Shown one piece after another: positions 1 through 43,631 of a DNA stretch of 43,631 nt. The stretch covers positions 1-43,631 of the forward strand of contig JAGLYK010000004.1 of assembly GCA_023132255.1 (NCBI GenBank), read 5' to 3'. The notes below the pieces were generated by a model. The model was not told the DNA's origin, searched no databases, and worked only from the letters and a program-made list of their open reading frames with translations. The position numbers and the translations under genes were made by a program. Every line of letters starts with the position of its first letter. Within the stretch, counting starts at the first letter, position 1. This DNA comes from Candidatus Pacearchaeota archaeon (GTDB lineage Archaea; Nanobdellota; Nanobdellia; Pacearchaeales; GW2011-AR1).

Positions 1-20
1 TTCAAATCCCGCTCCTGCTA
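1..20 (+). tRNA. 3' end of a tRNA gene truncated by the window edge
   Basis: TTCAAAT T-loop followed by CCCGC (T-stem 3' side), TCCTGCT (acceptor 3' side) and discriminator A; the rest lies outside the window. Confidence 0.55.
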
Positions 21-57
21 TTTTTTATTCTGCGTAGTAATCATTTAAAAAAATAAA

Positions 58-138
58 CGCCCAGTGAAGGAATTGAACTTACGCACCCCGAACGGTCCAG
101 ATTAGCAATCTGGTGCAATACCATTATGCGAACTGGGT
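58..138 (-). pseudogene. Degenerate intronless tRNA-Ser(GCT)-like copy
   Basis: Reverse strand ACCCAGT..CCAGA-TTGCTAA-TCTGG..GTAAG-TTCAATT-CCTTC-ACTGGGC-G; acceptor and anticodon stems pair, but 1:72 is A.C and the T-stem has mismatches. Confidence 0.65.
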
Positions 139-180
139 TTAAAATAAGAATAAATTTTAAGAATTTAAAGTTTTGTGTTG
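83..180. repeat. Left arm of ~98-bp inverted repeat (partner 7045..7142)
   Basis: Reverse complement matches 7045-7142 with one mismatch (138 vs 7087); includes tRNA-Ser 5' part plus upstream flank. Confidence 0.9.
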
Positions 181-190
181 TGACAAAAAC

Positions 191-261
191 ATTTAAATAG
201 TCTATATTATAAATAGTATTAAAAATATTTAAATAGTTTATATTATAAATGGTATTAAAAC
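191..261. repeat. Two tandem ~36-bp AT-rich repeats upstream of RHH ORF
   Basis: atttaaatagtctatattataaatagtattaaaaat / atttaaatagtttatattataaatggtattaaaac, period 36. Confidence 0.75.
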
Positions 262-296
262 AATTAAAAATATTTATAATATAAATAATACTAAAT

Positions 297-452
297 ATGG
301 CAAAAAAGGTGTTAAGTGTTACAATAGATGAAAAGATTCTCTTAAAATGGAAAAAATTTACTGATGAAAATTTTATCAATTCCTCAAAATTAATTGAAAA
401 ATTATTAGAAAATTATTTAAAAAAAAGAGGGAAAACTAAAAATGAAAAATAA
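297..452 (+). CDS. Ribbon-helix-helix (CopG/Arc-like) DNA-binding protein, 51 aa
   Basis: MAKKVLSVTIDEKILLKWKKFTDENFINSSKLIEKLLENYLKKRGKTKNEK*; beta strand (VLSVTID) then two helices typical of RHH; overlaps next ATG by 11 nt; below the ORF-track length cutoff. Confidence 0.7.
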   Translation: MAKKVLSVTIDEKILLKWKKFTDENFINSSKLIEKLLENYLKKRGKTKNEK

Positions 453-2208
453 TAAATTATGTTTGATAATCTATAATATCTTGATTTTAATTTTAATAAT
501 TAATTTTGTTTCAGCATCACGTTTACCAACAGTTGGAGGAGATAATACGACTTGGGGGACATTTCTTAATGATTACTTAACAAATTTAGCAGGTCCTAAT
601 GCAACAGAATTAAATCAAACAATGGTTAATGGGACTAATATCTATGGCTCTACAATTAACACAACTCACTTAGAAGACGGGACAATTACAGATACAGATA
701 TCTCAGACACGACAAATCTTACATTAGGAGAAAAAATTACATTTGCTCTTGGAGAGATAATAGATAATTTAGTAAATGGATGGATTACAATAACAGGGGG
801 GCTTGATGTTTCAGGAGCAATAAAATCTTCTGACTGGACAAATGTTTCAATAACAGAAAGTCAGATTAATGATTTGTCGCATTTTAATCAAACAACAAAT
901 GATTCATTAAACAATTATATTCTTTATGTTAATTCAACTAATCCTACAGACACAAACACATGGGATACTTCATGGGTAGCAAACTGGACTGCTTATAATT
1001 CTTCTTGGAGTGCAGGAGGGGATGGAAGCGATGCTACATGGGTTGCTAACTGGACAGCATATAATACGACTTGGGGGACTGACACAAACACAAATGCAGA
1101 GACTGAATGTTCATCAGCTCAAAGTTTGTTAGGAAACGGAACTTGCATTTTAAACTGGGATGGTTACGAGGCAAACACAGATGCTGAATCTAAATGCACA
1201 GGTGCTTTATATCTTGCAGGAAACGGAACTTGCACAGCAATAATAGCAGGAGGTTATAGTGATGCTTGGATTAATGAAACCATTTATAATAAAACAGATG
1301 TTGATGATATAAACACTTCAATGAAGAATTATGTGGATTATGTTAATTCAACTAATCCAACAGATACAAATACCAACGCTGAAACAGAATGTTCAAGTGC
1401 TGAAAGTTATTTAGGAAACGGAACTTGTGTTGATGTTATTGCTCTCTCAAGTGATACTGATACTTTTGTTGCAAATTATTCAACTTTTTTAACTCATGCA
1501 ACTACAACTTATGTTGATGCACAAAACACTTCGCAAACAAACTACATAAATGATGTAAATACATCTGTGACAAATACTTTTAATCTTTATACTTTAATTT
1601 CTACTTTAGTTGAGAGGGTTGGAAACTGGTCTTTAGATAAATCAAGTTATTATACAAGTTCAGAAGTTGATGATATAAACACTTCTATGAAAAACTATGT
1701 TGATGATACTGCTGTTGGAGATGCTAATTGGGATGCTGTATTTAATTCAACTTTACTTATTGTTGACACTGCTATAAATACTTCAATGAAAAATTATGTG
1801 GATGCACAGAACACAAGCCAAACTAATTATATTAATGTTCAGAATACATCAGTTTCAAATGCCCTTGGAAATAGATATACAAAAGCAGAATCAGATGCAC
1901 TGAATACCTCAGTAACAAATTATATAGCAGATAACAATGATTCTGTGAATAATTATATTGTGGATTATGCTGCAACCATGGATTCTTCAAATACAGGAAA
2001 TTTTGAAATAACAGGAAACTTAACCCTTGGTGAAAAAATTACTTTTACTTTAGGGGAAATAATAGATAATCTGGTTGATGGATGGATTACTATTACTGGG
2101 GGTTTGAATGTTACTGGAAATATTACCACAACAGATACTTTTTGTTTTACAGCAGATTGTTCAGCTAAAATGTATCATAATGGGACAGGGATTATCATAA
2201 CAAGTTAA
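442..2208 (+). CDS. Secreted repeat-rich adhesin/tail-fibre-like surface protein
   Basis: N-terminal signal peptide, Asn/Thr/Ser-rich with many N-x-S/T sequons, repeated AETECSSA..YLGNGTC and LTLGEKITF.LGEIIDNLV.GWITITGGL modules. Confidence 0.7.
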   Translation: MKNNKLCLIIYNILILILIINFVSASRLPTVGGDNTTWGTFLNDYLTNLAGPNATELNQTMVNGTNIYGSTINTTHLEDGTITDTDISDTTNLTLGEKITFALGEIIDNLVNGWITITGGLDVSGAIKSSDWTNVSITESQINDLSHFNQTTNDSLNNYILYVNSTNPTDTNTWDTSWVANWTAYNSSWSAGGDGSDATWVANWTAYNTTWGTDTNTNAETECSSAQSLLGNGTCILNWDGYEANTDAESKCTGALYLAGNGTCTAIIAGGYSDAWINETIYNKTDVDDINTSMKNYVDYVNSTNPTDTNTNAETECSSAESYLGNGTCVDVIALSSDTDTFVANYSTFLTHATTTYVDAQNTSQTNYINDVNTSVTNTFNLYTLISTLVERVGNWSLDKSSYYTSSEVDDINTSMKNYVDDTAVGDANWDAVFNSTLLIVDTAINTSMKNYVDAQNTSQTNYINVQNTSVSNALGNRYTKAESDALNTSVTNYIADNNDSVNNYIVDYAATMDSSNTGNFEITGNLTLGEKITFTLGEIIDNLVDGWITITGGLNVTGNITTTDTFCFTADCSAKMYHNGTGIIITS

Positions 2209-2209
2209 A

Positions 2210-5200
2210 ATGAAATGGAGATCAATATTTACACTGATAATAATTCTTACATTAATAGTTACAATTGGAAGTAGCCCAATAAATATTAAAATAAATAAAG
2301 CAGAACATCTTGATGAAAATAGACAATTCATTGCTAATATTTACGATTATGTTAATGAAACAGATGGAATAACATACACTATTCCTGAAAGTCAATATGC
2401 AAGAGCATATTTTGAAAGAGATTTGACAAATGAAAACTTTATTGATATCTTCACAGATAACACTGCTCCTACAACAATCTTTTTCTATGAAAAAGATTCA
2501 GATGTTCTTGTTGGACAGATAGATGATGTAGAAAAAGGCAAATATTTTATTTCCCTTAATCACACAGGAACTCAATCTGTTTTTGATATGAAATCTATTG
2601 GAACAATTGTGACTTATGATTATATTCATGATGCGGGTCCATTGACAGATTATACTCATGTTGCAAATGATAGTTCAATTGGTGAAGTTGAACAAATAAC
2701 AATAAGCATTACATACAAAAATGAAGATACAGGCACAGATATAACAGATATGGAAGTTGGTTTACTAGTCGGTTGGTCAGGAGATTCAGAAACTATTACT
2801 GATACTTGTAGTGCTAAAAATAGTTTTAAAGTATTTAGTGTTGCTTGTGCTGTTGGAGGGGGGCAAAGCTGTACTGATAACGCAGCTACTATAACATTTA
2901 CAGATGTAAATAAGAAAACAGATACAGGCTCAAATGTATTTACAATAGAATCTTGTTCGGGTTCAGGAGCAAATTCCCCATATTCTATTACAAGTGTAAA
3001 AGTTTCAGGAACAGATAGTTCAACTTTTGACCATACACTAAGCAACATAGTTGTATTAGCGACAGACAACAACTACCCTCAATTCTCAGCACCTACAGAA
3101 TATCCTACAAATGACACTTCTTATTCTTCTTCAGCATTAAATTACAAAATAAATTCAACAATCACTTTTACAAATTCAACAACAGGAATTGAGTTTGACG
3201 GAACAAATTATAGTTCAACAAATGTTAGTGATGCACATAGTGTCTCCATTGCCAATCTGGCTGCAGGAATTTATGATTATTGGTGGTGGGCTTTTGGAAA
3301 TGGAACAGATAAAAAGCCTAATTCTTCTGCTACAAGAACATATAGTGTTGCAAAATCTTCAGATATTTGCGGAGTTTATTTTAACACTTCATCTCCAATT
3401 ACATTTCCAGATACATTTGCAGTTTATACAAATTGCTCAACTGATTATACTTTAAAACAAAATGGAACAACAATTAGTAATGCAACAGAAGTTGTTTCAG
3501 GAGCAAGTGCATTTAATTTTTCAGTTCAGAGAACAGACACAGCAAATTATTCAGATACTTATAATCAAGAAGAATTTCAAGTTTTAAAAAATTCAGATTT
3601 ATGTGGTGTTCAATTTAATGAAACATCCCCATTAGAATATCCTGGAACTTTCTTGGTTTGGAGTAATTGCTCATCTGCAAATTATCTTACGAAAAATGGA
3701 ACAGTGATTGAAAATAATTCAGAACAATCCTTGGCTGTTGGAGCTTATAACTTTTCAACTAATCGAACTGATACATCTAATTACTCAAATATTTATTCTG
3801 AAAGAGAATTTAGAATTGTTGATACAAATAAGCCAGTTTTTACGACAATTCCATCCAATGTATCAGCAGATTATTTAATTGCTAATGTAAATGCAGATTT
3901 TGATGCAACAGATGCAAATCTTGGAGGATTTTATTTGAATGATACATCTAACTTCACTATAGATTATTCAACAGGTGTTCTGACAAATAAAACTCCTTTG
4001 TTTGCAGATTCTTATGCTCTAAATGTTACAATTAATGATACGAGTTTGAATATTAACTGGACCATATTTACTGTTGTTGTAAATAAGATAGTATCAAGTG
4101 GAAGTTTATCAGGAACAGCGTCTATAACTTATGGAACTCAGGGTAATGTGGACGGAGCAGAGAGCAATTCAGGAGATGGAGGTGTGGCTTACAAACTTTA
4201 TAGAAATGGCACAGAGGTCTCAGACCCAGACGAATCAATCCTGACTGTAGGATTTTATTCTTATATTTACAACGCAACATCAGGAGGGAATTATACTGCA
4301 AATGCAAGTCTAGATACATTTGATTTAACTGTTAATCAAAATCCAGATATTTGCGGTGTTTACTTTAATACATCATCTCCAATAACTTATCCAGACACAT
4401 TTATTGTTTATACAAATTGTAGTTCTGCTTACACACTAAGGCAGAACGGAACAACAATCAGCAATGCAACAACTGTGAATTCCGGAGCAGGGGCATTTAA
4501 CTTTTCAGTTCAGAGAACAGACACAGCAAATTATTCAAATGCATACAGCGAGGAGGAATTTCAGGTTTCACAAGATACTTCAATTTGTGGGGTTGAATTT
4601 AATGAAACTTCTCCATTAGAATCTCCTGGAACTTTTTTGGTTTGGTCTAATTGTTCAAGTGCTAATTACTTGGTAAGAAATGGAACAGTGATTGCGAATA
4701 ATTCTGAACAGACATTGGGTGTTGGAGCTTACAACTTTTCAACTAATCGAACTGATACATCTAATTACTCAAATATTTATTCTGAAAGAGAATTTAGAAT
4801 TGTTGATACAACTAAACCAACATGGTCTGGCAATCAGACAAATACAACAGTCGCAGGAGCATTTTGTTTATTCTCTATTTTATATGATGATAATTCAGCA
4901 TTAAATCCAAATGGAGGTTATATTTTTTCTACAAATAATTCAGGTGCTTGGGAAAATGATTCATTAGTTATGTTTACTTCAACTCCTGAATGGGCAAATG
5001 TTACAAAGACCTTGCCAGCAAATGTTGGAAACATGACACATTATAGATGGTTTGCCAATGATTCAGCAGGAAATACAAATAATTCAGATGTATTTGAGGT
5101 TACTACCACTACTGCGGACACATGCACTGCACCAGAATCTGGAAACTGGGCAATTACCTGCTCTGATAATTGCGCTTGGGATAGTGACTTCACAGTCCCT

Positions 5201-5332
5201 GCCAATATCACGATGACTGGTTCTGGAACATTAACATGGAATGCTAACATGACCCTAACTTCTGCAACTTGGAATATTTTCAAGGAAGATGGTTGTGAAA
5301 TGGTAATTAATCCTGGAGGAAGCATACGATGA
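2210..5332 (+). CDS. Large secreted surface protein with Ig-like/repeat modules
   Basis: Signal peptide; duplicated DICGVYFNTSSPIT...IYSEREFRIVDT module; numerous N-glycosylation sequons. Confidence 0.7.
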   Translation: MKWRSIFTLIIILTLIVTIGSSPINIKINKAEHLDENRQFIANIYDYVNETDGITYTIPESQYARAYFERDLTNENFIDIFTDNTAPTTIFFYEKDSDVLVGQIDDVEKGKYFISLNHTGTQSVFDMKSIGTIVTYDYIHDAGPLTDYTHVANDSSIGEVEQITISITYKNEDTGTDITDMEVGLLVGWSGDSETITDTCSAKNSFKVFSVACAVGGGQSCTDNAATITFTDVNKKTDTGSNVFTIESCSGSGANSPYSITSVKVSGTDSSTFDHTLSNIVVLATDNNYPQFSAPTEYPTNDTSYSSSALNYKINSTITFTNSTTGIEFDGTNYSSTNVSDAHSVSIANLAAGIYDYWWWAFGNGTDKKPNSSATRTYSVAKSSDICGVYFNTSSPITFPDTFAVYTNCSTDYTLKQNGTTISNATEVVSGASAFNFSVQRTDTANYSDTYNQEEFQVLKNSDLCGVQFNETSPLEYPGTFLVWSNCSSANYLTKNGTVIENNSEQSLAVGAYNFSTNRTDTSNYSNIYSEREFRIVDTNKPVFTTIPSNVSADYLIANVNADFDATDANLGGFYLNDTSNFTIDYSTGVLTNKTPLFADSYALNVTINDTSLNINWTIFTVVVNKIVSSGSLSGTASITYGTQGNVDGAESNSGDGGVAYKLYRNGTEVSDPDESILTVGFYSYIYNATSGGNYTANASLDTFDLTVNQNPDICGVYFNTSSPITYPDTFIVYTNCSSAYTLRQNGTTISNATTVNSGAGAFNFSVQRTDTANYSNAYSEEEFQVSQDTSICGVEFNETSPLESPGTFLVWSNCSSANYLVRNGTVIANNSEQTLGVGAYNFSTNRTDTSNYSNIYSEREFRIVDTTKPTWSGNQTNTTVAGAFCLFSILYDDNSALNPNGGYIFSTNNSGAWENDSLVMFTSTPEWANVTKTLPANVGNMTHYRWFANDSAGNTNNSDVFEVTTTTADTCTAPESGNWAITCSDNCAWDSDFTVPANITMTGSGTLTWNANMTLTSATWNIFKEDGCEMVINPGGSIR

Positions 5333-6912
5333 TAATTAATAACCTAAAGGTCACAAGAAAAAAACTTGTTTTGATTAGTTTATTTTTATTAATTCTTCCA
5401 TCTATTTATGCGGTAAGTTATGGTTCAGGTAATTACAGCGATGGGATTTATGGTGCAATAGATATTGATAATGATGGAATTGAAGATGATGATGATAATT
5501 TATTATACAATGAAACAAATGTGGCAACTTCTGGTTTAACACAATTGAATATAACTGTTGGGGGGAGTTCAACAGGAGGAAGTCATAACGGCAATAAAAG
5601 AGTTTTGTTTTATGACCAAGATGACTTAATGGTAAACTTTACCCATAATTTTGGGCAATCTAATGTTTTAGATTTAAGCAAAGTTGAAATCCAAAAATCA
5701 TCAACTTACTTAATTGTTAATTTTTCAGGCCAGTTAAGTAATAATAAAACACTATATTTGGAGGATAATAGTTTTGTTAATTTATGTGTTAAGGATGCTG
5801 AAATTAATTCAGTAGATGAAATAAGTTCAGGTTGTAATGGAGATAATGAAACTGATTTTACAACATGTTTAGAGAATAGCAATGTTACTATTAATGGAAT
5901 AACTTGTACAGATGAAGGTTCAAGAATTCGAGTTGAAAATCTACAATATTCTGCAATTAGGGGAACAACTTCAAGTCCTACAACCCCTAGTTCCCCTGGA
6001 GGAAGTAGTTCTAAGAAGAAAAGCAATGCAACAATATTACTTACTCCTCAATGCAAACCAAATTATACATGTAGCTCTTGGAGTTTTTGCAGTGATGATT
6101 TTACACAAACAAGAGTGTGCACAGACCTTAATAATTGCGGAAACAAATCATCTAAACCAAAAGAGATAAGAGAATGCCCTAATATTTTATTTGACTCAAT
6201 AATAGAATTAAATTCAAAAAAGGTTTATCCTTGGAGAAAATTAAGTTTTAAGGTAAATCTAAAAGAAGTTAATAGTTCTGATTTAGTTGATGTTAAGATT
6301 ATTTATAGAATATCAAAAAACCAAATAACAGTTTATGAAGAATCAGAAACAAGGGCCATACAAGATGAAATTATTTATGAAAAAGAAATTAGTAAATTGG
6401 ATTTAATCCCAGGAGAATATTCTTTATCAGTAATTATTCAATATGGAAAAGCCCAGACTGCTAGTGCTGAAAAAAATTTTTCAGTTGTGGGGTTGACTAG
6501 TATTATTATATTTTCTGTGATTCTAGTTATAATCTTCTTGTTAGTATTTATATCATATAATTGGTATAGATTAAGAAAACACGAAGAAAAGATTGAGGAA
6601 AAATTAGAAGATATTGAGGAAAAATTAGAAGAAAAACAACCTATAAGAACTAGGATTAAAAATAAGATGATTGAAAAAATTAAAACAATAGGATTAGAAA
6701 GTTTGCGAAAAAAAGAAAACAATCTTACAGATTCAGATAATCTTATTAAGGAAATTATAAAGGAAAAAGAGGAATCTAATAAAAATAATTCAAATAAAGA
6801 GATTATTGAAAAAATAGAATCAAAAAGAATAGAAAGTATAGCTAAAAACAAGGGAAATAATTTAAAAAATTCAGATGAATTGATTAAAGAATTGAATAAA
6901 AAGAAATATTAA
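5329..6912 (+). CDS. Membrane-anchored surface protein with thrombospondin type-1-like Cys domain and C-terminal coiled coil
   Basis: Signal peptide; CKPNYTCSSWSFCSDDFTQTRVCTDLNNCG..; TM helix SIIIFSVILVIIFLLVFI; E/K-rich cytoplasmic tail; ATG overlaps previous stop. Confidence 0.65.
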   Translation: MIINNLKVTRKKLVLISLFLLILPSIYAVSYGSGNYSDGIYGAIDIDNDGIEDDDDNLLYNETNVATSGLTQLNITVGGSSTGGSHNGNKRVLFYDQDDLMVNFTHNFGQSNVLDLSKVEIQKSSTYLIVNFSGQLSNNKTLYLEDNSFVNLCVKDAEINSVDEISSGCNGDNETDFTTCLENSNVTINGITCTDEGSRIRVENLQYSAIRGTTSSPTTPSSPGGSSSKKKSNATILLTPQCKPNYTCSSWSFCSDDFTQTRVCTDLNNCGNKSSKPKEIRECPNILFDSIIELNSKKVYPWRKLSFKVNLKEVNSSDLVDVKIIYRISKNQITVYEESETRAIQDEIIYEKEISKLDLIPGEYSLSVIIQYGKAQTASAEKNFSVVGLTSIIIFSVILVIIFLLVFISYNWYRLRKHEEKIEEKLEDIEEKLEEKQPIRTRIKNKMIEKIKTIGLESLRKKENNLTDSDNLIKEIIKEKEESNKNNSNKEIIEKIESKRIESIAKNKGNNLKNSDELIKELNKKKY

Positions 6913-7044
6913 ATAGAAAATTGCCTATTAACTATTACACTTCTGAGTATAGATTAGCAATATAATATAATTTTATATTAAAATTTAATTATTGTAAAAC
7001 GCCTAATGCAATGATCCCAACTCTGCTCGCAAAATTTGAATCAA

Positions 7045-7142
7045 CAACACAAAACTTTAAATTCTTAAAATTTATTCTTATTTTAAGCCCAGTTCGCATA
7101 ATGGTATTGCACCAGATTGCTAATCTGGACCGTTCGGGGTGC
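7045..7142. repeat. Right arm of ~98-bp inverted repeat (partner 83..180)
   Basis: See left arm; contains 5' ~56 nt of tRNA-Ser(GCT) on + strand then diverges. Confidence 0.9.
7087..7142 (+). pseudogene. 3'-truncated tRNA-Ser(GCT) fragment
   Basis: GCCCAGTTCGCATAATGGTATTGCACCAGATTGCTAATCTGGACCGTTCGGGGTGC; no T-arm or 3' acceptor follows. Confidence 0.7.
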
Positions 7143-7241
7143 CCTGGTTTCCCAAGGGATGACTTCTTTGAGGCCTCGATTCCGGATGTTCTATTTTTGT
7201 AATACATAATTTTTTAAAATGAAATAATTTTATAATAATAT

Positions 7242-7349
7242 GCCCAGATCGCATAGTGGTTATTGCACCGGATTGCTATGAAGTAATTTAATTTGTCCGC
7301 AAATATCCGGATCCTTCGGGATGCGCAGGTTCAATTCCTGCTCTGGGCG
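7242..7349 (+). tRNA. tRNA-Ser(GCT) with 26-nt intron (7279..7304) at position 37/38
   Basis: Acceptor GCCCAGA/TCTGGGC, discriminator G; anticodon stem CCGGA/TCCGG; TTGC/GCAA central helix with TAT and ATA bulges (BHB-like); spliced loop TTGCTAA; long variable arm; T-arm GCAGG-TTCAATT-CCTGC. Confidence 0.88.
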
Positions 7350-7358
7350 TTTTTTAAA

Positions 7359-8045
7359 ATGAAAATAAAGGTTATTAGAGGTTCTACTGAAAAAGAAGTT
7401 AAATCCAAGAAATTTAATATTTATGTTGGAATTAGTTTGGGAAATAAATGGTTTACAAAAGATAATATTAGAGAATATCTTCAATGGGCATTAAAGCATA
7501 CTAAAAACAAAGTTGGATTATTAGTGGCAGATACTTTGCATGCTATAAATTATGAAGTTAGAAATGATATGAAAAAAGAGACATCTATTAAAAAATCATT
7601 AAGAGTTGGAGATAAAATTATTAAAATGTTAAATGAACTTATTAAAGAACTCCCAAAAGAAGTAAGGAAGAAAGTTGAAATTATCCGATGGGAAGAAGTT
7701 AAAAAAGATATCTTTAATAAAAAATTTATTCCAGTTCTTTATAAAGAATTTGAGCAAAATAAAGAATTTAAAACAAGTGTTATTAATCTCGTTAAAGATA
7801 ATCTTCAAAATTCAAAAGATAAATTTGATGATGAAAAAATTGAGAAATTGGCAGAATATATTCTTGAGGAACTTCCAGAATTACTACATGGATTTACATT
7901 TAAAGAAATCTATTATAATTGTTATCTTTATCCTTATGATAGTTCCTTAACTATTTTTGTGGAAAAAATACAAAATAAAGAATTGTTTTCAGAGTTACAT
8001 AAAAAATTAGACATAAAACAAAATGTTTTTGTTGCATTGAAATAA
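7359..8045 (+). CDS. Probable tRNA-dependent cyclodipeptide synthase (CDPS)
   Basis: MKIKVIRGS..YVGISLGNKWFTKDNIREYLQWAL (GxS..N motif with nucleophile Ser), D in LLVADTLHAINYEVRN, Y-x3-E in AEYILEELP; start moved to 7359 because the called ORF start lies inside the tRNA. Confidence 0.82.
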   Translation: MKIKVIRGSTEKEVKSKKFNIYVGISLGNKWFTKDNIREYLQWALKHTKNKVGLLVADTLHAINYEVRNDMKKETSIKKSLRVGDKIIKMLNELIKELPKEVRKKVEIIRWEEVKKDIFNKKFIPVLYKEFEQNKEFKTSVINLVKDNLQNSKDKFDDEKIEKLAEYILEELPELLHGFTFKEIYYNCYLYPYDSSLTIFVEKIQNKELFSELHKKLDIKQNVFVALK

Positions 8046-8061
8046 TCTAAAAAAAAGATAG

Positions 8062-8895
8062 TTATTTCCCAACTTCACTTGTCTTCTTATATTTCACATA
8101 TAATTTATCAAGAATTTCTGTGACCTGCTTTCTTTGTTCTGCGTTTCCCAGACCTTTCCAGTCAAGCAAGGCAAAATCAACTTCTTCTTCTGTGTTGCCT
8201 ATTGCCTGCTTTATCATTTCTTGGTCCAGGGGCAGGGCATATTGCGGAATAACATGTGAAAGTGCTATGTTTGAATTTAACTGCACTTTATTGAAGTTTG
8301 GGCAGTAGTGGGGCCCGCCTATTCCGACTGCGACTTCGTTGTAAGGATTTGGTTTGAATTCTTTGATTATTTGGTTTATTGTTTTTGCGATTATAAATCC
8401 TGCTTTTCTATCTATCCATTGGTTTTCTGTTGAACCAATTTCTATGAAAATACAGGGCTTGTCAATCAGAGGACCGTGATGAGTGCATTCCAGAGTCACC
8501 TTGTATTTTTTATCAAGACTGTGTTCTTTTACATTTGAATTTAGTTTTTCGAAAATTTGTTTTTGAAAAAGTGCAGAAGTTTTGCAGACTTTTGTTTTTT
8601 CTCCACCTAACTGAGCTTCGCGCCAATTCCCAGGGGCGTGAACACAAAGCGTTTTTTCTTTTTTTTCTGACTTGTGCTTTGATGCGAAAATCACAAAATC
8701 ATATTTGTTAATCTTCTCTAAATTCAAACTCTTCGTATAAATTATTTCGTCGTCAACTAAGTAAAAGTCAAAACTAGGATTGTCTGCCATAGAAGATAAA
8801 ACAGGATTTTTTCTAAACTGGGATAAATTTGTTGTGATGTTTATTCCTGCCTTGTCTTTTTTGCTTGCGATTATCAGATATTTTTTGTAAATCAT
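8062..8895 (-). CDS. dtdA: D-aminoacyl-tRNA deacylase (archaeal DtdA/GEK1 type)
   Basis: ECTHHGPLIDKPCIFIEIGSTENQWID and VGIGGPHYCPNFNKVQL..ALSHVIPQYALP motifs. Confidence 0.88.
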   Translation of the reverse strand: MIYKKYLIIASKKDKAGINITTNLSQFRKNPVLSSMADNPSFDFYLVDDEIIYTKSLNLEKINKYDFVIFASKHKSEKKEKTLCVHAPGNWREAQLGGEKTKVCKTSALFQKQIFEKLNSNVKEHSLDKKYKVTLECTHHGPLIDKPCIFIEIGSTENQWIDRKAGFIIAKTINQIIKEFKPNPYNEVAVGIGGPHYCPNFNKVQLNSNIALSHVIPQYALPLDQEMIKQAIGNTEEEVDFALLDWKGLGNAEQRKQVTEILDKLYVKYKKTSEVGK

Positions 8896-8981
8896 ATTGA
8901 AGTATAAGAAGAAAAGGTTTTAAATTTTTATATATTTAAGACTATAATAAATTATTTAAATCACATAAATAGTTTTGGGTA

Positions 8982-9989
8982 ATGATAAAATTGCCTATTG
9001 CTTTTAGACAAGAATATGATATTAAAAATATCATTTCTAGAGATGGCTCAAGAATTGAGAACCCTTTTGTTAGGACTATTGAAGAAGAGAGCATATCTAT
9101 GAGCACCCTTCCTTTTGAAAATCAGCGAAGTTGGATTGCACATAGAATAGCAACTTTAGATGCAACTAGAAAGATAGTAAATGATACTTTTAATTTTAAT
9201 GGAAAGTCTGTTGCTGAATTTGGTTGTGGTGCTTATGGTTGGTTTTATAATTATTTGTTATGTGACAAAGCAGATTGGTCACAATTTGATATTAATCAGG
9301 AAATCGTGAAACATAATAAAAAAGTTAATAGGAAATCTAATTTGTTTAATAAATTAAAAGTTAAAGTAGGAAATATTTATAATATGCCTTTAGAAGACTC
9401 ATCAGTTGATGTCATAACCGGGTTTAGTTCTTGGGATTCTGTTTATTTCTTTGAGAAAAGTGTAAATGAAGTGAAAAGATGTTTAAAGCCAGGAGGGTTT
9501 TTTGTTCATTACCAAGATTTACATCCAGTAGATAAAATACTCATTCTAACAGAGGCTAAAAAAAGAATTTCAAGAGGATTGGAGTCAAAAGTACCTTGTG
9601 GTTTTGGGTTGCCTAAATTTAAACCAATTTATATTCCAAGAACCCGCTTGAAGATAGGCGAAACAAGAATAGATGAGTTTCTTAGTATTGATTCTCTTGA
9701 TTATGGAGAAGTTAGACTTGGAGAATATTTAACTAAACATCTTGCCGACGTATTTAGGGAAAAAGATTTTATTATTCATGCCTGTGAAGAAAGACAAGAA
9801 GAAGGTTTTGTCGAGAAGGAAGCATTTTTTAAGAGACTTAAGAGATTTAATATTGGAGTAAGCGGAAATGAAAACTGCTTTGAACATGGTTATGGTGTTT
9901 TTGATTTAAGGCATGATGCGTCATTACCTAATAGGAAGATTAAGGAATGGAAATCCATGGATGTTCTTGTTACACAGAAACCTAAATAA
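8982..9989 (+). CDS. Class I SAM-dependent methyltransferase
   Basis: SVAEFGCGAYGWFYNYL motif I, FDINQEIVKHN, VDVITGFSSWDS, EVKRCLKPGGFFVHY. Confidence 0.8.
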   Translation: MIKLPIAFRQEYDIKNIISRDGSRIENPFVRTIEEESISMSTLPFENQRSWIAHRIATLDATRKIVNDTFNFNGKSVAEFGCGAYGWFYNYLLCDKADWSQFDINQEIVKHNKKVNRKSNLFNKLKVKVGNIYNMPLEDSSVDVITGFSSWDSVYFFEKSVNEVKRCLKPGGFFVHYQDLHPVDKILILTEAKKRISRGLESKVPCGFGLPKFKPIYIPRTRLKIGETRIDEFLSIDSLDYGEVRLGEYLTKHLADVFREKDFIIHACEERQEEGFVEKEAFFKRLKRFNIGVSGNENCFEHGYGVFDLRHDASLPNRKIKEWKSMDVLVTQKPK

Positions 9990-9993
9990 TTTT

Positions 9994-10659
9994 TTATGTC
10001 TCAAATACTATTTTTTCAATTCCATATTTCTCGAATTCTTTTTCCAATTGTTTTCCAAGATTTTTATAAGCTTTTGGTAAAATGTTCAAAGAAGAACTCA
10101 TTTCATGAAATTTATATCCCTTATTTTCTATAAATTCTTTTACACTTAAATTATCTGTTGTTTTTTGCATTCTATTTGTCAAGGTTATTATATCTGAGAT
10201 ATCAAGATTTAATTCTCTTAAGTGTTTAAGAAATTTTGATAAAGACCTACCTGTTGTTGCCACATCTTCAATAACGCATATCTTGTTCCGAGGTTTTCCA
10301 ATAAAATAACAATCCACAGGATCCCCATGGTTCTTTGGAATTTTCCTTGCCATCGAAAGGATGTGACTTCCTTTTGAATAATTTTCTGATTGTTTAGCAT
10401 ATTTATCCTGAGTAAATGCCCCGATTAAACTAGCTCCTTCAGGAACTCCAAGAAATGTATCAACTTCTAATTTTTTATCTTTTGCAAAATCAAGAATATA
10501 ATCTGTTAATTTATCAGCTAACCAAGGATCTGTAAAAACTTTTCTCCAATTAGTATAAAAATAAGATTGTCTTCCAGAAGAAAGAGTAAAATTACCAAAA
10601 GAATAAACATTATTCTCCAAAACAAAATTATTGAATTCCTCTTGATTAAAATGTTTCAT
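9994..10659 (-). CDS. pyrE: Orotate phosphoribosyltransferase-like protein
   Basis: FTLSSGRQSYFYTNWRKV and PRPP motif KICVIEDVATTGRS. Confidence 0.75.
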   Translation of the reverse strand: MKHFNQEEFNNFVLENNVYSFGNFTLSSGRQSYFYTNWRKVFTDPWLADKLTDYILDFAKDKKLEVDTFLGVPEGASLIGAFTQDKYAKQSENYSKGSHILSMARKIPKNHGDPVDCYFIGKPRNKICVIEDVATTGRSLSKFLKHLRELNLDISDIITLTNRMQKTTDNLSVKEFIENKGYKFHEMSSSLNILPKAYKNLGKQLEKEFEKYGIEKIVFET

Positions 10660-10739
10660 GGTTTAAATTAATGAATTAAATTTAAATAGATTATTGCCCT
10701 AAAACATACATTTAAAAAAAATAATTAATTAATTATAAA

Positions 10740-10979
10740 ATGCAAGAAATTATTAAATTAATAATAGGAATTTTAGTTTTACTATTAGGTTTTCCCTTTG
10801 GAAGTTTTCTTGCAAAGCAAACAAAAGAAGAATTAAAATCAGGGCAGAAGTGGTTTAAATTGATAATTATTCTAAGTTTAGCTGGAGGATTTGTTGGGTT
10901 AATTATTGAAAATGATGTGTTAATGTTTAGTTTATTTTTCATTGCGATTGTTACAAGTCAAAGTTTGAGAAAAGTTTAA
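10740..10979 (+). CDS. Small membrane protein
   Basis: 79 aa, multiple hydrophobic helices. Confidence 0.5.
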   Translation: MQEIIKLIIGILVLLLGFPFGSFLAKQTKEELKSGQKWFKLIIILSLAGGFVGLIIENDVLMFSLFFIAIVTSQSLRKV

Positions 10980-11066
10980 TAAAGTAAGATTAAAAATCTC
11001 TCATTATTTCTTTTTGGCAAAAACAAGAACCCAAAAAGTAATAAACCAACTTTTTCTTTTATTTTC

Positions 11067-11777
11067 ATGTTATATATAATAGGACTGGGATTGAATGTTG
11101 ACGGGATTTCAAAGTTTGGACTGCAGGCTGTGAAAAGATGCAAGAAGATTTATCTTGAAAATTATACTGTTGATTTTCCGTATTCAGAGGGGGCTTTGAA
11201 AGAAGTTCTTGGGAAAAAGATTGTGCCTGCTGACAGAAAGTTTGTGGAGAGTTTGGAAATTGTTGATGAAGCGAGAAAGGCAGATGTTGCGCTTTTGGTT
11301 TATGGGAGTCCGTTGACTGCAACAACACATATTTCTCTGATTGAGGAAGCAAAAAGGTGCGGGGTTAAATACAAAATAATTTACAATGCTTCTATTCTGG
11401 ATGCCGTCGCTGAAACAGGCTTGCAGATTTACAAATTCGGAAAAGTCGCTTCAATGCCGAAATGGGAAAAGAATTTTTCTCCGGATAGTTTTATGAAAAT
11501 TGTGCAGGACAACCAGTCAATGAAAGCACATAGTTTGATTTTGATGGATATTGGTCTGGAGTTTCAGGATGCTTTAAATCAATTAAAAATTTCTGCTGAG
11601 AAATATAAAATAAATTTTAAGAAAATTATTTTGTGCCAGAGGTTGGGAACAAAAGATAAAAGAATTTCTTATAAAACTATTGAAGAGTTTGAAAAATATA
11701 ACGACGTGAAAAAGCCTCATTGCATAATTATTCCAAGCAAATTGCATTTTTTGGAAAAAGAGGTTTTGGAAGGATAA
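11067..11777 (+). CDS. dphB: Diphthine synthase
   Basis: MLYIIGLGLNVDGISKFGLQAVKRCKKIYLENYT, LVYGSPLTATTHISL, YNASILDAVAETGLQIYKFG. Confidence 0.9.
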   Translation: MLYIIGLGLNVDGISKFGLQAVKRCKKIYLENYTVDFPYSEGALKEVLGKKIVPADRKFVESLEIVDEARKADVALLVYGSPLTATTHISLIEEAKRCGVKYKIIYNASILDAVAETGLQIYKFGKVASMPKWEKNFSPDSFMKIVQDNQSMKAHSLILMDIGLEFQDALNQLKISAEKYKINFKKIILCQRLGTKDKRISYKTIEEFEKYNDVKKPHCIIIPSKLHFLEKEVLEG

Positions 11778-11806
11778 TTTAAAAATATAAAAAACATTTT
11801 AATAAA

Positions 11807-14662
11807 ATGTATGAGCCGCAAAAAACAGAAGAAGAAATATTGAAATTTTGGAAAGATAAAAAAATTTATGAAAAATCCAAAAAAAAGAATTTGAAAGGAA
11901 AAAAGTTTTATATGATGGATGGCCCTCCTTATGCGACGGGAAGCATACACATGGGAACTGCTTTGAATAAGATTTTGAAGGACATTGCTATGAGAAGCAA
12001 AAGACTTCAGGGATTTGATGTTTTTGACCGCGCAGGTTATGATACTCACGGCGTGCCTATAGAATACCAAATTGAAAAAGAAATAGGAAGCAAATCAAAA
12101 AAAGATATTGAAAAGTTTGGTGTGAAAAATTTTATAAATAAATGCAAGGAATTTGCCACAAAATTTATTGGCCTTATGAATTCTGATTTTGAAAATCTTG
12201 GGGTGTGGATGGATTTCAAAAATCCATATCTTACTCTCTCAAATGAATATGTGGAAACAATTTGGGATGCATTTAAAATTGCAGACAAAAAAAATTTGCT
12301 TTATCTTGGAAAATATCCAATACATGTATGCCCAAGGTGCGAGACTGCTGTTGCGTATAATGAAATAGAATATCATAAACAAGAAGATGTTTCTATTTAT
12401 GTCAAATTCCCGGTTAAAAATGAGAAAAATAAATTCTTAATTGTCTGGACTACTACTCCATGGACTCTTCCAGGAAATACAGGGGTTATAGTACACCCAG
12501 ATTTTATTTATCAGGAGATTAAAATTTCAAACAATGAAAGTAAAAACAAGTTTTTACATTCGTTCGTCTATAAGCCAAACGAAACATGGATTATTGCCAA
12601 AGAACTTGTTCCAAAAATAATAGATAAACTTGATTTAGAATATTCTGTTAAAAAAGAATACAAAGGAAAAGAATTAGAGAATTTAGAATATGAAAACCCT
12701 CTTGCTAAAGATTTAAAAATAAAATTAAAAAATCCTTCCAGGATAGTCTTATCCAAGAGATATGTAAATCTTGAAGAAGGAACTGGTTTGGTTCATTGTG
12801 CTCCTGGACACGGGAAAGAAGATTATGAAGTTGGAAAAGAGCATGGATTAGACATGGTTTGCCCTGTTGAAATAGATGGTTTGTTGACAAAAGATGCCGG
12901 GAAATATTCAGGGAAAAAAGCAAGAGTAGTTGATTCTGAAATAATTGAAGATTTAGAAAAAAGTGGTTTTTTAGTTCACAAATTAAAATATTCTCATGAC
13001 TATCCTTTATGCTGGAGATGCAAGAATGCTCTGCTGATGGTTTCTCTTCAACAGTGGTTCTTTAAGATTTCAACCATCCATTCAAAAATATTGAAAGAGA
13101 ATAAAAAAATAAACTGGATTCCGAAGTATATGGAGTTAAGAATGAAGGCTTGGCTTGAAGGAATTTCTGACTGGCCGATTTCAAGAAAGAGATATTGGGG
13201 AACTCCGCTTCCAATATGGATTTGCGAAAAATGTGGCAATAAAAAAGTTGTGGGAAGCGCAAAAGAATTAGAAAAACTTTCAGGGAAAAAAGTTATAGAA
13301 CTGCACAAACCAGAGATAGATAAGATTTATCTTCCCTGCAAATGCGGAGGGAAAATGAAAAGGGTCGAAGAGGTTTTAGATGTATGGTTTGATTCAGGAG
13401 TCTCAAGCTGGGCTGCTTTAGAATACTCTAAAAATAAAAAGAAATTTGAAAAATTCTGGCCTGCTGACTTAAATATTGAGGGCAAGGACCAAATTAGGGG
13501 GTGGTGGAATTCCCAAATAATCTTGTCAGAAATAAAATTTGACAAAAAACCTTTTGAAAACATCTTTGTTCATGGCATGGTTGTTGATTTAGGAAAGAAA
13601 AAAATGTCAAAATCGCTTGGGAACATTGTTTTTCCAAAAGACATAATTAAAAAATACAGCAGAGATTATATGAGATATTATTTTGCCAAGACATCTAAAG
13701 GAGAAGATTTTGCATTTGATGAAAAAGAATTTAAAGATATTCAAAAAGTTTTTAGAGTTTTAATTAATACTGATAATTTTATTAATCAAATTGAAAAGAA
13801 AAAATCATTATTAAAAATAGAAGATAAATGGATTTTATCCATATTTAATTCAATGATTAAAAAAGTTACAGAAAAATACAACAACTATAAATTTTTTGAA
13901 GCTGTTCAGATTATTGAAGAATTTTTAATTAATGACTTAAGCAGAAATTATATCAAAATTATCAGGGAAAGAAATAATGAAGTTTATGCTGTTCTTAATG
14001 AAATTAGAACCGGGTTATTTAAAATTCTTGCCCCAATTGTTCCTTTTATTACAGAAAAAGTCTGGCAAAATTTAAAAGAAAAAAAAATTGTTAAGGAAGA
14101 ATCTGTTCATTTATCGTCGTGGCCAAAAGCAGACGAGAAAAAAATAGATAAAAAACTTGAAGAAGATATGCAGGAAGCATTACGAATTATTGAAGTGGGT
14201 CTTGCTGAAAGGGATAAAACAAAGATTGGTTTGAAATGGCCATTACCGAGGGCAACTATACATTATTATAAAAAATTAGACAAAGAATTAGAAAAAATAA
14301 TTGAGTTGCAATTGAATGTTAAAAAATTAGAATTTAAATTTACCTCATCAAAAGGAACTGAATTATCTGTTGAACTTGATACTGAACTAACCCCGGAGCT
14401 TGAGGCAGAAGGTTATGCTCGTGAAATGTCAAGACATGTTCAGGCATTTCGGAAAAAATTAGGGCTTGTGAAAAAAGATAAGATTAAGCTTTTTATCATC
14501 GCTGATGAGGAGTTGAAAAACATTTTAGAAAAACAAAAAGATTTTATTCAAAATAGGACAAATTCCTCAACACTTAAAATTGTCACAACTGACAAGGAAA
14601 GATTTAAAAAGATTGTTGAGTTTAAAATAAAAGATAAAAGAGGCTGGATAGTGATTGTTTAA
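11807..14662 (+). CDS. ileS: Isoleucyl-tRNA synthetase
   Basis: GPPYATGSIHMGTALNK HIGH region, editing domain TTPWTLPGNT, KKMSKSLGN. Confidence 0.95.
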   Translation: MYEPQKTEEEILKFWKDKKIYEKSKKKNLKGKKFYMMDGPPYATGSIHMGTALNKILKDIAMRSKRLQGFDVFDRAGYDTHGVPIEYQIEKEIGSKSKKDIEKFGVKNFINKCKEFATKFIGLMNSDFENLGVWMDFKNPYLTLSNEYVETIWDAFKIADKKNLLYLGKYPIHVCPRCETAVAYNEIEYHKQEDVSIYVKFPVKNEKNKFLIVWTTTPWTLPGNTGVIVHPDFIYQEIKISNNESKNKFLHSFVYKPNETWIIAKELVPKIIDKLDLEYSVKKEYKGKELENLEYENPLAKDLKIKLKNPSRIVLSKRYVNLEEGTGLVHCAPGHGKEDYEVGKEHGLDMVCPVEIDGLLTKDAGKYSGKKARVVDSEIIEDLEKSGFLVHKLKYSHDYPLCWRCKNALLMVSLQQWFFKISTIHSKILKENKKINWIPKYMELRMKAWLEGISDWPISRKRYWGTPLPIWICEKCGNKKVVGSAKELEKLSGKKVIELHKPEIDKIYLPCKCGGKMKRVEEVLDVWFDSGVSSWAALEYSKNKKKFEKFWPADLNIEGKDQIRGWWNSQIILSEIKFDKKPFENIFVHGMVVDLGKKKMSKSLGNIVFPKDIIKKYSRDYMRYYFAKTSKGEDFAFDEKEFKDIQKVFRVLINTDNFINQIEKKKSLLKIEDKWILSIFNSMIKKVTEKYNNYKFFEAVQIIEEFLINDLSRNYIKIIRERNNEVYAVLNEIRTGLFKILAPIVPFITEKVWQNLKEKKIVKEESVHLSSWPKADEKKIDKKLEEDMQEALRIIEVGLAERDKTKIGLKWPLPRATIHYYKKLDKELEKIIELQLNVKKLEFKFTSSKGTELSVELDTELTPELEAEGYAREMSRHVQAFRKKLGLVKKDKIKLFIIADEELKNILEKQKDFIQNRTNSSTLKIVTTDKERFKKIVEFKIKDKRGWIVIV

Positions 14663-14737
14663 CTACCGTTAAGTAATCTATTAAGTTTACTCTTTTAATA
14701 TAACAATCTTTAAAAAGAAAAAGAGAGATATAATAAC

Positions 14738-15544
14738 ATGATAGTAAAGGATGAATTTTTGAGCAGGCTGAGAAAGATTTTCGATTTGAATCTTTACGAG
14801 GTTAAAGTCTGGACTGCGCTGCTTTCTCGAGGGACTTCAACTGCAGGAGAATTAAGCAGTATTTCTGATGTTCCGAGGTCGAGGACTTATGATATTTTAG
14901 AGAGTCTGGAGAAGAAAGGTTTCATCATCATGAGACTTGGCAAGCCAATTAAATTTGTTGCGTTAAAACCTGAAGAAGTTGTTGAGAGAGTCAAGAAAAA
15001 TTTGGTAAGAAATGCCCAGGAAAAATCAAAGAGACTGGAGAAACTAAGAGGGGATGAGGTCCTGGAAGAGCTTAGTACATTATTTACTAAAGGTATAAAA
15101 TTTGTTGAGCCATCTGATTTGTCAGGAAGTTTAAAGGGCAGGCAGAATCTTTACAATCATCTGGACATGATGGTTAATGACGCTGAGAAAACAATAACTC
15201 TTATAACAACAGCAGACGGGCTTAGCAGAAAACTGGAGGTGTTAATGCCTAGTTTTGAAAAGTGCAAGAAAAGAGGAGTTAAGATACGAATTGCCGCTCC
15301 AATTAACAGCAATAATATTAAAGTTGCAAAGGACTTAAAGAAAGTTGCAGAAGTCAGAAACATGGAAAAGATAAAAGCAAGGTTTATGATTATTGATTCT
15401 ACTCAATTAATGTTTATGCTTCTTGATGATGAAAAGTTCCATCCTAATTATGATGTTGGGATTTGGATAAACACAAAATTCTTTGCTCAGGCATTAGAAC
15501 AAATGTTTGAACTTGCGTGGAAAGAAATGAAAGTTATTAAGTAG
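14738..15544 (+). CDS. TrmB-family transcriptional regulator
   Basis: LNLYEVKVWTALLSRGTSTAGELSSISDVPRSRTYDILESLEKKGFI wHTH plus C-terminal TrmB effector-like domain. Confidence 0.85.
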   Translation: MIVKDEFLSRLRKIFDLNLYEVKVWTALLSRGTSTAGELSSISDVPRSRTYDILESLEKKGFIIMRLGKPIKFVALKPEEVVERVKKNLVRNAQEKSKRLEKLRGDEVLEELSTLFTKGIKFVEPSDLSGSLKGRQNLYNHLDMMVNDAEKTITLITTADGLSRKLEVLMPSFEKCKKRGVKIRIAAPINSNNIKVAKDLKKVAEVRNMEKIKARFMIIDSTQLMFMLLDDEKFHPNYDVGIWINTKFFAQALEQMFELAWKEMKVIK

Positions 15545-15633
15545 ATTTTTCTTTAAGATTTTAAATTTGGTATTAACTTTAAAATAGTAACTATATAGGA
15601 AGATTTATAAATAAACAAGGATTATATGGTTTT

Positions 15634-16062
15634 ATGGTATATGTTTCTCATATCAAAAACATAGGAGATAAAGTTGATTTAGAAAGAGTCCCAAGAGTTG
15701 GAGAAGACTATTTAGTATCACTCCCCCCTAAATTAAATCATGATAATGATGATATTGAAAGCCCAAGAAAAACTATTTTTGGGAGTTTTAAAGAATATGA
15801 TGGTGACTATGTTATTTTATCTAATGCAATAACTATCCCAGTTGAAACAAGATTAAAACAATTAAAAGTTGATAAAGCGAATATTCGTCAAACCAATGCT
15901 TTAATGAATTTTTATAATGATTTGCGGGAAAGGAAATTTCCGAATTTTGAATTAGAAAAAAGAGTTTTTATAACAGGGAAGTTCCCAATCCCAAATGGAA
16001 TTGAGATTTGCTTAATACAATATCGAAAAAAATCTCCTGATGAGCCAAGAAGATTTTGTTAA
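15634..16062 (+). CDS. Hypothetical protein
   Basis: 142-aa ORF, no recognised motif. Confidence 0.5.
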   Translation: MVYVSHIKNIGDKVDLERVPRVGEDYLVSLPPKLNHDNDDIESPRKTIFGSFKEYDGDYVILSNAITIPVETRLKQLKVDKANIRQTNALMNFYNDLRERKFPNFELEKRVFITGKFPIPNGIEICLIQYRKKSPDEPRRFC

Positions 16063-16192
16063 TACAATATTGAAAATTTCCATCTTTATCTTTCAGTCAG
16101 AATTAAATATAAGAATTAAGAAAAGAAAGAGGATTCTTTGAAGTCTCCTCTAGACTTCTCATTTTTAAAAAATAAAAAGTTAAAAAAATAAA

Positions 16193-16402
16193 TTATTTTT
16201 TAAGTATTGCCAGGACAACACCTAATGCTGTTGTTAAGACAACTATCCATCCTGCTAACATTGCAACTGTGTCTCCTCCAAGCCATGTTGGTAATGAAAG
16301 AGTTCCTCCAATCATTGCAAATCCTACTGCCAAGGAAACAATCACTCCAGTTAACCACGCAACAAAGCTCAGTATTTTTGGGTTTTGTTTTGCCATTTCC
16401 AC
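16193..16402 (-). CDS. Small two-TM membrane protein
   Basis: 69 aa, two hydrophobic segments; SD-like ggaggtgg upstream on minus strand. Confidence 0.65.
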   Translation of the reverse strand: MEMAKQNPKILSFVAWLTGVIVSLAVGFAMIGGTLSLPTWLGGDTVAMLAGWIVVLTTALGVVLAILKK

Positions 16403-16487
16403 CTCCTTTAATTAATTGAACAAAGGAAAAACACTTTAAATAAGTTTTGTTTTTAAAAATAAAAATCAGATTACTTGAAGATTCTCT

Positions 16488-18188
16488 TTACATTTTTTCC
16501 AAAGTTTCTATTCCTAAAAGATTCAAAGAGTTTTCTAAAACTTGTTTGAAAGATTTAACTAATGCCAGCCTGAATGATTCCTGTTCTGAGCCGATTACAG
16601 GACAGGCGTGATAGAATTCGTTGAAGATTTGCGCAAGCTGGTAAGAATAATTTGCAATCAGGGACGGGTTAAAGTTGTTGTAAGCATTTAAGACAACTTC
16701 GGGAAATTGTGAAAGTTTTTTTATTATTTTAATTTCAGTTTGATTTAATTGTTCTATTTTGAATTGTTTGTTTTTAGATTTTATCTTTCTCAAAATAGAA
16801 CCTGCACGAGCATAAGAATAAAGCATATAAGGTCCTGTGTCGCCTTCGAAATTAATTGAATCCTTTGGATTAAAAACCATGTCTCTCCTGACACCAACCT
16901 TTAATAAAAAATATTTTATAGAAGCCATGGCAATTTTCAGGCTTCTTGATTCAAGCTCTTTTTTAGAAAGTTTTTCCCTTGATTTTAATTCTTTTTCCAC
17001 GAGGCTTTTTACTTTTTCAATCAAATCATCTGCATCAACAACATTGCCTTCTCTTGATTTCATTTTTCCCTCAGGAAGATTAACCATCCCATAAGACAGA
17101 TGATATAAATTATTTGAAAAATCAACCCCCAGTTTTTTTAGGATTAAGAAAAGGATATTAAAATGATAGTCCTGCTCGTTTCCAGTTACATAAATAGATT
17201 TAGTTAATTTAAACTGCTTTGATTTTAGTTTGGCTAAATAAATATCCTGGGTTATGTAAACAGAAGTTCCATCAGGTCTTAATAAAAATTTTTTCTTTAA
17301 TTTTTCTTTATTTAATTTAATTGTTACCCCGGCTTTTTTCTCCTTTTTGAAAATACCTTTTTTAACACCTTCCATGATAATCTCCCTGCCTTTTTTATAA
17401 ATCTTACTTTCATAATATTCTTTGTCAAAAGCTATTCCAAATTTTTTATAAGTTTCATTAAATCCGTCTAAAGCCCATTTATTCATTTTACTCCATAAGA
17501 CTCTTGTTTCTTTATCTCCTTCCTCCCATTTTCTTAGTAAATCATGGGCTTCTTTTTCTAATTTCTTATTCTTTTTTAATTTCTTATTAAACAGAACATA
17601 ATAATCCCCGACAAAGTGATCTGATTTTATTGCTGGTTTCTTTTTTCTTCCATATTTCTGATAAGCCAACATTGATTTGCAGATATGGATTCCTCTGTCA
17701 TTATTTAAATTCGCCCTGATAACCTTTTCTCCATTGAATTCTAAGATTCTGGAAACACTTTCTCCCAAAGACATATTCCTCAGGTGTCCGAGATGCAGGG
17801 GCTTATTAGTATTAGGTGAAGGAAATTCAACCATTGTTTTGTTTCCCTTTCCTGTTGATAATTTTCCAAAATTATTTTTTTGCTTTAATATTTGACTGAC
17901 TAGATTTTCTGCGAAGATTTTTCTGTCAACAAAAAAATTAATATATGGACCAACTGTCTGAATATCCTCAAAAGCTGGAGGAGGGTTTCCAATTTTTGCT
18001 CTTAGCTGAATTGCAATTTCATCAGGTTCTTCTTTAAATTCATTAACTAAAAAAAAGCACGGAAAAGCATAATCTCCCATTTCTAGTGAAGGAGGGGTTT
18101 CCAGCAAATTAATTATCTCTTCCTTTTCAATTTTCACATTCTTTTCTTTCAAAGACTTTTGTAATATTTCTGCAATCAACTCTTTCAT
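16488..18188 (-). CDS. argS: Arginyl-tRNA synthetase
   Basis: VEFPSPNTNKPLHLGHLRN, GMVNLPEGKMKSREGNVV, C-terminal DALR-like anticodon domain. Confidence 0.95.
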   Translation of the reverse strand: MKELIAEILQKSLKEKNVKIEKEEIINLLETPPSLEMGDYAFPCFFLVNEFKEEPDEIAIQLRAKIGNPPPAFEDIQTVGPYINFFVDRKIFAENLVSQILKQKNNFGKLSTGKGNKTMVEFPSPNTNKPLHLGHLRNMSLGESVSRILEFNGEKVIRANLNNDRGIHICKSMLAYQKYGRKKKPAIKSDHFVGDYYVLFNKKLKKNKKLEKEAHDLLRKWEEGDKETRVLWSKMNKWALDGFNETYKKFGIAFDKEYYESKIYKKGREIIMEGVKKGIFKKEKKAGVTIKLNKEKLKKKFLLRPDGTSVYITQDIYLAKLKSKQFKLTKSIYVTGNEQDYHFNILFLILKKLGVDFSNNLYHLSYGMVNLPEGKMKSREGNVVDADDLIEKVKSLVEKELKSREKLSKKELESRSLKIAMASIKYFLLKVGVRRDMVFNPKDSINFEGDTGPYMLYSYARAGSILRKIKSKNKQFKIEQLNQTEIKIIKKLSQFPEVVLNAYNNFNPSLIANYSYQLAQIFNEFYHACPVIGSEQESFRLALVKSFKQVLENSLNLLGIETLEKM

Positions 18189-18221
18189 AAACTTTATAAT
18201 ATATCTGTGTTTTTATATCTT

Positions 18222-19250
18222 ATGAAAATAAGTAAAACATATGACTTGATTATTATCGGTGCCGGGCCTGCGGGCTTGACTGCTGCATTGTATGCTGCAA
18301 GATATAAAGTAAATGTTTTAGTAATTGGAATGCTGCACGGAGGAACAGCAACAGAAGCACATAAGGTTTGTAATTTTCCTTCTTATGAAAATGTTGGCGG
18401 AGTTGAATTAATGCTGAAGATGATAAAACAGGTGAAGAATTTGAAAGTTGAAATAAAACAAGAGGAAGTTATTAATATTAACAGAAAAGATTTATTTAAA
18501 ATTGTGACGAACAAAGAAGAATATTCTTCCAAGAAAATAATTATCGCAACAGGTTCCAAGAGAATGAAGCTTGGTGTTGAAAGAGAGGAGGAGTTAACTG
18601 GAAAGGGGATTCATTATTGCACGACTTGTGATGCGGGTTTTTACAAAGCCAAGACTGTCGGGGTTGTCGGAGGGGGGAATGCTGCATTAACTTCTGCATT
18701 GCTTTTGGCGAAGATTGCAAAAAAGGTTTATGTTATTTATAGAAGGGATAAATTTTTCAAGGCAGAGCCAATGTGGGTTGATGAAGTTAAAAAAGAAAAG
18801 AAAATTGTTCCTGTTTTTAATTCAAAGGTTTTGGAGTTGATTGGAAAAAATAAACTTGAGGAAGTTGAAATAAAACAGGTTTATGCACCGCCTGGTGTAC
18901 CGCCTCACTACGTTCCCGGCGCGAGAACCTCTAACGAGGTACCCCCTGATACCCAAGGAGGGCACGAGAACCTGCAAGCAGGTATGCAGGGTGGAATACT
19001 CGGGGGCAAGAAAATAAAATTAGATGGTTTGTTTATTGAGATTGGGGGGATTTCAAATATTAAGCTGGCGAAGTTGCTTGGGATAAAACTGGAAAGGAAT
19101 TATATTAAAGTTGACAAGGAGCAGAAGACAAATGTCGAGGGTGTTTTTGCTGCGGGTGATGTTACAAATAATTGTTTGAAGCAAATTGTGACTGCATGCG
19201 GTGAGGGTGCTGTTGCTGGTTTTTCTGTTTTCAGGGATTTGAGGAAATAG
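18222..19250 (+). CDS. trxB: Thioredoxin reductase (interrupted in frame by GC-rich insert ~18884..19010)
   Basis: DLIIIGAGPAGLTAALYAARY, CTTCDAGFYKAKTVGVVGGGNAAL, VEGVFAAGDV; ATG at 18222 preferred over upstream GTG. Confidence 0.9.
   Translation: MKISKTYDLIIIGAGPAGLTAALYAARYKVNVLVIGMLHGGTATEAHKVCNFPSYENVGGVELMLKMIKQVKNLKVEIKQEEVININRKDLFKIVTNKEEYSSKKIIIATGSKRMKLGVEREEELTGKGIHYCTTCDAGFYKAKTVGVVGGGNAALTSALLLAKIAKKVYVIYRRDKFFKAEPMWVDEVKKEKKIVPVFNSKVLELIGKNKLEEVEIKQVYAPPGVPPHYVPGARTSNEVPPDTQGGHENLQAGMQGGILGGKKIKLDGLFIEIGGISNIKLAKLLGIKLERNYIKVDKEQKTNVEGVFAAGDVTNNCLKQIVTACGEGAVAGFSVFRDLRK
18884..19010 (+). repeat. GC-rich in-frame compound palindromic insertion within trxB
   Basis: GCACCGCCTGGTGTACC...ATACTCGGGGGCAAG; hairpins ACCTC-TAAC-GAGGT and ACCTGC-AA-GCAGGT; encodes P/G-rich segment APPGVPPHYVPGARTSNEVPPDTQGGHENLQAGMQGGILG. 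Confidence 0.75.
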
Positions 19251-19284
19251 GAAGTTTTATAATAGTGGTTTTTTCCTGAAGATT

Positions 19285-19566
19285 ATGGAAAAAATAAATA
19301 AAGATAATCTTGAAAAGGCGTTGGATAATAAAGAATCTGTTCCGCAGATTTCAAAGGCACCACAGGCGTACCCCGAAGAATCTTCTGCGAAGATTCTTAC
19401 TGAGGGCAAGGAAGAAATCGGGTTTCACAAAGGTGCGTTGAATACTTTGGTGAGTGAAAGAAATGAGTTGTTTAAGATGATGCAAAATGTTGAGGGAATT
19501 ATGCAGGCGCATTTGAAAAGGCTTGAAGAACTTGGTGTGAAGATTCAAACTCAAGAAAAGAAGTGA
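19285..19566 (+). CDS. Hypothetical small protein carrying a palindromic insert
   Basis: 93-aa ORF with KAPQAYPEESSAKILTEGKEE segment. Confidence 0.6.
   Translation: MEKINKDNLEKALDNKESVPQISKAPQAYPEESSAKILTEGKEEIGFHKGALNTLVSERNELFKMMQNVEGIMQAHLKRLEELGVKIQTQEKK
19356..19412 (+). repeat. In-frame palindromic element, copy 2
   Basis: CCACAGGCGTACCCCG-[AAGAATCTTC TGC GAAGATTCTT]-ACTGAGGGCAAGGA. Confidence 0.8.
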
Positions 19567-19634
19567 TTCTAAAGATTTTTATTGTAGTTTCAGAGGACAA
19601 TAATCTTTAAAAATTAAGAATAAATAGTTTGAAA

Positions 19635-19883
19635 ATGGTTTGGACAAGAAATGAAATTAGGGAATATCAACCAAGAGATAATGAAAAGTTGATTAAATTA
19701 TATAGGAGGAATAATCTGTCTACAGAAGATCCAGAGGGTATAGCAAAATTCTTGGCAGAAAATTATTTAGGTTTCACAATGACTGACCATGATTTAGTGA
19801 TGAGAAAAGCAGCAAATGAAGGAAGACCTGCTACTTTAAATTTTATGGAAGATATGGCTATTGGTTTTCTAGAGAAAGAATAA
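19635..19883 (+). CDS. Hypothetical protein
   Basis: ORF of ~82-84 aa; start 19629 or 19635. Confidence 0.45.
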   Translation: MVWTRNEIREYQPRDNEKLIKLYRRNNLSTEDPEGIAKFLAENYLGFTMTDHDLVMRKAANEGRPATLNFMEDMAIGFLEKE

Positions 19884-19916
19884 TTTTATAAATTAGTTCT
19901 ATTTTAATTTTATTAT

Positions 19917-20049
19917 GCGAGGGTGCTGGAGTGGTCAAACAGGCAGCCCTTAAGCGCTGAAACTTTCAGTTTCACATTCTCCTCTTTCAGAGAAAGCGAA
20001 GAAAGGCTGTAGCTTAGTGCTTGCGCAGGTTCAAATCCTGTCCCTCGCA
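19917..20049 (+). tRNA. tRNA-Leu(TAA) with ~49-nt intron (19955..20003)
   Basis: Acceptor GCGAGGG/CCCTCGC + A; anticodon stem CAGCC/GGCTG, loop CTTAAG^A; BHB-like pairing CTT/AAG and GCT/AGC; long variable arm; T-arm CAGGTTCAAATCCTG. Confidence 0.88.
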
Positions 20050-20052
20050 TTT

Positions 20053-20249
20053 GAAGGAAACCTAAGCGGTTTCCTCTCACACTCCTTCCCTTCTTGTTCA
20101 GGTGGGCGATTTCTTTACGACTCCCGACTTCGCACGGGGATTTATTTTCATTTGTCCCTACCATCCCACTGGGATGACTCAACTTTGTTGAGCCTCGGAA
20201 ATCGCTCGCACTCGACGGAAATCGCATAGTGGGGAACCCTTGGTTCCCT
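20053..20249. repeat. Structured repeat (family G) copy downstream of tRNA-Leu
   Basis: GGAAACC-taagc-GGTTTCC hairpin then CTTGTTCAGGTGGGCGATTTCTTTAC...GAAATCGC; similar to 36445-36700; contains nested palindromes. Confidence 0.75.
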
Positions 20250-20408
20250 TTTCGCCACCACCTTAAAATACTCCGTAACATTTATATAGTCTAGAAATAT
20301 CTTATTTTTGTAGGAGGCATTAACTTCGGTTTTTGTTGGATGCTTCGGTATTCTTTCTCCTACACTATTTTTTAAATATCTATTTCATATATTTTCTATG
20401 AAAAAAAA
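20250..20408. repeat. 159-bp direct repeat, copy 1 (promoter + small structured RNA + first nt of nuclease ORF)
   Basis: Matches 20467-20625 with one mismatch. Confidence 0.95.
20310..20374 (+). ncRNA. Candidate small structured RNA, copy 1
   Basis: Starts ~25 nt after TATA-like TTTATATA; closing stem GTAGGAG/CTCCTAC; internal hairpins AAC-TTCG-GTT and GATGC-TTCG-GTATT; followed by T6. Confidence 0.6.
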
Positions 20409-20466
20409 CTTTTAAGACTTCTCGTCCCATGAAAATTAAGAGGACGATTTTTCGTACAACACCTTA

Positions 20467-20625
20467 TTTCGCCACCACCTTAAAATACTCCGTAACATTT
20501 ATATAGTCTAGAAATATCTTATTTTTGTAGGAGGCATTAACTTCGGTTTTTGTTGGATACTTCGGTATTCTTTCTCCTACACTATTTTTTAAATATCTAT
20601 TTCATATATTTTCTATGAAAAAAAA
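20467..20625. repeat. 159-bp direct repeat, copy 2
   Basis: Matches 20250-20408 with one mismatch. Confidence 0.95.
20527..20591 (+). ncRNA. Candidate small structured RNA, copy 2
   Basis: As copy 1; sole mismatch changes G.U to A-U in GATAC-TTCG-GTATT hairpin. Confidence 0.6.
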
Positions 20626-21388
20626 TGTTATTGTTCTAATTGGTTTGATTATTATTTTATTCGCAGTGAATTATTCTTTTTTAGATTCTTTGTTGATTAA
20701 TCTTTTTGATGAAGGAGAAGTTGTAATTGTTGAAAAAGTTATTGACGGGGACACGATTGTTGCGGGAAAGGTTTCTGTAAGATTGCTGGGGATTAATTCT
20801 CCTGAAAGAAAAGAGCAGTACTATGAGGAAGCCAGGGAATTTTTAGAGGACGCTGTTCTTAATAAGACCGTGATACTTAAGTTTGGAAAGGAAAAGCAGG
20901 ACAAGTATAACAGAACTCTTGCGTATGTTTTTGTCGGGAATAAAAATTTGAATCTGGAAATGGTGAAAAATGGTTTTGCTAATTTTTATTTTCCTTCTGG
21001 GAGGGATGTTTATTATGATGATTTTAAGAGCGCATGGGAAGAGTGCGAGGAGAATTTATGTGAAAGGTCTGCAGATGAATGTGCTGATTGTATTGAGTTG
21101 GAAGAATTTGATTATGAAAATGAAATCGTTGTTTTTTATAACAAGTGTGATTTTGACTGCGAGTTGACTGAATGGGAAATTAAAGATGAGGGCAGAAAGA
21201 GTTTTGTGTTTCCTGAGTTTGTTTTGGGGGTGGGGAAAAATGTCAAGGTGATTGTTTCCGAGGAGGATGTTGTTGATAATCAGGAGGAGGTATTTTGGAG
21301 GAGAAAGGATTATGTCTGGACAGATTCAGGGGACACTTTGTTTTTGCGGGACAGCAAGGGGAAGCTGGTTTTATGGGAGAATTATTGA
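20615..21388 (+). CDS. Secreted staphylococcal-nuclease-like protein with C-terminal lamin-tail-like domain
   Basis: N-terminal hydrophobic signal; VIDGDTIVAGKVSVRLLGINSPER..KYNRTLAYVFVG; C-terminal beta-rich VFYNKCDFDCELTEWEIKDEGRKSFVFP. Confidence 0.8.
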   Translation: MKKNVIVLIGLIIILFAVNYSFLDSLLINLFDEGEVVIVEKVIDGDTIVAGKVSVRLLGINSPERKEQYYEEAREFLEDAVLNKTVILKFGKEKQDKYNRTLAYVFVGNKNLNLEMVKNGFANFYFPSGRDVYYDDFKSAWEECEENLCERSADECADCIELEEFDYENEIVVFYNKCDFDCELTEWEIKDEGRKSFVFPEFVLGVGKNVKVIVSEEDVVDNQEEVFWRRKDYVWTDSGDTLFLRDSKGKLVLWENY

Positions 21389-21684
21389 GCAATAATAACT
21401 TTTTTCTTTGGCATAATAATCTCATCAAAAACTTCAATCAATTTTTTAACAAAAAGGTTAGCAATATTCAACTTAAATAATTTAGCGTTTCCTATTTGTC
21501 TTGTTGGAGTTATAATTTTTGCATTTAACAAATCCTCCCAAATTCTAAATAAAGTTGTTCTCCCTATTTCAGCTCCTTCTGCAATATCGCTTATGCTATA
21601 ATCTAATTCCCTTCCCTCAATGAGAAATTCCAACACTCTTATTTTTGGAGTGTCTCCCAAAGTTTGCCTAAATAATGTTTCCAT
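21382..21684 (-). CDS. Winged-helix transcriptional regulator
   Basis: TPKIRVLEFLIEGRELDYSISDIAEGAEIGRTTLFRIWEDLLNAKII. Confidence 0.75.
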   Translation of the reverse strand: METLFRQTLGDTPKIRVLEFLIEGRELDYSISDIAEGAEIGRTTLFRIWEDLLNAKIITPTRQIGNAKLFKLNIANLFVKKLIEVFDEIIMPKKKVIIAQ

Positions 21685-21785
21685 ATATATTCATTAATTT
21701 ACTAATTTATAAATGTTCCTATTTTGAAACATTAGTGTTCCTTGATAATCCAAACTTTTAATAATACATAATTATCTAATACACA

Positions 21786-22049
21786 ATGAATGAAGAATTA
21801 AAAGAGGTGATTATGAAAAGATTCCTCAGGAAATTACTTAATTTGAACATATGGGGAGGCAGGCATACAGAACTTAAAAATTTACAAAAAGCTTTGCCTT
21901 CGCATTTGCGTGGAAGCAAAGAAACTAAAAAAGCCATAAAAGAATTAATAAAAAAGAGATTTTTAAATATAAAACCTTCAACTGGCGAAAAACATGTTTC
22001 TCTTAACAGCCACAAACAAAAAGAAATTTATGAATTTTTGGATAGATAA
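21786..22049 (+). CDS. Hypothetical basic wHTH-like protein
   Basis: 87-aa ORF; helix-rich C-terminal half. Confidence 0.5.
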   Translation: MNEELKEVIMKRFLRKLLNLNIWGGRHTELKNLQKALPSHLRGSKETKKAIKELIKKRFLNIKPSTGEKHVSLNSHKQKEIYEFLDR

Positions 22050-22069
22050 TTTTTTCTTTTCTCTCTTTC

Positions 22070-22124
22070 ATCAATTCCAAGTAATGACAAAAACATATTT
22101 CCCGACGACAATAATGTTTATGCA
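22070..22124 (+). promoter_or_regulatory. Shared upstream motif, copy 1
   Basis: catcaattccaagtaatgacaaaaacatatttcccgacgacaataatgttta. Confidence 0.75.
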
Positions 22125-22156
22125 AAAACTTATAATCTCTTTTTCTATATGATTTT

Positions 22157-22675
22157 ATGAAAAAAACAAGAGTTTCAATTTTTATTGATGGCAGCAATCT
22201 TTATAATAATTTAAAACAATATAAAATAAATAAAAAATTTCAGGAGATAATTGAAGTTTTAGTAAAAGAGGGGGATATTGCAGATATTTTTTATTATACT
22301 GCTTCTCTTGATATAACTTTTAATGAAGAAAAATATTGGAAACACCAAAGATTTTTAGGGAAACTCCGAGAGATTCCAAAGTTTAATGTGGTTCTTTGCA
22401 CACTCAAAAAATCAATTGAGAAAGGCGGCTCAACAAAATTTACAATAAAAGGTGATGATGTTTGCCTTGCAAATGATTTAATTAAAGGAGCATATGAGGA
22501 TTTATACGACATAGCAATAATAGTAAGTGGGGATGAAGATTTTATTCCTGCAATTAAAACTGTGCAAACATTAAATAAAAAAGTGATAAATGCATTTTTT
22601 CATAAAAGTTCTTCTAATGCATTAAGAAGTATTTGTAATAATTGTATTAATTTAGGAAAAGAGTTGAAGAAATAA
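22157..22675 (+). CDS. NYN/PIN-like domain (LabA/DUF88-type) protein
   Basis: RVSIFIDGSNLYNNLKQ ... YDIAIIVSGDEDFIPAIKTV. Confidence 0.85.
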   Translation: MKKTRVSIFIDGSNLYNNLKQYKINKKFQEIIEVLVKEGDIADIFYYTASLDITFNEEKYWKHQRFLGKLREIPKFNVVLCTLKKSIEKGGSTKFTIKGDDVCLANDLIKGAYEDLYDIAIIVSGDEDFIPAIKTVQTLNKKVINAFFHKSSSNALRSICNNCINLGKELKK

Positions 22676-22783
22676 ATATAAAGGGCCCGGCATTGCCCGA
22701 AGACCATACCGGGGAATATATTAATATTATTACAAAATTAAACTATTTAAAACCTTTGCTTTTACTTTTCCTAAATCCTGTTT

Positions 22784-22840
22784 CATCAATCCCAAGTAAT
22801 AACAAAAAAATAGTTTCCCGACGACAATAATATTTATAAA
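22784..22840 (+). promoter_or_regulatory. Shared upstream motif, copy 2, with TATA box
   Basis: catcaatcccaagtaataacaaaaaaatagtttcccgacgacaataatatttataaa; TATA ~26 nt before ATG 22862. Confidence 0.8.
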
Positions 22841-22861
22841 GGAGGTTATAAATAATAAAAT

Positions 22862-23734
22862 ATGAAGAAAACACACTTAATTTTAGGCGTTCTTGTTTTT
22901 GCTCTTTTAGCCATGCCTTTTGCATTGGCAGATACTCTTTCAATTGGAAGTGACGATAATGTAGAATGGTCTGCTGACGGTGTTGATTGGTATCCAGCAT
23001 ATAATACATGGGTTCATCCTGCTTGGCCAAGTATTTATGGCGCTTCATGGATTTGGAGAACATCTCAAACAGACCCTGCTGAGGAATATGCTAATGTTCC
23101 AGATGGGGGATGGTATTTTAGAAAAACTTTTGATATTCCCGGATGTGTTGATGAAGAGAATCTTGTAGGAACAGTAACTGCTGCTGCAGATAATTCTTAT
23201 GAAATGTATTTTAATGGGGCTTATGTAGATGGCAGAGGTACTATGGATAAAAATGGTCCAGATGCTCAAAGTTGGAGATTAAAACAAACTTCTGATCTTA
23301 CAGGGTTAGTTAATGGAGAGAATGAAATTCTTTTTAGAGCACTAAACTATTATAGTCATGGTAGTTATTCAAGTAATCCAGCTGGTTTAATTTTCCAAAT
23401 AGAAGTTGAATTTGAAGAGGATTATGATGATGATGGTATTTGTGGAGGAGATATAGATATGTGTTTAGATACAAAGGAAGACACTCCCTTAAGACTTGGA
23501 ACAAACAGATGGATTTGGGACGGAACAGAATGGATAACAGGAGAACTAAAAGGCAAAGGAGTAGGTCCCAAAAAATCATTCACTATACAAGACACACATG
23601 GATGCAGTTGTGAACAAATCTTAGATTATCTTCATGAAAACTATCCAGAAGAATACGGGAAGATGAAAGGACATAGGAAGTTTGGTTGTAGCTCAAGCGT
23701 GATGGATGCATTCTTGGAACTAACATCTGAATAA
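22862..23734 (+). CDS. Secreted protein, galactose-binding-like beta domain
   Basis: Signal peptide MKKTHLILGVLVFALLAMPFALA; WYFRKTFDIPG..NSYEMYFNGAYV. Confidence 0.65.
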   Translation: MKKTHLILGVLVFALLAMPFALADTLSIGSDDNVEWSADGVDWYPAYNTWVHPAWPSIYGASWIWRTSQTDPAEEYANVPDGGWYFRKTFDIPGCVDEENLVGTVTAAADNSYEMYFNGAYVDGRGTMDKNGPDAQSWRLKQTSDLTGLVNGENEILFRALNYYSHGSYSSNPAGLIFQIEVEFEEDYDDDGICGGDIDMCLDTKEDTPLRLGTNRWIWDGTEWITGELKGKGVGPKKSFTIQDTHGCSCEQILDYLHENYPEEYGKMKGHRKFGCSSSVMDAFLELTSE

Positions 23735-23807
23735 AACTTTTATTTTTCTCTTTTTCTTTTTTATTTATTTTTAATTTTTATTTTGAAATTAATTTCAAAT
23801 TCTTTTC

Positions 23808-23862
23808 ATTTATTTTAAGTAATAACAAAAAATAGTTTCTCGACGACAATAATATTTATAAA
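23808..23862 (+). promoter_or_regulatory. Shared upstream motif, copy 3, with TATA box
   Basis: catttattttaagtaataacaaaaaatagtttctcgacgacaataatatttataaa. Confidence 0.8.
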
Positions 23863-23884
23863 GAATTTAATTCTTAATTTTATT

Positions 23885-24118
23885 ATGGTGATAAAAAAGG
23901 AAATAAAAAAGCAATTAATTAATTTTTCACAAATTCATGGTTATGCGTATAACAAGTATAACAATACTTGGCCAGATTTAATTTGGCAACTGAGGCTTTG
24001 TTGTAACAGACAAGGTGAAAAAATAACTGATGCAAAAAACATCTCTTTGAGATTTGTAGCACAACAATTTTTTCCACAACAACAAAGTGAAAAAATAATT
24101 GAAAGGAGGTTTAAATAA
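23885..24118 (+). CDS. Small leader ORF upstream of secreted protein
   Basis: 77 aa; 3' end contains GGAGG SD for the next gene; stop 5 nt before ATG 24124. Confidence 0.5.
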   Translation: MVIKKEIKKQLINFSQIHGYAYNKYNNTWPDLIWQLRLCCNRQGEKITDAKNISLRFVAQQFFPQQQSEKIIERRFK

Positions 24119-24123
24119 AAAAT

Positions 24124-26823
24124 ATGAAAAAATTAATATTAAGTGTATTAATGTTGGGAGTTATGATGATGACAGTGATGGGAGTTGTTAGTGCTAACGG
24201 ATATTATGAAAGACCTTGTGCAGATGTAGATATTTGTACATGGACTACTTCAGAATGTCCAGATAATGGTTTACCTTTGGGTTCTGAAGATAATTCTAAT
24301 TGTGGGTTAAGTTATAATACCTATTGGCCAATAGATACTACTGCAACTGCTACATGTGTTTTTGATGGAGATGACTTAGCAAATGCAATGTTATATATTT
24401 CAATAAATAATGATATTGTAAGTTGTACTTTAAATGGTCAACAAGTTTTTGGGAGTACAATTCATGAAAATTGTGCACCAGTAGACCCAAGAAACGGGTT
24501 TTCACAAGACATTTACTCTGAAGTTTTAGATGGAACAAATACTTTAATTTGTGAAGTTCGAGATAGAGGAGTTATGACTCATTTTGATGCTTGTGTGATT
24601 GGAGAATATGAAGAACCATGCCAAGTAATTGTAGACGAACCACAAGCCTCTCATTGGTACGACCCTGTTACAATCCAGTGGCATTATGAAGGTGATTGTG
24701 AGATTCTTGATCAAGAAATTTACTATTATGAAGGTGAATGTACTGGTAATTCTGAATCTGTTGTTGAATTAGATAATAATTGGCAAAGAGAATATGAATG
24801 GGATGTTTCTGAACTAGAAGATGGAGATTACTGTGTTTGCATTTACGGCGAACAAGTTAAAGATGGGGTCATTGGTTGTTCAGGTGTTTGGCATCTTGAT
24901 TTGACTGACCCTATTTCAACAATTTCATTTGGATATCCAAGTGTTTTGATTGGAGAAGATTATTATATAAATACAAACACTCCAATAACAATAACATGTG
25001 AAGATGAGGGAAGTGGTCCAAAAACAATATTCTATAACATTTATGTAGAAGATGGATGTGGTGGATGGATTCAAGCTCATAAATTTTCTGGAAATGTAGA
25101 AGATGACCCTCATAAAGTTGAGTTTACATGTCATGAAGAATCTAGACATAAGATAGAATATTGGTGTGTGGATAAAGTAGGAAAAGATGAAGAACCTAAT
25201 GAAGAGATAATTTTTGTTGATACTACTGCGCCAATAATTGAAAAAACAATTGTTGGTCCACAACATGGCGATTGTCCTCCTGAATATGAAGAGGATATAT
25301 GTTATATTGATGGAATCACAGAGATTCATGTTGATGCATATGACCCAAAACCACATCCAGTAAATGATGTTTATTGTAGTTGGTGGTATTCTGTTAATAA
25401 AGAACCTGCTGGAAAAGGAGATGAAGAAATTCTTCCTTTTGTTATTAATTTCCCAGAAGAATCCTATCATGAACTTTGGATTGAGTGTTGGGATGCTTTA
25501 GGAAATTATGTAATAGACTACGAAGCATTTTATGTGGATAAAACTCCGCCAGTAATTTGGAAAGACTATATTGGTCCATATTATGAAGAAGAAAGTGTTG
25601 AATGGATTGATGGAGAAACAGTTATTCATTTTGGAGCATATGAAGATGGTGAACACGATTCTGGATTAGCCGAATTATCTTATAGAGTCACTCTTGTAGA
25701 TGATGATTACTGCTGGAACCCAGATATTTGTTATCAGGCACAAGGTTCAGAAGAATGGACATCTGTAGAAGGTAGTGAAGGTTCATTCCAGATTGAAGAA
25801 CAATCATGCCACCTTATAGAAATCTATGCTGAAGATAATGTAGAGAAAGGAAATCTTCATAAACAATGTGTATTCGTCGACAAAACACCACCAACACTTT
25901 ACAAAGATGTTGGAGAACCAAGTCATTATTGTCATGGATTTTGGGAATCAATAACTGGAAAATGTGAAGACCACTGGGACTGGATTGTTACAATGGATAC
26001 AGAAATTGAATTGAGTTGTGAAGATAAAGGAGATCATCCATCTGGAGTTGATAAACTCTGTTGGAAAATGGAATGGGATGATGAAGATGTAACAGCACAG
26101 GAATGTGTGAGTGCTCAAGGAACAATGGAAGGAGAATGGTGTTGTATTTCTTCAAGTAAAACAACTGTTCAATTTTATACAGAATGCGAACACACCTTAG
26201 AATTCAAATGTATAGATAATGTTGAAAAAACCGCTTATCATGAATTAGAAGTTTTCAAAGTTGAAGGAGAAGCATTTACAATTTATCTTGAAAAGAAATG
26301 GAACTTGATTTCAATTCCTTTTAACTTGATTAGCAATAACATTGAAGAAGTTTTTGACCAAATTTCAAATGAAGTTGAAGTTGTATGGACTTATTATGAT
26401 GGTGAATGGTATGTTTATACCCCAAACGGAGGTCCAGATACTTTAGAAACAATAGAGCCAGGATATGGTTATTGGGTTAAGATGAGCGACTATGCAGAAC
26501 TTGTTGTTGGTGGAAGTTTGTTAAGCCCTGGACCAGGAATTCCTCCAAGTAGAGAATTACAAGAGGGATGGAATTTGATTGGGCGTTATGGATTAGGTGA
26601 AAAGGATGCATATTGTGCATTATTCTCTTTAGTTGACACTACAATAGGTTTCCCAAGATGGAGTGCTTTATACAGTTATGATGCAGTAGATGACGAATTC
26701 ATAGCTTTGGGCACTGGAAGTGACACATATCCTGGAGAAGGATACTGGATTAACATGATACAAAATGATTTAGGAGAGGTATATGTTTATAGTCCTGCAA
26801 CAGCTTGTTGGGGATATTGGTAA
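24124..26823 (+). CDS. Large secreted Cys-containing Ig-like repeat protein
   Basis: Signal peptide; repeated (V/F)VD(K)T(T/P)P blocks; C-terminal KKWNLISIPFNL/EGWNLIGRYGL repeats. Confidence 0.7.
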   Translation: MKKLILSVLMLGVMMMTVMGVVSANGYYERPCADVDICTWTTSECPDNGLPLGSEDNSNCGLSYNTYWPIDTTATATCVFDGDDLANAMLYISINNDIVSCTLNGQQVFGSTIHENCAPVDPRNGFSQDIYSEVLDGTNTLICEVRDRGVMTHFDACVIGEYEEPCQVIVDEPQASHWYDPVTIQWHYEGDCEILDQEIYYYEGECTGNSESVVELDNNWQREYEWDVSELEDGDYCVCIYGEQVKDGVIGCSGVWHLDLTDPISTISFGYPSVLIGEDYYINTNTPITITCEDEGSGPKTIFYNIYVEDGCGGWIQAHKFSGNVEDDPHKVEFTCHEESRHKIEYWCVDKVGKDEEPNEEIIFVDTTAPIIEKTIVGPQHGDCPPEYEEDICYIDGITEIHVDAYDPKPHPVNDVYCSWWYSVNKEPAGKGDEEILPFVINFPEESYHELWIECWDALGNYVIDYEAFYVDKTPPVIWKDYIGPYYEEESVEWIDGETVIHFGAYEDGEHDSGLAELSYRVTLVDDDYCWNPDICYQAQGSEEWTSVEGSEGSFQIEEQSCHLIEIYAEDNVEKGNLHKQCVFVDKTPPTLYKDVGEPSHYCHGFWESITGKCEDHWDWIVTMDTEIELSCEDKGDHPSGVDKLCWKMEWDDEDVTAQECVSAQGTMEGEWCCISSSKTTVQFYTECEHTLEFKCIDNVEKTAYHELEVFKVEGEAFTIYLEKKWNLISIPFNLISNNIEEVFDQISNEVEVVWTYYDGEWYVYTPNGGPDTLETIEPGYGYWVKMSDYAELVVGGSLLSPGPGIPPSRELQEGWNLIGRYGLGEKDAYCALFSLVDTTIGFPRWSALYSYDAVDDEFIALGTGSDTYPGEGYWINMIQNDLGEVYVYSPATACWGYW

Positions 26824-26888
26824 ATTTTAATGGAGAATGAAAATTCTCCTTTCTTTCTTTTTTATTTTTTTATAAATTAGTGTTAACT

Positions 26889-26936
26889 ATAGTAATAACA
26901 AAAACTATATTTACGACGACAACAATGCTTTTAAAG
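26889..26936 (+). promoter_or_regulatory. Shared upstream motif, copy 4
   Basis: tagtaataacaaaaactatatttacgacgacaacaatgcttttaaag. Confidence 0.75.
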
Positions 26937-26956
26937 AGATTAATTATAAGTTTATT

Positions 26957-27847
26957 ATGAAAAAAGAAATAATAATTGGATTAATGTTTATTTTTGTATT
27001 GAGTTTTATTTCTGCAAATCCTCCTATGCCTTGTGCTTTTTATGGTGAAGTTACTCATCCAAATCAAACATTTCCAAATGGACATTTTATCACAGCAAAG
27101 ATAAATGATGTTGTGAGCGGAGAATGCAAGATAATAGATGAAAAATATGGTTATGGGGGAAATACATGTATTATTTTGTCTTATCAAGATAATGTTAATA
27201 TTAAATTTTACATTGGAGATGAAGAAATAGGTGAAGGGTTATTTAAAGATAAAGAAGTTGTGAAGATTGATTTTGAAGTTGATTTTATCCCCGAAACAAG
27301 TGGAAATTATTCAAATGGGGTGTGTGAACCTGAATTAGGAGAATGTTCATTTAATATATTAGATTGTGATTCTGCAATAACAGATATTTGTAAGGGTAAT
27401 GGTGTTTGTGATTTTGTAATTGGTGAAACATGCTTAAATGCTCCTGAAGATTGTGGTGTTTGTGAATACTGCGGAGACGGTGTTTGCAATAATGCAGAAA
27501 CATGCTCAACATGTTCTCAAGATTGTGGTGTTTGCCCTTCAAATAATAATGGTAATGGTGGAAACGGTGGTGGCGGAGGAGGTGGCTCAAGCAGTTCTTC
27601 AACTGCAACCACACAAACAACTGATGATATTCTTAACTTAAATTTTGAAACAAAAAATGATAGTACTAAAATAGATTCTAATGAAAACCAACAAACAACA
27701 AGTTCTGGACTTACAGGAGGGGTAATTGGTTTTGTAAAAACAGGAAAAGGAATTGGTTTAATATTTGGAATTTTAATTATTGTCTTTGGAATAGGGGTGA
27801 TTGCAATACAAAAATACAAAACAAAATCACCTCAAAATGAAAAATAA
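26957..27847 (+). CDS. Secreted Cys-rich protein with Gly/Ser linker and C-terminal anchor
   Basis: Signal peptide; CGDGVCNNAETCSTCSQDCGVCP; NGNGGNGGGGGGGSSSSS; GLTGGVIGFVKTGKG-TM-K-rich tail. Confidence 0.7.
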   Translation: MKKEIIIGLMFIFVLSFISANPPMPCAFYGEVTHPNQTFPNGHFITAKINDVVSGECKIIDEKYGYGGNTCIILSYQDNVNIKFYIGDEEIGEGLFKDKEVVKIDFEVDFIPETSGNYSNGVCEPELGECSFNILDCDSAITDICKGNGVCDFVIGETCLNAPEDCGVCEYCGDGVCNNAETCSTCSQDCGVCPSNNNGNGGNGGGGGGGSSSSSTATTQTTDDILNLNFETKNDSTKIDSNENQQTTSSGLTGGVIGFVKTGKGIGLIFGILIIVFGIGVIAIQKYKTKSPQNEK

Positions 27848-28655
27848 ATTTTTGATATTAATAACACTAACGATTTTTTTAATACCTTTTGTAGTTTCTT
27901 CTTTTCCTGGAATTCCACACCAATTTTATGGAGATGTTTTAATTAATGGAAAGCCTGCAAATAGCGGAATAGTGACTGCTAAAATAAATAATAATACTAT
28001 TGAGACGAGTGAAATTTTAGAAGGTAAATATGGTTATAATCCTTTGTTTTTAATTCAAGACCCTGAATACAGTTTTCATGGCAAAACAATTACTTTTTAT
28101 GTAAATGGAATTGAAACCGCACAATATGTTTTTGAAAATGGCGGAACAACAAAACTTGATTTAATCTTAGAAGGAAATTTTTCATTTTGCGGAAATGAAA
28201 TCATAGAACAAGGAGAGCAATGTGATGACGGAGAACTTAATGGAATTTTATGCGACAATTCAACTTCATCTTGCACTTATTGCAGTTTTGAATGTGAATT
28301 AATAACTCTTCCTTATTCAGAGCAAAACCAAACTCAATCAACTACTTCCAGGAAATCCTCTTCTCATAAAAAAGAACTTATTCAATTCTGCGACGTCAAC
28401 TGGAAATGTTTTGGATGGAGTGAGTGCATAAATGGTTTAATGACAAGACAGTGTTATGATGAAAATTATTGTGATTACCCCTACAACAAACCTCTTGAAA
28501 GAACTGGATGCGAAATCATCTCTCAGGTTCTTGTTGAAGAAAGCAAAATTAATTTAGTATTTATTTTACTTGGAGCTATAACTGCTTTAATCTTATTAAT
28601 TATATTAATTAGTTTATTGGATAAGAAACAGGCTCGGTTATTCACAAACCAATAA
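27837..28655 (+). CDS. Secreted protein with TSP1-like domain and C-terminal anchor
   Basis: Signal peptide MKNKFLILITLTIFLIPFVVSS; WKCFGWSECINGLMTRQC; TM; start corrected to 27837 (overlaps upstream stop). Confidence 0.7.
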   Translation: MKNKFLILITLTIFLIPFVVSSFPGIPHQFYGDVLINGKPANSGIVTAKINNNTIETSEILEGKYGYNPLFLIQDPEYSFHGKTITFYVNGIETAQYVFENGGTTKLDLILEGNFSFCGNEIIEQGEQCDDGELNGILCDNSTSSCTYCSFECELITLPYSEQNQTQSTTSRKSSSHKKELIQFCDVNWKCFGWSECINGLMTRQCYDENYCDYPYNKPLERTGCEIISQVLVEESKINLVFILLGAITALILLIILISLLDKKQARLFTNQ

Positions 28656-28740
28656 TCTTAAAATTTTTCTTTTTTATTTCTTAAAACTATTTGGTTTTCA
28701 AAACCGAATTAATTAAAAAGGTGTTTTCTTTTTTCATTTT

Positions 28741-29583
28741 ATGATTAAACTAAATCTTCCAAAAGGAGATGGTCCACTTGAACAAATTGAAGAATGTTTA
28801 AGGGTAATAAAAGAGATGGAAAATTTGTCTCAAAAAAGTAAAAAAATATCTTTAAATTTTTCTGAGATTCAATGGATTCTTCCTTGTTCTGCATTATTAT
28901 TGGGAGGAAAAATTGATGAAATAAAAAATAAAGGAATAAAAATAAATTATATTGTCCCAGAAAATGAAAATGTTAAAAAATATTTTTTAGATATTGGATT
29001 TCCCTTTGGGACTACAAAACAAGGAGATACTTATTACCCTATTAACCATTTTAATAATAAAGAAAATATAAATGAAAAAATAAATATGCTTGTAGAAAGC
29101 ATGAGTAAAAAAATACCAGAAGAATTTGGCGACAGTATTCCTTATCTTTTAGCAGAACTCACAGACAATATTGAGCAACATTCTCAATTTACTCATGCCT
29201 CAATCATGGCCCAATATTTCCCAAAAAAGAATTATATAGACATAGGGATTTTAGATAATGGATTGAGTATTCCATGTGTTTTTGAAAAAAATAAAATTTC
29301 TTTTTCAAAAGATTATGAAGCAATAGACAAAGCATTAAAAGGAACTACAACTAAAAAGGAAGATGGTTTAAGAGGATATGGACTTCAATCATCTAAGAAA
29401 ATAGTAAGAGATTTAATAGACGGGGAATTACATATCATCTCAAGGAGAGGGGCTATAATTTTTAAGCCAGATTTTTTTTCTCAAAAGTGTGAATTTGCCA
29501 GGAATTCACTTGGAGGAACTCTGATTTATATGAGATTAAATACACCATCAAAAAGCTTAAATATCTATCCTCACTTAGAATAA
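28741..29583 (+). CDS. STAS-like + GHKL/HATPase_c ATPase-domain protein
   Basis: N box LLAELTDNIEQHS, G1 IGILDNGLSI, G2 GLRGYGLQSSKKIV; N-terminal STAS-like region. Confidence 0.8.
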   Translation: MIKLNLPKGDGPLEQIEECLRVIKEMENLSQKSKKISLNFSEIQWILPCSALLLGGKIDEIKNKGIKINYIVPENENVKKYFLDIGFPFGTTKQGDTYYPINHFNNKENINEKINMLVESMSKKIPEEFGDSIPYLLAELTDNIEQHSQFTHASIMAQYFPKKNYIDIGILDNGLSIPCVFEKNKISFSKDYEAIDKALKGTTTKKEDGLRGYGLQSSKKIVRDLIDGELHIISRRGAIIFKPDFFSQKCEFARNSLGGTLIYMRLNTPSKSLNIYPHLE

Positions 29584-29584
29584 T

Positions 29585-29905
29585 ATGAAAAAGATTAAAT
29601 TATTATCTGCGGATTTTGGCAATAAAATTTTTACCCGAAGTATAATTTCTAATTTTTTTGATAAATTAAAAAATTTTAAAGAAAAGGAAATTGTGCTTGA
29701 TTTTAAAGATATAGATTTTGTTTCAAGATCATGTGCAGACGAGTATTTAAAATTGAAAGAGAAAACATCAAAAAAACTTGTGGAGGAAAATATGTCTGAT
29801 GCGGTTTGCTCTATGTTTAAGTTAGTTGAAACTCAGCATAAAAATTCTGGGATTACTTATTCGATAAATTCTTCTGTTGATAAAAATTCTATGATTCCAG
29901 TGTAA
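29585..29905 (+). CDS. STAS-like (DUF4325-type) protein
   Basis: EIVLDFKDIDFVSRSCADEYLKL; directly downstream of HATPase gene. Confidence 0.7.
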   Translation: MKKIKLLSADFGNKIFTRSIISNFFDKLKNFKEKEIVLDFKDIDFVSRSCADEYLKLKEKTSKKLVEENMSDAVCSMFKLVETQHKNSGITYSINSSVDKNSMIPV

Positions 29906-29963
29906 TATTATGAAGAAATTACAAGTTTAATTATTCAAGTTTTTTCTTTTATTTCTTTCCCGT

Positions 29964-30021
29964 TTCATTAATTCCAAGTAATGACAAAAACTATATTCCC
30001 AACGACAATAATGCTTATAAA
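29964..30021 (+). promoter_or_regulatory. Shared upstream motif, copy 5, with TATA box
   Basis: ttcattaattccaagtaatgacaaaaactatattcccaacgacaataatgcttataaa. Confidence 0.8.
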
Positions 30022-30042
30022 CAAATTTGTTATAATTTTGTT

Positions 30043-30243
30043 ATGACAACAAAAAGTAATGCTAAAAAGAGATTAACTGATTCTTTAGGGAACTTTGCAG
30101 AAAATAAAATAGCAAAGTTTGTTAATTGGAACTCGTGGGAGTTAACTTCACAAATTTATGGTTATATATGTAATAAATTGTATAGCCCTCTGCATAGCAG
30201 AGAGATTATAGAGATGAAAGGAGGTTTAAATAAAAAAATATGA
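30043..30243 (+). CDS. Small leader ORF upstream of secreted protein
   Basis: 66 aa; ATGA overlap with ATG 30240; SD GGAGG within its 3' end. Confidence 0.5.
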   Translation: MTTKSNAKKRLTDSLGNFAENKIAKFVNWNSWELTSQIYGYICNKLYSPLHSREIIEMKGGLNKKI

Positions 30244-31349
30244 AAAAACTTATGAAGAAAAAAGTTAATGTTTTTGGAAAAAAGTTGCCTGTGTTCTTGA
30301 TTGCATTAGTAGCTATGGGAGTTGTTAGTGCAGCATTATTGCAATATTTTGGTGCAATAACAACAACAGTGAATGCACACCAATCAATTAAGCTTTTAGA
30401 TTTTGGTATGCATCCAGATGATGAAGGAGCTTGGCTACAATGTAATCCGGGATATGGTGATTGTACTATAAAACATGATCTTACAACTGATTTTGGTGAA
30501 GAAAGTCCAGGTGGAGAAAGATTTTGTTATAAACATAAACTGAAAAACCAGATGTCAGTAGAAGGTACAATATCATTTGATGATAAGTGTAATGGTTATC
30601 GTTCAGACGACACATGGATGAATTGTGACGGAATCACAACAACATACTATAGTGTTCCTATGAAAACAATATTAGTATTGGAGAATAAGAATAGTGTTTG
30701 GGATATATTATCAGAAGATGGTACACAAGCAACATTAGTATTTGATACTATTGGTAATAATGGAATGTTTAACTATGAACTTGAAGCAACAGGTCTTCAA
30801 CCAGGGACAAGTTATTCTTTAATATATTATGCAGATAGACAGGATAGGTTTGTAAATTGGGGTGGGGATAACCCTGGAGCTTTGTTCGGAACATTTACAT
30901 CAGATGGAAATGGCAAGATAACTTACAGTTACAGCTTGGATATTAATATGAATTTACCACATCCAGATGATTGGAATGGAAATCCAAGTCCAGATTATTG
31001 TGGTCAGAATAACGGATTTGATAGTTATGTACATTGTGCTGGAGCAAAAATATGGTTAGTTCCATCAAGTGATTACGATTCAAGTAGCAAAAAAGTAAAT
31101 TGGGTAAATGCAGGAAGTTACTTATATGAAACAGATTTGATAACTTACTTTGATTGTGACTTACCAGCAGATGACTACTTAGTTGACCTTATTATGCAGG
31201 ATCTAATACCATCAGTTACAGAGTTAACAATACAATCAGATGAAGTTCAGGATTTCCTTGTTTGCTATGAATTTGATATGGCAATAGCACCAGGAAAGTA
31301 TGAAATAACAACTAAGATATTGCCTGTGCAACCAAGTGATAACGACTAA
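30240..31349 (+). CDS. Secreted surface protein (signal peptide followed by ALLQYFGAITTTVN)
   Basis: VFLIALVAMGVVSAALLQYFGAITTTVNAHQSI; similar leader to 31480 ORF. Confidence 0.65.
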   Translation: MKKLMKKKVNVFGKKLPVFLIALVAMGVVSAALLQYFGAITTTVNAHQSIKLLDFGMHPDDEGAWLQCNPGYGDCTIKHDLTTDFGEESPGGERFCYKHKLKNQMSVEGTISFDDKCNGYRSDDTWMNCDGITTTYYSVPMKTILVLENKNSVWDILSEDGTQATLVFDTIGNNGMFNYELEATGLQPGTSYSLIYYADRQDRFVNWGGDNPGALFGTFTSDGNGKITYSYSLDINMNLPHPDDWNGNPSPDYCGQNNGFDSYVHCAGAKIWLVPSSDYDSSSKKVNWVNAGSYLYETDLITYFDCDLPADDYLVDLIMQDLIPSVTELTIQSDEVQDFLVCYEFDMAIAPGKYEITTKILPVQPSDND

Positions 31350-31423
31350 ATCAAGTTAATTTTATTTTTTATTTTTTCCAATTTATTTTTTAGGGAAAAC
31401 AGGAAAGAGGCGAAAAAATAAAG

Positions 31424-31443
31424 CCCTCAGAAAGAGGGTTTTT
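31424..31443 (+). terminator. Hairpin + T-tract
   Basis: CCCTC-agaaa-GAGGG followed by TTTTT. Confidence 0.5.
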
Positions 31444-31479
31444 CATAATCATGCCAAGAGGCAAAACAAGGAGAAAAAT

Positions 31480-32037
31480 ATGAATAAAAAAATAGCAATA
31501 AGCATAATAATATCGGTTCTCTTAATTGGAATTATGTCTGCGGGATTAATTTCTTATTTTGGAAAAATCTCCACGACTTTTAGTATTGAAACACCAATAT
31601 TTTACACAGCACCAGGACATAATCTCTTGGTAAATGAAAAACCAGATAATTCGGCAACATATACTATAAACGATGGTGAATCAGAAATTTTTGAGACAGA
31701 AGAATTAGAAGAAACTGACTTTAGTTATATCCCAAAAGCAAATTTTTATGCAAGGGCAAAATTAGTTTATTCTGTTAATGATACCTCGCAGAACTTAATA
31801 TTAATTTTTGGTTATGAGGATGCTGATGAAAATAAACATGAAATATGCTCTTCAAATCTGCTTATTGAAACTTTTGATTTTGAAGATTATGACTCAATTT
31901 CCTGCACAGGAACATCTAAACCCTCAAACATAAAAAAATTTTATTATGAAATAAAAGGAGATTGTAATGATTGTGAATACAAAGTAAGCACAAAAGCAGG
32001 TGATTTTTATACAAAAATTGAGCTAAGTTCAGCATGA
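31480..32037 (+). CDS. Secreted protein
   Basis: Signal MNKKIAISIIISVLLIGIMSAGLISYFGKISTTF. Confidence 0.65.
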   Translation: MNKKIAISIIISVLLIGIMSAGLISYFGKISTTFSIETPIFYTAPGHNLLVNEKPDNSATYTINDGESEIFETEELEETDFSYIPKANFYARAKLVYSVNDTSQNLILIFGYEDADENKHEICSSNLLIETFDFEDYDSISCTGTSKPSNIKKFYYEIKGDCNDCEYKVSTKAGDFYTKIELSSA

Positions 32038-33206
32038 AAAACAAATTAACAATAATCTTTGCAGTGATTTTCTTAATTGGAATTATGACAACAGGAGTTT
32101 TAGCAGACAGAATACTAAGCAATACTGATGGAATTTATATTCAGGATTTTGTTGCAGGAAACACAGCAACAGCAAATTTTAGTTTTGATTATTTTGATAT
32201 TCCAGATAATGAAGATAATTCCCCGCTGATAATAAAATTAGATATAACTTCTGATGACCAAATAAATTATCCTGTCTGGAAAAATGATTTTGAAATTAAT
32301 GGTTATATAGATAAATGTCTTTATACAATTCTTGGATTCTGTGTTAGTCCAAGCACAGTTTATTTTAATTGTTCTGAAATCGCCCCTTTAACAATAATAC
32401 ATTCAATTGGTTTAGAAACTATAAACAATATACCAGACGGAACTTTTTATTGCTATAATGAAGAAGGAGATTTAGACTTGAATGAGCATGATGATGTTTT
32501 TCTTACCATCAAATCACACCCGGCATTATGGCCAGGAGAGTATAATCTAACAGCGAGATTTTATTATCTTAATGACACTTACCCTCCTGTAGTTATTATC
32601 ACAAATAAATATGCATTTGATAAATACTATCGGGAACTGGACAATATTGAAGTTCATGCTGAAATTAATGAAGTAAATTTGGAAGATTACTGGGGAACAA
32701 TTTTTGCAGATGAAAATATTACAGTGCCATATTCTCATGAATTTGCTGGAACTTATTATTTTACAAAAATACTTCCTATTGACATCCCTGAAGGAGATTT
32801 TGAATTAAGTATTTTTGCCAAAGATAGTTCAGGCTTGGTTGGGAATGACAGCACCACACTTAAAATTGACAGAACTGCTCCGGAAATAATTTTAATTAAT
32901 CCTGTTAATGCCTCAATTTATGATGAAACAATCCCAGTAAAATTAAATGTCACAGATGCAAAATCAGGAGTAGATAATTCAAGTGTGTTTTACAGAATCA
33001 GTGAAATAGTAAACCAAACTTTCTGCCCAAGCACAGGAGTAATTTTCGGGAATTATAATTGTTACAATAGTGGGTGGATACCAGCACAATTAAATATAAC
33101 ATCAGGATATTATGAAGACGAGTTTAATGCGACAAATGTAACAAGCGGCTCTTATTATTTTGAAGCAGAAGCAGAAGATATTTTGGGCAACAAAGGAGTT
33201 TTATAA
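32034..33206 (+). CDS. Secreted Ig-like domain protein
   Basis: Signal peptide; DRTAPEIILINPVNASIYDETIPVKLNVTDAKSGV; ATGA overlap with upstream stop. Confidence 0.7.
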   Translation: MKNKLTIIFAVIFLIGIMTTGVLADRILSNTDGIYIQDFVAGNTATANFSFDYFDIPDNEDNSPLIIKLDITSDDQINYPVWKNDFEINGYIDKCLYTILGFCVSPSTVYFNCSEIAPLTIIHSIGLETINNIPDGTFYCYNEEGDLDLNEHDDVFLTIKSHPALWPGEYNLTARFYYLNDTYPPVVIITNKYAFDKYYRELDNIEVHAEINEVNLEDYWGTIFADENITVPYSHEFAGTYYFTKILPIDIPEGDFELSIFAKDSSGLVGNDSTTLKIDRTAPEIILINPVNASIYDETIPVKLNVTDAKSGVDNSSVFYRISEIVNQTFCPSTGVIFGNYNCYNSGWIPAQLNITSGYYEDEFNATNVTSGSYYFEAEAEDILGNKGVL

Positions 33207-33958
33207 TGAAAAAAATATTTTTAATTTTATGTTTAGGAATTTTTTTAGTAAATTTTAGCAGTGCTGTAATAATCTGCATAGACCACGAGCCACCATCAGC
33301 CCCGACAAATTTAATTTTGACTCCATCAGGAAACAGCATCCAGTTAAACTGGGATGATGCAACAGATGAACCTGCCTGCAGTGGAATTGATTTTTATGAT
33401 ATTTACAAAAATAATAATTTTTTAATTTCTGTTGAAAAAACAAATTATTTAGATGAAGATTTAGCTTACGGAACTTATGAATATATAATTCATGCATGGG
33501 ATTTAGCAGGACATAACGAAGGAGTTGGAATTTCAAAAACAATTATTCTTGGAGCAGAAAATGGAGATAATGGAAACGGAGGTGGAGGTTCTGGAGGAAG
33601 TGGTGGTTCATCTTCTTACTGGCAGTGTGGAGAGTGGGGTGAATGTATTAATGGAAATCAGACAAGAATTTGTAAAGATATAAGTGGAAATTTACCTGAT
33701 AGAACTGAAACAAAGAGCTGCACACTTAGTATTACTCCTTTAAATTATAAGACAAATGAAGAAAATGAAACTCAATTGATCAATCAGGAATCTTCATCAT
33801 TCACAAGCATCTTAACAGGCGCAGTTACAGGTGTAGGTAATTTTGCAAAAACAGGAAAAGGGGCTATTTCATTTATAGGATTAATTGTAATTCTAACTGG
33901 ATTAATTATTATTAGAAATTATAGATTGAAAAAACATAACTTAAAGCAGAATTTATAA
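33206..33958 (+). CDS. Secreted FnIII + TSP1-like protein with C-terminal anchor
   Basis: EPPSAPTNLILTPSGNSIQLNWDDATDEPACSGIDFYDIYKN; WQCGEWGECINGNQTRIC; LTGAVTGVGNFAKTGKG-TM. Confidence 0.75.
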   Translation: MKKIFLILCLGIFLVNFSSAVIICIDHEPPSAPTNLILTPSGNSIQLNWDDATDEPACSGIDFYDIYKNNNFLISVEKTNYLDEDLAYGTYEYIIHAWDLAGHNEGVGISKTIILGAENGDNGNGGGGSGGSGGSSSYWQCGEWGECINGNQTRICKDISGNLPDRTETKSCTLSITPLNYKTNEENETQLINQESSSFTSILTGAVTGVGNFAKTGKGAISFIGLIVILTGLIIIRNYRLKKHNLKQNL

Positions 33959-34107
33959 CTAAAGATTTTACGAGAGATCAAATATTAATAATTATTGATA
34001 TTTTTTTAATAAGAATAATTAAAAATAAATTATAAAATATGTGAAATAAAGTTTCAATAATTAAATTCTCCATTACTGATCTCAGAAAGTTTTAGCATTT
34101 TTTAACA

Positions 34108-34146
34108 TAATTAAGTATGTTCTCCAGAACAATAATGCTTTTAAAG
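34108..34146 (+). promoter_or_regulatory. Divergent copy 6 of shared upstream motif
   Basis: taattaagtatgttctccagaacaataatgcttttaaag. Confidence 0.55.
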
Positions 34147-34167
34147 TGTTGTCACTCTAAAATTGTT

Positions 34168-36147
34168 ATGAAAAAAAATATCCCATTAAAAAAATTAATA
34201 ATTGTTGGATTTTTGGTAGTTTTATTTTTAGGGGTTATTGACGGAGTATCAGGGTATGAAGTAACAATTTCAAGAACAGATAGTTGTTATCCTAATTATG
34301 TACCTGGTTGTCATGTAGAACTTATAATTCAGATAAGCCCTGCAGATGAAGGTATTCCTATTTATATGTGGAGAGAAAAGGATGGCATTCAAGAATATAA
34401 TGGTAAAGAGTATGCAGTAAAAACAAATTCTGATGGAAGAATAGTTCATATATGTGATTTTAGTGGTAGTGAGACCTGCCCCTCTGTAGAGATATACCAG
34501 TGTACAGTAAGAGGAGATGATGTTTATGAGTATTCTGGTTCTGGCAGAGACCTTTCTGGTGTTTATACAGATGAATATGTAAGAGTTGGCTCACCAACTG
34601 GTCCAAAGTCTAATGTGTTGAGTTTTACTGTTCTCTGTGAACAGCCTCTTCAAACATGCGCAGAATTAGGCGGAACATGCTGCAGCAGTGGTCAGATATG
34701 TAAAAATATTTATATATGTCCGGCTCATTTTGAGGACAGTTCTGATTGTGGTTGGCGATGTTGTGTTCATGGAGAATGTGCCTGGCCTACTCAAACATGC
34801 GCAGAATTAGGAGGAACATGCAAAAATAATTCTTGTGATAATTATAATGATTGCAATTCCTTGGCTGGAACCTGTGCAAGTGGTTATTGCTGTTCTGGAA
34901 CTTGTACAGAAAAGTCAGAAGAATGCAAATTAACTTCAGCTTTATGGAGTGTAGCCGAAGCAGTAGAAGGGGATTCTGTGTCATTAAATGTCGCAGGAAC
35001 AAATTGCGACCAAGAAACTATTTCATTTGAAATAAGAGAGAATGATGGTACTGGCTGGAGTTCTGCTCAGGTTGTAAATACTAATCCAGCAAATGTTGTG
35101 TTTAGTGGAGGTGCAACTGGGATATGGACAGCAGAATATCAAGAGGATATAAGCGGCGACCCAGAATATTTCTTTAGAGCAATAGTTGTTAGCACAGGAG
35201 AATATATCCAAAGCAGTGACCCAGATTTAAGTGTTACAAAATTGGATTTAGGTTATTGTGGAAATGGCATTCTTGAAGAAGGAGAAGAGTGTGATGATGG
35301 TAATAATCTTGATGGAGATGGATGTTCAGCTGTTTGTGAGATTGAGGAAGCAGTTAAATGTTATCTTAATACTGATTGTGGGGCAGATTATTGTGCAGGA
35401 GCTAATTATTGTATAGGAAATGATGTTTACCAAGACTTTATAGTTTATACCTGTAATAATCCAGGGACAGTGAATAGCTATTGCTCAAAAGAACTTACTC
35501 CAATATTAATAAAAGAGTGTGAATTTGGATGTGATGATGGGGAATGTATAAAAGAACCAACAGACACTGAAGCTCCTGAAATTGAGTTAATTAAACCAAA
35601 AGACAATCTTAAAACAGAAAATACAGAAATAGAGTTTGTTTACGAAGTTAATGATGATAGTAATATTAAATCTTGTAGTTTAATAATTAACAATTATACT
35701 GAGGAAACAGATATAAGTATTGAAAAAAATATTGAGCAAAGTTTTACAGTTGAATTAGAAAAAGATGAAGATTATATGTGGAAAATAATCTGTGTAGATG
35801 AATTTGATAATATTGGAGAAAGTGAAACAAGATCACTTAAAATTGCGGAAGATGATAAAAAAAAGAAAACACATAAGATTATGAAATTGTTTTTTGATTG
35901 TGAACCTCTTTGGGAATGTTCTGACTGGAGTGAATGCTATGAAGGTATGAAAACAAGAACTTGTTATGATAAGAATTATTGTAATAATGATTTCACTAAA
36001 CCAATTGAAAGAACTGGCTGCGAAATCATCTCTCAGGTTCTTGTTGAAGAAAGCAAAATTAATTGGTTATTGATACTTCTTTCAATTTTAGTATTATTCA
36101 TATTAATTTTTATATTAATATTATTATTAATTAGAAAAAATTCTTAA
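34168..36147 (+). CDS. Secreted Cys-rich protein with TSP1-like domain and C-terminal anchor
   Basis: MKKNIPLKKLIIVGFLVVLFLGVIDGVSG signal peptide; CAELGGTC repeats; ILEEGEECDDGNNLDGDGCSAVCEIE; WECSDWSECYEGMKTRTC; TM; start 34168 preferred over 34117. Confidence 0.75.
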   Translation: MKKNIPLKKLIIVGFLVVLFLGVIDGVSGYEVTISRTDSCYPNYVPGCHVELIIQISPADEGIPIYMWREKDGIQEYNGKEYAVKTNSDGRIVHICDFSGSETCPSVEIYQCTVRGDDVYEYSGSGRDLSGVYTDEYVRVGSPTGPKSNVLSFTVLCEQPLQTCAELGGTCCSSGQICKNIYICPAHFEDSSDCGWRCCVHGECAWPTQTCAELGGTCKNNSCDNYNDCNSLAGTCASGYCCSGTCTEKSEECKLTSALWSVAEAVEGDSVSLNVAGTNCDQETISFEIRENDGTGWSSAQVVNTNPANVVFSGGATGIWTAEYQEDISGDPEYFFRAIVVSTGEYIQSSDPDLSVTKLDLGYCGNGILEEGEECDDGNNLDGDGCSAVCEIEEAVKCYLNTDCGADYCAGANYCIGNDVYQDFIVYTCNNPGTVNSYCSKELTPILIKECEFGCDDGECIKEPTDTEAPEIELIKPKDNLKTENTEIEFVYEVNDDSNIKSCSLIINNYTEETDISIEKNIEQSFTVELEKDEDYMWKIICVDEFDNIGESETRSLKIAEDDKKKKTHKIMKLFFDCEPLWECSDWSECYEGMKTRTCYDKNYCNNDFTKPIERTGCEIISQVLVEESKINWLLILLSILVLFILIFILILLLIRKNS

Positions 36148-36186
36148 ATAGTTATATTTATAATACCCTAATTCTTCTTCAATTTT

Positions 36187-36443
36187 GTAGACCAGTTAGC
36201 GGGTTAGCCCTCCGCGATTGCAAACGGGCTTTATGGCAGACTGCAGGAGGGGCGTGATTAGTGCGTCGGGAAGTCCTTGTTCGGACGTTGACGTTTTGTC
36301 CGCTTTGATCTTGCAGATGCAAATCGGGTCAGGCCTTGATCGGAGCAGCCCTAAACATTTGTTAAGATGCTTGGCGGGTCGCAGAACCGAGGAAGAACTT
36401 GGGTAGCTTTTTGATTATCTGAGCAGCAAACCTCCTTGTCTAC
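36187..36443 (+). ncRNA. SRP RNA (7S RNA)
   Basis: S-domain signature GGGTCAGG-CC..GG-AGCAGCCC at 36326-36351; terminal pairing GTAGAC (36187) / GTCTAC (36438); GC-rich in AT-rich context; TATA-like ttatatttataat upstream. Confidence 0.85.
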
Positions 36444-36444
36444 T

Positions 36445-36703
36445 GAAGGAAACCAAGGTTTCCTCTCACACACCATCCTTCCTGTTCAGGTGGGCGACTT
36501 CTTTACATATTTCGATGAAAATCGCGAATCTATCCAACCTAAGCGGTTCTTTGGAATCTCCCTTCTTGTTCCGTGAAGCAACTTCTTTAAGAACCTCCGA
36601 TGGAAGTTGCATATTTATGAACCTAAGTGGTTTCCTTTCACACACCATCCTTTTCTGTCCATGTAAGCGATTTCTTTATTGCAATCTGATGGAAATCGTA
36701 TGA
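36445..36703. repeat. Three tandem copies of structured repeat family G
   Basis: Units ~36445-36516, ~36536-36612, ~36619-36703: (GGAA)ACC-taagc-GGTTTCC.TCTCACACACCATCC..CTGTTC.GTG.GCGATTTCTTTA..CGATGGAAATCGC. Confidence 0.75.
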
Positions 36704-36759
36704 AGAGATGTAATCTTAAGGATGAAAACATTAATAAACTTTTTTTTATTATTTTATTC

Positions 36760-37212
36760 ATGAGAGGCAAGAAAGGTCAGTTTTATTTGATTGCAACAAT
36801 TATTATCATTGCTGTAATTATAGGATTTGCCACAATTTCTAATTATGCTCAAAGACAAGATTATGTAAAGATTTATGATTTAGGGGAAGAGTTGAATATT
36901 GAAAGTGAAAATGTTTTGGATTACGGGGCAGCAACAGGAAACAGCAAATTAAGTCAATTTGGTAAAGATTATTCAGAATATGCCGGAGAAGATATAGAAA
37001 TATATTTCATAACAGGTGATGAAAGTGGCATGGAAGCCCATAAATATGTTAACGGCGAGGAAACTTTATTAGATGCTCCTGAAGTAAAAGAAGATAAAAT
37101 AATATTTAAACTTAATGAAGACGAATATGTGTTTGAATTAAAACCAGGAGAAAATTTTTATTTTATAATTTTTCAGGAAGCAAATAATGAAAAATATGTA
37201 ATTACCAACTAA
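36760..37212 (+). CDS. Type IV pilin-like protein
   Basis: MRGKKGQFYLIATIIIIAVIIGFATISNYA class III signal-like; start corrected from 36679. Confidence 0.7.
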   Translation: MRGKKGQFYLIATIIIIAVIIGFATISNYAQRQDYVKIYDLGEELNIESENVLDYGAATGNSKLSQFGKDYSEYAGEDIEIYFITGDESGMEAHKYVNGEETLLDAPEVKEDKIIFKLNEDEYVFELKPGENFYFIIFQEANNEKYVITN

Positions 37213-37258
37213 TATAAACAATAGAAGAATTTAAAAATAATGATTTGCTTTTAATAAA

Positions 37259-37726
37259 ATGAAAAACAAAAAAGGGGTTTCGCCGGTAATTGCTACTGTA
37301 TTATTAATTGCAATGGTTGTTGTGATAGGATTGATTATTTTTTTATGGTTCAGAGGATTAAATGAAGATGCAATAACAAAGTTCGGAAAAAATGTGGAGC
37401 TTGTTTGCGGTGATGTTAGTTTTAGTGCAGATTATGATTCGTATTCGGGAAGATTAAGTATTGTGAATGACGGGAATGTCAATATTTTTAATATGAATAT
37501 TAAAATTTTTAAATCTGGGAGTCACGAAACAAAAGACTTGAGAGAGAACTTTAATGGCTGGCCCAAAGCAGGACTAAATCAAGGAGAAGCGACTTCTATG
37601 TATGTAGATTTTGGAAGTGGTGTTGAAAAGATAATTTTAATTCCTGTTTTAGCAGGGAAATCTGAAAAAGGAGACAGGACTTTTGTCTGTAAGGAAAAAG
37701 ACGGAAGAGAAATTAGTTTAACATGA
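37259..37726 (+). CDS. Archaeal type IV pilin
   Basis: MKNKKGVSPVIATVLLIAMVVVIGLIIFLWFRG. Confidence 0.85.
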   Translation: MKNKKGVSPVIATVLLIAMVVVIGLIIFLWFRGLNEDAITKFGKNVELVCGDVSFSADYDSYSGRLSIVNDGNVNIFNMNIKIFKSGSHETKDLRENFNGWPKAGLNQGEATSMYVDFGSGVEKIILIPVLAGKSEKGDRTFVCKEKDGREISLT

Positions 37727-38424
37727 AAAATAATAAAAAAGCAAAAATAAATTTTTTCATTCCTCGAATTTTGCCAAATTCAAAGAAAGCAAAATCAACA
37801 CTGCCTAGTGCATACCCAAAGGGCACGAGAACCTCTTCGAGGCCCCGAGATATTTGGGGAAAGATTTTCCATTACAATGTTCTTCCAGAAAATCGTAGAT
37901 CAGGATTAAAAATCCCTCACAATAATTTTTTTCCAAAAAATCATAAAGGACTTTCAATTATTATTTCTACACTAATTTTAATTGCTTTGGTTATTTCAGC
38001 GATTGCAATTGTTTGGGTAACTGTAGCGAATTTATTAACAAGCAGGCTGGATGCGGCAGAATCCTGCATGAATATTTTTGAGAAGGTTGAAATAAATGAA
38101 CTATATACTTGTTATAATAGTACTTCGAGTAAGTTTCAGTTTTCAATAAATATCAAGGATATAAATCTTGATGAGATTATTGTTTCAATTTCTGGAGAAG
38201 GAATAACAAAAAGCTATACTTTAACTAACGAGGACCAAAGTATTTCTGGATTAGGACCTTATCCTTCTGGTTCTGGGAATGTCAAACTTCCCGGGGAAAA
38301 TTCCGGCTTAACATATATTTCAAGTGATTTTTCCAGCACACCTGACTCAATAAAAATTGCACCTGTTATAAATGGGAACCAATGCGAAGTCTCTGATTCA
38401 GTACTTGAAATTTATCTTTGTTAG
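37723..38424 (+). CDS. Pilin-like protein with in-frame insert in its leader
   Basis: KNHKGLSIIISTLILIALVISAIAIVWVTVANLL preceded by ~75-aa atypical N-terminus. Confidence 0.7.
   Translation: MKNNKKAKINFFIPRILPNSKKAKSTLPSAYPKGTRTSSRPRDIWGKIFHYNVLPENRRSGLKIPHNNFFPKNHKGLSIIISTLILIALVISAIAIVWVTVANLLTSRLDAAESCMNIFEKVEINELYTCYNSTSSKFQFSINIKDINLDEIIVSISGEGITKSYTLTNEDQSISGLGPYPSGSGNVKLPGENSGLTYISSDFSSTPDSIKIAPVINGNQCEVSDSVLEIYLC
37802..37870 (+). repeat. In-frame palindromic element (subtype shared with trxB insert)
   Basis: CATACCCAAAGGGCACGAGAACCTC-TT-CGAGG..CCCCGAGATATTTGGGG; shares ATACCCAARG-GGGCACGAGAACCT with 18949-18974. Confidence 0.65.
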
Positions 38425-38550
38425 GATTATAACTTTTTTGCAAAAAGATTATAAAGTGAATTAAAAATTCCCGTCATAACATTTTCTCAAGGAAAAGATT
38501 ATAGAGTAAATTAAAAATTTTCACTATAACTTTTTTACAAAAAGATTATA
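38423..38550. repeat. Imperfect tandem ~46-51-bp TATA-containing repeats
   Basis: aaaaagattataaagtgaattaaaaatt.. / aaaagattatagagtaaattaaaaatt.. / aaaaagattataaacc. Confidence 0.65.
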
Positions 38551-38573
38551 AACCAAATCTTACTTGATGGTTT

Positions 38574-39137
38574 ATGAAAAGAGGAAAGTTGGGGAACCGA
38601 AGTAAAAGAGGGCAAGTTTGGATTGAAACTGTAATTTATACTTCAATTGCATTGCTTATGATTGGACTTGTTCTTAGTTATGCAAAACCAAAAATAGAAA
38701 AATTCCAAGACAAGGCGATTCTTGAGCAGTCGCTTGAAATGTTTAAAGCAATTGATAATACTATAAGAACAATCGGGGTTGCGGGAAACAAGAGATTTAT
38801 TGAGATTGGAATAAAAAAAGGGAATTTGAAAATAGACGGGGAAAATGACAAAATTATTTTTGAGATGGAAAGTAGTTACCTTTATAGTCAACCCGGGGAA
38901 GATATTGTTGATACCTTCGGGGGGAGGATAGTCACACGTACTGAAAAAACCAGGGGGTTGAACAAAGTAACTTTTACAATTAATTACACTGCATATAACA
39001 TAGATATAACTTATCAGGGAAAGGACGAATTCAAAACACTAAACAAAGCCCCAACACCTTACAAGTTGCTTATTTCAAATAATGGTAAAAGTAGTAACAA
39101 CACACTTATTGATATAAGTTTACAAGGTCTTAATTAA
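38574..39137 (+). CDS. Pilin-like/archaellum accessory-like protein
   Basis: SKRGQVWIETVIYTSIALLMIGLVLSYAKPKIEKFQDKA. Confidence 0.7.
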   Translation: MKRGKLGNRSKRGQVWIETVIYTSIALLMIGLVLSYAKPKIEKFQDKAILEQSLEMFKAIDNTIRTIGVAGNKRFIEIGIKKGNLKIDGENDKIIFEMESSYLYSQPGEDIVDTFGGRIVTRTEKTRGLNKVTFTINYTAYNIDITYQGKDEFKTLNKAPTPYKLLISNNGKSSNNTLIDISLQGLN

Positions 39138-39138
39138 A

Positions 39139-40692
39139 ATGGTTAAAAAGATAAACATACAGAATTATCCAAGAGTGCTGATAGATTTCTCTCCGGAGAT
39201 TCCTCCATTAAAAAAAATGATTGACAAGACAAAACTTAATATTAGGTATTGCTTGATTTCGCCGTTTGCTTTTGCTCATATTTATTGGGATCCGAAAATT
39301 TATGAACTTGTATATAAAATTGAAGAACCAATACTGGATGAAAAAGAAAAAGAATCCAGAAAGGAGATTGTTTCTGCGATGAGAAACATGATTAATTTTG
39401 ATAGTGTTGTTCAAAAAAACAAGGAAGCGTTGATGGAGTATATTGAGCAAAGGCTTAAAATTATCGCTACTGAACTCAGGATAAATCTTTCTTATGAAAG
39501 TTACAAGAAGATTTATTATTATCTTTGCAGGGATTTTATAGGATTCAATGAGACAGAGCCGTTGCTGAGAGATTATTTTGTAGAAGATATTGAGTGTAAT
39601 GGAATTAACTCTCCCGTGTATATTGTTCATAGAATTTATAGAAACATAAAAACAAATTTGGTGTTTAATGACGGGGGCTTGCTGGAAAATTTTGTGGAAA
39701 AGCTTTCTCAAAGATGCGGGAAATATGTTTCCTATGCCCAGCCAATATTGGACGGAAGCCTGCCTGATGGTAGCAGGGTTAATGCAACTTATACAAAAGA
39801 CATCACAAGCAAGGGACCGACTTTTACAATAAGGAAGTTCACAAAAAAGCCGTGGACTCCGACGCAGTTGCTGGCATTCAATACACTAAGTCCGGAGATA
39901 CTTGCTTATCTTTGGTTATTAGTTCAGTATAAAATGAATATTCTTATTTCTGGGGGAACTGGTTCTGGAAAAACTACTTTGCTTAATGCTATTGCGTTTT
40001 TTATTCCGCAAGAGGCAAGAGTAGTTTCAATTGAGGACACAAGAGAATTAAATCTTCCTAGGGAAAACTGGCTCCCGAGTGTGGTGAGAGTATCAACAGG
40101 ATTAAAAAAAGTTGGGGAGATAGACTTGTTCACTTTACTGAGGAGTTCTTTTAGGCAGAATCCAGATTATGTAATTGTTGGGGAAGTGAGAGGTAAAGAA
40201 GCATATGTGCTGTTTCAGGGTATGGCGTCGGGGCATCCTTCTATCAGTACTATTCACGCAGATTCTGTTGACACTGTGATAAAAAGATTAAAAACTCCTC
40301 CTATTGAACTTTCCCCAACCTTGTTAAATGTTCTTGATTGCGTTTGCATCATGACTCATGCTATCGTAAATAAGCACGAAACAAGAAAGTTAAGGGAGAT
40401 AGTGGAGATAATTAATGTAACTTCTGAAGGACTTGCAATGACAAACACTCCTTTTGTCTGGAATCCTTCTGACGACCAGTTTTATTTTAAGAAAAATAGT
40501 AAAATATTTCAAAAGATTGCAAAAAGAACTGGCTTGAAAATTGAGGAAATTGATTTAGAATTTAGGAGGAGAATTCAGCTAATTCACAAACTACATCAAA
40601 AGAAAATTTTTGATTTTAACGAGGTTCAGGAGATAATTAATGAATATGCTAAAAAACCCAGAGAAGTTTTGAGAGAATTTGGAATTGAATAA
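39139..40692 (+). CDS. Type II/IV secretion system ATPase (PilB/TadA/ArlI family)
   Basis: Walker A SGGTGSGKTTLLNA; GEVRGKEAYVLFQGMASGHPSISTIHA. Confidence 0.93.
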   Translation: MVKKINIQNYPRVLIDFSPEIPPLKKMIDKTKLNIRYCLISPFAFAHIYWDPKIYELVYKIEEPILDEKEKESRKEIVSAMRNMINFDSVVQKNKEALMEYIEQRLKIIATELRINLSYESYKKIYYYLCRDFIGFNETEPLLRDYFVEDIECNGINSPVYIVHRIYRNIKTNLVFNDGGLLENFVEKLSQRCGKYVSYAQPILDGSLPDGSRVNATYTKDITSKGPTFTIRKFTKKPWTPTQLLAFNTLSPEILAYLWLLVQYKMNILISGGTGSGKTTLLNAIAFFIPQEARVVSIEDTRELNLPRENWLPSVVRVSTGLKKVGEIDLFTLLRSSFRQNPDYVIVGEVRGKEAYVLFQGMASGHPSISTIHADSVDTVIKRLKTPPIELSPTLLNVLDCVCIMTHAIVNKHETRKLREIVEIINVTSEGLAMTNTPFVWNPSDDQFYFKKNSKIFQKIAKRTGLKIEEIDLEFRRRIQLIHKLHQKKIFDFNEVQEIINEYAKKPREVLREFGIE

Positions 40693-40757
40693 TTCATCCT
40701 CAAAGGATGACCTTGAAAGGCCTAAATATTTAATAAGACAAATTACTTATTTGAACA

Positions 40758-40943
40758 ATGATAAAAAAAGAGGATATTATGTTTCTTAATCAATTAGTCA
40801 AGACTCTTGAAAAAGCTGAGTTAAAACTTGAAGAAGCTTATGATAAGAAGGATTATGAAATTTTTAATAATATGAAAAAGTTAATTATGCAAATTCAAAA
40901 GAAAATTTCAGAGTTGCTGAATAATTCTCGTGTGCGATATTAG
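40758..40943 (+). CDS. Small helical hypothetical protein
   Basis: 61-aa ORF between pilus genes. Confidence 0.5.
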   Translation: MIKKEDIMFLNQLVKTLEKAELKLEEAYDKKDYEIFNNMKKLIMQIQKKISELLNNSRVRY

Positions 40944-41119
40944 GAGAAGTTTTGCGAAGAAGAATTTGGGAAAATCTCGAGCCGAGAGTTTTTCTCTTTA
41001 ATCCCTGTTATGTCTCCCGACGACTAAAAGAAGGAAAGTATAGAGGGGTAAAATCCAAAGAATTTTGAGTTCAGAATTTAGGCGTTAAGTTTATAAAAAA
41101 AGGACAATTACTATCCATA

Positions 41120-41458
41120 ATGAAAGTAGAAAATTTAACAGAGCAACATTTGATAGAAATTGTCAAATTGTATGAAGAGCATTGTGGCTTTGGAAGAGAT
41201 TTTAGAGATGTAATGTATCAAGAACCATCCACTGTTTTAGAACACTTAAGAAAACAAGGTAGGGAAGAATATAGAATTGGCTCTAAATGGGATGGTCATT
41301 CTAAAATCTATTTTGATACTGATTTTGAAGATAATATTGAAGTAAAGTTTAACTCAAATTTTGACCCCATAGATAGACAAGGAAAAAAATTTGAAGAAGC
41401 TGAAACATCAGGCAAAATATTTGTAAAAACCGCAATGCAATATCTTAGTCTTCAATAG
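41120..41458 (+). CDS. Hypothetical protein
   Basis: 112-aa ORF. Confidence 0.5.
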   Translation: MKVENLTEQHLIEIVKLYEEHCGFGRDFRDVMYQEPSTVLEHLRKQGREEYRIGSKWDGHSKIYFDTDFEDNIEVKFNSNFDPIDRQGKKFEEAETSGKIFVKTAMQYLSLQ

Positions 41459-41576
41459 CCCGAATTCTGAATTGCCCATAACACTTTTTAATCAAACTTT
41501 TATAAAAAATATTAAATGTTAGGGGGAGAAACAAATATAGAAAATATAAAAAGCCCTTTAGACTAGATATAATAAG

Positions 41577-43046
41577 ATGGTTGAAGAAAAAAGAGGTTCG
41601 AGTGAATTAAAAAAAATAATTTTAGAAAAAAAGAAGATTATCAAAGAAATAAGTTCTTTGTTTGCGATATTGGAAAGAACAAGGGACAGCGAAGAGAGAG
41701 AAATGATTTCTTCGCAAATTAATTTATTAGAAGATTCTTTGAAGAAAAGAAACAACGATCTCTCAGGAGCATTAAGAAAAATATCCTTGGTAAAACCTTT
41801 AGGCAACTTTGCAACAATAAAAGGCACACCACAGGCGTACCCCGAAACATTTTTTGGAAAAATGTTTACTAGGGGCAAAGATGACTTCCTGAGAATTCAT
41901 GATAAACAACAACACAAAAGTTTACTAGGCAACTTTGCAAAAAGCAAATCAGAGATTTCCATGTTTCCCTCGATAAACTCGGTAAAAACTAAAAAGATTG
42001 AGTCAAATGAAAAAGAGATGGTTAAAGTTTCAAAAAAAGGAAAAATAAAACTTCCGAAAAATTTCTTAGAACTTGAAAAAGAAACATTAAAACGGCTTGG
42101 GAACAAGGAGAAAAAGATTATTAAAAATAAGGTGAAAAAACCAAGCAAGTATGTCAAAATAGCTAATAGGATTTTTATTAATCTTTCAAAACCTCTTTCT
42201 AAGAAAAAAATATTTGACATATTAAAAACATCTCTTATAAAATCAAATATGCAATTTATCCCTTTAAATTATATTTCAATAATTTTATTCACTACCTTGC
42301 TGTCAGTGATTTTTAGCATATTTGTTTTTGGATTTTTTTTATTTTTTAATTTTGGACCTGAACTCCCCATTATAACAAAAATTACCGAGGATATTGGAAC
42401 AAGATTCTTGAAAATATTCTGGATTTTATTTGTTATTCCTCTTGGGACCATTTCATTCATGTACTTTTATCCTTCAATAGAAAGAAGAGCTATCGAGAAT
42501 AGAATCAATCATGAACTTCCTTTTGCAACAATTCATATGTCGGCAATTTCAGGCTCAATGGTTGAACCAAGCAAAATCTTCAGCATAGTGAATTCAACAG
42601 GGGAGTATCCTAACATCTCAAAAGAATTTACAAAATTGATAAATGAAATCAATGTTTATGGATATAATTTAGTTAGTGCGCTGAGAAATCTTGCGTTTAA
42701 CTGTCCAAGTTCAAAGCTCTCAGAATTATTTAATGGTTTAGCATCTACAATAAGTTCAGGAGGAGACATCCAAGATTTTTTTGAGAAAAGGGCTCAAAGC
42801 TTACTTTTTGAATATAAAATTGAAAATGAAAACCGCACGAAAATGGCAGAAACATTTATGGACATTTACATAAGTGTTGTTATTGCTGCTCCAATGATTT
42901 TCATGCTTGTGTTAATGATGATGAAGATAAGTGGATTGGGAATTTCACTAAGCACATCAATGATTAGTCTAATCATGGTCTTAGGAGTAGCAATGATGAA
43001 CATTGTCTTCCTGACATTTTTACATTTAAAACAACCAGGTGAATAA
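41577..43046 (+). CDS. Type II secretion F/TadC-like membrane protein with N-terminal extension
   Basis: Multi-TM; NHELPFATIHMSAISGSMVEPSKIF..; follows ATPase. Confidence 0.85.
   Translation: MVEEKRGSSELKKIILEKKKIIKEISSLFAILERTRDSEEREMISSQINLLEDSLKKRNNDLSGALRKISLVKPLGNFATIKGTPQAYPETFFGKMFTRGKDDFLRIHDKQQHKSLLGNFAKSKSEISMFPSINSVKTKKIESNEKEMVKVSKKGKIKLPKNFLELEKETLKRLGNKEKKIIKNKVKKPSKYVKIANRIFINLSKPLSKKKIFDILKTSLIKSNMQFIPLNYISIILFTTLLSVIFSIFVFGFFLFFNFGPELPIITKITEDIGTRFLKIFWILFVIPLGTISFMYFYPSIERRAIENRINHELPFATIHMSAISGSMVEPSKIFSIVNSTGEYPNISKEFTKLINEINVYGYNLVSALRNLAFNCPSSKLSELFNGLASTISSGGDIQDFFEKRAQSLLFEYKIENENRTKMAETFMDIYISVVIAAPMIFMLVLMMMKISGLGISLSTSMISLIMVLGVAMMNIVFLTFLHLKQPGE
41823..41880 (+). 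repeat. In-frame palindromic element, copy in TadC-like gene
   Basis: CCACAGGCGTACCCCG-[AAACATTTTT TGG AAAAATGTTT]-ACTAGGGGCAAAGA. Confidence 0.8.
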
Positions 43047-43047
43047 C

Positions 43048-43631
43048 ATGAAAAAAATATATTGGATAGGATTTGCACTGTCGTCAGCAGTTGTAATTTT
43101 GTCGCTATTTTTAATCAACACAAAATTTTTCTTTTTTGTTCTTGGAATTGGAGTTTTGCTAGGAATTACTCCATTTGTAATCTTAACTATTTATGAAAGA
43201 AGAGTTGCTAATGAAAAAGAGGAAATGTTTCTGGAGTTTGCCAGAAATCTGGTTGAAAGTGTCAAAACAGGCATACCAATAAGTAAAAGTATAATGAATG
43301 TCAAAGGCAAGTCATATGGGGTCTTGAGTGAAAATGTTGAAAAGTTATCTAATCAGATTTCTCTGGGAATTCCACTGAATACTGCCCTAAAAATATTTGC
43401 AAAAGACGTTAATAATAAAAATATCTCAAGGGCATTAAAATTAATCGGGCAGGCAGAAAAAGCAGGAGGAGAGATTGGAGAGATACTTGAGTCAGTTGCA
43501 GAGGCTGTGAACATGTCAAACAAATTAAAAAAAGAGAGGAAGGCAGCGATATCAACATTAGTTGTTCAGGGCTATATTATTTTCTTTGTATTCATAGTAA
43601 TTATTTTAATCATGCAATTCAAAATACTTCC
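43048..43631 (+). CDS. Second T2SSF/TadC-like membrane protein (partial at window end)
   Basis: MKKIYWIGFALSSAVVILSLFLI..EEMFLEFARNLVESVKTGIPISKSI..KAGGEIGEILESVAEAV; open to end of window. Confidence 0.85.
   Translation, partial: MKKIYWIGFALSSAVVILSLFLINTKFFFFVLGIGVLLGITPFVILTIYERRVANEKEEMFLEFARNLVESVKTGIPISKSIMNVKGKSYGVLSENVEKLSNQISLGIPLNTALKIFAKDVNNKNISRALKLIGQAEKAGGEIGEILESVAEAVNMSNKLKKERKAAISTLVVQGYIIFFVFIVIILIMQFKIL

Follow-up and report, generated by a model that had tools for sequence, protein, structure and literature searches.

Probable mobile palindromic elements within the protein-coding genes of one Pacearchaeota family

Short palindromic segments of DNA are found in frame within unrelated proteins of a Candidatus Pacearchaeota archaeon and some of its relatives. 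They are probably mobile DNA palindromes that are read as protein, of the kind known from Rickettsia (Rickettsia palindromic elements, RPEs). Their occurrence is limited to part of a single DPANN (Pacearchaeota) family, and they may be mobilised in trans. The window, that is the whole stretch of DNA analysed, covers 43,631 nucleotides of contig JAGLYK010000004.1. The genome it comes from (G000) is 625 kb and 78% complete, and the census of elements was drawn from searches and from sequence stretches.

Elements in the window and their architecture

The window holds four sites, all on the forward strand. The first-pass annotation had described two 58-nt segments with common flanks, 10-bp arms of differing sequence and 3-nt loops, and these are exact in the sequence; with up to three mismatches allowed, the window has exactly two occurrences of the shared flank CCACAGGCGTACCCCG, against 0.01 expected. 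More fitting bounds are CACC...GGGCA, giving a type I class A element of 51 nt (17 codons). One copy lies at 19358..19408 in the ORF 19285-19566 (APQAYPEESSAKILTEGK). Its arms, AAGAATCTTC and GAAGATTCTT (19376-19385 and 19389-19398), enclose a TGC loop in a hairpin (19376..19398) that is supported by covariation, and the orthologue in G001, a genome of the same genus, carries the same element (L045). The other copy lies at 41827..41877 in the gene for a T2SSF (TadC/FlaJ-like) protein (41577-43046; TPQAYPETFFGKMFTRGK), with the arms AAACATTTTT and AAAAATGTTT (41845-41854 and 41858-41867; hairpin 41845..41867) around a TGG loop. Here the G001 orthologue (L051) has altered arms, AAAAATTTCC and GGAAATGTTT, with two compensated pairs and one mismatch. 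In both window copies a mini-hairpin (CACC..GGYG) lies upstream, and there is a CCCC/GGGG stem on the outside.

A longer insert in trxB, which had been linked to these hairpins, is indeed related to them, and its better bounds are 18886..19008. It is a compound type I element with a class B core, running from CACC to GGGGGCA over 123 nt (41 codons), with two nested type II units; there is no counterpart in trxB of G001, G003 or G004. Its H1 hairpin (CACC-GCCT-GGTG; 18886..18897) is supported by H1 covariation. The first nested unit (18902..18943; 42 nt, GCC..GGC-GCGAGAA-CCTC-TAAC-GAGG-TACC) has a matching 42-nt unit elsewhere in G000 (L038), while the second (18952..18984; 33 nt, CCC-AAGGA-GGG-CACGAGAA-CCTGC-AA-GCAGG-TA) lies within the class B loop, as comparison with undisturbed class B cores indicates. 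The fourth site, overlooked in the first-pass annotation, is a compound element at 37799..37859 with the H1 hairpin CACT-GCCT-AGTG, a nested type II unit TACCCAAAGGGCACGAGAACCTCTTCGAGG and an outer CCCC...GGGG, translated as TLPSAYPKGTRTSSRPRDIWGK in the ORF 37723-38424.

The type I plan consists of two hairpins: H1 (CACC-loop-GGYG) is followed by TA, then by P2 (CCCC-variable interior-GGGG) and CA. Simple units are 30-54 nt long, nearly always with a length divisible by three; lengths of about 120 nt are seen in compounds only. The interior is a 10-bp hairpin in class A, a TGATATGCAGGATGG loop in class B, short in classes C, D and F, and a 9-bp stem around NAGGAGATATAAA in class E. Type II units follow the plan CCC-N5-GGG-CRCGAGAA-CCTC-N-GAGG, also with CCTGC/GCAGG variants, and are either nested in type I elements or solitary. 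Type III units (ATCCC-AC-GGGAT-GA-CCTC..GAGG) are located in H1 loops.

Distribution, insertion and reading frame

Further copies, on which the first-pass annotation had made its reading depend, proved to be numerous. A looser pattern gave 30 matches in G000, 24 in G001, 8 in G014, 12 in G004 and 1 in G017 (45 in the relatives together), whereas the reversed-pattern control gave a single match, in G014, and none in the other four. Covariance-model matches at E <= 0.1 numbered 16, 19, 6, 3 and 1 in G000, G001, G014, G004 and G017, respectively, and the model R1 placed elements in 5 of 37 relatives. Type II units are confined to the same five genomes as type I. The bearers are Pacearchaeota/Nanoarchaeota archaea (DPANN); most genomes of that family are without elements, and a sample of 371 genomes of the phylum gave no pattern matches outside this one Pacearchaeota family. 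Bacterial matches in a GTDB scan were mostly single and GC-rich and were judged to be chance. Viral contigs were likewise discarded as carriers, none of their 11 matches being credible, and the contig with three of them (L216) matches in antisense within a viral ORF and is unrelated.

Nearly all elements lie inside coding sequence. Copies in G000 traced from GCGTACCCCG and its one-mismatch forms are in the genes for LeuRS, DPH2, Cbf5/TruB, CysRS, GatB, GluRS, Elp3, S2, eL32 (identified by Pfam), a topoisomerase and others. Hosts include essential genes, and among the proteins affected are aminoacyl-tRNA synthetases, ribosomal proteins, GatA/GatB and gyrase. One non-coding copy, common to G004 and G428, had no match to a tRNA or known RNA, and an Rfam search with the element returned nothing meaningful.

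Comparison of orthologues points to insertion. Alignments show a clean in-frame insertion between conserved blocks, in stretches of variable length, in GatB, GluRS, GyrA, PheT, TrxB, CysRS and eL32. The first-pass annotation had allowed that the segments might be ordinary protein sequence in orthologues; instead, most of the orthologues within the family lack them, and in GatB, GyrA and TrxB the element of G000 is missing even from G001. The junctions are clean in GatB, GluRS and rpS2, and in most filled/empty comparisons no target duplication was seen. Different classes can occupy one site: in PheT the G000 element is of class C and the G001 element of class A, in GatB G000 has A where G014 has C, and in GatA classes D and C occur. 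Nested gains are seen as an extra 42 nt in L038 (G000) relative to its orthologue L079 in G001, as an extra 30 nt in the CysRS of G004 relative to that of G000 (L007/L047), and as two inserts in the GluRS of G001 relative to G000 (L011/L093). For the type II unit, a duplication of GTACC is possible. In rpS2, a 45-nt element sits inside the hairpin loop of another, with no visible target duplication.

At shared sites, the identity of the element exceeds that of the flanking coding DNA in five of five cases (e.g. 90% vs 77%, 97% vs 79%). This is more conservation than a neutral passenger requires and counts against the explanation preferred here; it could reflect a constraint of mobility, correction between copies or a function in the host.

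Length is divisible by three in 89 of 100 elements, across eleven size classes, and an open frame runs through all 100, with no stop in the host frame. Elements near C-termini read on into the host's own stop, and suspected frameshifts at four loci (L072, L245, L061 and L066) are really in-frame C-terminal tails. The inserts would form a mostly hydrophilic loop or tail, and judging by their open frames the elements are probably translated in place. The single reading frame reported earlier holds for the two window copies, but genome-wide all three phases occur (27/56/12 among sense copies). Since one DNA is read in three phases, it is the DNA that is conserved rather than a peptide, and a function at the peptide level was rejected.

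Pairing, orientation and the route of insertion

Changes on both sides of a pair were counted in 25, 9 and 7 cells in classes A, E and C, respectively, far above shuffles and slid controls; the class C count of both-sided pairs was matched by 3 of 500 shuffles. The arms also change together at orthologous sites, in GluRS (G000/G014) and T2SSF (G000/G001). The earlier claim that the hairpin is under selection stands in that the arms diverge while pairing is kept, but the intermediates are A-C rather than G-U, unlike selection at the RNA level. Among one-sided changes, A-C mismatches account for 32 cells and G-U for 2 (7 columns vs 2), an asymmetry that is suggestive only, since the columns are few and the copies related. 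An A-C mismatch is a G-T wobble on the opposite strand. The excess of A-C may therefore speak against folding of the mRNA and would fit folding of the template DNA strand. Alternatively, perfect pairing may come from correction of the arms by template switching during replication.

By the longest ORF, 95 of the 100 elements are in sense orientation. The other five are short or ambiguous, sense being favoured on inspection for three, and no convincing antisense copy was found among the 100. Antisense frames are open as often as sense frames but are more hydrophobic; with acceptance modelled by hydropathy alone, about 63 antisense copies would be expected per 100 sense copies (~39% of all). Given this deficit, a mechanistic cause of the one-way orientation seems to be needed.

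One rival explanation is that the elements are removed or skipped after transcription, by archaeal endonuclease splicing, by a small ribozyme or through bypassing by the ribosome. The hairpin would then persist because removal of the element requires it, and the orientation would be fixed by acting in RNA. Sense-only orientation, retained pairing, conservation above that of the flanks and the invasion of essential genes all agree with this. We nevertheless consider it improbable, because a removed segment needs neither a length divisible by three nor a frame free of stops, inserts at C-termini run into the natural stop, inserts lie between conserved blocks, the scarcity of G-U beside common A-C is the opposite of that expected from a folded mRNA, and no bulge-helix-bulge was seen by eye. 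Slightly more doubtful still is spread as RNA that is copied back into DNA, which would explain the strict orientation bias and suit a structured unit: no reverse transcriptase domain was found in G000, G001, G014, G017, G152 or G360 (genomes 68-91% complete), and the pairing statistics do not resemble selection on RNA. Reverse transcriptase was rejected as the driver on the ground that it is missing from most element-bearing genomes. The least probable of these alternatives is that the hairpins serve the host, e.g. in mRNA stability or translation pausing, and are kept by selection on the cell, with mobility being ancient. A patchy presence within the genus (GatB, GyrA and TrxB being empty in G001), the occupation of one site by different classes (in PheT, GatB and GatA), nested insertions of recent date and absence from most of the family all argue against such a role, even though elements at shared sites are better conserved than the DNA around them and the arms co-change in GluRS and T2SSF.

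Mobile palindromic DNA remains the preferred explanation. Insertion occurs in sense orientation, with no obvious target duplication, between conserved blocks of unrelated proteins, and is repeated into existing elements as types II and III. Copying and insertion may proceed in trans by a strand-specific, single-stranded DNA hairpin mechanism, for which an HUH/Y1-like enzyme is the candidate. Such a mechanism would account for the absent target duplication, for the conservation of structure rather than sequence and for the one-way orientation, and is the best fit, as a candidate only. The habit of lengths in threes would then be a survivor's filter imposed by residence in coding sequence.

Y1_Tnp is present in G000, G001, G004, G152 and G360. 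It also occurs in two genomes that yielded no element, G173 and G220, and was not found in G014, G017, G331 or G428. The ends of the IS copies showed no resemblance to the ends of the elements, and the IS flanks hold unrelated hairpins; IS200/605 ends were ruled out as the source of the elements on this account. By the distribution of Y1_Tnp and by the IS ends, no enzyme was found to be tied to the elements. Sense-only insertion is not known as a property of Y1-type transposases.

A more novel reading, possible but rather unlikely as a whole, is of an element adapted to coding sequence that folds as the antisense (template) DNA strand, enters in sense only, probably via single strands exposed by transcription, travels in units with a length that is a multiple of three, grows protein loops by self-insertion and is driven by a putative enzyme.

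Until now, Rickettsia has supplied most of the case for inserted palindromes as a regular origin of new protein segments, and the present elements offer a second, independent and stricter case in archaea. Related genomes preserve sites in the filled, the empty and the nested state, which makes insertion, in-frame filtering and loop growth datable and testable. The one-way orientation, together with the preponderance of A-C over G-U intermediates, poses the concrete question of which strand is acted on. In these genomes the inserts also lead gene models, phylogenies and protein annotation astray.

Comparison with known elements

Non-autonomous derivatives of IS200/IS605 (PATEs, REP/RAYT) have a hairpin near each end and strand-specific single-stranded chemistry, and cause no target duplication. 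The elements described here likewise have a hairpin near each end (H1 and P2) and no obvious target duplication, and Y1 transposases occur in several of these genomes; however, no matching transposase ends were found, and REPs are extragenic. We know of no in-frame, sense-only habit in these derivatives. An archaeal bulge-helix-bulge intron was rejected as a model, since its length and stops would be unconstrained, whereas most of the elements have a length divisible by three and the host frame is open. Bacterial MITEs with coding potential (Correia, ERIC, YPAL) are also small, non-autonomous and at times fused in frame to genes (PMC2229807). Most of these MITEs lie chiefly between genes and bear terminal inverted repeats together with target duplications (PMC2229807), while type I elements, which end in CACC and GGGCA, show no such repeats and, in most filled/empty comparisons, no duplication.

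RPE-1 to RPE-10 and the Wolbachia palindromic elements resemble the present elements in being in-frame palindromes in unrelated conserved proteins, lineage-restricted and without a transposase of their own; they are translated, as the present elements probably are. RPE-1 is reported to have a single preferred frame, whereas three phases are used here. Different groups of RPE can occupy one orthologous site, as here, with class exchange at one site in RPE-4/6/7 (PMC3767692). RPEs are longer, at ~100-150 bp (PMC2229807, PMC10969869) against 30-54 nt for simple units here, and occur also between genes and in RNA genes (PMC2229807), whereas almost all copies here are coding. The RPE papers cited here mention neither in-frame nesting nor a plan of two hairpins. 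The hosts differ too, being Rickettsiales bacteria on the one hand and one DPANN family on the other, and the present elements are set apart from RPE sequences by description.

In Methanocaldococcus jannaschii, the palindromic repeats known as MJRE are mostly extragenic, with few coding copies. According to the account of Suyama et al. 2005 in PMC2229807, they include protein-coding palindromes, i.e. archaeal repeats of which some are fused in frame into protein genes, as here. They belong to a different archaeal lineage and are distinguished from the present elements by description. With this one precedent, the elements are not the first archaeal case. The proposal of an archaeal RPE equivalent thus holds as to likeness (unrelated essential genes, in frame, arms diverging with pairing kept), but by that same citation the precedent was already there. 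No description of such elements in DPANN was found in the open-licence literature. The nearest precedents are the RPEs and the M. jannaschii repeats; the present elements differ from them in size, in having two hairpins, in being read in three phases, in lying in sense orientation only and in nesting one inside another.

Palindromic units outside clear coding sequence

A type I element, a two-hairpin palindromic unit otherwise found almost entirely in coding sequence, lies inside a conserved non-coding stretch (GGGCAAAGTCTNTTGTTGCG...) that is common to two species of one genus, both relatives of the window's organism (L094 at ~1505-1560, G004:C25:6354; and L102, G428:C28). No Rfam family or tRNA match was found for it. 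Type III units, known from the H1 loops of type I elements, may not be restricted to genes, as a type III-like unit (ATCCCACTGGGATGACTCAACTTTGTTGAGCC) occurs at window 20160-20200, outside clear coding sequence.

Other repeats and upstream motifs

Several diverged copies of a further repeat (AACCTAAGNGGTTTCCTNTCACACNCCNTCC..TGTTCAGGTGGGCGATTTCTTTA) occupy non-coding DNA of the window at 36440-36680 and 20059-20118, and a 159 nt direct repeat with 99% identity (20250-20408 and 20467-20625) lies upstream of a nuclease-like ORF. A motif around CGACGACAATAATG, possibly a common promoter or regulatory box, recurs upstream of several secreted-protein-like ORFs (22050-22140, 22805-22856, 23788-23878, 26861-26951 and 29947-30037).

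A putative intron-containing tRNA

The sequence at 19917-20050, for which ARAGORN made no tRNA call, resembles a tRNA of the Leu/Ser type with an intron, so the organism probably has a working tRNA splicing pathway.
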